The notes below the pieces were generated by a model. That model saw only the letters and a program-made list of their open reading frames with translations. It did no database searches and was not told the DNA's origin. From positions 1 through 64,000 of the forward strand of contig JANXNI010000032.1 of the NCBI GenBank assembly GCA_025354165.1: a stretch of DNA of 64,000 nucleotides. Reading direction: 5' to 3'. The stretch is from Burkholderiales bacterium (GTDB lineage Bacteria; Pseudomonadota; Gammaproteobacteria; Burkholderiales; Casimicrobiaceae). Within the stretch, counting starts at the first letter, position 1; each line of letters starts with the position of its first letter. This document shows positions 1-64,000 of this stretch, one piece after another. Made by a program: the position numbers and the translations under genes.

Positions 1-599
1 TCAGCTTCATGCGTGACGGGCCGCTCGATATGCGCATGGACCAGTCCGTCGGCCAGTCGGCTGCCGGGTGGATTGCTACAGCGTCAATCAACGACATAAC
101 GGAGGTCATCCGTGACTACGGTGAAGAGCGGTTTGCTTCGAGGATTGCAGCAGCGATTGTTGAGGCACGCCAGCGGCAACCGGTCGAGCGAACCGTTCAG
201 CTTGCGCAGATTGTCGAAAAAGCCGTCCCAGCGCGGTGGACAGGGCAGCATCCGGCCACGAAAACCTTCCAGGCTATTCGGATTCACATCAATCAAGAGC
301 TCGAGGAACTCCGAATGGCGCTGAGCGCGGCGCTGCCTCTGCTCGCGCCCGGTGGCCGCCTCGCGGTCATTTCGTTTCATTCACTTGAAGATCGCATCGT
401 CAAGCTTTGGATGCGCGATCAGGCGGGGCGTACACCGGAAGATCCGCGTTTGCGTTATTTGCCCAGGACCGCGAGTGCTTCCGCGCGGCTTAAATTGGTG
501 GGCAAAGATGCCGCGCCATCGGAGGAAGAAATTAGCGCGAATCCACGCTCTCGTAGCGCTCGTCTGCGTGTGGCAGAAAAGCTTGGGGTATCGCTTTGA
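1..599 (+). CDS. rsmH: 16S rRNA (cytosine1402-N4)-methyltransferase RsmH, 5' end outside window
   Basis: C-terminal two thirds of RsmH (MraW), the SAM-dependent enzyme that methylates N4 of C1402 in the ribosomal P site. The reading frame is open from the first base, so the gene enters from the left; the Met at base 9 is internal. Visible family motifs are RDGPLDMRMD near the start and AVISFHSLEDRIVK near residue 120 of the visible part. Its TGA overlaps the TTG start of ftsL. It opens the dcw cluster, where rsmH normally precedes ftsL and ftsI. Confidence 0.95.
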   Translation, partial: SFMRDGPLDMRMDQSVGQSAAGWIATASINDITEVIRDYGEERFASRIAAAIVEARQRQPVERTVQLAQIVEKAVPARWTGQHPATKTFQAIRIHINQELEELRMALSAALPLLAPGGRLAVISFHSLEDRIVKLWMRDQAGRTPEDPRLRYLPRTASASARLKLVGKDAAPSEEEISANPRSRSARLRVAEKLGVSL

Positions 600-886
600 C
601 AAAAGTGAATATTGTGCTGGCGATTCTGGTCTGGGCAAGCGCATTTGCGCTGGTGAGCAGCCAATATCGTGTGCGTCACCTCACTATCGAAATCAATCGC
701 GCGCGCGACGTCGCCTATCAACTCGAATCAGATCGCAATCGCGCAACGCTCGTGCAGTCGCGCCTATCGACACCAACGATTGTGGAGCGCACCGCACGTG
801 AGCGGCTGGGCATGGATTTGCCGGAAGGCGCACGGACGCAGCTCGTTGAGCTCGGCGGACCGGAAAACGCCGCGAGCGCGCAATGA
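596..886 (+). CDS. ftsL: Cell division protein FtsL
   Basis: Small bitopic division protein of 96 residues. Residues about 4-22 are one hydrophobic segment, followed by a periplasmic helix with heptad-like spacing and the short conserved end TARERLGMDLPEGART. FtsL joins FtsB and FtsQ in the divisome and activates FtsWI. The start is a TTG at 596 sharing TTGA with the rsmH stop; no ATG gives the membrane segment. The gene overlaps ftsI by ATGA. Identification rests on position, size and topology, since FtsL is poorly conserved. Confidence 0.9.
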   Translation: MTKVNIVLAILVWASAFALVSSQYRVRHLTIEINRARDVAYQLESDRNRATLVQSRLSTPTIVERTARERLGMDLPEGARTQLVELGGPENAASAQ

Positions 887-2640
887 AGTCAGCCGCCAAA
901 AGCTCATCGAATAAAGGTGCACCGCAGTACGCCATTTGGCGTGTCCGCGCGGTGGCGTACGGTCTACTCGTCGGCTTCGTCGTACTTGCGGGTCGTGGTC
1001 TCTACCTACAGGTCGTGCAGCACGATGATTTGACCAAGCGTGGCGATGCGCGCACCACGCGCGATCTCGTATTGCCTGCGCATCGTGGCCGATTGCTTGA
1101 TCGCGAAGGTGCGGTACTCGCATCGAGCGTTCCGGCGCGCGGCGTGTTCGCGTTTCCTGATCAAGTTGAACTCACGACGCCGCAGCGGGACGGCCTTGCC
1201 AAAGCATTGAATTTACGCACGACAGACCTTGATCGCAAGCTCGACAGCGAGCGCGATCTTGTGTTCCTCGCGCGTGGCATTGCGCCGGAACAAGGGCAGG
1301 CGATCACGGCGCTGAAAATCCCCGGCGTCGCCGTGCAAACGGAATACAAACGTGAATATCCTTCGCAAGAAGTGATGGGCCAGGTACTGGGCATCACCAA
1401 CGTCGATGACGTCGGTCAGGAAGGGCTCGAACTCGCGCAGAACGAATGGCTCTCAGGACGACCCGGCGCTCGTCGCGTGACGATTGATCGTCGTGGCAGT
1501 GTCGTAGAAGAGCTGGGTGCAGTGCGCGCCCCGCAGCAGGGACGAGACTTGCAACTCGCGCTTGATAGTCGTCTGCAACATCTGGCGTTCCGTGAACTCA
1601 AACGGGGCGTTGACGCGCATCGCGCTAAAGGCGGCGCTGCGGTAGTGCTTGATGCGCACTCCGGCGAGATCGTCGCGTTGGTGAACTACCCGACATCGAA
1701 GCCGGGGGATCGCTCAGCAGCTGCAACTGGCGGGTTGCGCAATCGCGCCGTGGCCGATTTGTTCGAGCCCGGTTCGACGATGAAACCGTTCACGATCTCC
1801 ACGGCAATTGAAATCGGTGTGTTGAAACCCGATGCGCTGATACCCATGCCGACCAGCACCTATACGTTGAATGGCGCAACGATCCGCGACGCCCACACGA
1901 TTGGCAGCAACGGCGTCGCCTCAGTCACCGAAATCTTGCAGAAATCGAGCAACGTCGGTACCGCGAAAATCGCCGAGCGATTGCCTAACGAAGTGATGTG
2001 GCGGCAGCTTCAGCGTGCAGGATTTGGCCGCGCACCGCAGACGGGCGTTCCGGGTGAAGCACACGGTCGTTTGCGCGCACCGCAATCGTGGCGTCCGATT
2101 GAAAAAGCGACGATGAGCTACGGCTATGGTCTCTCCGTCAACCTCGTTCAGTTGGCTCGCGCCTACACGATCTTTGCCAATCAGGGCGCACTCGTCGATG
2201 TAACTTTGCTCAAGAACGGCGGCGCTGCGCGACAAACGCAGGTGTATTCACCGAAGACGATTGCCATGGTGCTTCCGATGCTCGAAAAGGCGACTTCGAA
2301 GGAAGGCACCGCGCCGCTGTCACAGATTCCCGGATACCGCGTCGCTGGTAAAACCGGCACTGCAAAAAAGTTGGTCGGTGCGGTGTATTCCGAAGGCCGC
2401 TACGTCGCGTCATTTGTGGGGTTGGCTCCCGTGAGCAATCCGCGCTACGTGGTCGCTGTGATGATTGACGAGCCGGCTGGAGGCGTTTTCTACGGCGGGC
2501 AAGTCGCAGCTCCGGTGTTTTCCAGCATCATGGGACAGACGCTGCGCCTGATGGAAGCGCCGTATGACGCACCACTGCCGAATCAACCGACGCCTGCTGC
2601 TTCCGACACGGTCGTTGCTATCGTCCGGGAGGGCAATTGA
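883..2640 (+). CDS. ftsI: Peptidoglycan D,D-transpeptidase FtsI (PBP3)
   Basis: Septal class B penicillin-binding protein, 585 residues, which cross-links peptidoglycan at the division site. A membrane anchor lies at about residues 25-45, followed by the PBP dimer domain (RGRLLDREG near 67) and the transpeptidase domain. The active site is complete: S298-T-M-K with nucleophile Ser298, S355-S-N, and K490-T-G. It starts by ATGA overlap with ftsL and its TGA shares one base with the murE ATG, so translation is probably coupled. Confidence 0.97.
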   Translation: MKSAAKSSSNKGAPQYAIWRVRAVAYGLLVGFVVLAGRGLYLQVVQHDDLTKRGDARTTRDLVLPAHRGRLLDREGAVLASSVPARGVFAFPDQVELTTPQRDGLAKALNLRTTDLDRKLDSERDLVFLARGIAPEQGQAITALKIPGVAVQTEYKREYPSQEVMGQVLGITNVDDVGQEGLELAQNEWLSGRPGARRVTIDRRGSVVEELGAVRAPQQGRDLQLALDSRLQHLAFRELKRGVDAHRAKGGAAVVLDAHSGEIVALVNYPTSKPGDRSAAATGGLRNRAVADLFEPGSTMKPFTISTAIEIGVLKPDALIPMPTSTYTLNGATIRDAHTIGSNGVASVTEILQKSSNVGTAKIAERLPNEVMWRQLQRAGFGRAPQTGVPGEAHGRLRAPQSWRPIEKATMSYGYGLSVNLVQLARAYTIFANQGALVDVTLLKNGGAARQTQVYSPKTIAMVLPMLEKATSKEGTAPLSQIPGYRVAGKTGTAKKLVGAVYSEGRYVASFVGLAPVSNPRYVVAVMIDEPAGGVFYGGQVAAPVFSSIMGQTLRLMEAPYDAPLPNQPTPAASDTVVAIVREGN

Positions 2641-4154
2641 TGCTGACGGCGGACGCTGTTGTTGCGGCGCTTGACCGGCATCGCGTCAAGCGTCAACGCA
2701 TGACTGTCGACTCGCGCAGCATCGTGCCTGGCGACGTGTTTGTTGCAATCCCTGGCGCGCGCGCGGATGGTCGCCACTACATGGCTGCTGCGGCATCGCT
2801 CGGCGCAACTGCAATTCTGCGTGAACCCTCAGGCGCGGCGGATCACCGTCTCGCCGTTCCAGTGCTTGACGTCCCCGATCTTGCGGCGAATCTCGGCGCT
2901 ATTGCCGACACGTTCTACAGCCGTCCATCCGCTCACGTTCGTGTTTACGGCGTCACAGGCACCAACGGAAAGACGTCCATCGTCAACTGGCTTGCGCAGG
3001 CCTACACATTACTCGGGCAACCGTGCGGTGCGATTGGCACTCTGGGTGTGACTCTCGGCGAACAGTCATGGCCGACGAACAACACCACACCTGACGCGGC
3101 ATCGGTGCACACAATTCTTCATGATTTGAAAGTTGCTGGCGCACAAGCTGTCGCGATGGAAGTCAGCTCGCACGGGCTAGAACTGGGCCGCGTCGCAGGC
3201 GTTCGATTCGCAACGGCAATTTTCACAAATCTAACGCAAGATCATCTCGACTTTCACGGCAGCATGGAAGCTTACGGTGCGGCGAAGGCGAAGCTTTTCA
3301 CCGACTATCCCGTGCTATGCCGTATCGTGAATGCCGATGATCTATTTGGTGCAGAGCTCATCGCTCGTGGTCTGCCCAATACCTTGTCTTATGGCCTGGA
3401 TCGAGGTGACGTGCGTGCCGACGTCGTCTCGATGTCGTCCAGCGGCATGCAACTCACGCTTCACTTCAGAGGCAAGACAGCAAGCGTCAACACGGCACTG
3501 ATTGGTCGTTTCAACGCCGCTAATCTTATGGCGGTCGCTGCCACATTACTTGCTGAAAATAATGAAGTTGATGCTGTCGCTTCGGTGCTCGAAACGCTAA
3601 CGGCGGCACCGGGCCGCATGCAGCGTGTTGTCACGGAGTCAACTGCTGATTTGCCAAGCGTCTACGTCGACTATGCGCACACACCTGACGCGCTGGCCAA
3701 AGCGCTCGATACTGTGCGTGAAACGAAACCGCGATCGCTCGCCGTTGTCTTCGGGTGCGGTGGTGATCGTGATCGTAGCAAGCGCCCCATCATGGGCAAA
3801 ATCGCTGCAGATCGCGCGGATCGTGTTTATGTGACCAGTGACAATCCACGCTCCGAATCACCCGAAAGTATCGTCGCTGAAATCGTCAACGGTTTCACAG
3901 TTCTGCCAGCGCGCCAGAGTATCGTATTGCGCCGAGAAGCGATCCACACCGCAATCACCGAAGCGAGCGCCAATGACGCGGTATTGATCGCGGGAAAAGG
4001 TCACGAGAATTTTCAGGAAATTGCGGGAGTACGGCATCCATTTTCAGACGTCGCGGAAGCTCAAATCGCACTGGCCCAATGGGGCACAAGTTTGCGCAGT
4101 GGGGCAATGGATTCCGGCGCGCCTCAAAACATCGGGAGCCAGCATGTGGTCTAG
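2640..4154 (+). CDS. murE: UDP-MurNAc-tripeptide synthetase MurE
   Basis: Adds the third stem amino acid to UDP-MurNAc-L-Ala-D-Glu in the cytoplasm; 504 residues. The ATP loop GTNGKT begins at residue 107. D401-N-P-R404 is the motif that selects meso-diaminopimelate, and AGKGHE lies further on. I chose the ATG at 2640, which overlaps the ftsI stop by one base; a TTG one codon upstream is also possible. The last 11 bases overlap murF, and the protein ends in HVV, as MurC does. Confidence 0.96.
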   Translation: MLTADAVVAALDRHRVKRQRMTVDSRSIVPGDVFVAIPGARADGRHYMAAAASLGATAILREPSGAADHRLAVPVLDVPDLAANLGAIADTFYSRPSAHVRVYGVTGTNGKTSIVNWLAQAYTLLGQPCGAIGTLGVTLGEQSWPTNNTTPDAASVHTILHDLKVAGAQAVAMEVSSHGLELGRVAGVRFATAIFTNLTQDHLDFHGSMEAYGAAKAKLFTDYPVLCRIVNADDLFGAELIARGLPNTLSYGLDRGDVRADVVSMSSSGMQLTLHFRGKTASVNTALIGRFNAANLMAVAATLLAENNEVDAVASVLETLTAAPGRMQRVVTESTADLPSVYVDYAHTPDALAKALDTVRETKPRSLAVVFGCGGDRDRSKRPIMGKIAADRADRVYVTSDNPRSESPESIVAEIVNGFTVLPARQSIVLRREAIHTAITEASANDAVLIAGKGHENFQEIAGVRHPFSDVAEAQIALAQWGTSLRSGAMDSGAPQNIGSQHVV

Positions 4155-5499
4155 CGCTTTTCTCGCTGAAGCCTGCGTCGCAAAAGCCAGCGGCCCGGTG
4201 CAGAATTTCGCCTCGGTTTCTTGCGACAGTCGTACCGTTCAGGCAGGTGCGTTGTACGTCGCGCTCTCGGGCGAGAACTTTGACGGTCATCGCTTCGTGG
4301 CGCAAGCGATTGCTGCGGGTGCGACCGGTGTTCTGGTTTCACAGTCGGTTGAATGCGACAGCAACGTCACTGTGCTGCAAGTCAGCGACACGCTCAAAGC
4401 ATTGCAGGACATGGCGCACGCATCGCGCCTCGCGTTTGACGGCCCCCTGATCGCAGTAACCGGTAGTAACGGGAAAACGACGACGAAGGAAATGATCGCG
4501 TCGCTGCTGCGTGAGCAATACGGCGAACACGCCGTCCTTGCGACGGTTGGCAATCTGAACAATCACATCGGAGTGCCTCTAACTTTGCTGGCGCGCAAGC
4601 CATCTCATCGCGTGGCCGTGATTGAGATGGGGATGAATCATTTCGGTGAAATTGCGCTGCTGACGAAGCTGACTGAGCCAACGATTGCGGTCATCACCAA
4701 TGCTGGGCCCGCACATCTCGAAGGCGTGGGATCCGTGGAAGGCGTGGCCGAGGCCAAGGGTGAAATCTTCGCTGGATTGCGTGATGACGGCTTTGCGGTA
4801 ATCAACGCAGACGACGCATTTGCGGCGTATTGGCAAGTGCTGACACAAACCCGCAATTGCGTGAGTTTCGGTCTCATCTCGAAGGCGACCGTTTATGGAC
4901 GGTTCACACCGCCCAATCGTCTGAATTTCCAAATTGAATCGGCTCAATGTTCGGTACAACTACGCCAGGAAGGCGCTCACAATGCCGCCAACGCTCTCGC
5001 TGCCGCTGCCGTCGGACACGCCCTTTCGATTCCAGTGGCGACCATCCAGCGCGGTCTTGAATCCGCAGGCAACGTCGGTGGTCGACTCACGACTCGGCCA
5101 TTCGTCAAAGGCTCCACGCTGATTGACGATAGCTACAACGCGAATCCCGCATCAATGCGCGCGGCGGCACAAGTGTTGGTATCGCACGCAACACCGCGCT
5201 TCCTTGCAATCGGGGACATGGGTGAATTGGGCGATGCAAGCGACGCATTGCATGACGCGCTGGCGTTCGACTTGAGCACGCTTCCGCTTGACGGCGTGTT
5301 CACGCTAGGCCCGCGCATGAAGCGCGCCGCAAGTGCGTTGGGTTCGCGTGGACAGGCCTTCGACAATGTTGAATCGCTTTCCGATGCGTTGTTCAATCGG
5401 TTGAGCCCAGGCGCAACGCTATTAGTGAAAGGCTCCCGCTCGATGGCCATGGAACGCGTGATCGAAAAACTTGAAAACCTGTCACAGGGAGGCGGCTGA
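4144..5499 (+). CDS. murF: UDP-MurNAc-pentapeptide synthetase MurF
   Basis: Ligates D-Ala-D-Ala to the UDP-MurNAc-tripeptide, the last cytoplasmic peptide step; 451 residues. The ATP loop [11 protein letters not shown] has its first Gly near residue 107, and [12 protein letters not shown] lies in the C-terminal domain. The frame is open upstream, but homology begins just after the ATG at 4144 ([13 protein letters not shown]), within the last 11 bases of murE. The stop shares one base with the mraY ATG. Confidence 0.96.
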
Positions 5500-6653
5500 T
5501 GCTGCTTTGGCTTGCCAATCTTTTGAGCGCTGAGGTGCGGGCCTTTAGCGCGCTGACGTACATCACGTTGCGCAGTGTGCTTGCATGCGCCACTGCGATG
5601 GCCATCGCGCTGGCGATTGGTCCGCGCATGATTCGCTGGTTGATCACGATGAAGATTGGCCAGGCGGTCAGAAGTGATGGGCCGCAATCGCATTTGTCCA
5701 AGCAAGGGACGCCGACGATGGGCGGCGCGATGGTGTTAACAGCAATCGCGATATCAACCCTGCTGTGGGCCGATTTGAGTAATCGTTTTGTATGGGTAGT
5801 TCTTTTCGTGATGATCGGATTTGGCGCAATCGGCTGGGTCGATGACTACCGCAAAGTCGTGCACAAGAATCCTAAAGGGATGTCTGCGAAAGAGAAATTA
5901 TTCTGGCAAGCCCTGATTGGATTGATTGCGTCGACTTACCTCGCATTCGCTGTTTCCGCGCCGAGCACCAGCAAGATTTTCAACCTGATATTTCTGTGGG
6001 TACAAAGCGGATTCACGAACGATCTGCCGTCTAAGGCCGATTTGATCGTTCCGTTCTTCAAGAACATAGCTTATCCGCTGGGCGTGTTCGGATTTATTTC
6101 TCTGACGTGGTTAGTGATTGTTGGCACCAGCAATGCAGTCAACCTGACGGACGGGCTCGATGGGCTCGCGATCATGCCCGTGGTGATGGTCGGAAGCGCG
6201 CTCGCCGTGTTTGCTTACGTAGTCGGGCGAGTTGACTACTCACGCTACTTATTGTTTCCGTACATTCCCGGCGCTGGCGAATTGATGGTGTTCTGCGGCG
6301 CGATGGCGGGCGCGGGGCTTGGCTTTTTGTGGTTTAACGCTTATCCGGCTCGCGTGTTTATGGGGGACGTGGGCGCGTTGTCGCTCGGCGCGTCGCTCGG
6401 TACGATTGCTGTGATCGTGCGTCAGGAAATCGTGCTCGTGGTGATGGGCGGCGTGTTTGTCGCGGAGACGCTCTCGGTCATGATCCAAGTCGGTTACTTC
6501 AAGTACAGCAAGGGCAAGCGCGTGTTCCGAATGGCGCCGCTGCATCATCATTTCGAGCTCAGTGGCTGGCAAGAAAATCACGTGGTGATCCGATTCTGGA
6601 TCGTCACTATGTTTCTTGTGCTTGCCGGTCTTTCAACGTTGAAATTGCGCTAG
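5499..6653 (+). CDS. mraY: Phospho-MurNAc-pentapeptide translocase MraY
   Basis: Polytopic inner-membrane enzyme, 384 residues, that transfers phospho-MurNAc-pentapeptide to undecaprenyl phosphate to give lipid I. Family signatures are visible: KQGTPTMGG near residue 70, D115-D116-[13 protein letters not shown] at 215-224 with the metal-binding aspartates, and APLHHHFEL near the C-terminus. The length is typical. Its ATG overlaps the murF TGA by one base. A 15-base gap separates it from murD. Confidence 0.97.
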
Positions 6654-6668
6654 AAGAGATTCTCAGAA

Positions 6669-8060
6669 GTGTTTCATTGCGAAAATGCCAAAGCAACAGT
6701 CGTGGGCCTCGGTGCCACGGGGCTGTCGCTTGTGCGTTTTTTGCGGAAACGCGGCGCTGTCGTGACGGTTGTCGACGGCAATGAAGCGCCTTCGGCTTTG
6801 GAACAATTACAACGCGATTTTCCTGAGGTTACGTTCCGGTCAGTGAATATGGCGCGCGATGTGTTGCCAGCGTCTGACTTCATCGCGCTTTCTCCGGGCG
6901 TGCCACGCGCCTCGACATCAGTGGCGCAAGCGTTGGCGTCGGGGACACCTGCGTACGGCGACATTGAGCTGTTTGCGCGCGAGGTTTCCCCGGACGCATC
7001 GGTATTCGCTGTGACGGGCTCCAATGGCAAAACGACTACCACCGCGTTAGCGGGTCAACTCGCAACGCGTGCGCGCAGTGACGCGCGTGTTGCTGGCAAT
7101 ATTGGCGTCCCCATCCTCGACGCACTGGCCGAAACGCCGACGTGTTCAACGTGGGTGCTGGAACTGTCCAGTTTCCAGCTCGAATCTACTGAATCACTGC
7201 GACTGGAATCGGCGGCAGTAATCAACGTCACTGACAATCACCTGGATCGCTACCCGAGTTTCTTTGGCTATGCAGCGTCGAAGGAGCGTATCTTTTCGCA
7301 TGCAAAACGGCAGGTGCTCAATCGGACTGATCTGTGGTCGATAAGCATGCGTCGTGCCGGTGTTAGCGCCGTGAGCTTTGGCGCAGATTGCCCCGAAAAT
7401 GCGGACGACTTTGGCGTTAAAGCCACTGGAGGCACGCAAACATTGATGCATGGACAAACACCCGTGCTCCCTGTCGGCGAAATGGGCATCGGCGGCGCAC
7501 ACAATGCCCAGAACGCCCTCGCTGCATTAGCGCTAACGCGTTCGCTCGATGTGCAGTTGTCCGCGCAACGTGAAGTGTTGCGCAACTTCTCCGGCATGCC
7601 GCACCGCTTTCAGTCGATTGGTTCAATTGATGGAATCAACATCATTGACGACTCCAAAGCGACCACGGTTATCGCTACGGCTGCGGCGCTTTCCGGCAAC
7701 GCGACACCTACCTGGTTGATTGCGGGGGGCGACGGCAAGGGTCAGGCGTTTGCTGCGCTGGGTCGTATCGCATCAAAGTCCTGCAGGGCAGTGCATTTGA
7801 TCGGTCGCGATGCGGCGATGATCGCGTCTGCTCTGCAAGCGACCGGTGTCCCGCACAGAATTTTCACGACACTTGACGATGCTACGTATGCCGCACTCGA
7901 TGGGGCAGTGGCAGGCGACCAGGTGTTGTTATCGCCCGCATGTGCTAGCTGGGACATGTTCCGCAACTACGGGCACCGTGCCGAAGTCTTCGCTGCTGCG
8001 GCGCGCGAATGGGCGCGCGCGCATGGCCGAACGTTCGTCGCGCGCGGAGGACACGCATAG
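6669..8060 (+). CDS. murD: UDP-MurNAc-L-alanine:D-glutamate ligase MurD
   Basis: Second Mur ligase, 463 residues. An N-terminal Rossmann-like UDP-binding domain (VVGLGATGLSLVRFL) is followed by the ATP loop TGSNGKTTT with Lys121 and by a C-terminal ligase domain. The start is GTG at 6669; it gives an N-terminus of family length just before the UDP-binding strand, with a purine-rich AGAAGAGA upstream. The TAG stop shares its last base with the GTG of ftsW. Confidence 0.95.
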   Translation: MFHCENAKATVVGLGATGLSLVRFLRKRGAVVTVVDGNEAPSALEQLQRDFPEVTFRSVNMARDVLPASDFIALSPGVPRASTSVAQALASGTPAYGDIELFAREVSPDASVFAVTGSNGKTTTTALAGQLATRARSDARVAGNIGVPILDALAETPTCSTWVLELSSFQLESTESLRLESAAVINVTDNHLDRYPSFFGYAASKERIFSHAKRQVLNRTDLWSISMRRAGVSAVSFGADCPENADDFGVKATGGTQTLMHGQTPVLPVGEMGIGGAHNAQNALAALALTRSLDVQLSAQREVLRNFSGMPHRFQSIGSIDGINIIDDSKATTVIATAAALSGNATPTWLIAGGDGKGQAFAALGRIASKSCRAVHLIGRDAAMIASALQATGVPHRIFTTLDDATYAALDGAVAGDQVLLSPACASWDMFRNYGHRAEVFAAAAREWARAHGRTFVARGGHA

Positions 8061-9340
8061 TGAGTGTCGCAAGCATTGCCTCCGCTGTGTCGCAATGGCC
8101 AACGCGCATGGGCGATTGGTTTCGTCTGCGTGTGAGTAAGGATTCGGGTAACGGTGGGCGCACAACCTCCACCCGCTCACCGGCGGCGAGTGCAGGCGAG
8201 TTCGACATCACGATGCTGTGGGTGATCGCGATGTTGGTTGCAGTTGGTTTGCTGATGGTCTACTCGTCGTCGATTGCCAGCGCCAGTGAGAGCAAGTTCA
8301 CTCGCTTTTCTCCCACCTATTTCTTTGTTCGACAGTGCCTATTCGTATTGATTGGTTTGGTGCTGGCGCTGTTTGTGTTCGACACGTCCGTGCGCACCTG
8401 GGAGCGCATTGCGTCATACGTATTCATTGTTGCGCTGGTGCTGGTGATTTTGGTGCTAATTCCCGGAATCGGCCGTGTTGTAAATGGTGCACGTCGCTGG
8501 ATTCCGCTGGGGCCGTTTAGCTTGCAACCGTCGGAGCTGATGAAGTTTGCGATGGTGCTATTTGCGGCGCGCTATGCCGTCAACAAAGCCAATGTATTGC
8601 ATGCGGCGCAACCGTTGAAACAAAGCCTGCTCAAAGGCTTGGGCCCGTTCTTGCTTATTGCACTACTTGTCAGCGTGGCTCTTTTGCGCGAGCCGGACTT
8701 CGGCGCAACCCTCGTAGTGCTAAGCACCGGTTTGCTGATTCTTTTCATGGCGGGACTTGATCACCGTTTGGTCATGCCCGTTGTCGTGCTGGGTCTGATC
8801 GCTGCCATCGCGTTGGTGTGGTTGGAGCCTTATCGCCTTGAACGCATCTTCGGCTTTCTTGATCCATGGAAAGAAGAGTTTGGCAAGGGCTATCAATTGA
8901 CGCAATCACTCATGGCGATTGGACGTGGCGGGTTGTTTGGCTTGGGCCTTGGCGCTGGCGTTTCCAAGCACTATTACCTACCCGAAGCACACACCGATTT
9001 CATCCTTGCCGTGACTGCCGAAGAGCTGGGTCTTGTTGGCGTTTGCGCCGTCATCGGCGCATTCGCCTGGCTCACATGGCGCGCGTTTGCCATTGGTCGC
9101 GTAGCTCGACAACTTGAGCAGCCTTTCGCTGCTTTGGTGGCACAGGGCATCGGCACGCTGTTCGGAATTCAGTCGCTCATCAATATCGCCGTGAATATGG
9201 GTTTCGCGCCGACCAAGGGCCTCACACTGCCGCTCATGTCCTACGGTGGCAGCGGTATGGTTGCCAGTCTTATCACGCTCTCCGTACTGCTACGCATCGA
9301 CTGGGAAAACCGTCGCCTGTCGCGGGGGTTCAAGGTATGA
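8060..9340 (+). CDS. ftsW: Septal peptidoglycan glycosyltransferase FtsW
   Basis: SEDS-family polymerase, 426 residues, working with FtsI at the septum. About ten membrane helices follow an N-terminal cytoplasmic tail of roughly 50 residues. GARRWIPLGPFSLQPSE, the acidic loop with REPDFGA, and the C-terminal LMSYGGSGM are typical. I chose the GTG at 8060: it has a strong CGGAGG ribosome site at 8044-8049 and overlaps the murD stop by one base. An upstream ATG at 8009 would lie inside murD. ATGA overlap with murG. Confidence 0.95.
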   Translation: MSVASIASAVSQWPTRMGDWFRLRVSKDSGNGGRTTSTRSPAASAGEFDITMLWVIAMLVAVGLLMVYSSSIASASESKFTRFSPTYFFVRQCLFVLIGLVLALFVFDTSVRTWERIASYVFIVALVLVILVLIPGIGRVVNGARRWIPLGPFSLQPSELMKFAMVLFAARYAVNKANVLHAAQPLKQSLLKGLGPFLLIALLVSVALLREPDFGATLVVLSTGLLILFMAGLDHRLVMPVVVLGLIAAIALVWLEPYRLERIFGFLDPWKEEFGKGYQLTQSLMAIGRGGLFGLGLGAGVSKHYYLPEAHTDFILAVTAEELGLVGVCAVIGAFAWLTWRAFAIGRVARQLEQPFAALVAQGIGTLFGIQSLINIAVNMGFAPTKGLTLPLMSYGGSGMVASLITLSVLLRIDWENRRLSRGFKV

Positions 9341-10428
9341 CCCCGCACTTGCTCATGATGGCAGGCGGGACGGGTGGCCACATTTTTCCGGGGCTTGCCG
9401 TCGCGCGCGCGCTGCGTGAACGCGGCTGGCGTGTGACGTGGCTCGGCACCCATAGCGGCATGGAGCAAACGCTGGTGCCAAAGGATTTATTTCCACTGCA
9501 TACGGTTGCGTTTGAAGGGATTGTCGGGCGTGGGATCAAGCCAAAATTGGCGCTACCGTTTCGCCTGTTTTTCGCTTATCGGCAAGCACGAAAACTTTTG
9601 GCCGAACTACGGCCCGATGTGGTGATGGGCATGGGTGGTTATCCCACCGTCCCGGGCGGTCTTGCCGCATCGAATAAGGGCATTCCGCTGGTAATTCACC
9701 AGAGCGATGCAGTCGCAGGACTGGCAAACAAATGCCTGGCGCATTTTGCAGATCGCGTGCTGGTTGGATTTGCCACAGTGTTCGCAGATGTCGGCTCGAA
9801 GCGCGTTGTCACGGGTAATCCGATTCGCCCCGAGTTTGCGCAGTACGATGATCCCGCATCGCGTTTTGCTGCTCGGACGGGGCCACTGCGCATGTTGCTG
9901 ATGGGCGGCAGCCGGGGCGCGGACGCGATCAACAAATTGCTGCCTGCAGCGCTAGCGTTGATTCCCGAAGACCAACGCCCGGTTGTCACGCATCAGGCGG
10001 GCAAAGGCTCCCGCGACGCGACTTTAGCGCTATACGAAAGTGCGCATGTCAACGCAAGTATTGTCGAGTTCATCGATGACTCGCCGCGCGCCCTGGCCGA
10101 ATGCGATGTCTTCATTGGTCGCAGTGGCGCAAGCACCGTGTCCGAACTGGCAGCGCTGGGCGTCGCGTCGATTCTGATTCCTTATCCGCACCACAAGGAT
10201 CAGCAGCAACTGCACAACGCCCAGGTTTTAGAAGCCGTAGGCGCGGCGACAGTGTTCAATCAACTCACTTTGACCAAGGAAGCGATCGCGGCGCACATTC
10301 TCGCGCTCACGCGCGAGAGCTGCCTGACGATGGCAAAGGCAGCGATTGCTGTCGCGAAGCCAATGGCAACGTCTGAAATTTGCGACGTGGTTGAGCAGAT
10401 CGCCGCGAACAACGGGGTAGCCGCGTGA
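9337..10428 (+). CDS. murG: Lipid II synthase MurG
   Basis: GT28-family glycosyltransferase, 363 residues, peripheral on the inner face of the membrane. It adds GlcNAc to lipid I to make lipid II. The glycine-rich loop [10 protein letters not shown] is at residues 10-19, a second loop ([12 protein letters not shown]) is central, and the UDP-GlcNAc region reads [15 protein letters not shown]. Start by ATGA overlap with ftsW; stop by GTGA overlap with murC. Confidence 0.97.
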
Positions 10429-11828
10429 AGTTCCGCCTGCAAAACCTGCACTTCGTTGGCATCGGTGGCATCGGCATGAGCGGCATTGCTGAGGTGCTAC
10501 ACAATCAGGGCTATATCGTGAGCGGCAGTGACGCTGCGAACTCCGCCGTGCTGGAACGACTCGCATCGCTTGGTATTCGTGTGACGGTTGGTCATCAAGC
10601 GGAAAATCTCGGAACTGCGCAAGCAGTCGTCGTCTCGACGGCAGTCAAGGAGACCAACCCGGAAGTCATCGCCGCACGCGCGAAAAAATTGCCGGTAGTT
10701 CCCCGCGCTTTGATGCTCGCCGAGCTAATGCGCATGAAGCGCGGCATCGCGATTGCCGGTACCCACGGCAAAACGACAACAACCTCTTTGGTTGCAAGCG
10801 TGCTTGCCGAAGGCGGCCTTGATCCGACGTTCGTGATCGGCGGGCGCTTGCTCGCTGCGGGTTCAAACGCACGGCTCGGCACCGGTGAATTTTTGGTTGC
10901 GGAAGCCGACGAGTCGGACGCCTCGTTCCTGCATTTGTCGCCGACGCTTGCGGTCATTACTAACATCGATGCCGACCACATGGAGACGTACGAGCACAGT
11001 CTCGATCGTTTGCATCAGGCGTTTGTGGACTTCGCGCACCGCCTTCCGTTTTACGGTTCGCTGTACGCGTGTATTGATGACGCGGGCGTCGCCAGTATCC
11101 TGCCACGGGTGGTTAAGCCAGTGGTGACCTACGGCCTCTCAGTCGACGCCGATATTCGTGCAACTGACATTGAAGCGCATGGTGCGACCATGCATTTCAC
11201 GGCCATCCGCGAGGGCCACGCTGCCCTGCCCGTGGCGGTGCAGGTGGCCGGATTGCATAACGTCAGAAACACGCTAGCGGCGATTGCCATCGCGCAGGAC
11301 TTGGGCGTGGCCGACGACGCGATTGCGCGCGCACTTAAAAATTTCGGCGGTGTAGGACGTCGCTTTCAGCGCTTCGGTGAAGTCACGCATGGCGATGCCA
11401 AGTTCGAATTGATCGACGACTACGGGCATCATCCAGTCGAGCTAAAAACCACGCTCGCCGCCGCACGCGCTGCGTTTCCGGGACGTCGACTGGTGCTCGC
11501 GTTTCAGCCGCATCGCTACACGCGAACCCGCGATCTATTTGAGGATTTCGCGGCGGTGTTGTCCGAGGTTGATGTGCTCTTGCTGACCGAAGTCTACGCC
11601 GCTGGTGAAGCGCCGATTGTGGCAGCGGATGGCCGTGCGCTTGCTCGCGCAATCCGCCTTCGTGGCCGCGCTGAACCTCTTTTCGTTGAAGACATCGCGC
11701 AGCTACCCGATAGCGTTCTACACATCGTGCGCGACGGCGATGTGGTGATGACGATGGGCGCAGGCTCCATCGGAACTACGGCGCAAAAGATCGTGCAGGC
11801 AAGCAGTGGAGGCGCACATGTGGTCTGA
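10425..11828 (+). CDS. murC: UDP-MurNAc:L-alanine ligase MurC
   Basis: First Mur ligase, 467 residues. The N-terminal [17 protein letters not shown] dinucleotide-like fold, the ATP loop [10 protein letters not shown] with Lys116, and DDYGHHPVE in the C-terminal domain are diagnostic and separate it from the related Mpl at 49.4 kb. The start is GTG with GTGA overlap. The next gene is ftsQ, which overlaps by 11 bases; the usual ddl gene is missing between them. Confidence 0.96.
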
Positions 11829-12546
11829 CACACAATCAATCAATCGCTTTGCTGCGCTCATCGCGGCAATTGCGACGTTGGCGTTGACCTGGTGCCTGAT
11901 GTCCTGGGCTAGCAGCAAAAGCTATTTTGCGATCCGGCAAGTGAAAGTGGTCTCGCAATTAGCCGAGGTTGATCCGGGGTTGCTTGAGTCTGCAATCCGC
12001 ACCGATTTACGCGGCACGTTCTTCTCCGTGTCGCCCGCTCGCACTCGTGCGACGCTCAAAAAATTGCCATGGGTGCGTGACGTCTCAATCAAGCGGCGCT
12101 GGCCGTTTGCCCTTGACGTCGACGTAGTCGAGCATCGCGCCGTTGGGTATTGGGGCGACAACGATTTATTGTCCGATCAAGGTGAAGTGTTTAGCGCCGC
12201 TTCCAAAGCGCCGATGCCACGATTTGACGGACCCGTAGCTTCGTCGCAAGACATTCTTAATCGCTATCGCGAAACCCGGTTGGCGCTGGCTTCACACGGT
12301 CTCGATATCAAGGCGTTCGCCATGTCACCACGCGGCGCGATCACCGTCACCACAGGTAACGATATGCAGCTTGAGTTTGGTCGCGAACACTTCCCGGAGC
12401 GGCTTGCGCGTTTTGTGGCGCTTTACAACACCTGGCCGCAGTCTTATCGCATTGGACTGGCGCGAGTGGATCTTCGTTACAAAGCGGCCATCGCGGTCGC
12501 GCGAAACGGCGCGCCCGCCGTCGAAATACAGAAAGGTCAATCGTGA
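11818..12546 (+). CDS. ftsQ: Cell division protein FtsQ
   Basis: Bitopic divisome protein, 242 residues. A membrane helix at about residues 12-35 is followed by a periplasmic POTRA domain ([24 protein letters not shown]) and a beta domain with [22 protein letters not shown] chose the ATG at 11818, which has GTGGAGG 6 bases upstream and starts MWSDTQS. It overlaps the end of murC by 11 bases, with the same bases CATGTGGTCT seen at the murE/murF overlap. Confidence 0.92.
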
Positions 12547-13757
12547 GTGAATTGATCGCAGCGCTGGACATTGGCACTTCGAAAATCGTCGCTTTAGTCG
12601 CAGAGATTGATGCTGACAACAACATCAACGTCATTGGCTTTGGTGAGCAGCCTTCAATCGGTTTGCGTAAGGGCATGGTCGTCGATATCGACGCGACGAC
12701 CAACAATGTTGCCGCGGCTGTGCGCGAGGCGGCAGCGATGGCTAATTGCAAGATCACCAACGTTTATGTTGGTATCGCGGGCGCACACATTCGCAGCCTC
12801 AATTCAAGCGGTATGGTCGCGATGAAAGATAGCGAAGTGACCGAGGCGGACATGGAGCGCGTGGTCGAAACCGCGAAGGCCATCGCAATTCCTAATGATC
12901 AGGTCGTGCTGCATACCTTGCCGCAGGAATACATCATCGATGGACAGGAAGGTGTGCGTCGTCCGCTCGGCATGAGTGGTCGCCGGCTTGAGGTCAAGGT
13001 ACATATCGTGACCGGTGCCGTATCGGCTGCGGAGAACATCGAGAAGTGCGTGCGCCGGTGCGGATTAAACGTGCTGGAATTGGTGTTGCAGCCACTTGCC
13101 TCGGCGGCGGCTTGCCTGACCAAAGACGAGATGGAGATCGGCGTTGGCCTCGTCGATATCGGTGGTGGTACGACTGATTTCGCGCTCTTCACGGGCGGCG
13201 CGATTCGCCACACAGGCGTCATTCCGGTCGCGGGTGATCAGATTACCAACGATATTGCAATGGCACTGCGCACGCCGAGCAAAGAGGCCTCGGATATCAA
13301 GCATCGTTACGCCTGTGCGTTGACGAAGCTGGTCGAGCCGGACGAATTGATTGAAGTGCCTAGCGTCGCAGATCGACCAGCGAAATCAATGGCCCGGCAC
13401 ATGCTGGCGGAAGTCGTCGAACCACGCGTTGAAGAGCTGTTCCAGCTCGTGCATGAACAGATCAAGCGCTCAGGTTTCGAGCCGCTACTTCGCTCAGGCA
13501 TCGCGCTCACCGGCGGCAGCAGCGTGCTCCCCGGTATGACCGAGCTCGGCGAAGAAGTCTTCCACATGCCTGTGCGAATCGCGGTTCCGGACTATCGTGG
13601 CGCGCTCAAGGATGTGCTCGCCGCGCCGAAATATTCGACGGCGATTGGTCTTTTGATGCACGGTCGGGATCAGCAGGCGAAACAGGCGGTGATGCGTCGG
13701 CGCGATTCGGCGGCGGCGGGGATGTTTGCGAAGTTACGGGATGCGTTTGGTGTGTAG
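12543..13757 (+). CDS. ftsA: Cell division protein FtsA
   Basis: Actin-like ATPase, 404 residues, which tethers FtsZ to the membrane. ALDIGTSKIVALVAE is the phosphate-1 motif at residues 7-21, and VDIGGGTTDFALF and ALTGGSSVLPG are the later nucleotide-binding motifs. The C-terminus (SAAAGMFAKLRDAFGV) is the usual amphipathic membrane-binding helix. GTG start inside the ftsQ stop (GTGA). A 47-base gap leads to ftsZ. Confidence 0.96.
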   Translation: MSELIAALDIGTSKIVALVAEIDADNNINVIGFGEQPSIGLRKGMVVDIDATTNNVAAAVREAAAMANCKITNVYVGIAGAHIRSLNSSGMVAMKDSEVTEADMERVVETAKAIAIPNDQVVLHTLPQEYIIDGQEGVRRPLGMSGRRLEVKVHIVTGAVSAAENIEKCVRRCGLNVLELVLQPLASAAACLTKDEMEIGVGLVDIGGGTTDFALFTGGAIRHTGVIPVAGDQITNDIAMALRTPSKEASDIKHRYACALTKLVEPDELIEVPSVADRPAKSMARHMLAEVVEPRVEELFQLVHEQIKRSGFEPLLRSGIALTGGSSVLPGMTELGEEVFHMPVRIAVPDYRGALKDVLAAPKYSTAIGLLMHGRDQQAKQAVMRRRDSAAAGMFAKLRDAFGV

Positions 13758-13804
13758 TTATTTCCAGTTTTTTATTTTTAGTGTTGCCTTGAAGGAGCGG
13801 AAAC

Positions 13805-14992
13805 ATGTTTGAGATCGTTGATGAAAAAAGAGACGGCGCGGTCATCAAAGTGATCGGCGTTGGGGGTTGCGGCGGAAACGCCGTGGAGCACATGATTCAC
13901 AAAGGCGTTGCCGGCGTGGAATTTATCGCCGCTAACACCGATGCGCAGGTGCTCGACAAAAATCCGGCACCGAAGCGGATTCCGCTCGGGGCTGAATTGA
14001 CGCAGGGGCTCGGTGCAGGTGCCAAACCCGAAGTCGGTCGTGATGCCGCGATGGAATCGAAGCTTGCGGTGCAGGAAGCGATTCGCGGTGCCGACATGCT
14101 GTTCATAACCGCCGGTATGGGCGGCGGAACTGGCACGGGTGCTGCGCCGATCATTGCGCAATTGGCAAAAGAAATGGGCATTTTGGTCGTCGCCGTGGTG
14201 ACCAAACCGTTCCGATTTGAAATGCAAAAGCGTGAGCGCGCAGCACAGGCGGGCATCGATGAGCTGCAACGTCACGTTGACTCGCTGATCGTGGTGCCGA
14301 ATGAAAAACTCATTCAGGTTTTGGGCCGCAATATTTCGTTGCCTGCTGCATTCGCCGCGTCGAACGACGTGCTGCACGGCGCAGTCGCTGGCATATCGGA
14401 AATCATCAACAAGCGTGGCCTCGTAAACCGCGACTTCGCGGACGTTCGCACCATCATGTCGGAACTCGGCATGGCGATGATGGGGACTGCAACCGCCAGC
14501 GGCGAAAACCGTGGCAAAGTCGCAGCGATGGCCGCGATCAAGAGCCCGTTGCTGGAAGATGTGGACTTGCAGGGCGCACGCGGTGTGTTGCTCAACATTA
14601 CCTCGTCGAGCAATGTCGAATTGGGCGAGCTGTACGACGTGACCGACACGGTCGCGGAGTTCGTTTCTGCCGATGCGACGGTGCTCTGGGGCCACGTCAT
14701 CGACGACGAAATGGGCGACGAAATGCGCGTCACGATGGTCGCGACCGGTCTCGGCGCGAAGAAAAAGATGACTTCGGTTCAGGGCGGACTCGCGAATGTA
14801 TTGCGTACTGAACTTGTCAGTTCCGGCCTTCGCACGGGCACCGACAATCATGTCGTGACAAACGTTGGTAGTGTCGAGGCGGTGACAGCTACGACCGAAG
14901 TCGACATCGACACGCCGACCTGGACGCGCCCTCGTGCGACCGGCGGTCGCTCGCTGGAAATCCCAACGTTCCTGCGCAAACAGGCCGACTAG
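13805..14992 (+). CDS. ftsZ: Cell division GTPase FtsZ
   Basis: Tubulin-like GTPase that forms the Z ring; 395 residues. The tubulin signature G106-GGTGTG112 and the N-terminal VIGVGGCGGNAVEHM are intact. The T7-loop region, a variable linker and the conserved C-terminal peptide EIPTFLRKQAD (docks FtsA and ZipA) are all present. AAGGAG lies 8 bases before the ATG, one of the clearest ribosome sites in the cluster, in line with high expression. Confidence 0.98.
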   Translation: MFEIVDEKRDGAVIKVIGVGGCGGNAVEHMIHKGVAGVEFIAANTDAQVLDKNPAPKRIPLGAELTQGLGAGAKPEVGRDAAMESKLAVQEAIRGADMLFITAGMGGGTGTGAAPIIAQLAKEMGILVVAVVTKPFRFEMQKRERAAQAGIDELQRHVDSLIVVPNEKLIQVLGRNISLPAAFAASNDVLHGAVAGISEIINKRGLVNRDFADVRTIMSELGMAMMGTATASGENRGKVAAMAAIKSPLLEDVDLQGARGVLLNITSSSNVELGELYDVTDTVAEFVSADATVLWGHVIDDEMGDEMRVTMVATGLGAKKKMTSVQGGLANVLRTELVSSGLRTGTDNHVVTNVGSVEAVTATTEVDIDTPTWTRPRATGGRSLEIPTFLRKQAD

Positions 14993-15029
14993 GAGGGCTG
15001 CGCAAGGCGACAAAAAAGTCTGTCCAACG

Positions 15030-15056
15030 AACTGCGCAGCCGCGCCCTGCGCAGTT
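15030..15056. terminator. 10-bp perfect hairpin between ftsZ and lpxC
   Basis: AACTGCGCAG at 15030-15039 and its exact complement CTGCGCAGTT at 15047-15056 enclose a 7-base loop. It lies 38 bases after the ftsZ stop. No T-run follows, so it could be a Rho-linked or attenuating stem, or an mRNA-protecting 3' end, rather than a classical intrinsic terminator. The role is inferred from position. Confidence 0.5.
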
Positions 15057-15118
15057 CTCCAACGCGTCGTGACGAAGCGACAGTGAGCAACCAACGCGCA
15101 AAATCTATACTTCTCGCC

Positions 15119-15976
15119 ATGCCACAACAACACACCCTCGCGAGCGAGGTATCGGCCACTGGCGTAGCGCTGCACTCCGGCGTTCGCGTTCAGATCACGC
15201 TCAAGAGCGCACCACCTGGCACCGGAATCATCTTCCGCCGCGTCGATCTCAATCCGCCGCAAGACATTCCCGCCAAAGCGGAATTGGTCAAGGAAACGCG
15301 ATTGGCCACTACGCTCGTTTTGGGCGGTGCCAAGGTCGCCACGGTTGAGCATTTGCTCGCGGCCTGCGTCGGTTGCGGTATCGATAACGCCATCGTCGAA
15401 CTCGACAACCTTGAAGTGCCGATCATGGACGGTTCGTCCGCGCCGTTCGTATTTTTGATCGAGCAGGCGGGTGCGGTCGCCCAGGACGCGCCGCGTCGCT
15501 ACATTGAAGTGCTGACGCCGGTTCGCGTCGAGATGGGCGACAAGTTTGCGGAGTTGCTCCCGAACCCGCATTTCGAAGTGGACTTCACCATCGATTTTTC
15601 GCATCCAGCGATTCCGGATGATCAGTGTCACGTCAAGATGAAGCTCGATGACGCGGACTTTTTGTCGCACATCAGCCGCGCGCGCACTTTCGGTTTCGCC
15701 TATGAAGTCGAGACGCTGCGCTCCATCGGCCTGGCGCAGGGTGGCAGCATGGAAAACGCCATCGTTCTCGATGAATATAAAGTGCTCAATCGCGAAGGCC
15801 TACGCTTCGCCGACGAACTGGCGCGACACAAAGTGCTGGACGCGGTCGGCGATCTCTTTTTGCTCGGCCACAGGGTTCGAGCCAAATATCATGCGTTCAA
15901 ATCGGGGCATGAGTTGAATAACAGGTTGTGTCTGGCGTTGCAGGCGCAGCCTGAGGCTTGGCGATTTACTACGTAG
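15119..15976 (+). CDS. lpxC: UDP-3-O-acyl-GlcNAc deacetylase LpxC
   Basis: Zinc amidase committing UDP-acyl-GlcNAc to lipid A synthesis; 285 residues. QHTLASEVSATGVALHSG is the family N-terminus, VEHLLAAC holds the first zinc His, MDGSSAPFVFLI follows, and RHKVLDAVGDLFLLGH carries the distal His and Asp ligands. A GTG at 15083 is in frame, but homology starts at the ATG at 15119. No ribosome site precedes it; TATACT sits 7 bases upstream, which could mean a leaderless transcript. The C-terminus lacks about 20 residues found in E. coli LpxC. Confidence 0.93.
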   Translation: MPQQHTLASEVSATGVALHSGVRVQITLKSAPPGTGIIFRRVDLNPPQDIPAKAELVKETRLATTLVLGGAKVATVEHLLAACVGCGIDNAIVELDNLEVPIMDGSSAPFVFLIEQAGAVAQDAPRRYIEVLTPVRVEMGDKFAELLPNPHFEVDFTIDFSHPAIPDDQCHVKMKLDDADFLSHISRARTFGFAYEVETLRSIGLAQGGSMENAIVLDEYKVLNREGLRFADELARHKVLDAVGDLFLLGHRVRAKYHAFKSGHELNNRLCLALQAQPEAWRFTT

Positions 15977-15996
15977 CGCCAGCGTTTTACGGATAA

Positions 15997-16113
15997 CAGC
16001 TTTTCGTCAAAAGCTTTATTTTATCTGGGCTAACGCCAGAAATCGTCAATAGTCGACAATCAAACCAAACGACTGCTAGCCCCTTTGAAAAAGCGATCTT
16101 ATCGGAAAAGCTG
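15997..16113. repeat. 116-bp dyad-symmetric intergenic element, copy A
   Basis: Copy A of a family found six times here. It starts CAGCTTTTCG, with a perfect 7-bp hairpin (AGCTTTT, loop CGTC, AAAAGCT). Inner arm GGGCTAACG at 16027 faces CTAGCCCC at 16076, and the centre is GTCGAC at 16052-16057. It ends GGAAAAGCTG at 16113, one base longer than the other copies. It lies between the convergent lpxC and dciA genes. Flanking bases 15977-15996 and 16114-16188 hold nothing I recognise. Confidence 0.85.
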
Positions 16114-16188
16114 TACTTTTCCCGGCACGACGCCATCCCAAATTTGCTGCCCGAATTCGCAGAAACCCGAAATTTCCCGGCGATCCAG

Positions 16189-16683
16189 CTAACGATTCGC
16201 CACCGTTTTCGCTAATCGCTTAAGACTAGTTTGCAGGCGCTCACTGTTGATGCGATCAGCGGTGGCGTTCAGTTTCCGCTGAGAATCGACCGCTGGCAGC
16301 ACTCTTGGCCGAGCCGCGGACGCACCGTTAGATTGCGTCTTTAACGAAATTTCGTTAAATTTCAGTCCCTTACGGTCCAGATTCGTGAGCATTTCGGTGC
16401 TTAAGAGCCGCGTCAGATGTGCGGCCTCGGCGGATACGACGGTGATACTCAGCGTTGAACCTGAGGCCGACATAGCCACGACAAAGCGCTTCAGACGCTC
16501 CGGCACTGCCTCAATCAACACATCGAATTGACGCGAACCTTCGCGGGCATGCAGTAACGCCGCGCTCAAAGCGGGCAGACGATCCAGATACTGGGTCAAG
16601 CCTGTTGGGCGAGGATAGAGTTGTTTAGCGCGCGGATAGAGTGCTTTGTCAACGCCGGAATTATTGAGGAATCTCACTTGCAA
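16189..16683 (-). CDS. dciA: DUF721 (DciA-like) protein
   Basis: 164 residues. The central part (LPALSAALLHAREGSRQFDVLIEAVPERLKRFV, then LSITVVSAEAAHLTRLLSTEMLTNL) fits the DUF721/DciA fold. DciA proteins help load the replicative helicase DnaB in bacteria that lack DnaC. This position between lpxC and an M23 peptidase before secA is usual for betaproteobacterial DUF721 genes. The longest start is TTG at 16683, in the same TTGCAA palindrome that starts the divergent peptidase gene; a GTG two codons later is the alternative. Assignment is by domain pattern and context. Confidence 0.72.
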   Translation of the reverse strand: MQVRFLNNSGVDKALYPRAKQLYPRPTGLTQYLDRLPALSAALLHAREGSRQFDVLIEAVPERLKRFVVAMSASGSTLSITVVSAEAAHLTRLLSTEMLTNLDRKGLKFNEISLKTQSNGASAARPRVLPAVDSQRKLNATADRINSERLQTSLKRLAKTVANR

Positions 16684-17589
16684 ATTATCGTTGTTTCGAG
16701 TGACTTTAGAACCAAGAAATCGCTGAATGTTGGCGTGCCGCAGGTCGTCGGCTTGACGTTTGTTGCGTTGCTCGCGTTAGGTTTGACGGCCACGCTCGCC
16801 AATTACCTCTCGCTTAAATACGCCGCCACCAGCAATCACCCGCTGATTCGCAGCGTGCTGCTGGCCGACCAGCACGCCGAAGCGAAAGAGCGCCAGCAGC
16901 AAATTCAGGACAACATCAACAATCTCGCCGTCAAGCTGGGCGAAGTTCAAGCGCACATGATGCGGCTGGACGGACTGGGCGAGAAGCTCGCCAAGGTCGC
17001 GGGCTTGAAGCCCGCCGAGTTGCCGAGTGCAACGGCTAACAGCGGCCGCGGCGGTGCAGCCACCGTGGGTGCGCCGCTCTCGATTGACGATTTCGCAAAA
17101 CAGTTAAGCGAATTGAATAAAAACGTCGACGTCAAGGCCGACCAGCTCTCCGTGCTGGAAGCGCTTCTGGTTGAGGGCAGCGCGCAGCGCAAGTTCTTAC
17201 CGACGCTGCCCCCGGTTGAAAACATCAATTACACCTCGAACTTCGGATACAGGATTGACCCGTTTACCGGGCATCAAACCTTCCACGAAGGCGTGGACTT
17301 CGCTGCCGAAACCGGCACCGCAATCAATGCAGCCGCCAGCGGCAAAGTGATTTATGCAGATACCCATCCCGCCTACGGCAAAAGCATTGAAATTGACCAC
17401 GGAAACGGGCTCGTCACGCGTTACGCGCACAGCTCCGAGCTTCTGGTCAAAGAAGGCGATCTCGTCGTGCGTGGCCAACGCATCGCCCGCGTTGGCACCA
17501 CCGGTCGCTCCACCGGCCCGCATCTGCATTTCGAAGTGCGCCTCAACGGCGTCGCACAGAATCCCGGTCGCTTCCTCGCGGTTCAGTAG
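16678..17589 (+). CDS. M23-family peptidoglycan endopeptidase (LytM-like), membrane anchored
   Basis: 303 residues: a short cytoplasmic start, a membrane helix at about 20-42, a coiled-coil region (KERQQQIQDNINNLAVKLGEVQ) and a C-terminal LytM domain. Zinc-site motifs are visible: FHEGVDFA (H..D), and GPHLHFEVRLNG with the HLH pair. Such proteins cleave peptide cross-links or activate amidases in the periplasm. I chose TTG at 16678 because TGAGGA lies 7 bases upstream and homologues begin MQII; the upstream ATG at 16621 is unlikely. Divergent from dciA with overlapping start codons. Confidence 0.88.
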   Translation: MQIIVVSSDFRTKKSLNVGVPQVVGLTFVALLALGLTATLANYLSLKYAATSNHPLIRSVLLADQHAEAKERQQQIQDNINNLAVKLGEVQAHMMRLDGLGEKLAKVAGLKPAELPSATANSGRGGAATVGAPLSIDDFAKQLSELNKNVDVKADQLSVLEALLVEGSAQRKFLPTLPPVENINYTSNFGYRIDPFTGHQTFHEGVDFAAETGTAINAAASGKVIYADTHPAYGKSIEIDHGNGLVTRYAHSSELLVKEGDLVVRGQRIARVGTTGRSTGPHLHFEVRLNGVAQNPGRFLAVQ

Positions 17590-17817
17590 CGCAGACTACG
17601 CCTCTTCGCTGCGGCTAGTGCCGCGCCCCCTGCGGCAATCGCCGCGGGCACAGCGGCGACCGCCGCTCCACATAGAATCTAGGGTTTCGCCCGCTTCGCC
17701 TTCGCAGCATGATTTTGTGCTTGCGGAGTCCGGCGGGCCTTGCTACATCCGCAACGTTGGCCACCGTTATGCAGGCGGCCACATTTCCCGCGTCCACTTC
17801 ACGCGCAGTTCAAGATC

Positions 17818-20541
17818 ATGATCGACAAATTTCTAAAAACAATATTCGGCAGCCGTAACGACCGCCTGCTCAAACAATTTCGCGGCAATGTGATCAAGAT
17901 CAACGCGCTTGAGGACGGTCTCAAGGCGTTGTCGGACGAGCAGCTCCGTGGCAAAACTGCCGAGTTCAAAAAACGCGTGACTGATGGTGAAACGCTCGAC
18001 GATTTGCTGGTTGAGGCATTCGCGGTGGTGCGCGAAGCCGGTCGCCGCGTGCTCGAAATGCGTCACTTTGACGTGCAGCTAATCGGCGGCATGGCGCTGC
18101 ATGAAGGCAAGATTGCCGAGATGCGTACGGGCGAGGGCAAAACGCTGATGGCGACGTTGCCGATTTACCTGAATGCGCTGTCCGGCAAAGGCGTGCATCT
18201 GGTGACGGTGAACGATTACCTCGTAACGCGCGATGCCGACTGGATGGGACGCATCTATCGTTTTCTCGGCATGAGCGTTGGCACCGTGACGTCGCAGCAG
18301 GACAACGCGTCGAAGATTGCCGCTTACGCTGCCGACATCACTTACGGCACTAACAACGAATTCGGCTTCGACTATCTGCGCGACAACATGGAATACGCGG
18401 TCGCCGATCGTCGTCAGCGCGGACAGAACTACGCAATCGTCGATGAGGTCGATTCGATCCTGATTGATGAGGCGCGGACGCCACTCATCATCTCGGGTCA
18501 GGCCGAAGACAACATCGAGATTTATTACAAAATCAACGATTTGTCGCCCAAGCTCACACGGCAAGAGAAAGAAGATTCGCCCGGTGATTACTGGGTCGAC
18601 GAGAAGGGCCGTCAGGTTCATCTGTCGGAACAGGGCCACGAGCATGCCGAACAATTGCTTGAACAAATGGGCTTGCTGCCTACCGGTGCAAGCCTGTACG
18701 ACGCCGCGAACATTTCGTTGATGCACCATGTGTACGCGACCCTACGCGCACATACCTTGTACAACCGCGACGAGCATTACGTCGTGCAGGATGGTGAAGT
18801 CATCATCGTTGACGAATTTACCGGTCGCCTGATGTCCGGTCGCCGGTGGAGCGAAGGGCTGCACCAAGCCGTCGAAGCGAAAGAGGGTGTGCCGATTCAG
18901 CGCGAGAATCAAACGCTCGCCTCGATCACGTTCCAGAACTATTTCCGCATGTACGCGAAGCTCGGCGGCATGACCGGAACGGCCGATACAGAGGCCTACG
19001 AATTCCAGCAGATTTATAACCTCGAAACCGTCATCATTCCCACCCATCGCGACATGGTGCGTCGCGACGAAAACGATCTGTTCTTCAAGTCCTCCGCCGA
19101 GAAATATGCGGCTTCGGTGATCGATATTCGCGACTGCTACAACCGCGGTCAGCCAGTGCTGGTGGGCACGACCTCGATTGAAAACTCCGAGCTGATCTCG
19201 GCGATGCTCACCAAAGAGAAATTGCCGCATCAGGTATTGAACGCGAAGCAGCATGAGCGCGAGGCGAGCATCGTCGCACAGGCGGGCATGCCCAAAGCCG
19301 TGACCATTGCGACCAACATGGCCGGTCGCGGCACCGACATCGTGCTCGGCGGTGCGCTCGAGCCCGAACTGCGCGCGATTCGTGAAGATGAGTCGTTGTC
19401 GACTGATGAGCGCAAAGCCAAGATGGAAGCCACACAGACGGCATGGCAAGCGCGCCATGATGAAGTGCTCGCGGCGGGCGGTTTGCGCATTGTGGGCACC
19501 GAGCGCCACGAGTCGCGTCGTATCGACAATCAGTTGCGCGGTCGCGCCGGTCGTCAGGGTGACGCCGGTTCTAGTCGCTTCTTTTTGTCTGCTGAAGACC
19601 CACTGATTCGCATCTTCGGCGGTGACCGCATGAAGAACATCATGACGCGTCTGCGCATTCCGGACGGCGAGCCGATCGAGGCGGGCATCATGTCGCGCCA
19701 GATCGAAAAGGCGCAGCTCAAAGTGGAGTCGCGCAACTTCGATATTCGCAAGCAACTGCTTGAGTACGACGACGTTGCCAACGACCAGCGCAAAGCGATT
19801 TACGAACAGCGAAATCACCTGCTCGAACACGCGAACGTCAGTGACACCGTGCGCGACATGATCGGTGGCTGGGTGGACGATACGGTCAAACTGTACGTGC
19901 CACCCGAGAGCCAGGAAGAGCAATGGGATCTACCAGGCCTTGAGGCTGCGATGCACGATGTGCAGGTGCACGCGCATGTTGCCGATTGGCAAAAAGCGCA
20001 GCCTGATTTGGACGACACAGACATTCTTGAGCGGTGTAAAAAAGAAGCGCTCGACACCTACAACGCCAAGCGCGAAGTCGCTGGCGAAGAAGTGTTCAGT
20101 CAGTTCGAGCGCAACATCCTGCTCCAGATTATGGACACGCAGTGGCGTGAGCATTTGTCGAACCTCGACTTGCTGCGTCAGGGCATCCATTTGCGCGGCT
20201 ATGCGCAAAAGAATCCGAAGCAGGAATACAAGCGTGAATCGTTCGAGATGTTCGGCGGCATGCTGGATCGTTTCCGTGGCGAAGTCGTGCGTATTTTGTT
20301 GACCGTGCAAGTTCGCTCCGAAGCGGACGCGCAGGCCGTTGAGCCCGCGCCCGCGATGCAGAACGTGGCGTACAAGCATGCGGATGTTGATGGGCTGACG
20401 GGCGAAGAAACTGTGGTTGCCGCTTCGGATTCGAATAGCAATCAGCCGACCGTGAACCAAGGTTCGAAACTTGGGCGCAACGACCCGTGTTTCTGCGGTT
20501 CTGGCAAGAAGTACAAGAACTGTCACGGGCGATTGGATTAA
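17818..20541 (+). CDS. secA: Preprotein translocase ATPase SecA
   Basis: Motor of the Sec export channel, 907 residues. Walker A is MRTGEGKT with Lys108, the DEAD-like box is [17 protein letters not shown], and GTDIVLGG and [10 protein letters not shown] are helicase motifs of NBD2. The C-terminal zinc motif [14 protein letters not shown] binds SecB and lipids. The frame is open from 17740, but [19 protein letters not shown] at 17818 matches the family start. The 228 bases before it are GC-rich with no feature I can assign. Confidence 0.97.
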
Positions 20542-20560
20542 CTTCTAGCATTGATGTTCT

Positions 20561-20654
20561 TGTAGAAGCGGCTTGCCGCGATCCAACGTCGAATTGGCGC
20601 TTCATTCATGAAACGTTCGTAACGTCAGACAGGTCGCGGCAAGCCGCTCCTACA
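20561..20654. repeat. REPIN-like inverted repeat pair between secA and argJ
   Basis: The left arm at 20561-20581 (TGTAGAAGCGGCTTGCCGCG plus one A) and the right arm at 20634-20654 are reverse complements at 20 of 21 positions, 52 bases apart. The core AGCGGCTTGCCGCGA resembles the REP sequences of pseudomonads and xanthomonads, where two inverted REPs form a REPIN mobilised by a RAYT transposase. No RAYT gene is in this window. Confidence 0.75.
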
Positions 20655-20686
20655 TTCAGTCCAAGTAACGTTTGAATTTTCTGATC

Positions 20687-21925
20687 ATGCCTGTTTCCTA
20701 CTCCTCTCTCGATCCCGCTAAAGCCCACGCAGTCGCGGGTGTCCGCTTTGCATCGGTGCAAGCGGGTGTGCGCAAACCCAATCGCTACGACATGCTCGTC
20801 GCTGAGTTCGCTGAAGGCACAAACGTTGGTGGCGTGTTCACGCAGAGTCGGTTTGCAGCAGCGCCGGTGCAGGTGTGTCGTGAGCATCTGGCTGCAACGA
20901 CGGCAATTCGCGCGCTCGTTGTCAACACCGGAATCGCTAACGCAGCGACCGGTGAACTCGGTTTGATCAATGCGCGTGCGAGTTGCGCTACAGCGGCGAC
21001 TGCGCTTGCTTGCAATGCTAATCAGGTGCTTCCGTTTTCGACCGGCGTGATCCTCGAACACCTTCCGATGGATCGCATCAGCGCAGGCATCTTAGCCGCC
21101 GCAGATGAGATCAAGGCGAACAAATTCGCCGCATGGGATCGCGTTGGGCAGACGATCATGACTACCGACACGGTCTACAAGCTGGCAAGTGCACAAGCGG
21201 TGATCGGAGGCAAAACGGTCAATGTGACTGGCATCGCTAAAGGTGCCGGGATGATTCAACCGAACATGGCGACGATGCTTTCGTTCGTGTTCACCGACGC
21301 TGCCATTGCACCTGCGTTATTGCAACCGCTCGCAAAGCAGGTTGCCGACGTGAGTTTCAACCGCGTGACGGTTGACGGCGACACCTCAACCAATGACAGC
21401 TACATCATCGCCGCGACCGGCAAGGCGGGGAACGCGGACGTTACGTCGCTCGAATCCGCCGACGGCAAAGCGCTGGTAGCGGCACTAGAAAAAGTCAGTT
21501 TAGAGCTCGCGCAGGCCATCGTGCGTGACGGCGAAGGCGCAACCAAGTTCATGACCATCGCCGTGAGCGGCGGCAAAAATGTCGCTGAATGTGATCGCAT
21601 CGCGCGCGCCGTCGCGCATTCGCCGCTCGTGAAAACGGCGTTCTTCGCGAGCGACCCGAACCTCGGCCGCATCCTCGCTGCCGTGGGCTACGGCGCGCCG
21701 ATGGATCTTGATCCAGCGCTTGTCACGGTGCATTTGAACGAAGTTCTGGTCGCAGAAAAAGGCGGACGCGCTGCGAGCTATCGCGAAGAAGATGGTGCGC
21801 GAACCATGAAGAACGAAGACATCACAGTCGCGATTGATCTGGGCCGTGGCGATGCCGCGCAAACGATTTACACCTGTGACTTTTCATACGACTACGTGAA
21901 GATAAATGCGGAATACCGTAGCTGA
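20687..21925 (+). CDS. argJ: Bifunctional ornithine acetyltransferase / N-acetylglutamate synthase ArgJ
   Basis: Recycles the acetyl group between N-acetylornithine and glutamate in arginine synthesis; 412 residues. ArgJ cleaves itself, and the site is visible as [15 protein letters not shown] with nucleophile Thr196. The C-terminal EYRS and the [11 protein letters not shown] motif are typical. The ATG at 20687 ([10 protein letters not shown]) fits homologues; a TTG at 20672 is in frame. It follows secA across a REPIN-like repeat and precedes the DUF815 ATPase by 12 bases. Confidence 0.95.
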
Positions 21926-21937
21926 TTCGGCCGCACT

Positions 21938-22846
21938 ATGAGCCAATCCAGCCAGCAATTTCTAGACACGCTCGGGCGCATCGCCAACGCGCTCGAGCGC
22001 ATGGCCCCTGCGTCGCGTGCAAAGCCCGACTTCAAGCATTGCGTCGCCGCGCGTTGGCGCGTTTCGGGAACACTGAAATACCTCGAAGCCGTGCAGCATG
22101 TGCATCATATGGACGCGGATTGGCTGGTAGGTGTTGAAGCGCAGCACGCACAAATTGATCGAAATACGAAGCAATTTGTCACCGGCAAGCCAGCCAACAA
22201 TGTGCTGTTGACCGGCTCGCGCGGCACGGGCAAAAGCTCGCTGGTGAAAGCGATGCTCGCACGCTACGCCAAACGCGGTCTACGATTGATTGAGGTCGAG
22301 AAAGAGCATCTCAACGACATGCCAGACATCGTCGATCAGATCGCCGATGAGTCGTATCGCTTTGTGCTGTTTTGCGACGATCTATCGTTTGATGCGGGCG
22401 ACGGGAGCTACAAGGCGCTGAAAGCGATTCTCGACGGTTCAATCGCTGCGGCAACTCCTAATGTATTGATTTACGCCACGTCGAATCGCCGTCATTTGCT
22501 CCCCGAATATTTCCACGAAAACGAAGAGACGAAGTACGTCGGCGAAGAGGTGCATTTCGGCGAAAGCGTCGAGGAAAAAGTGTCGCTCTCCGAGCGCTTC
22601 GGCATGTGGATTTCGTTCTATCCGTTCTCGCAGGAAGACTATCTCGCGGCAGTTACGTCGTGGGCGCAACAGCTGGGCGCGGCGATTCCGTCGGACGTGA
22701 AGAAACACGAGGTTTTTGAGCGTGATGCGCTCAACTGGGCGCTGCAGCGCGGCTCACGTTCGGGACGCGTTGCGTTTCAGTTTGCGCGTGATTTTGCCGG
22801 GCGTGTGGGTGGCGGCGCTAACGCGGCCAAATCCAAAGGCGCATGA
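21938..22846 (+). CDS. DUF815 AAA-type ATPase
   Basis: 302 residues. Walker A is GSRGTGKSS at 93-101 and Walker B is VLFCDDLSF, followed by the sensor-like IYATSNRRHLLPEYF that is characteristic of DUF815. The family is widespread beside argJ in betaproteobacteria, but its cellular role is not established to my knowledge. Its stop overlaps mutT by ATGA, so the two are probably co-translated. Confidence 0.9.
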   Translation: MSQSSQQFLDTLGRIANALERMAPASRAKPDFKHCVAARWRVSGTLKYLEAVQHVHHMDADWLVGVEAQHAQIDRNTKQFVTGKPANNVLLTGSRGTGKSSLVKAMLARYAKRGLRLIEVEKEHLNDMPDIVDQIADESYRFVLFCDDLSFDAGDGSYKALKAILDGSIAAATPNVLIYATSNRRHLLPEYFHENEETKYVGEEVHFGESVEEKVSLSERFGMWISFYPFSQEDYLAAVTSWAQQLGAAIPSDVKKHEVFERDALNWALQRGSRSGRVAFQFARDFAGRVGGGANAAKSKGA

Positions 22847-23295
22847 GTCGCGATATTCCGAGATTCGACGTCAACGACGCGCGGCCGTTAACGCGTGTCG
22901 CCGTCGCCATTATTGAGCGCGTTGTTGACGGCCAATATCAAGTTCTCTTTGCACAGCGCCCGGTCGGCAAAGCCTACGCCGGTTACTGGGAATTTCCCGG
23001 CGGCAAAATCGAAGCAGGCGAGACCGTCGTTGAAGCGCTCATTCGCGAGATCGACGAAGAGTTGGGCATCCGCATTCAGAGCGCGAAGTCGTGGCGAACC
23101 GAGCGTTTCAGCTACGAGCACGCGCACGTGGAACTGAACTTCTGCCGCAGCAACGACTGGTCTGGCGAACCGCACGGTCGCGAGGGGCAGGCGTTTGCAT
23201 GGCAAGCGCCAAACGCGATCAGTGTGGCTCCGCTGCTGCCCGCTTTGCACGCGCCGGAGAGCGGTATTTTGGCAGATTTGCGCGCGTCGCCTTAG
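22843..23295 (+). CDS. mutT: NUDIX hydrolase, MutT-like (8-oxo-dGTP pyrophosphatase)
   Basis: 150 residues with a complete Nudix box, GGKIEAGETVVEALIREIDEELGI, starting near residue 53. GKAYAGYWEFPGGKIE and the small size match MutT, which removes oxidised dGTP from the nucleotide pool. Substrate is inferred from family and locus. ATGA overlap with the DUF815 gene. It ends 4 bases before repeat copy B and faces yacG. Confidence 0.88.
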   Translation: MSRDIPRFDVNDARPLTRVAVAIIERVVDGQYQVLFAQRPVGKAYAGYWEFPGGKIEAGETVVEALIREIDEELGIRIQSAKSWRTERFSYEHAHVELNFCRSNDWSGEPHGREGQAFAWQAPNAISVAPLLPALHAPESGILADLRASP

Positions 23296-23299
23296 CCAC

Positions 23300-23415
23300 C
23301 AACTTTCCTCTGAAACGACGTCTGCGTGGGGGATAACGCCATAAAACTCTGGTAGTCGACAATGGTTAAATCCAGGGCCTAGCCCCAATAAAGACTAGTT
23401 TTCAGCTGAAAGCTG
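23300..23415. repeat. 116-bp dyad-symmetric intergenic element, copy B
   Basis: The most diverged left end (CAACTTTCCTCTGAAACG), but every landmark keeps its spacing: GGGGATAACG at 23329, central GTCGAC at 23355-23360, CTAGCCCC at 23379 and a right end CAGCTGAAAGCTG at 23415. It fills the whole gap between the convergent mutT and yacG, and the yacG stop codon begins at the next base. GACTAG at 23393 and CTAGTC at 23416 add a further stem that includes the stop codon. Confidence 0.82.
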
Positions 23416-23601
23416 CTAGTCGTCAACCCTCGACGCCATCGGATCGCCATCGGGCGGCGTGGCATTGGCAATGCGGTACTCCTCATTCGCCCAGGCACCA
23501 AAATCCATGTTCTTGCAGCGCTCCGAGCAGAACGGGCGAAATTTGCTTTCCGCGCTCCAAATGACGGGCTTTTGACAGCGTGGGCAGGCGACAGTTGTCA
23601 T
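23416..23601 (-). CDS. yacG: Zinc-binding DNA gyrase inhibitor YacG
   Basis: 61 residues with the four-cysteine zinc site of Yac[11 protein letters not shown] and [22 protein letters not shown]. In E. coli YacG binds GyrB and inhibits gyrase. It is the last gene of the minus-strand pilB-pilC-pilD-coaE-zapD-yacG run and lies 12 bases after zapD. The stop codon abuts repeat copy B. Confidence 0.93.
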
Positions 23602-23613
23602 GGTTTCAAAACG

Positions 23614-24441
23614 TTAAAGCGAACACAGCGCGAGCCCAAAAGGGATGCTGCGCGCCGTGACCGTGGCCCGACCCGCCGCATGAAAATTGCCGCTGTGCTC
23701 CAGAAATCGGATGTTCACCGTGTATTTGTTGGCGCTGACTTCAGGCACCACGGCGTGACCGGGATTGATCTCAATGCGCGCGAGCAATGGCGAGCGGGCG
23801 CCGGTCAATGCGCGCTGGTAGTTGCCGTGCAGAGCGATCTCTGCTGACGCCTGACTGGACTCACGCAGCAGGCGAAGCACAAGCACTATGGCTTCTTCAA
23901 GCGGCGCGATGGGTTCAAGCCAGATTTTAAGTTCACTGCGACGCTCAACTTCATCGCGTTGCAGCCAGCTGTGCAGCATCGGTAGTTCAAATTCACAGGC
24001 ACCCCCGGGGCTGGCTGCGCGTTGTCGCACGGATTGCAGCCATTCGCTCTCGCGCAGATGCTGGCCGATTTTGCCGATCTGGCCGTGCAAATCCTGGATC
24101 ACTGCATCCATGTCGCTCAGGAATTCGGTGAGCGCTTCACGCGCGATGTCCGGATTGTCGAGTTGGTTGCCCCACAGCGTACGCTGACGATCCAGCTCTT
24201 GCAGCAAGTCCGTTTTCAGGTCACTGCGACCTGCGGTGTCGACAATCTGAAACAGGCCAAGCAGCGCGTGTCGATGATCAAGCGCATCGCGTCGCGCAGC
24301 GAAGGTTCGCGTCGCCGAAAATAGCTCTTCGAGACGCAGCCACGTGCGGGCACGCTCGTTTAACGGGCATTCAAAAATCAGCAGGTCCGACGCGGTCGGC
24401 GTGGCTGGGGAGGCGGGTACAGCGATAGTTGTATGCATCAT
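23614..24441 (-). CDS. zapD: Cell division protein ZapD
   Basis: 275 residues of the DUF1342/ZapD family. FECPLNERARTWLRLEELF, LKTDLLQELDRQR and the C-terminal NYQRAL, ISANKY-like and TVNIRF segments are typical. ZapD bundles FtsZ filaments at the division ring. Two adjacent ATG codons (24441 and 24438) overlap the coaE stop by 4 or 1 bases. The N-terminal 15 residues are a low-complexity Ala/Thr/Pro tail. Confidence 0.92.
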   Translation of the reverse strand: MMHTTIAVPASPATPTASDLLIFECPLNERARTWLRLEELFSATRTFAARRDALDHRHALLGLFQIVDTAGRSDLKTDLLQELDRQRTLWGNQLDNPDIAREALTEFLSDMDAVIQDLHGQIGKIGQHLRESEWLQSVRQRAASPGGACEFELPMLHSWLQRDEVERRSELKIWLEPIAPLEEAIVLVLRLLRESSQASAEIALHGNYQRALTGARSPLLARIEINPGHAVVPEVSANKYTVNIRFLEHSGNFHAAGRATVTARSIPFGLALCSL

Positions 24442-25097
24442 GCCGCCTGAGCCACAGGGGCCATCAGCGAGCGCACGACGCTACCTGCATTGACGACAAA
24501 CACCGAATGCAATGCCGCAATTTGAATTGCAAGCGCTTCTGTACTGCCGCGATTATCAATAACGAATTGGGCGTGAGTCAGACGCTCGGTGCGCGGCATT
24601 TGTGTACCTACGATGCGTTTGACTTCATCGGCAGCAAGCCCGCGCGTGCGAGTAACACGCTCAACTTGCGTCGCCTCATCAACATCCACCACGACCGCGC
24701 AGTCGATGCGTTTATTGTAGGTGCCAGACTCGAACAATAATGGAACCATCAGGATGACATAGGGCCCAGCGAGCGCGGCGTTAGAGGTCAACGCATTACG
24801 GGTGGCAACGCGAATCATGGGATGCAAAATGGCTTCCAGTCGCTTGCGCGCCTCCGCGTCCACGAACACCCGCTCGCGCAAGGCAGCGCGATCCAGCACA
24901 CCGTTCGTGACCACGCCCTCGAAAGCAGCGCTGATCGCATCAAGCGCCAATCCATTCGGTGCGGTCAACTGATGTGACAGCGCGTCTGCATCGACAACGT
25001 ACGCTCCAAGTGCGGCAAAACCGTCGGCGACCGTTGATTTGCCGGACCCAATGCCGCCAGTCAGGCCAACAATCCACGGACGCTGCATGGTGTTCAT
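24438..25097 (-). CDS. coaE: Dephospho-CoA kinase CoaE
   Basis: Last step of coenzyme A synthesis; 219 residues. The P-loop GLTGGIGSGKSTVADGFAALGAYVVDAD near the N-terminus, LLFESG and the Arg-containing RTRGLAADEVKRI region are typical. The open frame runs to 25298, but that part lies inside pilD; homology starts at MQRPWIVGLTGG, so I take the ATG at 25097 (25088 also possible). It sits 5 bases after pilD, the usual position in proteobacterial pil loci. Confidence 0.94.
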   Translation of the reverse strand: MNTMQRPWIVGLTGGIGSGKSTVADGFAALGAYVVDADALSHQLTAPNGLALDAISAAFEGVVTNGVLDRAALRERVFVDAEARKRLEAILHPMIRVATRNALTSNAALAGPYVILMVPLLFESGTYNKRIDCAVVVDVDEATQVERVTRTRGLAADEVKRIVGTQMPRTERLTHAQFVIDNRGSTEALAIQIAALHSVFVVNAGSVVRSLMAPVAQAA

Positions 25098-25102
25098 GTC
25101 GC

Positions 25103-25954
25103 TCACAGCGCGAGTGGCAGTTGCTGAAGCTGCGGGCCGAAAAACAGGGTGATGAGACCCGCCAAAGCCAGGTAGGGACCAAATGCAATCGCGGTTTGCC
25201 GTCTTTTTTTCTGCACCACCAAAATCGCAATTCCGATCACTGAACCTACCACCGCAGACACCAACAGCAGCATCGGCACGGCCTGCCAGCCGAACCATGC
25301 GCCCAGCGCACCCAGCAGCTTGAAATCGCCGTAACCCATGCCTTCACGACCTGTGATCAGCTTGAACAACCAATAGACGCTCCACAAGACAAGGTAGCCC
25401 GCCGCAGCCCCGATCACGGCATCGGGCAATCGTGCGAATAGCCCGCCAATATTCAGTAACAGGCCAATCCATAACAGCGGCAGCGTGAGTTGGTCGGGCA
25501 ACAATTGCGTATCAAGGTCGATGCCCGTGAGCGCTACAAGCACCGCGCAGAGCGCCATGGCAGCGACACAATGTAGCGTCGGGCCAAACACCCATGCGCA
25601 GGCAAAAAACAAAAGCGCCGTAGCGATTTCAACGAAAGGATAGCGGACGCTAATGCGAGTGCCGCATGCGCTGCACTTGCCGCGCAAGGCGAGCCATGAA
25701 AAGACGGGAATGTTTTCCAGCGCAGTAATAACGTGCCCGCAATTGCCGCAGCGCGAACGCGGCAGCACAAGATTGAAACGCTCGCGTTCGATCGGCGCTT
25801 TGTCCTGTGCGGCAGCGATCTCATCTTCCCATGCGCGCTCCATCATGAGCGGCATGCGGTAAATCACTACGTTCAGGAAGCTGCCGATCAGAGCGCCCAG
25901 TACAAAGGAGATCAGGAGCAGCGCCCAGCGCTCCTGAACCAGGATGTCAAACAA
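25103..25954 (-). CDS. pilD: Type IV prepilin peptidase / N-methyltransferase PilD
   Basis: 283 residues with about eight membrane helices. The cytoplasmic loop holds two CxxC pairs (CGNCGHV, CSACGTR) that bind zinc. The catalytic aspartates are in GIDLDTQLLPD and GYGDFKLLGALG. It cleaves and methylates prepilins at the inner membrane. The start appears to be TTG at 25954, with AGGA about 9 bases upstream and no ATG before the first helix. It lies 11 bases after pilC. Confidence 0.93.
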   Translation of the reverse strand: MFDILVQERWALLLISFVLGALIGSFLNVVIYRMPLMMERAWEDEIAAAQDKAPIERERFNLVLPRSRCGNCGHVITALENIPVFSWLALRGKCSACGTRISVRYPFVEIATALLFFACAWVFGPTLHCVAAMALCAVLVALTGIDLDTQLLPDQLTLPLLWIGLLLNIGGLFARLPDAVIGAAAGYLVLWSVYWLFKLITGREGMGYGDFKLLGALGAWFGWQAVPMLLLVSAVVGSVIGIAILVVQKKRRQTAIAFGPYLALAGLITLFFGPQLQQLPLAL

Positions 25955-25965
25955 GAGTCATCGTC

Positions 25966-27213
25966 CTAGACAACCCCACCCAGCTTAAAGATCGGCAGAT
26001 ACATGGCCACCACGATCGTGCCGATGACTATGCCAAGAAACACGATCATGATCGGTTCGATCAAAGATGAGAGCGCCGTAACCGCGTCGTCAACTTCACG
26101 TTCGTAGAAATCGGCAACCTTCGAAAGCATACTGTCGAGTGCGCCCGTTTCCTCACCAATACGAGTCATCTGGAGTGCCATATTAGGGAAAACATTTGTG
26201 TCCTCCATTGCTACGGTCAACGCCGTACCAGTGGCAACGTTCGTCTGAATGCGTTTGGTCGCGTCATAAAAAATCTGATTACCTGATGCGCCGCCCACCG
26301 CTGTGAGTGCGTCGACCAGCGGGACGCCGGCGGCGAACATCGTTGCCAGTGTTCGCGTCCAGCGCGCTACGGCGGCTTTCTCCAAAATCTGCCCAAGCAC
26401 GGGGATCTTCAACGACATGCGATCAATGACATGCTTAAACCCAGGAAACCGTTTCCAGCAGTAAGCCACGATCATGAATACGATGATTGGAATGATGGCA
26501 ACAACGTACCAAAACTGCACAAACCAATCAGATATCGCGACGATGACGTTGGTCAGCCATGGCAAGTCTGCCCCAAAACTTGAAAATACTGTTTTGAACG
26601 ACGGAATAACGAACCACATAATGATAGCCACCACCACCACTGCCACTACGATCACTGTGATGGGATAGAACATCGCCGCTTTGATCTTGCCTTTCAGCGC
26701 AAGCGTCTTTTCTTTGTACACCGCCAGTCGATCCAGAATCGCATCGAGAATACCGGCCTGCTCCCCGGCACCCACCAGATTGCAATAGAGTTCGTCGAAC
26801 TGGAGAGGATGCCGTTTGAAAGACGCCGCCAGGCTGTTACCGGATTCGATGTCGCCTTTCACTTCCAGTAGCAAGCGCGACAAACGATTATTACCGGTAC
26901 TGCGAGCGGCAATGTCGAAAGATTGCAGTAGCGGTACGCCTGCCCGGGTCATCGTCGCAAGCTGACGAGTAAACAATGCGATCTCTTTTTCTTTGATCGA
27001 GCCGCCACCTTTGAAGGTCTGCTTCTTGATCTTTAGGACTTTGACATTCTGACGACGCAGCGAATTGCTAACCACTGCTTCGCTGGCCGCCCGCATCTCG
27101 CCACGCACTTTTTTGCCAGCGCGGTCGGTGCCTTCCCACACGAAGAGGTTCGCCTTCACCTCAGGCCGCGCGGGTCTGACTGGCCGTCTTTGCGTTTGTG
27201 CGGCGCTTGCCAT
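25966..27213 (-). CDS. pilC: Type IV pilus inner-membrane platform protein PilC
   Basis: 415 residues with two T2SSF domains: ALFTRQLATMTRAGVPLLQSF near 77 and RWTRTLATMFAAGVPLVDAL near 280, each followed by membrane helices. PilC couples the PilB ATPase to pilus assembly. The N-terminal 25 residues are basic. It lies 51 bases after pilB and 11 before pilD. No pilin gene is in the window. Confidence 0.95.
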   Translation of the reverse strand: MASAAQTQRRPVRPARPEVKANLFVWEGTDRAGKKVRGEMRAASEAVVSNSLRRQNVKVLKIKKQTFKGGGSIKEKEIALFTRQLATMTRAGVPLLQSFDIAARSTGNNRLSRLLLEVKGDIESGNSLAASFKRHPLQFDELYCNLVGAGEQAGILDAILDRLAVYKEKTLALKGKIKAAMFYPITVIVVAVVVVAIIMWFVIPSFKTVFSSFGADLPWLTNVIVAISDWFVQFWYVVAIIPIIVFMIVAYCWKRFPGFKHVIDRMSLKIPVLGQILEKAAVARWTRTLATMFAAGVPLVDALTAVGGASGNQIFYDATKRIQTNVATGTALTVAMEDTNVFPNMALQMTRIGEETGALDSMLSKVADFYEREVDDAVTALSSLIEPIMIVFLGIVIGTIVVAMYLPIFKLGGVV

Positions 27214-27264
27214 ATCGAATTCCTCTTCAGTTAATGCGGTTGCTGTCGGGCACGATCAGACGGA

Positions 27265-28983
27265 TCAGGCATTGGTGACTGCTTCAATTTCTTCGAGTGA
27301 AGTCACGCCCTGCCTCACCTTGATTAACCCTGATTCTCGCAGGTTCCGTACGCCTTCGCGCTTGGCCTGGGCAGCGATGTCGAGTGTCGTACCACTGCTC
27401 ATGATGATGCGCTGCATGTCCTCGGTGATCGGCATCACCTCGTAGATACCCACACGACCTTTGTAGCCCGTGTCTTTGCAGGTCTCGCAACCGACCGGCT
27501 TATATGGAACCCAGGTGCCATCAATGTCCGATTCCTTGTACCCGGATGCAAGCAGAGCTTCTACTGGAATGTCGGCCGGCTTCTTGCACACTGTGCATAG
27601 TTTGCGCGCCAAACGTTGCGCCGTGATCAGCAGCACGCTCGACGCGATATTAAACGCCGCCACACCCATGTTCGATAGTCGCACCAGCGTTGCGGGTGCG
27701 TCGTTGGTATGGAGCGTAGATAGCACCAAGTGACCGGTCTGCGCAGCTTTGATTGCGATTTCTGCGGTTTCCAGGTCGCGAATCTCACCGACCATGATGA
27801 TGTCCGGATCTTGCCGCAAAAATGACTTGAGCGCCACCGCGAAAGTCAGCCCCTGTTTATCGTTGACGTTGACCTGATTGACGCCCGGCAAGTTGATCTC
27901 GGCCGGATCCTCAGCCGTGGAAATATTGATGCCGGGCTTGTTCAGAATGCCTAGGCAGGTGTAGAGCGAGATCGTTTTGCCGGAACCAGTCGGGCCGGTC
28001 ACCAGAATCATGCCGTATGGGCGACCGATCGCCGCCATCAGCATCGCTTTTTGATCGGGGTCGTACCCAAGCGCGTCGATGCCCAGCATAGCATTCGACG
28101 AATCGAGAATACGCATCACGATTTTTTCGCCATACAGCGTAGGCAGTGTCGACACCCGAAAATCGATCGAGCGATTTTTAGTGAGTTGCAACTTCATGCG
28201 TCCGTCTTGCGGTACGCGCTTTTCCGAAATATCGAGGCGCGAAATGACCTTGATCCGCGATGAAATTTTGTCTTTGATTACCAGCGGTGGTTTTGCGACC
28301 TCAACGAGCTGGCCATCAAGGCGGTAGCGGATGCGGTAAAACTTTTCATACGGCTCGAAATGCACATCGGAAACGCCCGCATTGATCGCGTCGAGCAAAA
28401 TCTTCTGGATATAGCGCACGACGGGTGCGTCGTCGACCTCGCCTCCGCCGTCATCCTCCTGCGTCGTGCCGTCGTCAACCTTGATATCGAGATCAAAATC
28501 GTCGCCGACGTCGAGCGAGGCCAGCGTCTTGTCGTTGCGTTCTGCGACAGCCGCAATCGCTCGCGCAAGCTTCTCGTCTTCAACAACGATCGGCTCGGCG
28601 ATCAGACTCGTTTTAAAACGAAACTCTTCCAGCGCCTGCAGGTTGGTCGGATCGGATACCGCGACAAATAGCCGGTTGCCACGTTTGTGTAGCGGCAGGG
28701 CGCGCCGCGCCATGATGAGCTTGACGTCAATCCATTCCTGATTGATTTGCGTCGTGTCAAATGTCGCCAGATCAAACAGCGGCACGCCAAACGTCTGCGA
28801 GGCAAACTCCGCGAGCTGGCTCGATGTCACGCGCTTAGATGAGATCAATTGCTCGACAAACGTCATCGAAGAGGCGTTCGCCTGAACCTGCGTCTGTTCG
28901 GCGTCAGATTGGCGCAAGACAGCGTGTTGAACCAACGCACGGCCGAGGCCGGAAAGCAAAACGGGGGCGGACGAAATAGCCAC
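27265..28983 (-). CDS. pilB: Type IV pilus assembly ATPase PilB
   Basis: 572 residues: an N-terminal T2SSE domain, then the hexameric ATPase core with Walker A GPTGSGKTISLY, the Asp and Walker B boxes (DPDIIMVGEIRDLETAEIA), the His box LSTLHTNDAPATLVRL, and a four-Cys zinc site (CTVCKKP, CETCKDTGYKGR). It powers pilus extension. The start is GTG at 28983. The acidic linker TTQEDDGGGEVDDAPVV is typical. Divergent from ffh with 163 bases between. Confidence 0.96.
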   Translation of the reverse strand: MAISSAPVLLSGLGRALVQHAVLRQSDAEQTQVQANASSMTFVEQLISSKRVTSSQLAEFASQTFGVPLFDLATFDTTQINQEWIDVKLIMARRALPLHKRGNRLFVAVSDPTNLQALEEFRFKTSLIAEPIVVEDEKLARAIAAVAERNDKTLASLDVGDDFDLDIKVDDGTTQEDDGGGEVDDAPVVRYIQKILLDAINAGVSDVHFEPYEKFYRIRYRLDGQLVEVAKPPLVIKDKISSRIKVISRLDISEKRVPQDGRMKLQLTKNRSIDFRVSTLPTLYGEKIVMRILDSSNAMLGIDALGYDPDQKAMLMAAIGRPYGMILVTGPTGSGKTISLYTCLGILNKPGINISTAEDPAEINLPGVNQVNVNDKQGLTFAVALKSFLRQDPDIIMVGEIRDLETAEIAIKAAQTGHLVLSTLHTNDAPATLVRLSNMGVAAFNIASSVLLITAQRLARKLCTVCKKPADIPVEALLASGYKESDIDGTWVPYKPVGCETCKDTGYKGRVGIYEVMPITEDMQRIIMSSGTTLDIAAQAKREGVRNLRESGLIKVRQGVTSLEEIEAVTNA

Positions 28984-29146
28984 TCTGGTTACAAATTCGT
29001 AGATTGTGTTTCAGGTAAGTTCAGCAGTGTGCCGCGTAAGCACTTGGTTGTAAAGCGGATTTTACGATTTACGGGGTCAGCATAAGCGATGTCTGCAACA
29101 TCTACTGACCGCCTAAAATGCAATTAGTGCTGCTTAAAAAGATCTC

Positions 29147-30532
29147 ATGGCTAATCAATTAACTGAACGCTTCGCCCGACTCGTCAAGACAGTGCGCGGC
29201 GAAGCGCGTCTGACCGAATCGAATTTGCAGGACGCGCTGCGCGAAGTTCGCCTCGCGTTGATCGAGGCCGACGTTGCTCTGCCCGTGGTCAAGGCGTTCA
29301 TCGAGCGCGTGAAAACCGCCGCCGTCGGTGCCGAGGTCGCCACGTCGCTGTCGCCGGGCCAAGCGTTCATTGGTATCGTTAATCGCGAGCTGGTCTCGCT
29401 GATGAGCCCGCAAACGGGCGAAACCTCGACGCTCAACCTCGCCGTCACGCCACCGGCTGTGATCCTGCTCGCGGGCCTGCAGGGTGCGGGCAAAACAACC
29501 ACGGCGGGCAAGCTGGCCCGCGTTTTGAAGCTTGAGCAAAAGAAGAAAGTTCTGTTGGTGCCGTGCGACGTTTACCGTCCCGCTGCGACCGAGCAGCTGA
29601 AAACGCTGGCGGCGCAGGTCGAGGTGGAGTTCTACACGCCGGACACCGCAAACAGCACGCAGCCTGTGGAAATCGCCAGAGCTGCGATTGAATGGGCGCG
29701 GGTTCGCTACTTCGACGTGGTGATCGTCGATACCGCCGGACGGTTGGCGATCGATGAGGCGATGATGGCCGAGGCGGCTGCGATCAGCGCAGCGGTCAAG
29801 CCCGCCGAAACGCTGTTCGTGGTCGATGCCATGCTCGGTCAGGACGCGGTTAACACGGCCAAAGCGTTCAACGAGCGGCTCAAGCTCACGGGCGTCATTC
29901 TCACTAAGCTCGACGGCGATTCCCGCGGTGGCGCGGCGCTGTCAGTGCGCGAAATCACCGGCGTTCCGATCAAATTTGCTGGTGTCAGCGAGAAGCTCGA
30001 CGGGCTGGAAGCCTTTCACGCCGAGCGCATGGCCAGCCGCATTCTCGGTATGGGCGACGTGCTTTCGCTGGTCGAAGCCACGGCCAAGGCCGTGGACATG
30101 GAGGCCGCGCAAAAGCTCGCCGCCAAGGTCAAGAGCGGCAAGGGCTTCGATCTCGAAGATTTCAAGCAGCAAATCGGCCAGATGAAAAAGATGGGTGGCA
30201 TGCAGGGCCTGCTCGACAAAATGCCGCACGAATTGCAGCAAGCCGCAGCGAAATCAGGCAACGTCGATGAAAAGCAGGTCGGTCGGATGGAAGGCATCAT
30301 CAATTCAATGACGCCGCTGGAGCGCCGAAAGCCAGAACTCATCAAGGCCACGCGCAAACGGCGTATCGCCGCCGGTGCGGGCGTTCAGGTGCAGGAAGTG
30401 AATCGTCTGCTCAACCAGTTCGAGCAGACGCAAACCATGATGAAGAAGTTTTCGTCGGGCGGTATGGGCAAACTCATGCGCGGTTTGAGCGGAATGCCGG
30501 GCATGAAAGGGCGCATTCCGGGGATGCGCTAA
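29147..30532 (+). CDS. ffh: Signal recognition particle protein Ffh
   Basis: 461 residues. The N domain (LTERFARLVKTVRGEARLTE) is followed by the SRP GTPase with P-loop GLQGAGKTTTAGKLA at 110-124, DTAGRLAIDE and TKLDGDSRGG, then the methionine-rich M domain (QMKKMGGMQGLLDKMP and the C-terminal GMGKLMRGLSGMPGMKG). With 4.5S RNA and FtsY it targets membrane proteins during translation. A single-gene unit reading away from pilB. Confidence 0.97.
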   Translation: MANQLTERFARLVKTVRGEARLTESNLQDALREVRLALIEADVALPVVKAFIERVKTAAVGAEVATSLSPGQAFIGIVNRELVSLMSPQTGETSTLNLAVTPPAVILLAGLQGAGKTTTAGKLARVLKLEQKKKVLLVPCDVYRPAATEQLKTLAAQVEVEFYTPDTANSTQPVEIARAAIEWARVRYFDVVIVDTAGRLAIDEAMMAEAAAISAAVKPAETLFVVDAMLGQDAVNTAKAFNERLKLTGVILTKLDGDSRGGAALSVREITGVPIKFAGVSEKLDGLEAFHAERMASRILGMGDVLSLVEATAKAVDMEAAQKLAAKVKSGKGFDLEDFKQQIGQMKKMGGMQGLLDKMPHELQQAAAKSGNVDEKQVGRMEGIINSMTPLERRKPELIKATRKRRIAAGAGVQVQEVNRLLNQFEQTQTMMKKFSSGGMGKLMRGLSGMPGMKGRIPGMR

Positions 30533-30630
30533 GGACGCCGTCCGGTCGGTGAGAGCGGGATCGGGCGTGATTCGCGACGACTACGCAAATTCTGGTGGAC
30601 CGTTCTGTTTTCAGTGTCGCGCTGTCTATA

Positions 30631-30746
30631 CAGCTTTCAGCCAAAACGACCGCTTGATAGGGGCTAAGCACAAAAAATCTAATAAGTCGGTAATCGCGTA
30701 TTTCTGCCGTACGCCCCAATTCAGTGCCACTTTCACCGAAAAGCTG
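30631..30746. repeat. 116-bp dyad-symmetric intergenic element, copy C
   Basis: Left end CAGCTTTCAGCC at 30631, GGGGCTAAGC at 30660, centre AGTC|GG at 30688/30689, TACGCCCC at 30710, right end CTTTCACCGAAAAGCTG at 30730-30746. The right end is nearly the reverse complement of the left consensus. It lies between the codirectional ffh and ybiB and ends 7 bases before the ybiB ATG, so it would form most of the ybiB leader. Bases 30533-30630 hold no gene. Confidence 0.83.
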
Positions 30747-30753
30747 TTGATTT

Positions 30754-31677
30754 ATGAACTTCCATGGAATTATCAAAGAAGTTGGCCGCGGCGCACGCGG
30801 TGCCCGGGGGCTGGAGCCGCACATTGCCAGCGAAGCTTTCACGGCGCTGCTCAACGGCGAAATCAGCGACGTCCAACTCGGCGCTTGGTGGCTGGCAATG
30901 CGCATCAAAGGCGAAACAGCTGAAGAACTGTCCGCGTTTGTTGACGCGATGCAGGCTGCGGTGGCGTTCCAGGTCGCCAGCAGCGAACCCGTCGTCGTTT
31001 TGCCCTGCTACAACGGCGCGCGGCAGTTGCCGAATCTGACACCGCTGTTGGCGTGGGCCCTGACGCAGCGCGGTGGCAAAGTGTTGCTGCACGGCGTTAG
31101 AGCCGATCCGACGCGAGTCACGACCTTTGCGTTGTTCGAGGCGTTGGGATTTGCCATTGTTCAGTCTGCCGCAGAGGCGGAGCGGGCGCTTACATCGACT
31201 GGTTTTGCGTACGCGCCGCTCGACGCGATTCACCCGAAACTGGCCACGCTGATCGCTAACCGTTGGCGCATCGGCGTGCGTTCCACGCCGCACACCGTCA
31301 CCAAACTGCTGCAACCCATCGTTGGCCGCAGTTTGCGGGTCGTCGCGTTGACTCACGGTGACTACATTGAGCGAATGTCGGCGCACTTGGCATCCGTGCC
31401 CGGCGCATCGGCAGCCGTTTTCCGTGGCTGCGAAGGTGAGCCGGTATTGCATCCCAAACGCGCGGTGCCAGTGCAGATATTCCAGAATGGCGCGTCGTTT
31501 ATGCGCGAATGGCGCGGTGTACCCGAGCATGACCTGCCTGACACTTGCGATATCGCGACCACGGTCGCTTACATCGAGTCAGTGATTCATGGCAAACGCG
31601 AAATGCCGCCGTGGATCGACTGGCTGGCACGGCAAGTGCTTCAAGCGACCCATGAAATCAATGCAGAAACCGCCTAA
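30754..31677 (+). CDS. ybiB: YbiB-like protein, TrpD2 family
   Basis: 307 residues with the anthranilate phosphoribosyltransferase fold: an N-terminal helical domain (IIKEVGRGARGARGL, LNGEISDVQLGAWWLAMRIKGET) and a C-terminal domain beginning VVVLPCYNGARQLPNL. The usual PRPP-binding GTGGD motif of TrpD is absent, which fits YbiB/TrpD2, known as a nucleic-acid-binding protein under LexA control in E. coli. In beta- and gammaproteobacteria it often neighbours siroheme or sulfate-assimilation genes, as here. Its stop overlaps the cobA start. Confidence 0.85.
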   Translation: MNFHGIIKEVGRGARGARGLEPHIASEAFTALLNGEISDVQLGAWWLAMRIKGETAEELSAFVDAMQAAVAFQVASSEPVVVLPCYNGARQLPNLTPLLAWALTQRGGKVLLHGVRADPTRVTTFALFEALGFAIVQSAAEAERALTSTGFAYAPLDAIHPKLATLIANRWRIGVRSTPHTVTKLLQPIVGRSLRVVALTHGDYIERMSAHLASVPGASAAVFRGCEGEPVLHPKRAVPVQIFQNGASFMREWRGVPEHDLPDTCDIATTVAYIESVIHGKREMPPWIDWLARQVLQATHEINAETA

Positions 31678-32440
31678 AGCAGGCAAAGTATTTTTAGTTG
31701 GTGCAGGCCCCGGCGACATCGAACTGTTGACCCTGAAAGCTGCACGATTGCTGGCTTCGGCCGACATCGTGCTGATTGACGATTTGGCAGGCGACGAAGT
31801 TCTGGCGCTTTGTCCGCAAGCTCGCATCATTCATGTTGGCAAGCGTGGCGGTTGCAAAAGCACGCCACAGTCATTTATTGAAAAATTATTGGTACGTGAA
31901 GCGCTGGCTGGTCATGCCGTCGTGCGCCTCAAGGGCGGCGATGTGTCGCTGTTTGGTCGCGCCAGCGAAGAAATCTTTGCACTGGAAGCGGCTGGCATCG
32001 AATTTGAAATCGTCCCCGGGGTAACCGCTGGCCTCGCCGCCGCCGCCGAACTCAAAGCCTCGCTCACGCACCGAGATCACGCGCACGGCGTTGCGTTCAT
32101 CACGGCGCACGGCGCTGAGGGGGCCGAGATTCCGTGGCAGGCGCTGGCGCAAAGCGCGCTGACGCTCGTGGTTTATATGGGCGTGGCGCGTGTTGCGTCG
32201 TTGCAGACGAGCTTGCTGGCGGGCGGTTTGCGCGGCGACACGCCGGTGATCGCGGTGGAGCGCGCCTCACGCGCCGATACGCGTAACGTGTGCTCGACCG
32301 TTGCGGCGATGGTCAATGATTTCGCTGAACAACAGCTCAAAAGCCCGGCGGTTTTGGTGATTGGCGAAGCGATGGCGGAACGAGCGAGAACACTCGCCGA
32401 AACGGCCCAACTCGCAACCGCCGTGACGCGCGTCGCATAA
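31661..32440 (+). CDS. cobA: Uroporphyrinogen-III C-methyltransferase
   Basis: SAM-dependent enzyme making precorrin-2 for siroheme or cobalamin; 259 residues. GKVFLVGAGPGDIELLTLKA at the N-terminus and VVRLKGGDVSLFGRASEE are the SUMT signatures; PVIAVERASRADTRNV follows. The ATG at 31661 gives a 17-base overlap with ybiB; an ATG at 31652 is also possible. It stands alone, without the CysG dehydrogenase/ferrochelatase domain. The next gene, cbiX, could supply metal insertion. Confidence 0.92.
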   Translation: MQKPPKAGKVFLVGAGPGDIELLTLKAARLLASADIVLIDDLAGDEVLALCPQARIIHVGKRGGCKSTPQSFIEKLLVREALAGHAVVRLKGGDVSLFGRASEEIFALEAAGIEFEIVPGVTAGLAAAAELKASLTHRDHAHGVAFITAHGAEGAEIPWQALAQSALTLVVYMGVARVASLQTSLLAGGLRGDTPVIAVERASRADTRNVCSTVAAMVNDFAEQQLKSPAVLVIGEAMAERARTLAETAQLATAVTRVA

Positions 32441-32489
32441 TCAAGCCCCTTCTGTTCGCCGCTCGGGCACGCCGCCCAGCGCCAAAATC

Positions 32490-32852
32490 ATGACCGCGAT
32501 CCTGTTCTTTGCCCACGGCTCGCGCGACCCGCAATGGCGTGTGCCATTTGACGCCATCGTCGCCGACTTTCGCGGCATGCACGCGGCAAAGCTCGCCGAA
32601 CTCGCGTTTCTCGAATTCATGGAGCCGAATTTTGCTTCTGGCGTGAAGACATTGGTCGATCAGAACGCGAAGCAGATTCGCGTGATCCCGCTATTCCTTG
32701 CGACTGGAGCCCACACCCGGCGTGATCTCATGGCGCTTATTGAGCAAGCGCAGGAAAATTACACCGGTGTGCGCTTCACGGTTGCCTCGCCGATTGGCGA
32801 AGTCGATTCGATTCGCAACGCGATTTCGAGCTGGGTAGCGACGCAGCTTTAG
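32490..32852 (+). CDS. cbiX: Sirohydrochlorin chelatase, short CbiX type
   Basis: 120 residues, the length of single-domain CbiX/SirB-like chelatases. FAHGSRDPQWR carries the catalytic His near residue 9, and RVIPLFLATGAHTRRDL the second metal-side His. It probably inserts Fe2+ (siroheme) or Co2+ into sirohydrochlorin, downstream of CobA. Which metal cannot be read from sequence. It ends 18 bases from the convergent eda gene. Confidence 0.88.
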   Translation: MTAILFFAHGSRDPQWRVPFDAIVADFRGMHAAKLAELAFLEFMEPNFASGVKTLVDQNAKQIRVIPLFLATGAHTRRDLMALIEQAQENYTGVRFTVASPIGEVDSIRNAISSWVATQL

Positions 32853-32870
32853 TCGCGGCTCGCACCGCGC

Positions 32871-33506
32871 CTACAACGTTCGCGAAGCCCGCACCAACGC
32901 CATCATCTGCTTCGCGTTCTCGGTAATCAGAGCCCAATTTTTTTCGGCAACCATCTCGCGCGTTGCGACCGCAGAACCGCCAATTGCGGCGATGTTTTTA
33001 CATGCGAGCACAGCAGGTATTTCGTTGGCGGAAACGCCGGTCGCGCAAAAGTTGACTTGTGGAATCGGGGCTTCAATCATCTTGAGCCACGCCGCACCGC
33101 CAAACACCGATGCCGGAAAAAATTTCTGCACGTTAAAGCCCTCGTCGAGGCAATTCAACACTTCCGATGGCGTCACGGCGCCGGGTAACAGCGGCAACAG
33201 CGCGTTGCGGCAGGCGGATCCGACCGCATGTGTGAATCCCGGACAGACTGCGAATTTGGCACCCGCATCAACGCACGGGCGCACTTGCTCGGCCAGCGTC
33301 ACGGTGCCCACGCCGACCAAAATCGGCAGGCCCGATTTCACGATGGCATTGATCGAGGCGAGCCCGGCACCGGTACGCAGGGTCACTTCGATGCTGCCAA
33401 TGCCGCCCGCGATTAGTGCCTCAGCGAGCGGTACCGCGTTGTTGACGTCATCGATGATGGCTACCGGCACGTAGCCGAGTTTGCGTAGTGTGAGATTCAA
33501 GTCCAT
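32871..33506 (-). CDS. eda: 2-dehydro-3-deoxy-phosphogluconate (KDPG) aldolase
   Basis: 211 residues, class I aldolase that splits KDPG into pyruvate and glyceraldehyde-3-phosphate. E40 in IEVTLRT and the Schiff-base K128 in VQKFFPAS are present, with LLPGAVTPSE typical. Two positions differ from the common consensus: C88 in FAVCPGFT where Ser is usual, and CATGVS where CPTGGI is usual. It follows edd by 21 bases in an apparent edd-eda operon. Confidence 0.93.
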   Translation of the reverse strand: MDLNLTLRKLGYVPVAIIDDVNNAVPLAEALIAGGIGSIEVTLRTGAGLASINAIVKSGLPILVGVGTVTLAEQVRPCVDAGAKFAVCPGFTHAVGSACRNALLPLLPGAVTPSEVLNCLDEGFNVQKFFPASVFGGAAWLKMIEAPIPQVNFCATGVSANEIPAVLACKNIAAIGGSAVATREMVAEKNWALITENAKQMMALVRASRTL

Positions 33507-33527
33507 GGGTTGCCTCGTTGTTTCCTG

Positions 33528-35345
33528 TCAATTTCCAAAAATAGACGCGCCGCAATCGGCATCGGACACATTGTCCCGGAACGTCGCAAAAAGCTCGCGG
33601 CCCCATCCCGATTTTGCGAGCGGCACTGACGCATTTTCGCGCAATGCAAGCGTCGCGTCATCGACATGAACATGCAGTGTTCCCGCTTCGCAATCAACGG
33701 TTACTACGTCACCATCTTGTACGCGCGCCAACGCACCGCCGGCAGCGGCTTCTGGTGTGACATGAATGGCGGCGGGCACTCGGCCCGAAGCACCGGACAT
33801 GCGACCATCGGTGACCAACGCCACCTTCAATCCACGATCCAGCAACACGGATAACGCCGGTGTGAGCTGATGCAACTCCGGCATGCCGCAGGCGCGCGGC
33901 CCCTGATTGCGCACGATCACCACGCTATCTGCGACGAAACGATTGGCTTTGAACGCAGTGATCACGTCGCCTTGTGCATCGAACACGTGCGCAGGCGCCG
34001 TGATCACGCGATGCTCCGGTGAGACGGCGGAAATTTTGAGAATGGCATGTCCGAGATTGCCTTTGAGCAAACGCAGGCCGCCTTCTGCGCTGAATGGTTC
34101 TGCGACCGGGCGCAGCACGGTGAGGTCTTCTGATTTTGCGACTGCGGGGGTGTAGGTGAGCTTATGTGTGTCCGCACTCAACGCCTGTGTGTACAGCGAT
34201 AAACCTCGCCCCATCACAGTCTCAACATCATCATGCATCAGCGCCGCATCGAGCAGTTCACGCAGTAAAAACGCGGTGCTGCCAACGCGATTGAAATCGT
34301 TCACATCGGCTTCGCCGTTGGGATACAAACGGGTAAGAAGCGGCGTGACGCGAGACAGAGCATCAATGTCTTGCCACGTCATTTCAAAACCCGCCGCGCG
34401 AGCGATTGCGACCCAGTGCATCGTGTGATTCGTCGAGCCACCGGTTGCTAACAACGCGACGATTGCGTTAACCAGCACGCGCTCGTTGACCCATTCGCCA
34501 ATGCCGAGTGGTGCCTTGGTGAGCGCTGCAATGCGGGCGGCTGCGGCGCGCGTGAGCAGCGTTCTGCGCGGATCGTTCGGCTGCACAAATGCCGCGCCGG
34601 GAACCATCAGGCCCATCGCTTCGAGCAGCATCTGATTGCTGTTCGCGGTGCCGTAAAACGTGCAGGTGCCTTCGGTGTGGTACGCGGCCATTTCGGCTTC
34701 GAGCAGCTTGTCTGGCGTCACTTTTCCCTGTGCGTGCAGCTTGCGTACGTTGGCCTTCTCCTTGTTCGACAAACCGCTCGGCATCGGCCCCGCTGGCACA
34801 AAAATCGTCGGCAAATGGCCGAACGAAAGCGCACCGATCAACAAGCCCGGCACGATCTTGTCGCAGACACCGAGCATCATCGCGCCGTCGTACAAATCAT
34901 GCGTCAGCGCAATCGCAGTCGACATCGCGATCACGTCACGCGAAAAGAGCGACAGCTCCATGCCAGGCTGCCCCTGCGTCACACCGTCGCACATCGCTGG
35001 CACGCCGCCCGCGAACTGCGCCACGGCCGCATGTTTGCGAACTTCATCCTTGATGATCGCTGGGTAGTCGGCCAACGGCTGATGCGCGGAAAGCACGTCG
35101 TTATAGGACGATACGATGCCTATCATCGGCACCGGCTCGCTGACAACGCGAAGTTTGTCGCCACTGGGCAGAGCCGCAAAACCGTGCGCCAGATTGGCCG
35201 CGCTCAAGCGTTTACGCGCGACGCGATTGGCACGCTGCATTTCAACGGTCGCGAGATAGGCGGCGCGGCGCTCAATGCTGCGCGAGCGGATTTGCTCCGT
35301 GATGGCGTGAACTGTGGCGTTAAGAGGGGATTTGGGCTTCGGCAT
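33528..35345 (-). CDS. edd: Phosphogluconate dehydratase Edd
   Basis: 605 residues, the Fe-S dehydratase of the Entner-Doudoroff pathway (6-phosphogluconate to KDPG). Cluster cysteines are in [20 protein letters not shown] and [15 protein letters not shown]. Length and order match E. coli Edd rather than IlvD. It is the first gene of edd-eda. A palindromic operator lies 6 bases upstream of its ATG and overlaps a likely promoter. Confidence 0.96.
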
Positions 35346-35350
35346 AAGTT

Positions 35351-35380
35351 ATGTAGTTTTATAGCGGAGTAAAACTACAT
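35351..35380 (-). promoter_or_regulatory. Palindromic operator over the edd promoter (HexR-like)
   Basis: ATGTAGTTTTA at 35351-35361 and TAAAACTACAT at 35370-35380 are exact reverse complements around 8 bases. On the minus strand TATAAA (35363-35358) is a plausible -10 and TTGCAT (35384-35379) a weak -35 at 15 bases, so the arms cover the promoter. TGTAGTTTTA half-sites resemble HexR sites (TGTARTWWW...TACA) that control edd in many proteobacteria. Regulator identity is inference; no regulator gene is adjacent. Confidence 0.6.
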
Positions 35381-35428
35381 GCAACAACGGGCGGCCAAAA
35401 TCCGACTCCCGTCTACAATTTGAACAAT

Positions 35429-35518
35429 GGAAGCGTGGCCGAGCGGTTGAAGGCACCGGTCTTGAAAACCGGCGACGGGGCAACCCGTTCGTGAGTTCGA
35501 ATCTCACCGCTTCCGCCA
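35429..35518 (+). tRNA. tRNA-Ser (anticodon UGA)
   Basis: 90 bases including an encoded CCA. The acceptor stem GGAAGCG pairs with CGCTTCC (35505-35513 area), the anticodon loop CTTGAAA carries TGA, there is a long variable arm (CGACGGGGCAACCCGTTCG) as in serine tRNAs, and GTTCGAATC forms the T loop. TACAAT at 35414-35419 could be its -10. Its 3' end is followed at once by a region with IS debris. Confidence 0.96.
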
Positions 35519-35651
35519 GAAGTCCAAGGTTTACGCGGTTTAGAGAAGAATCGCGGCCATCTACCCACAAAACGAGCCTCAAGTAAAAGTCGGTTTGTTT
35601 TGCGGTTTGCGTCGCAAGCAACTGTACAGTGGCTGCACGTGCACGTAGATG

Positions 35652-36240
35652 CTCCTAGAAGCGCTCGGTTTGAACGCCAAGGTGTGGCGTAAATACGAGG
35701 CCATGACCGACTCAAAGCACAGCCCGACGCTCGCATCGCATTTGTTTGCCCAAGACTGAGAAGCCACCGCAACTGCGCCTGACCGGCTCCAGCTATCGGA
35801 CATCACCTTCCCGCAGACTGAAGAGCGCGGAGCGTATATCTGTTGCATGCTTGACCTGTTCAATCGATAGATCAAACACTTGGTGGTGGATTTGCACCCG
35901 CCAACGAGTCTAGTGATGGATGCCTACAGGTGGCAGAGTTTCGTGCTGGGCCACCAAAAACCGAGGCGTGGACGGACGAAAGGACTCATCTTTCACTACG
36001 ACAAAGGCAGTCAATACGCGCCTATGGCACCGCGTGCACACCTGCCAAACTACGGCCACCGCCAATCAATGGGCGGCACCGGAAACTCCTATGACAATGC
36101 GCCTATCGAGAGCTTCTGGCATAGTCTTCAAGACACGCCACGAGGTGAATCGCTGCATGTTTGCGTACATCGAAGGTGTTTACAACACCGCGCGCATGCC
36201 TTCATCACTTGACTCGATATCACGGCGTGAGTGTCTGGGG
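35652..36240 (+). pseudogene. Decayed IS3-family transposase (OrfB, rve domain)
   Basis: Recognisable DDE integrase fragments in order: KVWRKYEAMTDSKHSPTLASHLFAQ, then a stop, LSDITFPQTEERGAYICCMLDLFNR, another stop, VVDLHPPTSLVMDA, GLIFHYDKGSQYA, GNSYDNAPIESFWHSLQ, then a frameshift near 36130 into FAYIEGVYNTARMPSSL. The three acidic residues are still visible (DIT, YDKGSQ, IESFW), but two stops and one frameshift make it inactive. No clear terminal repeats or orfA were found. Confidence 0.82.
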
Positions 36241-36667
36241 CAATTTGATGGGAAGCTTCTTGCACAAAAGCAGCAGAAACAATCCTTATCGGAGAGCGAG
36301 TGTAGCGAGCCACTCCCCTTAAACACAGCCTTTTAGTTCCGCAGCTAATAATTGCGTTGGTTAATCACACAATGAAATATTGACAGGATCCTATCTCGCT
36401 GTGCTCTTTAAACCCGACGGTAGCGAAGCACAAAATAGTGGCTACGGATTGCGTATACTTTATCGCTGTCTTCTTGATCAAGGCGAGGTTCGTCACGCCC
36501 GTTTAATTTAAATGCGCGCAGACTGCTGGGCTCGAGGGGTTACCTCATAGAAATAGGTTGTTCCGCGTATGGCGGCGTGCTGGCTTAGTGAACTCCAGGA
36601 TATGAAGAGCGCGCTTTTCTTTGGCGCTGCAAATCCCAATACTCCCGGTCGATCACCATGAAAATCT
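36241..36667. other. Gene-free stretch after the IS3 remnant
   Basis: About 430 bases with no supported gene. A TTGACA at 36380 and a TATACT at 36454 occur but are not paired with good partners at promoter spacing. Base composition is more AT-rich than the neighbouring housekeeping genes. I see no structured repeat here. Confidence 0.4.
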
Positions 36668-38422
36668 ATGCTTACATGGTTTGATTCGAGCCCTTGCAGC
36701 GCGCGCTGCGGTGTCTGTGGCTTTCAAGGCGACTTGAATCGTTGGGTTTCTGCGGGGCACGCGACGCTTGCCGATCACGAAGTCCGGTTCGCCAAGTGTG
36801 GTGAATGCGAAAGCATCACAGCGCTCGAAGCGATCACGGATTTTGATCGTATCGACGAATGCGATACAGAAATTTTTCTGCGCCAATATGTAGAAAGCAC
36901 TGCTGGGCCGTGGGAAATGTTCTGGCCTATCGCCTGTCTTCAGAACGCCAGTGCGAAATCGCTGCTGGATGTCGGTTGCGGTTTCGGCTTTACCACTGAC
37001 GCATGGAAAGCAGTCGTCAATGAGCGCGCGTTCGGCTGCGATCCGGCACCTTACGCTGCGGCAGGCCGAGCGCTCCTCGGTAAGCACATTTACCACGCAC
37101 TACTAGACGATGTTGCCGAGCTGCGCGGCGAGACGTTTGACGTGGTCTATTCCAGCGAAGTAATTGAGCATGTGCCCGATCCGGTCGCATTTGTAAATCT
37201 CCTCAACAGCCGCCTGAGTCGGAATGGCATACTGGTGCTCACGACGCCGGCGGCTGATTACATTGTTCCTGCGAGTGATCCGGCAACAGCTGAGGCCGCT
37301 CTGGCGCCCGGATTCCATGGGTTCTTGTTTTCCCGCACGGCGCTCGAGCGACTCCTCGTTTCCAGCGGCCTTGGTCACGTCATAGTGGAGCGGCATGGCG
37401 AACGACTGATTGCATGGGCCTCAAACGCAGAGATACAACGCACGCCGACGGAGGCCTGTGTCGATACGATTTTGCGTTATCTGTCGCTCAAGGTGACGGC
37501 CCTAAAGGACGCTTCCGGGTCGGACCATAAATCCTTGCGAGTCGGCTATGCGTATCGTTTGTTTAAAGAGCGTTTTTTGCGCGGACAACACGAGGAAATT
37601 GCCCTGCTTCGGCAAATGTTGCTGGCAGAGAGCGTCTTTGGAAAAGACTTGAACGTCACCTCGGCAGAAGAACTCGCGGAGCCTTTGCGAGCTCTGGATA
37701 TTGGGCCGGTTGCCTTCGGCGGGTTTGCACGTTACTGTTTCCCGCAACTGGCGTTTCTGTTTGGCTGTTGTTCGGAGCACCTCGATCATCGCCATGCAGA
37801 TGCATATGTTTGGTATGAGCTTGCAGTGTTGTCAACGAGAAAGTTGTGCGGGCTAACGGTATTAAGCGGTCTCGAAGCGGCCGCGTTTTCGTGGCAAGCG
37901 ATGTTTAGACTGATCGCCCTTGACGCAACGTCAGGTCGCGAGGATCGTGCTATCGGGCGCTTGCTGAAGTGCATAGAGGCGACTGCACATCCTGATCCAT
38001 CGCTGGGCGGTAGCGCGCCTGCCGCGCAGGCAATTTGGAATCAGCTGGACGTGTGGGCGTCGAATTTGCTGAACAGGCGCGACAGTGATGCGCTGCAACG
38101 GCTTGCAGAACTCTTCGAGCGGGGCACGGCGCAACACGCGATCGGACAGGACGCTTTGGCGTTCGGAGCCATGCGCAAGCTCACCCATAGTTACTTTCAC
38201 CTGTGTAGCTGCGTCGCTCGGGGTGATGCGGCAGAAGGCTTTGCTACGCTATTACGGCTGCGCGCGCATGTTGTTACAGATCGTCCGTCCGAGGAGCGCT
38301 GGTTTGCACTCCTGCGCTTGCGTCTGGTGATTCTAGAGTCACAATTGCCGAAGCAGAGCCCGACCTCGTACGCGTCCATGCCGAAACAGACGTGGACTTT
38401 ACCGCCGACGTCCCCTGAATGA
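36668..38422 (+). CDS. Class I SAM-dependent methyltransferase with N-terminal zinc ribbon and large unknown C-terminal region
   Basis: 584 residues. C13-C16 (CGVCGF) and C41-C44 (CGEC) pairs suggest a zinc ribbon. A methyltransferase domain follows: LLDVGCGFGFTTDAW (motif I, near 98), then VVYSSEVIEHVPDPVAFVNLLNSRL. The first third resembles methyltransferases of sugar or surface-glycan clusters. Residues about 270-584 match nothing I recognise and are mostly helical by composition. It stands alone beside an IS remnant and a tRNA, so it may be acquired. Its substrate is unknown. Confidence 0.75.
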   Translation: MLTWFDSSPCSARCGVCGFQGDLNRWVSAGHATLADHEVRFAKCGECESITALEAITDFDRIDECDTEIFLRQYVESTAGPWEMFWPIACLQNASAKSLLDVGCGFGFTTDAWKAVVNERAFGCDPAPYAAAGRALLGKHIYHALLDDVAELRGETFDVVYSSEVIEHVPDPVAFVNLLNSRLSRNGILVLTTPAADYIVPASDPATAEAALAPGFHGFLFSRTALERLLVSSGLGHVIVERHGERLIAWASNAEIQRTPTEACVDTILRYLSLKVTALKDASGSDHKSLRVGYAYRLFKERFLRGQHEEIALLRQMLLAESVFGKDLNVTSAEELAEPLRALDIGPVAFGGFARYCFPQLAFLFGCCSEHLDHRHADAYVWYELAVLSTRKLCGLTVLSGLEAAAFSWQAMFRLIALDATSGREDRAIGRLLKCIEATAHPDPSLGGSAPAAQAIWNQLDVWASNLLNRRDSDALQRLAELFERGTAQHAIGQDALAFGAMRKLTHSYFHLCSCVARGDAAEGFATLLRLRAHVVTDRPSEERWFALLRLRLVILESQLPKQSPTSYASMPKQTWTLPPTSPE

Positions 38423-38748
38423 AATATCAGCCGCCTCGTCAAGATTTCAACAACCTTAACAGACGGTGAAGGAAGCGCGACTCAGAGACCGGGTTGTAAC
38501 GTCGGTCAACTCATTTCGGTTCAAAGTGCCAATCCAACCCTCGTAGATTTGGCGCGCAAGTCTTCCCACAGCGCACCCACGCCCATCAGCGCATCCCTCG
38601 TGTCGGTGCGCAACTTCTCCAACCCAGCGCCTGCTAGCTCACGACCGTGTGCGTTGCCAAAGCGTCCATCACAGCGTTCATGATTCGACAGGCTCCCCAC
38701 GAACGGAGAGATCGCTCTTGAAGCGGAAGGCGGCGCAATGCCACCGGA
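38423..38748. other. Gene-free stretch before ruvB
   Basis: No supported gene. On the minus strand, a frame ending at 38521 reads LEKLRTDTRDALMGVGALWEDLRAK, which looks protein-like but has no good start and is probably a remnant or a repeated non-coding sequence. Nothing else stands out. Confidence 0.35.
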
Positions 38749-38787
38749 CCCCTCACCCTAACCCTCTGCCGCAAGGGGAGAGGGGAA
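38749..38787. repeat. CCCTCACCCTAACCCTCT-type intergenic palindrome
   Basis: CCCTCACCCTAACCCTCTGC is followed by CGCAAGGGGAGAGGGGA. The arms CCCTCTGCC and GGGGAGAGGG fold around GCAA. Sequences of this type occur between genes in many proteobacterial genomes. It lies about 30 bases upstream of ruvB and may cap the upstream transcript. Confidence 0.65.
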
Positions 38788-38816
38788 TCAGGCCAATCCC
38801 CCAATAGAATAGCTGT

Positions 38817-39902
38817 ATGGCTATCCACGACGACACGCTCAGCAGCGCCCGCGCACGACAGGACGACGTCCCGTCTGATCGTGTGATCGCGCCGAAGAGC
38901 GAGAGCAAACAGGAAGAGGCGTTGGAGCGCGCGCTGCGGCCGAAGCAGCTGGACGAATACATCGGTCAGGAAAAAATTCGCGGGCAGCTTTCGATTTTTA
39001 TTGAGGCGGCGCGGTCGCGTAAAGAGCCGCTGGATCACGTGTTGTTGTTTGGCCCGCCGGGGCTCGGCAAGACCACGCTTTCGCACATCATCTCGCGCGA
39101 GATGCGCGTGAACCTGCATCAGACTTCAGGCCCGGTGCTCGAGAAAAAAGGCGATCTTGCGGCGCTCTTGACCAATCTTGAGCCGAACGATGTGCTCTTT
39201 ATCGACGAGATTCATCGCATCAGCGCGGTGCTGGAAGAGACGCTCTACAGCGCGATGGAGGATTACGCCATCGATATCATGATCGGCGAGGGACCGGGCG
39301 CGCGCTCGGTGAAACTGGACTTGCCGCCGTTCACGCTGATCGGCGCGACCACGCGCGCGGGCATGCTGACTAATCCGCTGCGCGACCGTTTTGGTATCGT
39401 GGCGCGGCTGGAGTTTTATAGCGATGAGGAGCTGTCGCGCATCGTCACGCGTTCAGCAAATTTGCTGAGCGTGAACATGGACAGCGCGGGCGCGACTGAG
39501 ATCGCAAAGCGCTCGCGCGGCACGCCGCGTATTGCCAATCGACTGTTGCGTCGCGTTCGAGATTTTGCGGAGGTGAAGGCGAACGGGCATGTGACGCATG
39601 CCGTTGCGGATGCTGCGCTGGTGATGCTGGATGTTGATGCCAGCGGGCTCGACGTGATGGATCGCAAATTGCTTCAGACTATTGTCGAAAAATTTGCGGG
39701 CGGGCCAGTCGGCGTGGACAATCTGGCCGCAGCCATCAGCGAAGAGCGTGAAACGATTGAGGATGTGATCGAACCGTTTTTGATTCAACAAGGCTACATC
39801 CAGCGCACCAGTCGCGGGCGTGTGGCGACGGCGCGGGCGTATCGGCATTTTGGGTTGGTGCCGCCTGCTGCAATGGGGACTGGTGAGCTGTTTACAGAAT
39901 GA
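38817..39902 (+). CDS. ruvB: Holliday junction branch migration ATPase RuvB
   Basis: 361 residues. Walker [11 protein letters not shown] begins at residue 78, Walker B is [28 protein letters not shown] holds sensor 1 and the Arg finger, and the C-terminal winged helix includes [15 protein letters not shown]. With RuvA it drives branch migration. TAGAAT lies 6 bases before the ATG and there is no ribosome site, so the transcript may be leaderless. ruvA and ruvC are not adjacent. ATGA overlap with ybgC. Confidence 0.96.
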
Positions 39903-40339
39903 AGCCGTTCTCCATTCAAGTCCGAATTTATTACGAAGACACCGACGTCGGCGGAGTTGTGTATTACGCCAACTATCTGCGCTATCTGGAGCGTGCGCGC
40001 ACCGAATGGTTACGCGCTGCGGGGTTCGAGCTTGACGTGATTCAGCGCGACATGAAGGCGGTGTTTGTCGTGCGTCGTGTCGAGGCGGATTATCACTTGC
40101 CCGCATTGCTTGGCAATATGATCACCGTCACCGCTGAACCCATTGAAGTCGGCGCGAGCAGGCTCGTAATTCGTCAACGCGTTCTCCGTAATGTCGACAG
40201 TAGCGACGGCGGTGATGAACTGTTACTGTCCGCTACAGTCACACTGGCATTCATTGCCAGCGATTTGTCCGGCCCCATCCGTATGCCGCCGTTGTTGCGT
40301 GCTGCCATGAAATCAACTATTCCTGCGATTGCCGAATGA
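39899..40339 (+). CDS. ybgC: Acyl-CoA thioesterase YbgC (Tol-Pal associated)
   Basis: 146-residue hot-dog-fold thioesterase. [29 protein letters not shown] is the family signature, with the catalytic Asp in TDVGGV. It is the usual first gene of the tol-pal operon. ATGA overlaps tie it to ruvB before and tolQ after, so ruvB-ybgC-tolQ-tolR-tolA is probably one transcript. Confidence 0.94.
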
Positions 40340-41010
40340 AGCCAACTGCCGATCTGTCGTTTCTTCACCTGATTACCGGGGCCAGCCTGCCCGTGCAGGC
40401 CGTCATGCTGCTGCTGGTGCTCTTGTCCCTGTGGTCGTGGTGGCTGATTTTTTACAAGGGCGCGACGCTGAAGCGAGCAGCCAAACGTAACGCTGCGTTC
40501 GACGACACATTCTGGCAAGGCTCGGATTTGAATCAGCTCTACCAACGCGTCAGCGAAGGGCGCGAAAAGCAAGGGCCGCAGGCGGAGGTGTTCGCTGCAG
40601 GCTTCCGCGAATTCATCAAGCAGAAACGACAGACAACAGTTTCGAAAGAGGCGGTGGTCGATGGCACGCGTCGCGCGCTCAAAGCCGCGATGCAGCGCGA
40701 AATTGATGCGCTTGAGCATCAGCTTCCGGGTCTCGCCACGGTCGCCAGCGTGAGCCCGTACATCGGCCTGCTGGGCACGGTGTGGGGCATCATGAATTCG
40801 TTTCGCGGTCTCGCGAGCGTCGGGCAGGCAACGCTCGCGCAGGTCGCACCGGGCATTGCTGAAGCGCTGATCGCGACGGCGATTGGCCTGTTCGCTGCCA
40901 TCCCGGCGGTCGTGGCGTACAACCGTTTTCAGGCGCAACTGGATCGCATTCAGACGCAGCTGGAAACCTTCATGGAAGAGTTTCTCAACATCCTGCAACG
41001 TCAGGCTTAG
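40336..41010 (+). CDS. tolQ: Tol-Pal proton channel protein TolQ
   Basis: 224 residues, three membrane helices (about 20-42, 130-155, 170-195). VSPYIGLLGTVWGIMNSFRGLA and APGIAEALIATAIGLFAAIPAVVAYN are the MotA/TolQ/ExbB channel signatures. With TolR it uses proton flow to energise TolA for outer-membrane constriction at division. ATGA overlap with ybgC; 9 bases to tolR. Confidence 0.95.
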   Translation: MKPTADLSFLHLITGASLPVQAVMLLLVLLSLWSWWLIFYKGATLKRAAKRNAAFDDTFWQGSDLNQLYQRVSEGREKQGPQAEVFAAGFREFIKQKRQTTVSKEAVVDGTRRALKAAMQREIDALEHQLPGLATVASVSPYIGLLGTVWGIMNSFRGLASVGQATLAQVAPGIAEALIATAIGLFAAIPAVVAYNRFQAQLDRIQTQLETFMEEFLNILQRQA

Positions 41011-41019
41011 GCGCGGGCC

Positions 41020-41424
41020 ATGCAACGCCGCAAACTCGTCAGCCAGATCAACGTCGTTCCCTTCATCGACGTGATGCTGGTGCTGCTTATCGTGTTCATG
41101 ATTGCGACGCCCGCGTTGCGCACGGGCGAAATCGAATTGCCGAGTGTGGGTCAGCCGCTCACTGCGACGCAGAGCGATCCGATTGAAGTGACAGTCAAAT
41201 CCGACGGCGCTTTGAGTCTGCGCGATGGCAATGTCACTTCGCGCGAAAAATTGACGCGAGCGACCGTTGTTACACGCGTGCTTGAACTACAGAAAGTGAA
41301 GGATCGCCCCGTAGTTATTGCCGCTGACAAGAACGTCAAGTACGACGAAGTGGTGGGCCTCCTCGGCGCGTTGCATGCGCAGGGCGTGAAACGAGTCGGG
41401 CTCGTCGCTAAAGAGGGCGGTTAG
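41020..41424 (+). CDS. tolR: Tol-Pal protein TolR
   Basis: 134 residues. VVPFIDVMLVLLIVFMIATP is the single membrane helix with the essential Asp near residue 15, followed by a periplasmic ExbD/TolR domain ending in LLGALHAQGVKRVGLVAK. Pairs with TolQ. Confidence 0.95.
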   Translation: MQRRKLVSQINVVPFIDVMLVLLIVFMIATPALRTGEIELPSVGQPLTATQSDPIEVTVKSDGALSLRDGNVTSREKLTRATVVTRVLELQKVKDRPVVIAADKNVKYDEVVGLLGALHAQGVKRVGLVAKEGG

Positions 41425-41435
41425 TCAGCGTTTCG

Positions 41436-42263
41436 ATGGAAGGCTCAAAAACTACCGCCTGGATCGGCGCGATTCTTGTTCACATCGCGTTGTTGGCGAT
41501 GCTGATCTTCAGCGTTCGCTGGAAGCATGTTGAGCATGAACCAGTGGCGGTCGAGTTAGTCACATCAGTCGCGCCGCCCGAAGCCGTTGCGCCACCTGCA
41601 CCCACCCCGGAGCCGGTCACGCCGCCTCCACCACCGCCGCCCAAGGCCGCGCCGCCTCCACCGCCCGCTGTTAAGTCACCGCCGCCTCCGCCCGCACCGA
41701 ATCCCGCAGATATTGCTCGCGAGAAAGCGCAGGCAGCCGAGAAAGAAAAGGCGAAACTGGAGAAGCAGCGCGCCGACGCCGAAAAGGACGCACTGAAAAA
41801 GCAGAACGATCTGCGCGCGCGCGATTTGAAAGTGGCGCAGGATAAAGCCGCGAAAGAGTCGCAAGCGGCGCAGGCCGCCGCCGACAAGCTCGCGCGTGAA
41901 ACCGCCGACAAGTTGGCCGCAAAGCAAGCCGCTGATCGTGCCGAGGCTGCGGAGAAGGCGGCGCGTGACGCAGTAACCGCTCGTGCGCGTGCGAAGGCTG
42001 AAGGCGACTATGTGGCGAAGATTCGCTCCAAAGTTCGAGGCAACATCATTGCTGAAGTTACTGGTAATCCTGAGGCGGTATTCGCAGTGGTGCAATTGCC
42101 CACCGGCGAAATCCTGACCGCAACGCTTGTCAAGCCAAGCGGCAACGCCGCCTACGATCAAGCCGTGGAGCGCGCTATTCTCAAGTCTTCCCCGCTACCC
42201 AAACCCGATCAGGCGGACGTTTTCAAGCGCGAGTTGACGCTCAAATTCCGCCCGCAAGAGTAG
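41436..42263 (+). CDS. tolA: TolA-type energy transducer of the Tol-Pal system
   Basis: 275 residues: a membrane helix at about 7-28, a proline-rich stretch near 45-90, a long Ala/Lys/Glu-rich helical region (AREKAQAAEKEKAKLEKQRA and onward), and a C-terminal TonB/TolA domain (GNIIAEVTGNPEAVFAVVQLPTG, SGNAAYDQAVERAI). It spans the periplasm to Pal. Shorter than E. coli TolA (421). tolB and pal do not follow; the next genes are unrelated. Confidence 0.92.
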   Translation: MEGSKTTAWIGAILVHIALLAMLIFSVRWKHVEHEPVAVELVTSVAPPEAVAPPAPTPEPVTPPPPPPPKAAPPPPPAVKSPPPPPAPNPADIAREKAQAAEKEKAKLEKQRADAEKDALKKQNDLRARDLKVAQDKAAKESQAAQAAADKLARETADKLAAKQAADRAEAAEKAARDAVTARARAKAEGDYVAKIRSKVRGNIIAEVTGNPEAVFAVVQLPTGEILTATLVKPSGNAAYDQAVERAILKSSPLPKPDQADVFKRELTLKFRPQE

Positions 42264-42364
42264 CGGCGCTGGCAACACGGCCAAAATCGCGCTATGGTTC
42301 GCTCTGATTCGCAATGCGTAAATGAGCTGGCAGAAAATACTGCCGCATACCAGTGAGGAAAACC

Positions 42365-42709
42365 ATGTCAGATGTTTCAAATTCAACCGTAGCGCCCCCC
42401 GCGCAACGCTTCACGTCGTTTGCCGAGTTCTACCCATTTTATCTTGGCGAACATCGAAATTCGACCTGCCGCATCCTGCATTTTTGCGGCACCTCAATCG
42501 CACTTACGCTGACGCTCTATGCCCTATGGAGCGGGCAATACTGGCTGATCGTGGTGGCGGTGATTCAGGGCTACGCGTGGGCCTGGGTCGGGCATTTCGG
42601 ATTCGAGAAAAACAAGCCCGCCAGCTTCAAGCAGCCGCTGTACTCGTTCATGGGCGACTGGGTGATGTGGTTTCAGTTGCTAACCGGAAAGATCAAATTT
42701 TCTGGGTAA
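42365..42709 (+). CDS. DUF962 / Mpo1-like membrane protein
   Basis: 114 residues. FAEFYPFYLGEHRNSTCRILHFCGT and YAWAWVGHFGFEKNKPASFKQPLYSFMGDW are diagnostic, with conserved His residues (H34, H42, H80 area) that bind iron in yeast Mpo1, a 2-hydroxy-fatty-acid dioxygenase. About two membrane helices. GAGGAA lies 4-9 bases before the ATG at 42365; a GTG at 42353 is in frame. Role in bacteria unproven. Confidence 0.88.
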   Translation: MSDVSNSTVAPPAQRFTSFAEFYPFYLGEHRNSTCRILHFCGTSIALTLTLYALWSGQYWLIVVAVIQGYAWAWVGHFGFEKNKPASFKQPLYSFMGDWVMWFQLLTGKIKFSG

Positions 42710-42730
42710 TCTTCGAAGGAAAGCGACTAT

Positions 42731-42846
42731 CAGCTTTTCGCTGAACCGCACACTGCATTGGGGCTCGCAGCTTAAAATCATGAATAGCGACATACAAATA
42801 AAATTGGTGGTAGCCCCCGTGTAGTGGCGCTTTTAGACAAAAGCTG
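42731..42846. repeat. 116-bp dyad-symmetric intergenic element, copy D
   Basis: Left end CAGCTTTTCGCTGAA at 42731, GGGGCTCGC at 42760, centre AGC|GAC at 42788/42789, GTAGCCCC at 42810, and a right hairpin GCTTTT-AGAC-AAAAGC at 42829-42844 ending GCTG at 42846. It lies between convergent DUF962 and DUF429 genes, and the last four codons and stop of the DUF429 gene are inside it. AAAGCGACTAT before the left end recurs before copy F. Confidence 0.85.
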
Positions 42847-43681
42847 ATACGGTCGCAATCCATCCTTCCAGCGGATCAGCCTCGGCCGGAATGCTGTAGC
42901 CGTGACCCCCCGGAACCTGGGTGTGGACGAAGGCCATCGCCGCTTGCACCGCGCACAAAACCGCGTCGAGTGCATCGCCGGAACCGTCTTCGACGCAGAG
43001 GTTTTCCAGCGCTCCCGGCATGGTCAATTCAAGCGGCGCAATGCTCGTGTGCCCGGACGTAATGGCTGCAATGATTTCCATGCGCGCTTCGCGTCGATCC
43101 GGACGTGCGCCCTCCTTGCCGTCTTTCTTGTAGCTGCCGCGAATGATTTTTCGTGCGAGGTAGCCGGGATAAGCTTCCAGCGCGATGCGGGAATCTTGCG
43201 ATGGTGCGCAGGGCAACACACATACGCCTGCCTCCAGCAAGCGCGGCACGCCTTCGAAAAACATGAGACCCACCGGCGGATTGACGAGCTTCATTGGGCT
43301 CGATGATCCGGCAGTAGCATCACCTTTCCGTGCGATGTAGCGCGCGCCCATCGGACGTGATTCGCGCACTGCGTTGAGCGCATCTTTGAACGCGTCTTTG
43401 CCGAGCAACTGGACGTGTCGAACCAACTGCGGCCACGCTTGCGGCCAGCCAAGTGTGACGATCAGTTCACGCGGCAAACCGAACGGAAAGTCAAAGCCGC
43501 CGACCCACGGCCCGGGCGTTTGCAGCAACGCCTCGAAATCGGCAAACGAGGTGAGGTGGGTGATCGCCTTGATCGACAGGCACGCGCCACGCAGTTCCGC
43601 ATGGGCCACTGTGATTGCCTTACGCGGGCCGGGCGCAGACGTGAAATCAATGCCGAGAATCGTATGCGGCGCTGGCGTCAC
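42833..43681 (-). CDS. DUF429 protein
   Basis: 282 residues. ILGIDFTSAPGPRKAITVAHAELRG at the N-terminus, GGFDFPFGLPRELI, and EDGSGDALDAVLCAVQAAMAF near the C-terminus fit DUF429, a ribonuclease-H-like fold of unknown function. The start is GTG at 43681. Its final residues (SAFV) are encoded by the right arm of repeat copy D. Co-oriented with the DUF455 gene, 21 bases after it. Confidence 0.82.
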   Translation of the reverse strand: MTPAPHTILGIDFTSAPGPRKAITVAHAELRGACLSIKAITHLTSFADFEALLQTPGPWVGGFDFPFGLPRELIVTLGWPQAWPQLVRHVQLLGKDAFKDALNAVRESRPMGARYIARKGDATAGSSSPMKLVNPPVGLMFFEGVPRLLEAGVCVLPCAPSQDSRIALEAYPGYLARKIIRGSYKKDGKEGARPDRREARMEIIAAITSGHTSIAPLELTMPGALENLCVEDGSGDALDAVLCAVQAAMAFVHTQVPGGHGYSIPAEADPLEGWIATVSAFV

Positions 43682-43702
43682 TGTTGCGACCTCAGTAACA
43701 CG

Positions 43703-44503
43703 TTACAACGCATCAATTTCCGCCGCCTCAAACCCCGCCGCCAGCCGTGCCTCGCGGTTGAATGGTCCCCTGAGCTTCGGCGCGCGATATTGCTCGGCGA
43801 GCCGTGCGTACGTGGCGATCGGATCAAGACTCCGTTCCCTGCAAACATAGCGATACCAGCGATTGCCCACCGCAACATGCCCGATTTCGTCACGCAGAAT
43901 GGTGTCGAGAATCGCAGCGCCTTTGTGGTCACCAGCGGCGGCGAGTTTGCTGCGAATTGCCGGTGATGCGTCAAGCCCGCGCGCTTCCAGCGTGCGTGGC
44001 ACCAGCGCCAGTCGGGCTAGTAAATCGCCTTTGGTTCTCTCGGCCATCTCCCACAGACCGTCGTGCGCCGGGAAGTCACCGTACTGATGATCGTGCTTCG
44101 ACAGGTGTTCGCGTAACAACATAAAGTGATGCGCCTCTTCCTGCGCGACATTGGCCCATTCGCGATAGAACGCGTCGGGCAACCCTGAGAATCGCCACGT
44201 TACGTCCAGTGCCAGATTGATTGCGTTGAATTCGATATGCGAAAGCGCATGAATTAAAGCGGCGCGGCCCTCGACGCTGCCTAGCGATCGCCGAGGCGCT
44301 TCTTTCGGAGAGACTAGGGCCGGGAGGGCAGGTCGACCGGGAAGATTGGCCAATTCGATGAGCAATGACTCACTGCCCGTGGGCAAGGCGGCAATATCGA
44401 TGGCGCGCACGAAAGCGGTCTTGTGGTCAATTTCGGCCTCGGCAAGTGCCGCGAGGCAAAGGCTACGCAATGTGGGCGTGTCAACGGCGACGGCGATGTT
44501 CAT
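43703..44503 (-). CDS. DUF455 ferritin-like protein
   Basis: 266 residues. Metal-ligand-like motifs HIEFNAINLALD, VAQEEAHHFMLLREHL and RDEIGHVAVGNRWY define DUF455, a ferritin-like family of unknown role. The frame is open upstream to 44776, but MNIAVAVDTPTLRSLCLAAL at 44503 is the family start; the upstream part reads antisense through the mpl remnant. Divergent from that mpl remnant. Its first 98 residues have a diverged second copy at 49.0-49.3 kb. Confidence 0.88.
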   Translation of the reverse strand: MNIAVAVDTPTLRSLCLAALAEAEIDHKTAFVRAIDIAALPTGSESLLIELANLPGRPALPALVSPKEAPRRSLGSVEGRAALIHALSHIEFNAINLALDVTWRFSGLPDAFYREWANVAQEEAHHFMLLREHLSKHDHQYGDFPAHDGLWEMAERTKGDLLARLALVPRTLEARGLDASPAIRSKLAAAGDHKGAAILDTILRDEIGHVAVGNRWYRYVCRERSLDPIATYARLAEQYRAPKLRGPFNREARLAAGFEAAEIDAL

Positions 44504-44631
44504 ATGCCAATTGTTGCTTGTGCGCCCATTTAGGTACCCACTAAACAAGTTTGCCGCTGAATACGGCCAGTCGTCGATAATTGAGGCTTGTCTTCTTAGT
44601 GACTGCCAATGTCGGCATTTCACGTTGCCAT

Positions 44632-44700
44632 CTGCCCATTCACATTTTGGGCATTTGTGGCCCTTCATGGGCGGTGTGGCGGCGCTGGCGGTTGAGGCCG
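44632..44700 (+). pseudogene. 5' remnant of a second mpl gene
   Basis: CTGCCCATTCACATTTTGGG aligns with the intact mpl start ATGCACATTCACATTCTGGG at 49409. The remnant reads PIHILGICG, then a one-base deletion shifts to FMGGVAALAVEA. Similarity stops near 44700, where a minus-strand IS3 sequence begins. The start codon has become CTG. The intergenic region back to the DUF455 gene also matches 49302-49408, so the divergent locus was duplicated. Confidence 0.85.
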
Positions 44701-45300
44701 AGCAAACCCGCCGACGACGAAGGCCACGTAGACGAAGAACTGCCAAGTCGAAACGTAGGTGAAGTCGCTGACCCACAGCTGGGCGGGCCTGTCAGCGTGG
44801 AACGGCCGATTGAGTCGATCGAGTGGACACGGCACCTTCGCGTCAGGGACTGTCGTTCGCACGCTCTGGCCGCGCACCACGCCTCGCAGTCCGAGCGGGC
44901 GCATCAGGCGCTCCACGGGGCAGCGGATCACCTCGATGCGCTCGCGATTGAACTGCTTCCAGACCTTGTCGGCGCCGTAGGTGCGGATGTTGGCGTTCCA
45001 CACGCGATCAAGCTCGGGCATCAATCGCGCATCGAGATTGCGCCGCGGCGGACGCTGCGCCGGATCGCTTCGACGCTCGTACTCGCGCCAGTACATCGAC
45101 GGAGCAACCCGCAGGATCTTGCAGATCGGCTCGACCCCGAAACGAGCGCGGTGCTAGTCGGCGAATGCCATTACGACTTCGAGCGCCGTCGGAAACGCCT
45201 GAGCCCTCTGCGAGCACAAGCTTGACCGCCTCGGCTCGATACTCGTGGCTAAAAATTCGTTTCAGTACTGATTGCATAAATGACTCGTTGATTCGGTGAC
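44700..45300 (-). mobile_element. IS3-family element remnant (orfA and 5' half of orfB)
   Basis: Minus-strand frame 45096-44700 reads NIRTYGADKVWKQFNRERIEVIRCPVERLMRPLGLRGV, then APCPLDR-like VPCPLDRLNRPFHADRPAQLWVSDFTYVSTWQFFVYVAFV, the N-terminal half of an IS3 OrfB up to the first catalytic Asp (SDFTY). OrfA debris (IFSHEYRAEAVKLVLAEGSGVSDG) lies at 45277-45150 with frame breaks. The left end is probably near 45300; the right half is missing and the sequence is fused to the mpl remnant. Not the same IS as at 35.7 kb. Confidence 0.85.
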
Positions 45301-45518
45301 AATTACCAAATCCGTGGCGTCGGTTTTAACGAGCCCCTACGAAACTGAGCAGGCGCTCCCTCCGGATCCTTCAGACGGGTCGTCGCAAGGGTCGAACATC
45401 ACATGAGTTGGTACTATGTGTGACAAATTGCCGAACGTGTGATGAGCGAGTTTTCGATGCTGAACACTGAGCGAAGGAGCGCGCTCTGTTTTTCCACCAG
45501 CCCTTTGAAAGTTGATTG

Positions 45519-46859
45519 ATGTTTGGACGAAGCCGGTTGGCACTAGGCATTGGCGCGGGCCTGACGATCGGCTTTCTTGCGCTGATCGTGATCGTGGGAA
45601 CCACCATCTGGCTGGTGGACCGCGGTAACACCGAGCTGGAGCAGTCGGCGTTGTACCGCACGATCCGCATCGCCGCGGTGGAGCTGCGCGATCATTTGCG
45701 CACCGCAGAGTCGAGCCAGCGCGGATTTCTTCTGACCGGCAACCAGATTTATCTGGCCCCTTACGACACGGCCAAGACGCGGGCGCGGCAGGAGCTGGAT
45801 GATCTGGGCCGTATGATTGCGCCGGATGCCCCCAACCGGGCCATGCTGCCCAGGTTGTCGGAATCGGTGGGCGAAAAGATCGCCGAGATGGACAACAGCA
45901 TTGCGTTAAAAAGTGCCGGCCGCGATGCCGACGCCATGGCATTGCTGCAGAGAAATCGCGGCAAGACGCTGATGGATGAAATCAATGTCTTTCTCTACGG
46001 CGCGATATTGATCGCCGACGAGAACAGCACGCTCAACAGCGCAGAACAGCAACGCAATGCTTCACTGCTGCGCTGGATATCGGCGGGCGCCGCCGTGGTC
46101 ATCATTCTGGTGGTGTTCGTGGTGGTCTTTACTGTCCAACGCAACGCGCACGATCTGAAACTGGCGCGCGATGAAGTGCAGGCAATCAATCTGACGCTGG
46201 AAGAACGTGTGAAGACCCGCACGGCCGATCTGGCCATGGCGCGGGAACGCGCAGAAGTCCTGCTTACCGAGGTCAATCATCGCGTGGCCAACAGTCTGCA
46301 GCTGGTGGCGGTGCTGGTGCGGATGCAAATGCGTTCCGTCACCGATACGGCGGCCAAGGATGCCTTGCTTGAAACGCAATCGCGGATCAATGCAATCTCG
46401 CTGATCCATAAGAGCCTTTATACGTCAGGCGATGTGACAAACGTGGCGCTGGATGATTATCTGGGCGCCATGCTGAGCAATATGGAAACGGCGATGAAGA
46501 AGGAAGGCCATACCGCCGTCCTGAAATGTTATCTGGAGCCGATTTCGCTACGCACTGACGCCAGCGTGAGCTTGGGCGTGGCCGTCCAGGAACTGGTCAC
46601 CAACGCCTTCAAATATGCCTATCCCGCCGACAAGCCCGGCGAGGTGCGGGTGCGGCTGAAGAGATTGGAGGACGGCAAAGCCGAACTGACGGTCGAGGAT
46701 GATGGCGTGGGGATTGCGCCGAACGCCACGCATGCGGGCACGGGGCTGGGCAGCAAGATCATCCATACGATGGCGTCTGCGCTGCAGACACATGTGGAAT
46801 ATATCAACCGCACGCCGGGTACGGCGGCGCGGCTGGTGCTGACGACGGCGAATGCGTAA
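45519..46859 (+). CDS. Membrane sensor histidine kinase, CHASE3 plus HisKA_2/HWE-type
   Basis: 446 residues. Membrane helices at about 8-30 and 187-208 enclose a periplasmic CHASE3-like domain (ELRDHLRTAESSQRGFLLTGNQIYL). A coiled-coil linker leads to the phospho-acceptor helix LLTEVNHRVANSLQLVAVLVRMQ with its His, then an ATPase domain (VQELVTNAFKYAY, VEDDGVGIAP, GTGLGSKII). This kinase type is most common in alphaproteobacteria, which suggests transfer. ATG at 45519; a TTG precedes it. Its stop overlaps an ATG of the next frame by one base. Confidence 0.85.
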   Translation: MFGRSRLALGIGAGLTIGFLALIVIVGTTIWLVDRGNTELEQSALYRTIRIAAVELRDHLRTAESSQRGFLLTGNQIYLAPYDTAKTRARQELDDLGRMIAPDAPNRAMLPRLSESVGEKIAEMDNSIALKSAGRDADAMALLQRNRGKTLMDEINVFLYGAILIADENSTLNSAEQQRNASLLRWISAGAAVVIILVVFVVVFTVQRNAHDLKLARDEVQAINLTLEERVKTRTADLAMARERAEVLLTEVNHRVANSLQLVAVLVRMQMRSVTDTAAKDALLETQSRINAISLIHKSLYTSGDVTNVALDDYLGAMLSNMETAMKKEGHTAVLKCYLEPISLRTDASVSLGVAVQELVTNAFKYAYPADKPGEVRVRLKRLEDGKAELTVEDDGVGIAPNATHAGTGLGSKIIHTMASALQTHVEYINRTPGTAARLVLTTANA

Positions 46860-46870
46860 TGGGGTCTGCG

Positions 46871-47989
46871 ATGAAATTTCGACTGTCTGCGATTGCTTCA
46901 CTTGCGTGTCTCAGCGCCGCCTCGTTTGCCGCGGGCGGGGAGGGGCTGACCACGCCGGTCAAATTGCCTGCGTACGATGCGGCGCGGGCTTCCTGCAGAG
47001 CGCCAACTGGTTTGCATAAGAAGCTGGTATTCGTGCAGGACAATCGACGTGAGTTCATGCAAGGCGCGGGACGCGGGCTGGAAGCCGCGGCGCGGGCGCG
47101 GGGCCTCGGCTATAGCGTTGCCTTTGCTAATAATGATCCTGCGCTGATGATCAAACAGGTTGGCGACATTGCGACCGATAAAACGGGCGCGATTGTGGTG
47201 GCGCCGATCGATCCGCCGTCGCTGACACCGGCTTTGAAGAAGGTGCTCGGCGCGGGCGCCTATGTGGGTGCCATCGTGCCGCCGCCGGCGACGACGGTGC
47301 TCAACGCGCCGCAATATCTGACCGGCAAAGTTCTGACAGATGCGGCGGCAAGTTACATCCGCACGCGGCTTGGCGGAAAGGCCAAGGTTGTGCTGCTGAC
47401 GCATGACAGCCTGCAATTTCTGGCACCGCGTTTCACCGCGATGCGCGATACCCTGCGGAAACTGCCAGGCGTGACGATTGTGGCCGACATTTCGCCCGCC
47501 ACAGTCGATAAGGAGGGCGGATATAGCACGATGAAGACGATCCTGCTGGCGCAACCGAATATCGATGTGGTGCTTGGCGCGGACACGGTCGTGCTGGGAG
47601 CGCTGGCGGCATTGCGCGAAGCGGGCAAGGCGCGGGCGGATCAGTTTCTGGGCGGTATCGACGGCGAGCAGGAAGCGATCGTCGAGATTAAAAAAGGCGG
47701 CAGCCCCTACAAGGCGAGCATAAGCCTTGCCTCATCCATATTCGGTTATGCGATGGGCCAGCAGGCCGCTGATTGGCTGGACGGAAAATCCATCCCGCAG
47801 GCAATGGATATTCTGCCCAAGGCGCTCACCAGCAGCAACATCGCGGACTATGAACGCGACACGGCCAACCCCGGCGCGGTATACGCCGATCCGTCGCGGC
47901 GCGCGTCTTATCTGACGATGTACGGCAATATCTGTTTCGATACGCGCGAAAACTATATTAATTTCCCTTGGTCCTCAGAAACTAAATAG
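46871..47989 (+). CDS. Periplasmic sugar-binding-like protein (Peripla_BP_4)
   Basis: 372 residues. A signal peptide (MKFRLSAIASLACLSAASFA) with cleavage near AAG, then a type I periplasmic-binding fold: LVFVQDNRREFMQGAGRGLEAAARARG, AIVVAPIDPPSLTPALKKVL, VVLGADTVVLGALAALREAGK, FLGGIDGEQEA. I chose the ATG at 46871 because it starts the signal peptide, with GGGG 5 bases upstream; an ATG at 46859 is alternative. No ABC permease or ATPase is adjacent. It directly follows the sensor kinase and probably presents a ligand to it. Confidence 0.82.
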   Translation: MKFRLSAIASLACLSAASFAAGGEGLTTPVKLPAYDAARASCRAPTGLHKKLVFVQDNRREFMQGAGRGLEAAARARGLGYSVAFANNDPALMIKQVGDIATDKTGAIVVAPIDPPSLTPALKKVLGAGAYVGAIVPPPATTVLNAPQYLTGKVLTDAAASYIRTRLGGKAKVVLLTHDSLQFLAPRFTAMRDTLRKLPGVTIVADISPATVDKEGGYSTMKTILLAQPNIDVVLGADTVVLGALAALREAGKARADQFLGGIDGEQEAIVEIKKGGSPYKASISLASSIFGYAMGQQAADWLDGKSIPQAMDILPKALTSSNIADYERDTANPGAVYADPSRRASYLTMYGNICFDTRENYINFPWSSETK

Positions 47990-48186
47990 CTCCATCGCGG
48001 AGGCCGCCCTGGTTGCGCCACGGTGTTTCGCGAGCGTGTAGAGCGGTATACTATTTTGACGGAGGTCACGCCGCTCCGGGCTGCCCTGCTACCCCAACGT
48101 GTGGGGGCCGCCCCCGCCCTGCAGGCGTGCAGCGCCCCGCCGAGCCCCGCTTGCAACCTCGCACAGAATAGAGCAGCCCGCCAGCC

Positions 48187-48558
48187 ATGACCGCCAACCC
48201 TTTCGTCATCCTCTACGTCGAAGACAACGACTACCTCCGCCAGTCGTTCGCCGAGTTGCTCGCCACTGCCGGGCGCCGTATCGTGTGTGTGGCTGACGGC
48301 GCCGGCGCGCGCGAGGCGCTGCGCGAGCAGAGCGTGAACTTGCTGATGACCGACATCAACCTGCCCGACGGCTCGGGCCTCGACGTGGCGCGCGAGGCGC
48401 TTCGGCAGAACCCGAGGCTGCCGGTGATCGTCTGCTCGGGGCATGACTTGAGAGGCGTCGCCGAGGCGCTCGGCCCTACCGCTCATACGCTGAGGAAGCC
48501 CTGCGAACTCGACGAACTCGAGGCGCTGGTCGAGCGGCTCGCGCGCGGAGCGACCTGA
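48187..48558 (+). CDS. Single-domain response regulator (receiver only)
   Basis: 123 residues of CheY-like fold. YVEDNDYLRQSF holds the acidic pocket, LLMTDINLPDGSG the phospho-acceptor Asp, VCSGHD the Thr/Ser position, and LRKPCELDELEAL the conserved Lys. No output domain. It lies 197 bases after the binding protein; TATACT at about 48047 could be part of its promoter. Its sequence style differs from the kinase, so it may not be its partner. Confidence 0.85.
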   Translation: MTANPFVILYVEDNDYLRQSFAELLATAGRRIVCVADGAGAREALREQSVNLLMTDINLPDGSGLDVAREALRQNPRLPVIVCSGHDLRGVAEALGPTAHTLRKPCELDELEALVERLARGAT

Positions 48559-48568
48559 CTGCCTCGAC

Positions 48569-48599
48569 CCCGGCCGCCGGGCGGCGGTGCGATTTTTTT
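48569..48599 (+). terminator. Likely intrinsic terminator after the response regulator gene
   Basis: A GC-rich self-complementary run (GCCGCCGGGCGGC) is followed within 8 bases by seven T residues at 48593-48599. The stem is short, so strength is uncertain. Confidence 0.55.
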
Positions 48600-49013
48600 G
48601 ATGGCCGAGGCGGACGCCAGTGTTCGGCAGCTCGAGGACTTCCTCGGGGGGCGCGAAGCTACGTATGTCGCTACAGTACCCCGGCCGCTCGCCGTGCGCA
48701 ACACGGTACAGACGAGAACGTGTGAGTTTGCAAACCAGATCGCTCCTTCGCCGCAGTCTGGACTTGCTTCGGCCCTTTCCTCTCAGTGATTGGGCGCCTT
48801 GCCCAATCAGGGGACGAGCCACCGCCCAGAAGGATCGTTTCTCTCTGCTCCTCGATGCAGCCTCACCCGCGTAGGGAGGACGCTCCGCGCATTTCAGTGC
48901 CTGCGAAAAGGACCAGGACTCCCGGTTGGCTAAAGCCGAGTCCTCTGGCCTGGAGAACAAGTGCACGCGCACATCCGGCTCACACTGTGAGATGACGTAT
49001 CGGTCTGTTCTAT
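48600..49013. other. Gene-free stretch at the right edge of the insertion
   Basis: Short frames are present (for example 48598-48789) but none resembles a known protein. A perfect 9-bp hairpin (TGATTGGGC, loop GCCTT, GCCCAATCA) lies at 48787-48809. The stretch ends where similarity to the DUF455 gene begins at 49014. Confidence 0.4.
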
Positions 49014-49301
49014 GTTGATCGCGTTGAACTCGATGTGAGCCAGTGCGTGAATCAGTGCGGCGCGGCCTTCGACCGTGGCCAGCGAGCGCCGTCGTGCGTC
49101 CTTGGTCGGAAGTAGCAACGGTTGTGCTGGGCGCCCGGGAACACTGGGCAATTCAGTGAGCGAAGACTCACTGCCGATTGGCAGGGTATCGATATCAATG
49201 GCACGCACTGATGCTGCTTTGTGGTCAATGTCGGCGTCTGCAAGCGCTGAAAAGCACAGGTTTCGCAACGTGGTCACGTCAGGAGCATCAGTGTCGTTCA
49301 A
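49014..49301 (-). pseudogene. 5' remnant of a second DUF455 gene
   Basis: Minus-strand reading TLRNLCFSALADADIDHKAASVRAIDIDTLP and GRAALIHALAHIEFNAIN aligns with the first 98 residues of the intact DUF455 protein at 44503, with roughly 70% identity by eye. The start codon position is now TTG. Similarity stops at 49014 in the middle of the HIEFNAIN metal motif. It is divergent from the intact mpl, as the intact DUF455 gene is from the mpl remnant. Confidence 0.87.
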
Positions 49302-49408
49302 GCCTCAATTGTTTCCTGTTATCAAGTTTGCTGAGCGAATACGCTCAGTCGTCGATAATCGAGGGTTGTCTCCTTCCGATTGCCAGTACTGGCATTTCAC
49401 GTCCCCGT

Positions 49409-50773
49409 ATGCACATTCACATTCTGGGCATTTGCGGCACCTTCATGGGCGGTGTTGCGGCGCTGGCTCGCGAGGCCGGGCACCGCGTTACCGGCTGTGA
49501 CGCCAATGTCTATCCACCGATGTCCGATCAGCTCACCGCCCTTGGCATTGAGCTGATCGAAGGCTATTCCGCCGATCAGCTCAATTTGAACCCGGACTGC
49601 TTTGTCATCGGCAATGTCATCACGCGCGGCAATCCGCTGATCGAGGCGATCCTGAACGCGGGCGCTGAGTATGTATCTGGCCCGCAGTGGTTGGCGTCGA
49701 ACGTGTTGCACGGGCGCTGGGTGCTGGCGGTCGCCGGCACGCACGGAAAGACGACGACCACGTCCATGCTGGCGTGGATTCTGGAGCACGCCGGTCGTGC
49801 GCCAGGATTTTTGATTGGTGGCGTTGCGCAGGATTTTGGCGTGTCCGCGCGTTCTGGCAATTTGAAGGAGCCGATGTCGCCCTTCGTGATCGAAGCCGAT
49901 GAATACGACACGGCGTTTTTCGACAAGCGCAGCAAGTTTGTGCACTACCGGCCTCGCACGCTGGTGCTCAACAATCTCGAATACGACCATGCTGACATCT
50001 TTCCTGACGTCGCCTCGATCCGTCGTCAGTTTCATCACGTCGTGCGCACCGTTCCGTCGAGCGGCCGCATCGTCAGCAATGGACGTGATGCAGAACTGGC
50101 CGAGACGCTCGCTATGGGGTGCTGGAGCGAGCGTGAGCTGTTTGGCGTCGAGCAGGGCTGGCACTTTGTCGATCACGCGCGCGTTGATTTCGGTGGACAG
50201 CGCTTTGGTGATCTCGCGCTCGCGATGCCAGGCGAACACAATCGGCTGAATGCATTGGCTGCGATTGCAGCGGCAAATCATGTGGGTGTCTCTCCAACAG
50301 AAGCTATTCAGGCATTGGCCACCTTTCAAGGCGTTAAACGACGCATCGAGCTACGGGGTGAAGTGGCGGGTGTTAAGGTCTACGACGACTTCGCGCATCA
50401 CCCGACTGCGTTCGCTGCCACGGTTAGCGCCATGCGCAAAGCCGCAGCGCCCGGTGAACGTGTCCTAGCGGTATTCGAGCCGCGCTCCAACACGATGAAG
50501 CTGGGCGCGATGCGTTCGCGATTGGCTGAGAGTTTTGAGGGCGCGGATCGCGTGTTTTCGTACTCGGGTGGCGTCGACTGGGACGTTGCCGCCGCCATGC
50601 AATCACTAGGTGATCGCGCAGTTAATGCAAACGACATCGGCGCACTCGCCAACGCGCTGGTTGCCAATGCACGACGTGGCGATCACATCTTAATCATGAG
50701 TAATGGCGCTTTTGGCGGCATTCATCAACGCGTGCTCGAACAGTTACGTCGTGCACACTCGCATCAGGGCTAG
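49409..50773 (+). CDS. mpl: UDP-MurNAc:tripeptide ligase Mpl (peptidoglycan recycling)
   Basis: 454 residues. MHIHILGICGTFMGGVAALAREAGH is the family N-terminus, [13 protein letters not shown] the ATP loop with Lys114, EADEYDTAFFDKRSKFVHYRP and YDDFAHHPTA are characteristic of Mpl as opposed to MurC. It re-attaches recycled L-Ala-D-Glu-DAP tripeptide to UDP-MurNAc. The frame is open upstream, but homology begins at the ATG at 49409. No ribosome site is visible. Its 5' region is duplicated at 44.6 kb. Confidence 0.95.
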   Translation: MHIHILGICGTFMGGVAALAREAGHRVTGCDANVYPPMSDQLTALGIELIEGYSADQLNLNPDCFVIGNVITRGNPLIEAILNAGAEYVSGPQWLASNVLHGRWVLAVAGTHGKTTTTSMLAWILEHAGRAPGFLIGGVAQDFGVSARSGNLKEPMSPFVIEADEYDTAFFDKRSKFVHYRPRTLVLNNLEYDHADIFPDVASIRRQFHHVVRTVPSSGRIVSNGRDAELAETLAMGCWSERELFGVEQGWHFVDHARVDFGGQRFGDLALAMPGEHNRLNALAAIAAANHVGVSPTEAIQALATFQGVKRRIELRGEVAGVKVYDDFAHHPTAFAATVSAMRKAAAPGERVLAVFEPRSNTMKLGAMRSRLAESFEGADRVFSYSGGVDWDVAAAMQSLGDRAVNANDIGALANALVANARRGDHILIMSNGAFGGIHQRVLEQLRRAHSHQG

Positions 50774-50783
50774 GGCTACGGAT

Positions 50784-52130
50784 ATGGCAGGTTCAAAATT
50801 TTCACTACCACCGATCAAGCGTACTGGCGGGGATCCAGAGGCGCGTAGCCGTCAGCTACAGGCGGTTGAATCCGACATTGAGGCCGGTCGCTTGTCAGAG
50901 GCTGCTTCGATGTTGAACGAGCTTGCGCTGGCCGACCCCAATGACGTGCGCGTTTACGTCACAGGCTGGATGCTGGCGAGCAAGGCCGGGAATGCCGCTG
51001 CGGCGCTGCAATCAGCCGAGCGTGCGGTGGCTCTCGCGCCGATGTCAGCCATCGCGCATTATTGTCTGAGCGAAGCGCAACAAGGTCGGGGCAATGTTGG
51101 CGCTGCGCGCACCAGCATTGATCAGGCGCTGATGCTTGCACCCACCAATTTACGGTTCCGCGAACTGGCGGTCAATCTGGCCAATGCGCAGGCTGACCAC
51201 GCGACAGCGGAGAACCATTTGCGGGCAGCTTTTGCGCAGAATCAAGACATACCCGGCCTCAAAACGATGATCGGAAATGCACTGCGTTATCAGTCGAAAT
51301 TCGACGAGGCAGAGACGTGGTTGTCAGAAGCGCTTGCGATCAATCCAGACGACGTCGAAGCGCTGCACGGGCTTGCCATGGTGGCCTATCTGCAGGATGA
51401 CCGTGCTACCGCTCAACACTATCTCTCGACCGCGCTCAAACATCGTCCCACGGATACCGGGTATCTTTATCTGGATGCGGTATTCAAGGGCGAAGCACCA
51501 TCGCAGCCGCCCGAGGCCATGACTCGCGGCTTGTTTGATCGGTACGCTAATCGATTCGATACGCATTTGGTCGGGGCGTTGAAATATCGCGTTCCACAGA
51601 AAGTATCAGCGGCAATCCTTTCGCGATTCCCTGATCGCAAGCTTAATATTCTTGATATCGGCTGTGGCACCGGTTTGCTGGGCGTATCGCTCGGTCGAAT
51701 CGACGGTTTCTTTGTTGGCGTAGATTTGTCGATGGCGATGCTGGAAGAGGCAGCGAAGCACCATGTCTATTCGCGCCTGCATCATGTGAACTTACTTGAT
51801 GCGCTGGAAGCAACCGACGCCAACGAGTACGAAGTTATTGCGGCGTGCGACGTGTTCATTTATCTCGGCGCACTTGACGGTGCTATTGCCAACGCGTTCA
51901 AAGTGTTGCGACCGGGCGGATGGATGTTTTTCTCGTGCGAAAACACGCCCGATGACGGCCCTGATTTCGTTGTGAGGAAATCTATGCGCTATGCGCAGTC
52001 GCAAAAGTACGTGAAGGGACTGCTCAAAACAACCGGATTTGCTGTACCCGCGATCGAAGAGCTTGACCTGCGTATGGAGCAGACCGAGGCGATCACCGGT
52101 TTTCTAGTTTCAGTGCAGAAACCAGCATAA
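50784..52130 (+). CDS. TPR-repeat methyltransferase
   Basis: 448 residues. Residues about 25-240 form TPR repeats (NPDDVEALHGLAMVAYLQDD, for example). A C-terminal class I methyltransferase follows, with LNILDIGCGTGLLGVSLGRID as motif I and GVDLSMAMLEEAAKHHVY as motif II. FDRYANRFDTHLVGALKYRVP before it is typical of this predicted family. Substrate unknown. I chose the ATG at 50784, 10 bases after mpl; an upstream frame start lies inside mpl. Confidence 0.85.
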   Translation: MAGSKFSLPPIKRTGGDPEARSRQLQAVESDIEAGRLSEAASMLNELALADPNDVRVYVTGWMLASKAGNAAAALQSAERAVALAPMSAIAHYCLSEAQQGRGNVGAARTSIDQALMLAPTNLRFRELAVNLANAQADHATAENHLRAAFAQNQDIPGLKTMIGNALRYQSKFDEAETWLSEALAINPDDVEALHGLAMVAYLQDDRATAQHYLSTALKHRPTDTGYLYLDAVFKGEAPSQPPEAMTRGLFDRYANRFDTHLVGALKYRVPQKVSAAILSRFPDRKLNILDIGCGTGLLGVSLGRIDGFFVGVDLSMAMLEEAAKHHVYSRLHHVNLLDALEATDANEYEVIAACDVFIYLGALDGAIANAFKVLRPGGWMFFSCENTPDDGPDFVVRKSMRYAQSQKYVKGLLKTTGFAVPAIEELDLRMEQTEAITGFLVSVQKPA

Positions 52131-52139
52131 GCACTCGAT

Positions 52140-53063
52140 ATGGCCGTGCAAATTGACGACCGGCTCATCGTTGCGATTTCGTCGCGCGCGCTGTTTGACT
52201 TGAGCGAGAGTCACGCGGTCTACGAGAGCGGTGGCGTCGAGGCCTATCAACGCCATCAGATTGATCATGAAGATGACCTCCTGCAACCGGGCGTGGCCTT
52301 TGAGTTGACTCGCAAGCTGCTACGCCTCAATGAGGCGAGTCGGCAGCACGTTGAAATCGTACTGCTGTCACGCAATAGCGCCGATACTGGCCTGCGGATT
52401 TTTAACGCCATCAGCCATTACAAACTGGGCATCACACGGGCCGTTTTTACCAGTGGTCGTGACACGTCCCGTTACGTTCCAGCGTTGGGTACGCATTTGT
52501 TTTTGTCGGCCGACCCCGAGGACGTGCGCCACGCGCTGGAATCGGGTCATGCGGCGGCGACGATTGTTCCGCACCGGGGCGCGGCAAATGTGGTTGATGC
52601 AATCGTGCCGCAGGACGACGACGAGCTGCGCATCGCCTTCGACGGTGACGCAGTGCTGTTCTCTGACGAAGCTGAGCGCGTGTTTCAGTCGCAAGGCTTG
52701 GATGCATTTACGGCATCCGAAGCGAAGGCTGCCGAGACGCCGCTCGGCGGTGGGCCGTTCAAAAATTTCCTCGCTGCGCTGCATCGCATCCAGACTGATT
52801 TTCCGCGTGATCGACAACCGATCCGCACAGCGCTTGTCACGGCGCGTTCAGCCCCGGCGCATGAACGTGTGATCCGCACGCTGCGCGCCTGGGGCGTGCG
52901 CATCGACGAAGCACTTTTTTTAGGTGGTCTCGACAAGGCGGAGTTTCTTCGCGCCTTCGGGGCCGATATCTTCTTTGACGACCAGCGGCGGCATGTTGAA
53001 TCTGCCAGCCGAGTCGTCCCCGCCGGGCATGTTCCGCACGGTATCTCTAATCCGATTAAATGA
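52140..53063 (+). CDS. Cytosolic 5'-nucleotidase, NT5C1 family
   Basis: 307 residues. LIVAISSRALFDLSESHAVYESGGVEAYQRHQ, VEIVLLSRNSADTGLRIFNAI, RIAFDGDAVLFSDEAE and ADIFFDDQRRHVE are signatures of the 5'-nucleotidase family related to vertebrate NT5C1 (PF06189). The aspartates of AFDGDAV are the likely HAD-type site. It hydrolyses nucleoside monophosphates. ATGA overlap with the RNB gene. Confidence 0.87.
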   Translation: MAVQIDDRLIVAISSRALFDLSESHAVYESGGVEAYQRHQIDHEDDLLQPGVAFELTRKLLRLNEASRQHVEIVLLSRNSADTGLRIFNAISHYKLGITRAVFTSGRDTSRYVPALGTHLFLSADPEDVRHALESGHAAATIVPHRGAANVVDAIVPQDDDELRIAFDGDAVLFSDEAERVFQSQGLDAFTASEAKAAETPLGGGPFKNFLAALHRIQTDFPRDRQPIRTALVTARSAPAHERVIRTLRAWGVRIDEALFLGGLDKAEFLRAFGADIFFDDQRRHVESASRVVPAGHVPHGISNPIK

Positions 53064-54961
53064 ATCTACTTTTCGAAGACGACGGCCAGATCAAGGCCGG
53101 TCTCATCATTTCCGAGACCGACGCATCGGCACAAGTTGAGCTGGCCGGTGGCCGGCGCATCAAGGTCAAGAACGCCAATGGGCTGCTGCACTTTGCCTCG
53201 CCGTCGGCAGTGGATTTGATGGCGGCGGCAACCCTTCAACGTGCCGATATTGACATGGCGCTGTTGTGGGAGTCGGCCGCGGGAACGGAAGAGTTTTCTT
53301 TCGGTGAGCTGGCTACGGAATACTTCGGCGCAACGGCGACGGCCGTGCACCAGGCGGCAACCCTGCTCGCGCTTCAGCAGTCACCGATGTACTTCTACAA
53401 ACGCGGAAAAGGCCGCTACAGGCGGGCTCCGGAAGATGCGTTGAATGCGGCGCTCGCTGGTGTGGAACGGAAGGCACGGGAGTCCGAGCAGATTGAAGTC
53501 TGGGTGCAGGCGCTGCTCGCGGGGAAAGCACCGGTCGAAATTTCATCGAATTGGGTGCAACTTTTAAATAACCCGGAGAAACAAAGCCTCGGTTATCGTG
53601 CGCTGGTCGCCGCAGCGGATCGCGCGCGAATGGCACCGGTGCATTTGCTGGCGAAAGCCGGCGCAATTCCGTCGACGCACGCACTGCACTTTCAACGCTT
53701 TTTGCGCGCTACCTTTCCAAAAGGGATCGCGTTTCCGTCGTATGTTGCGTTGCCCGCGATTGCCGATTTACCGACTGCGGATGTGCAGGCATTCAGCATC
53801 GACGACGCAACGACGACCGAAATCGACGACGCCCTTTCTGTGCAACCGCTTGGCAATGGCTGCTTCCGCCTTGGCATTCACATCGCAGCACCCGCGCTAG
53901 CCATCACTGCACACAGCGAGCTTGATCGCGTGGCTCGTGACCGCTTGTCGACGGTTTACATGCCGGGCCACAAGATCACCATGTTGCCCGATGCCGTGAT
54001 TGCCGAGTTTTCGCTGGACGAAGGTAAATCGCCCGTGGCACTTTCTCTTTATGCGATGATCGACGCCTCGATGCAAGTGACGAGCACCGAGACGCGCGTT
54101 GAGCGCGTGCCAATAGCCTGCAATTTACGGCTCGGTTCGCTTGACGAGCTCGAATGGTTGGATCCAGCAAACGATAGCAAGCACAGGTACGGTCCTGCTA
54201 TGCGCACGCTCCACGCCTTCGCGCAGGCTCGCGCCGAGGCGCGTGGCGAGCAGCCGCAAAATCGCGTTGACTACAGCTTTGCTGTGCATGGCGACCCCGA
54301 CGCCGCTGACTGCCGCATAGATATATGGCCGCGCAAGCGTGGATCACCGGTCGACACGCTGGTTTCCGAACTGATGATCTTCACTAATGTCACCTGGGCG
54401 GGGGCATTGGTCGAGCGCAAATGGCCCGGCATGTTCCGCGTGCAAGCAGGTGGGAAGACGCGCATGAGTTCAATCGCGGGGCAGCATGAAGGCTTGAATG
54501 TGCCTCATTATTTGTGGGCAACGTCGCCCCTGCGTCGTTACTCCGATCTGTTGAACCAGCGCCAATTGTTGGCGTCGGTAGCGAACGAGAGCGCGACCAA
54601 CGCCGACGGTGTTCCGCCCTACGCCAACGGTGATGCCGAGCTTCTGTCCGCGGTCGCGGACTTCGACGTCACTTATTCAGGTTACGGCGAATTTCAACAG
54701 CAAATGGAGTTCTACTGGTGCCTGCGCTATATCCAGCAGGAAAGCATCGCCAAGCTCACGGCGCACGTTATCCGAGAAAATCTGGTCCGCTTTGATCGCC
54801 TGCCGCTGGTGCAACGGATCAACGATATGCCCAATCAACCTGCGGGGATGCAGGTGATTTTGTCGGTCGCCGAGATCGATTTGTTCGAACCTGCGTTGCA
54901 TATGCGTTTCATTGAAACGGTTGGCGTGACAAACGCACCAGACGAAGCAAACGCCGCCTAA
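53060..54961 (+). CDS. RNB-domain exoribonuclease (RNase II/R-like)
   Basis: 633 residues. The RNB core is FSIDDATTTEIDDALSV (metal aspartates, near 250-266), GIHIAAPA, STVYMPGHKITMLP and the C-terminal WATSPLRRYSDLLNQRQLLA. The N-terminal 200 residues resemble the extended variant of betaproteobacterial RNB proteins. I see no typical C-terminal S1 domain. A 3'-5' exoribonuclease by family. Start by ATGA overlap with the 5'-nucleotidase gene. Confidence 0.9.
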   Translation: MNLLFEDDGQIKAGLIISETDASAQVELAGGRRIKVKNANGLLHFASPSAVDLMAAATLQRADIDMALLWESAAGTEEFSFGELATEYFGATATAVHQAATLLALQQSPMYFYKRGKGRYRRAPEDALNAALAGVERKARESEQIEVWVQALLAGKAPVEISSNWVQLLNNPEKQSLGYRALVAAADRARMAPVHLLAKAGAIPSTHALHFQRFLRATFPKGIAFPSYVALPAIADLPTADVQAFSIDDATTTEIDDALSVQPLGNGCFRLGIHIAAPALAITAHSELDRVARDRLSTVYMPGHKITMLPDAVIAEFSLDEGKSPVALSLYAMIDASMQVTSTETRVERVPIACNLRLGSLDELEWLDPANDSKHRYGPAMRTLHAFAQARAEARGEQPQNRVDYSFAVHGDPDAADCRIDIWPRKRGSPVDTLVSELMIFTNVTWAGALVERKWPGMFRVQAGGKTRMSSIAGQHEGLNVPHYLWATSPLRRYSDLLNQRQLLASVANESATNADGVPPYANGDAELLSAVADFDVTYSGYGEFQQQMEFYWCLRYIQQESIAKLTAHVIRENLVRFDRLPLVQRINDMPNQPAGMQVILSVAEIDLFEPALHMRFIETVGVTNAPDEANAA

Positions 54962-54982
54962 AGCGTGCCATAGAATCATCGT

Positions 54983-55909
54983 GTGAAGCGCACGATAAAA
55001 GCCATTCAGGCTCCTGCCACGCTGCCAATAGCGGTGGGCTTGAGTCCATTGCTCAAATGGACGCTAGCGGCGTCTATTGGCGTGCATGTGATCCTGCTGT
55101 CGCTGCATTTCGAATTGCCGAAGCTGTTCAAGCAGTCCGCGCCAACGCCTCCACTTGAGGTGTCGCTGGTGAATGCCAAAACGCAATCAAGGCCTTCGAA
55201 AGCGGATTTTCTGGCGCAGGCTAATCTCGACGGCGGCGGCAACACGGACGCCAAACGCCGACTCAGTTCGCCATTACCGCGCGCTGCAATGGACGCGCAG
55301 CAAACTCAAATCGCGGTCGCCAAAGAGCAGGTGGAATCCCTGGAGCGGCAAACGCGAGAACTGCTGCAGCAACTTCGTTCGAAAAATCAGGCGCCAACGG
55401 ATCGCGACGCTAAAGAGTCGAAACGCACGGATTCGACCAACGCGTTTCAGGAGTTGTCAGCCAAGGCGCTCGAGTTGCAACGGCTTGAAGCGCAAATCGC
55501 GCGCGAATTTGATTCGTATCAGCAGCGCCCGAAGAAAAAGCATATTGGCGCTCGTGCGACCGAGTATCGTTTTGCCCGTTATGTTGAAGACTGGCGGCAA
55601 AAAGTAGAGCGTGTGGGTAACGCCAATTACCCGGCTATCGCGCGTGCGCAAAAGCTCTACGGCTCGCTCGTGTTGACCGTCGCTATCAAAGCGGACGGGC
55701 GTATCGAAACCATTGAAGTAGATCGCGGATCAGGCAATAAAATCCTCGATGCTTCAGCGCTAAAAATCGTCGAATTGGCATCGCCGTATGCGCCGTTTCC
55801 AGCCGATATCCGGAACGATACTGACATCATCTACATTACCCGAACATGGAGCTTCACGCGGGCAGGAGAGCTTGAGAGCTCCGTCGGTGGAAACCTTAAA
55901 GCGCCATGA
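54983..55909 (+). CDS. TonB-family energy transducer
   Basis: 308 residues. A membrane helix at about 25-46 (LLKWTLAASIGVHVILLSL), a charged coiled-coil middle (KEQVESLERQTRELLQQLRSK), and a C-terminal TonB domain (ARYVEDW-like RFARYVEDWRQKVERVGNANYP, YGSLVLTVAIKADGRIETIEV). It would transmit force to outer-membrane receptors. GTG start at 54983; TAGAAT lies 6 bases upstream. No exbB/exbD adjacent. Confidence 0.88.
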   Translation: MKRTIKAIQAPATLPIAVGLSPLLKWTLAASIGVHVILLSLHFELPKLFKQSAPTPPLEVSLVNAKTQSRPSKADFLAQANLDGGGNTDAKRRLSSPLPRAAMDAQQTQIAVAKEQVESLERQTRELLQQLRSKNQAPTDRDAKESKRTDSTNAFQELSAKALELQRLEAQIAREFDSYQQRPKKKHIGARATEYRFARYVEDWRQKVERVGNANYPAIARAQKLYGSLVLTVAIKADGRIETIEVDRGSGNKILDASALKIVELASPYAPFPADIRNDTDIIYITRTWSFTRAGELESSVGGNLKAP

Positions 55910-55916
55910 AGTTCCT

Positions 55917-56768
55917 ATGAAAAGTACGGACAAATACGCCGTCTTCGGCAACCCCGTCATGCACAGCAAAAGCCCGCGCATTCACGCGCTCTTCGCCGCA
56001 AGCGTGAATCAGCACATCGACTACGAAAAGCGCGTCGCACTACTGGGCGATTTCGCGGGCGAGCTGCAACGTTTTTTTGATGAAGGCGGTGTCGGAGCGA
56101 ATGTGACGGTACCGTTCAAGCGCGATGCGTTTGCGCTCGCTGGCAGTGCGTCATTGCGCGCAACACAGGCCGGTGCTGCAAACTTCTTAATGTGGCGCGA
56201 CGATCATTGGTACTGCGACAACACGGATGGCGCAGGCTTGGTGCGCGATATCGAGACGAATTTACAGATGAGTCTCAAGGACAAGAGCGTTTTACTGCTC
56301 GGCGCTGGCGGGGCTGCGCGTGGCGTGATTGGGCCGCTATTGCTGCGTGCACCGAAGCAAATCGTGGTGGTAAACCGGACGGCAGGGCGTGCGATCGAAT
56401 TGGTGTCAGCTTACGAAAAGCAGTACGCAGCGAGCGCGCTTTCGGTCGACGCTTTGATCGTGCAGTCGATGAAATTTGACGTGGTGATTAACGCCACGTC
56501 GTCGAGCTTGAGTGGCGAATTGCCGCTGCCTGACAGCGCAAATATTTTTGCTTCCGATGCGCTCGCATACGACATGATGTACGGGAAGCAGCCGACAACG
56601 TTTATGAATTGGGCGCTGCGTCAGGGTGCGTCGCGCGTGGCCGATGGCCTTGGAATGCTGGTTGAGCAGGCTGCCGAAAGCTACGTGCAATGGCGCGGTG
56701 TGTTACCGCAAGCCGCGCCAATCATCGCGCAACTTCGCGCCGAATTGGCGAGCGAGTCATCAACGTAG
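55917..56768 (+). CDS. aroE: Shikimate dehydrogenase AroE
   Basis: 283 residues. YAVFGNPVMHSKSP at the N-terminus, NVTVPFK with catalytic Lys68, DNTDGAG with Asp104, and the NADP loop LLLGAGGAARGVIGPLL are intact. It reduces 3-dehydroshikimate in aromatic amino acid synthesis. The ATG at 55917 matches the family start; the frame extends upstream into tonB. TAG stop overlaps the mtgA GTG by one base. Confidence 0.95.
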   Translation: MKSTDKYAVFGNPVMHSKSPRIHALFAASVNQHIDYEKRVALLGDFAGELQRFFDEGGVGANVTVPFKRDAFALAGSASLRATQAGAANFLMWRDDHWYCDNTDGAGLVRDIETNLQMSLKDKSVLLLGAGGAARGVIGPLLLRAPKQIVVVNRTAGRAIELVSAYEKQYAASALSVDALIVQSMKFDVVINATSSSLSGELPLPDSANIFASDALAYDMMYGKQPTTFMNWALRQGASRVADGLGMLVEQAAESYVQWRGVLPQAAPIIAQLRAELASESST

Positions 56769-57481
56769 TGCCAAAAAATTTGTTACGCTCCTTCGGGCGA
56801 ATGCTGGCTGCGGTCTTCCTCGCGATGGCCGGTTTGTTTATCGTCGTTCAGTGCTGGTTCGCGTTGCAGGTGTGGTGGTACGCCGATCATGCGCCCGGCA
56901 GCACGGCATTCATGTCCTTTCGCATGGGCGAGCTGCACGAAAAAAAACCTGACGCCACGATTCGCTATGAATGGGTGCCGTCCGCCAAAATCTCTCGCAA
57001 TCTAAAGCGCGCATTGATTGCCGCCGAAGATTCAACGTTTGTCGACCACGAAGGTTTCGACTGGGACGGAATCCAGCTCGCGCTCGAAAAAAATCGCGCC
57101 AAAGGCAAGACTGTGGCGGGTGGTTCCACTATCACGCAACAACTCGCCAAGAATTTGTTTCTGTCGCCCGAGAAGAGCTATCTGCGCAAAGGTCAGGAAG
57201 CCATCATTACGCTCATGCTCGAACGCATGCTTGATAAGGAGCGCATTCTTGAGCTTTATCTGAACGTGATTGAGTGGGGCAACGGGATCTTTGGTGCGGA
57301 GGCTGCAGCGCGTCGCTATTACGGCGTTTCGGCCGCACAGCTTTCGGGAGAACAGGCAGCAAAGCTCGCCGCAATGGCTCCGAATCCGCGTTTTTATGAG
57401 CGCAATTTGGGCGCGCCGGGACTGCGCAAAAAGACCGGCATCATCCTCTCGCGCATGCCGCAAGTGGAGCTGCCGGACTGA
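56768..57481 (+). CDS. mtgA: Monofunctional peptidoglycan glycosyltransferase MtgA
   Basis: 237 residues: a membrane helix at about 10-35 and a GT51 domain with catalytic Glu87 in AAEDSTFVDHEGFDW, then GGSTITQQLAKNLFLSPEKSYLRKGQE and NVIEWGNGIFGAEAAARRYY. It polymerises lipid II without a transpeptidase domain. GTG at 56768 overlaps the aroE stop. aroE-mtgA is a common betaproteobacterial pair. Confidence 0.95.
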   Translation: MPKNLLRSFGRMLAAVFLAMAGLFIVVQCWFALQVWWYADHAPGSTAFMSFRMGELHEKKPDATIRYEWVPSAKISRNLKRALIAAEDSTFVDHEGFDWDGIQLALEKNRAKGKTVAGGSTITQQLAKNLFLSPEKSYLRKGQEAIITLMLERMLDKERILELYLNVIEWGNGIFGAEAAARRYYGVSAAQLSGEQAAKLAAMAPNPRFYERNLGAPGLRKKTGIILSRMPQVELPD

Positions 57482-57497
57482 TCGAGCTTCCGCGCAT

Positions 57498-58595
57498 CTA
57501 TTTGCGCGCGAAATACCAGTTGAACATGATGGGTTCTGATCCTGACCTGTTGGTATCAGCGCCCTCAATGGTCATGCCGTCCGCGCTGACCATCCCTTGC
57601 GCCTCCACGTTCAACGTCCCCTTGCTGCCACCAAAATAGGCGGCGTTTGCGAAGGTTGAAAATGGCGGCGGCGGATTCGGGCAAGTGATCGTGGCGATGC
57701 TCGGCCACTGCGTGATTCCCGAGCCGTGATAAGTGGGTGGGACGCTGTTGTAGTCGATAAACATCACACCGGACGATGGACTGATGACGCCGTTGTCTGG
57801 CGAGTAGGTAAGGCAGCCGTGCACGATCACGCCGGCCGTGCCTGAGGGGCGATAGGTCGCGACGTTGCCGATATAGCTTTCCAGCGTCCACGTCACTTGG
57901 GCGCTGGCCGAGAGGATTGAGGAGGAAGACGCTCCCGTGCCGACCCACGTCTGGGGCGCTGTGCCGACCGGTGGAATGAGCACATCCGTAAACAAGGTCA
58001 CACAGAACTGGACTCCTTCAATCACATAGCCAGCGGACGCAGCGCTCGTCGCAGTCGCGGCGCTCACCGTGTAGCGATGATTCGACGTTTTGCCGGTACT
58101 GGCGTTGAGTGCGCGAAAGCCCCGACGCACGGCGGTCATTCCATTCGGGCACACTTCTTCGACGGTCAGTTTGACGCCATCATCGGTGGCCGCGCCAATG
58201 CCCGGCGTCGACGATTGCACGGCGAAGTCAAAGCCTTCGTAGCTAAATCCAGCCGGGTTCGCGGCGAGGATCGATTCGCAGTCGGTGCCCTCTTTGCCGT
58301 AGAAGTGCGAATTGACGAAGGGGCTCGTCAGACTCACGTAAAAGCGGCAAATTTTTGTGAGTGCAGAGGGGGCCGCTGCCGCAGCGCTCGCCTGAAAACT
58401 CATGCCGGTACGCGAGAAATCAGCGACGGTGTCGAGCAACTGTTGCTCCGCGACGCGCCCGGTGATGAAGTACGCGTCGAGCGTCTTGTTGCGGTATTCG
58501 ACGACGGTGACCGTTTGTGCACTGACCGACGCGAACAGCGTGGACAGAGCCACGACGCTGGCGAATATTAGGCGGATGACGTTGAAATGCTTCAT
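57498..58595 (-). CDS. Secreted protein with DUF5648-like repeat domain
   Basis: 365 residues. A signal peptide (MKHFNVIRLIFASVVALSTLFASVSAQ) is followed by VVEYRNKTLDAYFITGRVAEQQLLD and FYVSLTSPFVNSHFYG, a motif set found in secreted beta- and gammaproteobacterial proteins. Several cysteines could pair. The C-terminal half, rich in Ser, Thr and Gly, is unassigned. The ATG at 58595 has a strong AGGAGG site 7 bases upstream; the longer frame from 58658 is unlikely. Function unknown. Confidence 0.78.
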   Translation of the reverse strand: MKHFNVIRLIFASVVALSTLFASVSAQTVTVVEYRNKTLDAYFITGRVAEQQLLDTVADFSRTGMSFQASAAAAAPSALTKICRFYVSLTSPFVNSHFYGKEGTDCESILAANPAGFSYEGFDFAVQSSTPGIGAATDDGVKLTVEEVCPNGMTAVRRGFRALNASTGKTSNHRYTVSAATATSAASAGYVIEGVQFCVTLFTDVLIPPVGTAPQTWVGTGASSSSILSASAQVTWTLESYIGNVATYRPSGTAGVIVHGCLTYSPDNGVISPSSGVMFIDYNSVPPTYHGSGITQWPSIATITCPNPPPPFSTFANAAYFGGSKGTLNVEAQGMVSADGMTIEGADTNRSGSEPIMFNWYFARK

Positions 58596-58749
58596 AAACA
58601 CCTCCTGATGAAAGAAGAGACGCAATTGCCGGACGCAACGCGTCATCACGCGTTGCAACGTGAAATCGGGTGTCGCTCTGTCGCCCCGGTTGCGCCATTA
58701 GAATTGAGGTTCTGCCTTGGCAAAATCCCTCCTTGGAACCTCCTCCTCC

Positions 58750-60228
58750 ATGCCCGAAGCCCTCGAAAAAGAGTCGCTTGTTGCGAATAGCGCGAGCGTG
58801 GATGATGCCCTTACCGAAGCGCTAGCCGACGTTACGGCGTTGGTACGTCAGTACCGGCTTCTCTCCGGTTTCGCCGAAAGTCTGGCCGACACGCTCGATA
58901 ATCCCTCGCAGAGCCCCGTGGTGCAAGGCGTGCTTGCGCGCCTGCGCGAAACACTCGAAGAGTTGCACCCGGCCGACGTTGCACACATTCTTGAGGCGTT
59001 GCCACTCGACGAGCGCATGTTCGTCTGGGATCTGGTCAAAGCGGATCGCGACGGCGACATCCTCATGGAGGCGTCGGATTCGGTTCGCGAAAGCCTGATC
59101 GCGAGCATGGATGCGCCGGAGCTAATGGCTGCGGCAGCGACGCTCGATACCGATGAACTTGCTGACCTCGCTCCCGATTTGCCGAGCGAAGTGGTCGAAG
59201 CGGTCAAACGGACGCTCGATCCGGAAGAGCGCGAACAGTTGCGTCAGGCCATGTCGTACGAAGAAGACATGGTTGGCGCGTTGATGGACTTCGAGATGAT
59301 CGAGGTGCGCTCCGACGTGACGCTCGCCGTCGTAATGCGCTATTTGCGACGTTTCGAAGAATTGCCAGCCAACACGGACAAGGTGTTCGTGGTGGATCGC
59401 GACGATAAGTTGCTCGGTGTGCTGCCGACCAACGTGATTCTGGTGACGCACGAGGATGCGCTGGTGAAGGACGTGATGGTCGAACCGAACATCGTGTTCG
59501 AGCCGACGGATCAAGCCGATGCCGCCGCCGCCGCGTTTGAACGGTACGATCTTGTGTCGGCCCCCGTGGTGGATGCCAAAGGCGTGCTTGTGGGCCGTGT
59601 GACGGTTGCTGAAGTGCTCGATTTCGTGCGTGAAAGCGCGGAAGAGGACATGCGGCAGCAGGCCGGTTTGCGTGACGAAGAAGACATTTTTGCAAGCGTG
59701 TGGAAGAGCGTGCAGAACCGCTGGCAATGGCTGGGCTTGAACCTGATTACTGCGTTCGTTGCGTCGCGTGCGACTGACCTGTTTCAGGGTTCGATTGCCA
59801 AGTTGGCCGTGCTCGCGGTGTTGCAAACCATTGTCGCCGGAATCGGCGGCAATTCCGGTAATCAGACGCTGACGATGATCGCGCGCGCCATTGCGCTCGG
59901 ACAAATTGGCACCGAGCACTTTCGCCGCCTCGTGAAAAAAGAGATGTCTGTCGCGATCATCAATGGCCTGATTTTCGGCGGTGTGATCGGCGTGGTCATT
60001 GGACTCATGGAGAGCAATCTTGCGCTCGGGCTGGTGCTCATGCTCGCCATGACGCTGAACCTCATGCTCGCCACGATCATGGGCGTGGTCATTCCCATGT
60101 GGCGTTACCGTCAAGGCAAAGACCCGGCGGCTGGCTCCAGCGTACTGCTGACGGCGGTCACAGATACTGGCGGGTTCTTTATTTTTCTCGGACTGGCGAC
60201 GATTATTTTGCTGCGCTCGAATACGTGA
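58750..60228 (+). CDS. mgtE: Magnesium channel MgtE
   Basis: 492 residues. The N domain (LRETLEELHPADVAHILEALPLDERMFVWDLV) and two CBS domains (about 170-300) form the cytoplasmic Mg2+ sensor; five membrane helices follow, with GIGGNSGNQTLTMIARAIALGQI lining the pore. I prefer the ATG at 58750 (MPEALEKESL), which fits homologues; a TTG at 58717 with GAGG upstream is possible and adds 11 residues. Confidence 0.93.
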   Translation: MPEALEKESLVANSASVDDALTEALADVTALVRQYRLLSGFAESLADTLDNPSQSPVVQGVLARLRETLEELHPADVAHILEALPLDERMFVWDLVKADRDGDILMEASDSVRESLIASMDAPELMAAAATLDTDELADLAPDLPSEVVEAVKRTLDPEEREQLRQAMSYEEDMVGALMDFEMIEVRSDVTLAVVMRYLRRFEELPANTDKVFVVDRDDKLLGVLPTNVILVTHEDALVKDVMVEPNIVFEPTDQADAAAAAFERYDLVSAPVVDAKGVLVGRVTVAEVLDFVRESAEEDMRQQAGLRDEEDIFASVWKSVQNRWQWLGLNLITAFVASRATDLFQGSIAKLAVLAVLQTIVAGIGGNSGNQTLTMIARAIALGQIGTEHFRRLVKKEMSVAIINGLIFGGVIGVVIGLMESNLALGLVLMLAMTLNLMLATIMGVVIPMWRYRQGKDPAAGSSVLLTAVTDTGGFFIFLGLATIILLRSNT

Positions 60229-60237
60229 CATGAGTAG

Positions 60238-60353
60238 CAGCTTTTGGCTACAGCGCTTATCTATATTGGGCTAAGCACTCAAAAATGCATTTATCGATTT
60301 CGTTCGCTTTATCTGCCGGGCCCATGCTCAGTATGACTTTCGATAAAAAGCCA
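60238..60353. repeat. 116-bp dyad-symmetric intergenic element, copy E
   Basis: Left end CAGCTTTTGGCTACAGC at 60238, GGGCTAAGCAC at 60268, centre ATC|GAT at 60295/60296, CGGGCCCA at 60317, right end CTTTCGATAAAAAGCCA at 60337-60353. Between codirectional mgtE and the OGT-like gene; it ends 26 bases before the GTG at 60380. Confidence 0.8.
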
Positions 60354-60379
60354 TAAACAAAGGAAGCCTGAGAAATCCC

Positions 60380-62557
60380 GTGTCGCCGGAACTGAAATCA
60401 GCGCTGCAATTGCACCAGTCGGGGCAGGCCGTAGACGCTTTGCCACTCTACGCGCACGTGCTCGTTGACCAGCCGGACAACGCAGCGGCGCTGTTCTATG
60501 GCGGCGTTGCAGCGTGGACGGCAGGCGACGCCGCGCTCGCGCTGGAGCGCCTGAATCGTTTGCTGGCGGCTAGCCCGCAACCGGTGGCGGAGGCGCACTA
60601 CCACCGTGCGCTGGCGCTGACCTCGCTCGGGCGCGAGCAGGAGGCCGCCGTCGACTACCAAGCTGCGCTGCGCTTGAAACCCGGGCTAATTGCCGCGCAT
60701 AACAACCTTGGTGAATTGCAGCGCAAGCAGCGCAACTTTGCAGGGGCCGACGCATCGTTTGCCGCTGCCTTGCAGATTGATCCGTCGCATGTTGATGCGC
60801 GCTATAACCGCGCGCTCAACGCCACGCAGAGCGGCGATTTGCGGCGTGCGCGCGCCTGGCTCGACGAATGCATCAAACACAATCCGGATCATGCGAACGC
60901 TCGCGCCACGCTGGTGGATGTGCTCAATGATCTGGGCGAACGGGTGGAAGCGCTGACGCTCGCACGCGCCAGCTGCAAGCGCTTACCCGCGCCCGCCGTG
61001 CTCTGGAACGCACTCGGTCAGATGGAGCAGGCCGCGGGCAATATCGACGAGGCGCAAGCGGCATTCCAGGCTGGCCTCAAGCGCGAACCTGACAACTCAA
61101 TTGTCGCCATGAATCTCGCGTTATTGCAGAGTGAGAATGCTGCCGTCGACGCCGCCCGACGCACCTACGAATCTGCGCTAGCCATTCATGAACACGCAGG
61201 ATTGCGCCTGCGCCTTGCGACGCTGCTACCGCCTATTCCCGCGTCCGAGGCGGAAATCAGTGTTGCACGCACACAATTTTCAGCGCAGCTGAAAGATCTG
61301 CGCACTGCGAATTTGCGGCTCGACGATCCGCTCAATGACTTTGGCGACACGCCGTTTTATCTCTCGTATCACGGTCGTGACGATGATCGGACGCTGCTTG
61401 CCGATCTTGCTACGACATTGCACGCGGCGGCTCCGGCGCTCACGTTCACTGCCGACCACCTTGCTCGTCCGCGCAAATCCGGCAAACCGCGTCTCGGAAT
61501 ATGTTCGCATTTCCTGTTCGATCAAAGCGTCGGGCGTGCTTTGCATGCAGTGATCGCCGGGTTACCGCGCGATGAATTCGAGTTGCACTTATTCGTAGTC
61601 CCGCCGTTTTTCGACGATGCGCTCGCACGAAAAATCGCTAGCGGCGCGACAGTGCATCGGCTTCCGTTTGATCTGATCGCCGCGCGTGATCGCATCGCGG
61701 CGACCGAACTTGACTGGTTGCTGTATCCCGAAATCGGCATGGAGGCGTTGACTTATTACCTCGCTCATGCACGCCTCGCACGCTCGCAGTGGAATACGCT
61801 TGGACACCCGTGCACCAGCGGCCTCACGACTATTGATAGATACGTGAGCTATGCGGCGCTGGAGCCGCAAGGCAGCGAGCGTTTCTATTCGGAAACGCTG
61901 TTGCGCCTGCCCGAAGGTTCGCCATTTCCCGCGTATCCTGCTGCCGCATTACCCACCAAAATGCGCGACCGCCGTGCGCTGGGTTTGGCCGGTGACGGCG
62001 AATGGCTGATCTGCCCGCAGTCGTTGTTCAAACTGATGCCGCGATTCGACGCAACGCTTGCCGCGATCCTTGACGCTTCGCCAAACGCGACGCTGCTGTT
62101 GCCCGAGGCAACCTTTCCCGGACAGACGGCCGCCCTCAAAGCACGTTTCGCCACAACGCTCGGCGCTGCCGCAGAACGGGTGCGCTTTTTCAGGCGACGG
62201 TCGCGTACTGAATTTGTTGAACTGATCGCGGCGTGCGACCTATTGCTGGACCCATTTCCCGTGGGCGGCGGGATCACAACGTGGGACGCGCTAGCGACGG
62301 GAACCCCCATCGTCACATTGCCCGGCCAGCACCTGCGCGGCCGCTTCGCAATAGCGGCGCTGGCTGCGGCCAGTATTACCGAAACCGTCGCAGCGAACGA
62401 AGCCGATTATGCTGTGATTACGACTCGTCTGCTTGGGAGCGCCGAAGAGCGACACACCTTACGCCGACAACTCGCGACCGCCGCACCCGAGATTTACGCT
62501 GATCAACGCGCTGTCGCGCATTGGGTGGCTGCGATCCGCGACAGCGTCCAACAGTAA
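60380..62557 (+). CDS. TPR protein with O-GlcNAc-transferase-like (GT41) domain
   Basis: 725 residues. About seven TPR repeats occupy residues 1-270 (for example NPDHANARATLVDVLNDLGERVEAL). A GT41-like catalytic region follows: PRLGICSHFLFDQSVGRALHAVIAGLP, LDWLLYPEIGMEALTYYLAHARLARSQWNTLGHPCTSG, and FVELIAACDLLLDPFPVGGGITTWDALATGTPIVTLPG. The family glycosylates proteins in eukaryotes; bacterial members act on flagellin, adhesins or other targets. The start is GTG at 60380. No target gene is obvious nearby. Confidence 0.88.
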   Translation: MSPELKSALQLHQSGQAVDALPLYAHVLVDQPDNAAALFYGGVAAWTAGDAALALERLNRLLAASPQPVAEAHYHRALALTSLGREQEAAVDYQAALRLKPGLIAAHNNLGELQRKQRNFAGADASFAAALQIDPSHVDARYNRALNATQSGDLRRARAWLDECIKHNPDHANARATLVDVLNDLGERVEALTLARASCKRLPAPAVLWNALGQMEQAAGNIDEAQAAFQAGLKREPDNSIVAMNLALLQSENAAVDAARRTYESALAIHEHAGLRLRLATLLPPIPASEAEISVARTQFSAQLKDLRTANLRLDDPLNDFGDTPFYLSYHGRDDDRTLLADLATTLHAAAPALTFTADHLARPRKSGKPRLGICSHFLFDQSVGRALHAVIAGLPRDEFELHLFVVPPFFDDALARKIASGATVHRLPFDLIAARDRIAATELDWLLYPEIGMEALTYYLAHARLARSQWNTLGHPCTSGLTTIDRYVSYAALEPQGSERFYSETLLRLPEGSPFPAYPAAALPTKMRDRRALGLAGDGEWLICPQSLFKLMPRFDATLAAILDASPNATLLLPEATFPGQTAALKARFATTLGAAAERVRFFRRRSRTEFVELIAACDLLLDPFPVGGGITTWDALATGTPIVTLPGQHLRGRFAIAALAAASITETVAANEADYAVITTRLLGSAEERHTLRRQLATAAPEIYADQRAVAHWVAAIRDSVQQ

Positions 62558-62594
62558 GCAAATTTGCTCCGCTGCTCCGGAGAAAAGCGACTTT

Positions 62595-62710
62595 CAGCTT
62601 TTCGTCGAAAGCGCGACTAAACCGGGGCTAGCGCTAAATTTGGCTGGATATCGACTTCCTGCAATACCGGACGCTAGCCCCCATAAAACAACGGTTACAG
62701 CCGAAAGTTT
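62595..62710. repeat. 116-bp dyad-symmetric intergenic element, copy F
   Basis: Left end CAGCTTTTCGTCGAAAG at 62595, perfect 10-bp inner arms GGGGCTAGCG (62624-62633) and CGCTAGCCCC (62672-62681), centre ATC|GAC at 62652/62653, right end CCGAAAGTTTA near 62710. It lies between convergent OGT-like and FAH-family genes, reaching the FAH stop codon. AAAGCGACTTT before the left end matches copy D. Confidence 0.86.
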
Positions 62711-63569
62711 ATGCTTTTGTCGTCTTGAATTTCACGACCGTTTGCTTCTGTTCACCGAGCTTTTCGATGCCCAGTGTCATCACGTCGCCCGGTTTCAGGA
62801 ACACCGGATTCGGTTTTTTGCCGAGCCCGACGCCCGGTGGCGTGCCCGTGGTGATGATGTCGCCCGGTTCCAGCGTCATGAGCATCGAGCAGTACGACAT
62901 GATGGTCGCGACGTCGAAAATCATGGTCTTGGTGCTGCCGGTTTGCTGGCGCACGCCGTTGACATCGAGCCACATGGCGAGCTTGCCGGGATTGCCGACT
63001 TCGTCCGCCGTCACGAGCCACGGGCCAATCGGGCCAAAGGTATCAAAGCCTTTGCCCTTGTCCCAGGTCTGACCGCGCTCCATCTGAAACTCGCGCTCGG
63101 ACACGTCATTGATCAGGCAATATCCGACGACGTGATTGAGCGCGTCCTTCTTGCTGACGTTGCGCGCCTGTGTGCCGATGACGACGCCCAGCTCGACTTC
63201 CCAATCCGATTTCACCGAATTCTTCGGCAACATCACATCATCATTCGGCCCGACGATGCAACTCGTCCACTTGTTGAAGACGACCGGCTCTTTTGGAATC
63301 GGATTGCCCGTTTCCATTGCGTGATCGGTGAAGTTGAGCCCGATCGCGATGAATTTTTGCGGGCGCGCGACCGGCGGGCCGAGGCGAGTTTTTGGCTTGA
63401 CTAGTGGCAGTTTTGCCGGATTGATCTTCGCAATCTTCGCTAGCACTTTGGCCGTAAGGTTCTCGCCGTTCCAATCGTCGATAAGATCGACGACGGAGCG
63501 GGCGTTGCCTTCAGCGTCGATGATGCCCGGTTTTTCCTGGCCCGGTTTGCCGTAGCGGATGAGTTTCAT
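62709..63569 (-). CDS. Fumarylacetoacetate hydrolase family protein (diketo-deoxy-sugar acid hydrolase-like)
   Basis: 286 residues. FIAIGLNFTDHAMETGNPIPKEPVVFNK, DWEVELGVVIG (metal Glu residues), DVSEREFQMERGQTWDKGKGFDTFGPIGPW and GDIITTGTPPGVGLGKKP are typical of the subgroup that hydrolyses 2,4-diketo-3-deoxy-L-fuconate to pyruvate and lactate. With the adjacent dehydrogenase this suggests L-fucose or related sugar use. Ureidoglycolate lyase and other FAH activities remain possible. Confidence 0.82.
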   Translation of the reverse strand: MKLIRYGKPGQEKPGIIDAEGNARSVVDLIDDWNGENLTAKVLAKIAKINPAKLPLVKPKTRLGPPVARPQKFIAIGLNFTDHAMETGNPIPKEPVVFNKWTSCIVGPNDDVMLPKNSVKSDWEVELGVVIGTQARNVSKKDALNHVVGYCLINDVSEREFQMERGQTWDKGKGFDTFGPIGPWLVTADEVGNPGKLAMWLDVNGVRQQTGSTKTMIFDVATIMSYCSMLMTLEPGDIITTGTPPGVGLGKKPNPVFLKPGDVMTLGIEKLGEQKQTVVKFKTTKA

Positions 63570-63605
63570 GAGTTCGCTTTCTGCTGGTTGATCGGAGTTT
63601 GAGAG

Positions 63606-64000
<395 letters not shown>

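Follow-up and report, generated by a model that had tools for sequence, protein, structure and literature searches.

The genome of this Burkholderiales bacterium probably carries hundreds of symmetric sites of 116 bases, built to one pattern and lying about every 10,000 bases, with six of them in the window (the whole stretch of 64,000 nucleotides that was analysed). The elements look like protein docking sites rather than jumping DNA or folded RNA, the binding being putative. On balance we favour the explanation that each element is a double-stranded recognition site for a putative two-fold symmetric assembly that bends or wraps DNA and sets out domains of about 10 kb. The observations behind it are a dyad without covariation, dependencies between near neighbours, phased flanks, intergenic placement and even spacing; protein binding and wrapping we infer, and the even spacing may serve domain formation.

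The element family in the window and beyond

A preliminary description had reported a dyad-symmetric intergenic family with six copies starting at 15997, 23300, 30631, 42731, 60238 and 62595. The family is real and all six copies are present. A model built from 54 copies of the same genome (E ≤ 1) found these six places in the window and none further, each matched on both strands because the element is a dyad. The elements are listed here with their neighbours, the gene names at A, B, D and F (lpxC, M23 and others) coming from Pfam domain matches.

Element A, 15997..16113, unstranded: 117 bp, 20 bp past the lpxC stop codon
Element B, 23300..23415, unstranded: between convergent NUDIX and zapD genes
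Element C, 30631..30746, unstranded: 98 bp past the ffh stop codon
Element D, 42731..42846, unstranded: between convergent Mpo1-like and DUF429 genes, overlapping the last 14 bp of the latter
Element E, 60238..60353, unstranded: the weakest copy, between mgtE and a TPR protein gene
Element F, 62595..62710, unstranded: between the TPR protein gene and a convergent FAA-hydrolase gene

The extra length of copy A is the one-base insertion noted earlier, and copy E scores 44.4 bits on its better strand against 59.8–63.7 in the other window copies. The inner arms, originally given as GGGGCTA and TAGCCCC, are present as variants and are not exact everywhere (TGGGCTA in A, GGGGATA in B). The fixed spacing holds well beyond the window, with a length of exactly 116 bp in 48 of 53 copies (those in the window and at the loci then fetched, under a pattern allowing 112–120 bp). 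The conserved region is 2 bp longer per side than first described, with A/T at positions -1 and 0. Among 82 gapless 116-bp copies with full 60-bp flanks, the dyad holds about 89 bits of information against about 0.04 bit per flank position. Near-invariant blocks of 7–8 bases occur within the elements, and free positions are randomised next to invariant ones.

Six is the correct count for the window and only its share of a far larger family. A search of 464 kb of sequence from the same genome found 42 places, which extrapolates to about 430 sites per genome, and 112 places in the 4.72-Mb genome match the end pattern CAGCTTTYN{90,105}RAAAGCTG, as against 0 for its reversed control. Rfam gave no match above the gathering score at any element, its only matches in the window being tRNA and the ALIL pseudoknot at other positions. 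Literature searches found nothing like this family, which is in part weak evidence as some of them returned nothing at all.

With a model termed R1, 16 of the 17 genus genomes gave matches, compared with 0 of 47 other genomes of the family. The two cross-genome searches scored 150 or 58 candidates per genome, so that their counts are lower bounds. G002 and G007 gave at least 55 and at least 45 matches with R1, and models of their own (100 kb each) reached strong E-values at three places and one place, respectively; these own models were short and gave weak paired-strand matches besides the strong ones, full models not being recovered. Elements lie throughout all examined stretches of G000 (the genome of the window), G005, G013 and G011. 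On viral contigs, one strict element pattern matched 0 stretches, and a phage-borne element was rejected on that ground.

Proposed readout of the dyad and a possible role of gyrase

A folded form of DNA or RNA, kept by selection, had been proposed at the outset. Compensatory changes in the arms were looked for and none were found: in 89 unique plus-strand copies of G000 with at most 12 gaps, left and right arms of the same copy matched at 0.524 and arms of different copies at 0.528. The own-arm match was not above the other-copy match in G005 (28 of 32 copies used), G013 or G011 (a model of the inner 85 positions only) either. The long hairpin is 60.3% paired as against 61.4% in shuffles, and the arm hairpins score 41.5 paired against 41.1 shuffled.

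Dependencies are found instead between near neighbours. In 171 of 178 half-sites, 12 column pairs exceeded the maximum of eight permuted sets, all of them 1–2 positions apart, and half-site positions 45–46 are AA or TT in 130 of the 171, rather than AT or TA. Such near-neighbour dependencies are a signature of base-step (shape) readout. The flanks carry a GC oscillation of about 11 bp (11.0–11.2) that is in register with the element from 3 to 60 bp outside it; in both species tested, 0 of 1000 position-matched controls reached this strength. Farther out, the phasing does not convince: at 60–110 bp, 26% of the controls equalled the signal of G000 and 2.7% that of G005, the figures at 110–180 bp being 5.3% and 9.5%, respectively. 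The phase there also differs between the two genomes, which may merely reflect a different anchoring of the ends. The GC period is 9.7 in the core against 11.2 in the flanks, and periodicity at the 19 low-information positions within one core arm was not significant (p 0.30).

In the explanation that we favour, a two-fold symmetric protein assembly would read the element as double-stranded DNA, bind both 58-bp half-sites independently, and bend or wrap a core of 116–120 bp together with phased bending signals that run about 60 bp into either flank. With roughly 400 of these sites per genome (an extrapolated number), intergenic and about 10 kb apart, the chromosome could then be divided into topological or structural domains. 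Counts of HU/IHF-type and KfrA-type genes did not separate site-bearing genomes from the rest among 64 genomes.

The elements could also be strong chromosomal sites of DNA gyrase, bound at the dyad with their arms wrapped on the GyrA C-terminal domains, and each domain of about 10 kb would then have its own gyrase loading site; we regard this as unlikely. According to PMC6379681, the gyrase motif of E. coli spans about 130 bp and is symmetric, with a GC periodicity of 10.75 bp and indirect readout. The elements are similar in size and symmetry (116 bp, or 120 bp with the A/T ends, for a two-fold symmetric gyrase footprint of 120–140 bp), and their flanks are phased at about 11 bp. PMC12324340 describes gyrase cleavage preferences that vary between species, and reports a preference for G at -4 in all tested type II topoisomerases, A at -2 also being a preference. 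The elements have A in 62% at -2, but position 53 (-4) is A in 51% and G or C in only 19%.

Positions at gene ends recall the gyrase site of phage Mu, which lies 20 bp past a stop codon; the element GC profile, however, does not single out that site, since equally good scores are reached at 33% of positions (23% when flanks are included). In pSC101, the best centre for the 58-bp half GC profile is 4679 (second-best at other lengths), at the border of the stretch presumed to hold the par gyrase site; at an arbitrary midpoint of par the score is poor. For the pBR322 991 site, read in the tet region of pSC101, 73% of positions are as good (83% with flanks). The core period of 9.7 may also speak against gyrase, the phased flanks extend further than the E. 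coli motif or the gyrase footprint, and the near-invariant blocks seem to go beyond what indirect readout would produce. Among the 64 genomes, matches to GyrA C-terminal repeats do not separate site-bearing genomes from others, with six in 14 of 16 site-bearing genomes, seven in G004 and none found in G014, and six in G016 (the one genus genome without element matches) and 0–7 in the remaining genomes. Overall, the tests lend gyrase at the elements little support.

Position between genes, spacing and turnover

All 74 sites are intergenic, with 23 in convergent and 15 in divergent gaps (matches with E < 1e-6; one chance-level match with E 0.97 excluded and two half-elements kept). Spacing is more even than chance, the sites being roughly 10 kb apart: the normalised SD of the distances is 0.552 for 95 sites in five stretches from four species, compared with 0.917 ± 0.092 for a null drawn from gaps of at least 120 bp, including gaps lengthened by an element itself. 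The minimum of the null was 0.633, and 0 of 10,000 draws were as even as observed.

It is rather improbable that the elements are bound by a transcription-insulating protein, a roadblock or terminator working from both sides at gene ends, to which even spacing would be secondary. The sites do lie close to stop codons (the median distance is 27.5 bp in tandem gaps, and in convergent gaps the nearer stop is never more than 52 bp away), and convergent gaps are over-represented, an enrichment inflated by gaps that an element itself lengthens. Against insulation, 15 of the 74 sites lie between divergent genes, most gaps have no site, a conserved RNA hairpin is lacking, and a function at gene ends would not make the spacing more even than that of intergenic gaps picked at random.

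Each of the sites A, B and C recurs next to the same neighbours in between four and ten further genomes, a site being counted where both strands matched over more than 45 bp. For element A, G012 and G005 carry a counterpart in the gap that separates lpxC from the M23 peptidase gene following it; in G006 and G004, the counterpart precedes the M23 gene and the stretches show no lpxC. The position of element B is shared with G001, G012, G006, G008, G004 and G005, and the site adjoins zapD in G013 and G011. The position of element C is shared with G001, G012, G006, G013, G008, G004, G003, G011, G005 and G015, a counterpart not being detected in six genus genomes. Among nine ortholog 3′ ends with a site in G000, four also have one in G005. 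Position is conserved in part of the genus and the free positions have turned over. Between the species read, intergenic DNA can scarcely be aligned.

These observations tell against the earlier suggestion of spread as a small non-autonomous mobile element, and a MITE now in decay after an earlier spread through the genus is very improbable. Copy number is high, the ends are terminal inverted repeats, placement is intergenic, and new sites must arise somehow because sites differ between G000 and G005. Nevertheless, the maximum identity among the 82 copies is 0.69, as against 0.646–0.716 in column-permuted copies; the 82 are about a fifth of the estimated total, and a recent pair could lie among the unsampled copies. 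Almost every match in the 464 kb spans the whole element and no decay series is seen; the shared gene neighbourhoods, the randomised free positions beside invariant ones and the strict pattern's absence from viral contigs also led us to reject a MITE. A REPIN/RAYT system was rejected as well, PF01797 (Y1 transposase) giving only one partial match, with one internal stop, in a genome that is 95% complete. Least probable of all is selection on a structured RNA or on a hairpin of single-stranded DNA. The full-length dyad and the good folding of copies D (z -5.1), F (-3.2) and A (-2.9) would speak for this reading, but the folding of copies B, C and E differs from that of shuffles by less than 1.4 SD, and the covariation counts contradict the reading for the long hairpin and the arm hairpins.

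Proposed domain markers and known systems

Bacterial chromosome domains are thought to measure about 10 kb, with boundaries generally seen as diffuse and, to our knowledge, generally regarded as not encoded in the sequence. If the elements are recognition sites for a wrapping assembly, a large, precise site kept by selection throughout a genus at a spacing of about 10 kb would be a domain marker encoded in the DNA. A bolder version, which we put forward only tentatively, is a sequence-encoded, genome-wide scaffold of about 400 even, nucleosome-like 116-bp wrapping sites for an evolving putative symmetric assembly, whose arm specificity would have shifted between species (GGGCT as against GGTCGT type), with each genome's sites following. 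Such a coordinated change of many long sites would make a strong case of co-evolution between site and protein.

Among known systems, matS and parS resemble the elements as sequence-specific sites placed on the scale of the chromosome, but they measure about 13–16 bp and are few or regional, whereas the elements measure 116 bp and occur throughout the stretches examined. BIME-2 (a gyrase target), REP and REPINs are likewise intergenic, palindromic and of high copy number; the elements differ in having no recent copies among the 82 and a 116-bp dyad without hairpin covariation, and, with regard to REPINs, in a genome whose only Y1 transposase match is partial and interrupted. ERIC and other MITE-type repeats are also imperfect palindromes of about 120 bp between genes, but the elements show neither recent copies nor a decay series and keep their positions between species. 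Strong gyrase sites (the phage Mu centre, pSC101, pBR322) and the E. coli 130-bp motif are alike in length, two-fold symmetry, helical GC phasing and, for the elements putatively, the link to supercoiling, the Mu site also lying just after a gene as the elements do. Unlike them, the elements combine near-invariant blocks and about 89 bits of information with an extrapolated number in the hundreds and an even spacing along the chromosome.

Copies of the element and anatomy of the core

All six copies of the 116-bp dyad-symmetric intergenic element that the preliminary description had placed in the window were confirmed (starts 15997, 23300, 30631, 42731, 60238 and 62595), and 24 of the 118 columns of their alignment are invariant. 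A sequence-only profile model, built from an alignment of 54 copies from the same genome (G000), when run over the window (E <= 1) hit these six places and no others, in each case on both strands owing to the dyad. An Rfam search of the window gave no match at any of the six. Further copies, on which that description had made the family depend, were found in the genome (4,717,919 bases), where the end pattern has 112 occurrences and its reversed control none. The profile scan located 25 places on contig C72 (1-324000, window included) and 17 on contig C4 (1-140000), of which one is a half-element and the rest are of full or almost full length, in addition to one chance-level match. Their density, one per 11 kb, extrapolates to about 430 sites per genome; a genome-wide model search, in which 150 of 1416 candidates were scored, yields no genome total. 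Half-elements and other features are as follows.

Half-elements and other features in the window and in related sequence
G000 C72:223520-223581 (inside stretch L057): half-element ending just past the dyad, from the profile scan
G005 C1:963021-963079 (inside stretch L132): half-element ending just past the dyad
Window 45100-45212 and 44665-45021, minus strand: ALIL pseudoknot (RF01497, 53.3 bits) and adjoining ORF with HTH_21 domain
Window 35429-35515, plus strand: tRNA gene
G000 C58:14400-14648 (stretch L180): partial Y1 transposase match, one internal stop

The ALIL pseudoknot and the HTH_21 ORF are probably an IS3-type insertion sequence or its remnant. A search of the G000 genome for Y1 transposase gave no match beyond the one partial copy.

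Across 82 copies the 116 bp hold 89 bits and the flanks ~0.04 bit per position; arithmetically, ~14 bits would suffice to find ~430 places. Free positions alternate with near-invariant blocks (CAGCTTTT, AA at 15-16, GGG and T at 31-35 and TCGA at the dyad), the outermost bases in one copy set being imposed by the search pattern itself, and two A/T positions precede each element end. In a minority of copies (G005 stretch L124-L143; G012 L168) the ends TTGGCTTTT or CATCTTTT replace CAGCTTTT. All 12 half-site column pairs that exceed the highest value reached in eight permuted sets lie one or two positions apart, and AA plus TT at half-site positions 45-46 account for 130 of 171 (86 expected). 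Such near-neighbour dependence is of the kind that base-step stiffness and groove width would be expected to produce.

Outside the element, GC content oscillates with a period of ~11 bp in register with it; inside the core the period is 9.7 bp, an estimate that fixed blocks may dominate. We relied on 1000 matched controls, in which pseudo-elements were placed at the same distances after other genes; with a less strict control the signal was significant at greater distances as well. At 3-60 bp the signal exceeds 1000/1000 controls in both G000 (84 half-flanks) and G005 (64). Between 60 and 110 bp the signal fails in G000, where 26% of controls are as high, and in G005 it is marginal (2.7%); at 110-180 bp 5.3% and 9.5% of controls, respectively, are as high. 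The phase differs between the two species.

Distribution, placement and turnover of sites

With the same model (E <= 0.001), matches occur in 16 of the 17 genus genomes, G016 being the only member without one, and in none of 47 genomes from elsewhere in the family. The simple end pattern is tuned to G000 and overlooks divergent versions. A strict pattern found 34 stretches in the genome collection. All lie in records whose titles name Betaproteobacteria, Burkholderiales or Pseudomonadota MAGs, and their accession prefixes point to seven assemblies; the words 'labscale reactor' and 'SlAct' in two of the seven titles hint at a reactor or sludge origin. No viral contig scanned with a related strict pattern carries the element. 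None of the titles and abstract openings listed by topic searches of the open literature, several of them on gyrase or supercoiling, describes it; few subscription papers were covered, which leaves absence from print unproven.

The version of the element varies among species. The arm core is of the GGGCT type in G000, G005 and most G011 copies and of the AACGACC...GGTCGTT type in G013; the end GCTTTT, usual in G000, G005 and G013, is loosened in G011; the GTCGAC centre, common in the same three, is not common in the G011, G002 and G007 copies inspected; and copies of G000, G005 and G013 measure 116-118 bp. The sampled sites of one species share that species' version; many sites have thus changed in concert, which points to a putative trans-acting reader.

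Three sites recur next to the same genes in other genomes of the genus: the one after ffh in G000 and ten others (undetected in G014, G009, G002, G007, G010 and G016, for which the models may be too divergent), the one between the NUDIX and zapD genes in G000 and eight others (not found in the G014 and G002 stretches that reach zapD), and the one that follows lpxC in the window in G000 and four others. In samples of G000 and G005, orthologous 3' ends with a G000 site have a G005 site in 4/9 cases vs 3/50 for those without (Fisher p 0.008), the four shared ends representing three sites, all in the window. On C4 all five site-bearing ortholog 3' ends are unshared with G005, which indicates that sites turn over.

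A home-made gene finder places all 74 of 74 sites from the G000 and G005 stretches between genes, where they occupy 23/115 convergent, 36/578 tandem and 15/114 divergent gaps of any length. For 95 sites on five stretches from four species (two from G000, one each from G005, G013 and G011), sites lie on average 8.0-12.6 kb apart, and pooling the stretches gives a normalised gap SD of 0.552 vs 0.917 +/- 0.092 under random choice among gaps >= 120 bp (0/10,000 nulls as low), though site-free stretches of 20-36 kb exist too. This even spacing suggests a structural role.

Readings of the element

A symmetric protein assembly that read two independent half-sites and bent or wrapped the DNA would account at once for a dyad whose arms do not covary, for the dependencies between neighbouring base steps, for the phased flanks and for the co-evolution. 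The preliminary description had suggested selection on a folded DNA or RNA form, or spread as a small non-autonomous mobile element, and neither found support. Paired arms would give each left arm a better match to the right arm of its own copy than to that of a different copy, which is not seen: 0.524 own vs 0.528 other in G000 (89 copies), 0.491 vs 0.495 in G005 (28), 0.518 vs 0.530 in G013 (10) and 0.510 vs 0.533 in G011 (11). Shuffles paired at least as well as the real copies in 480/500 cases for the full hairpin and 162/500 for hairpins inside the arms; among the six window copies, folding is no more than 1.4 SD from that of shuffles in three and good in the remaining three (z -2.9, -3.2 and -5.1). 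A folded nucleic acid was rejected on the arm matches and the shuffles.

As for spread, the 82 gapless copies show no sign of it and look like draws from one profile: mean identity is 0.532, unchanged on column permutation, and the maximum, 0.690, lies within the permuted range (0.646-0.716; 21.5% as high). The distribution of identities is broader than permutation ever produced, which means that some copies are weaker as a whole. Most orthologous copies in G001 and G006 are no closer to their G000 counterpart than roughly the level seen for other copies, since G000 copies matched at least as well as the ortholog in 46/82 (G001, after ffh), 21/82 (G006, NUDIX/zapD) and 38/82 (G006, after ffh) cases, the exception being G001 at NUDIX/zapD (3/82).

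Gyrase, the best known protein with such a footprint, is an unlikely reader of the elements. The top or second-scoring centre of the element profile in pSC101 falls near its par region. The gyrase sites of phage Mu and pBR322 are not singled out by the profile, however, GyrA repeat counts do not separate site-bearing genomes from the rest, and the elements do not follow the -4G cleavage preference of type II topoisomerases described in PMC12324340. These tests are weak because gyrase preferences vary by species, and gyrase thus stays a rival to the symmetric assembly. In a protein-free variant of the same idea, the sequence itself could position supercoils, as PMC6301789 describes for DNA sequence alone.

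The annotated Mu gyrase cut site (stretch L144, 17859-17880) lies 20 bp past the stop codon of a gene, a position of the kind that the elements also take. The Escherichia coli gyrase motif, as given in PMC6379681, is symmetric, spans 130 bp and is GC-phased at 10.75 bp; it resembles the 116-bp dyad of the elements in size and symmetry, while the GC period of the elements is ~11 bp in the flanks and 9.7 bp in the core.
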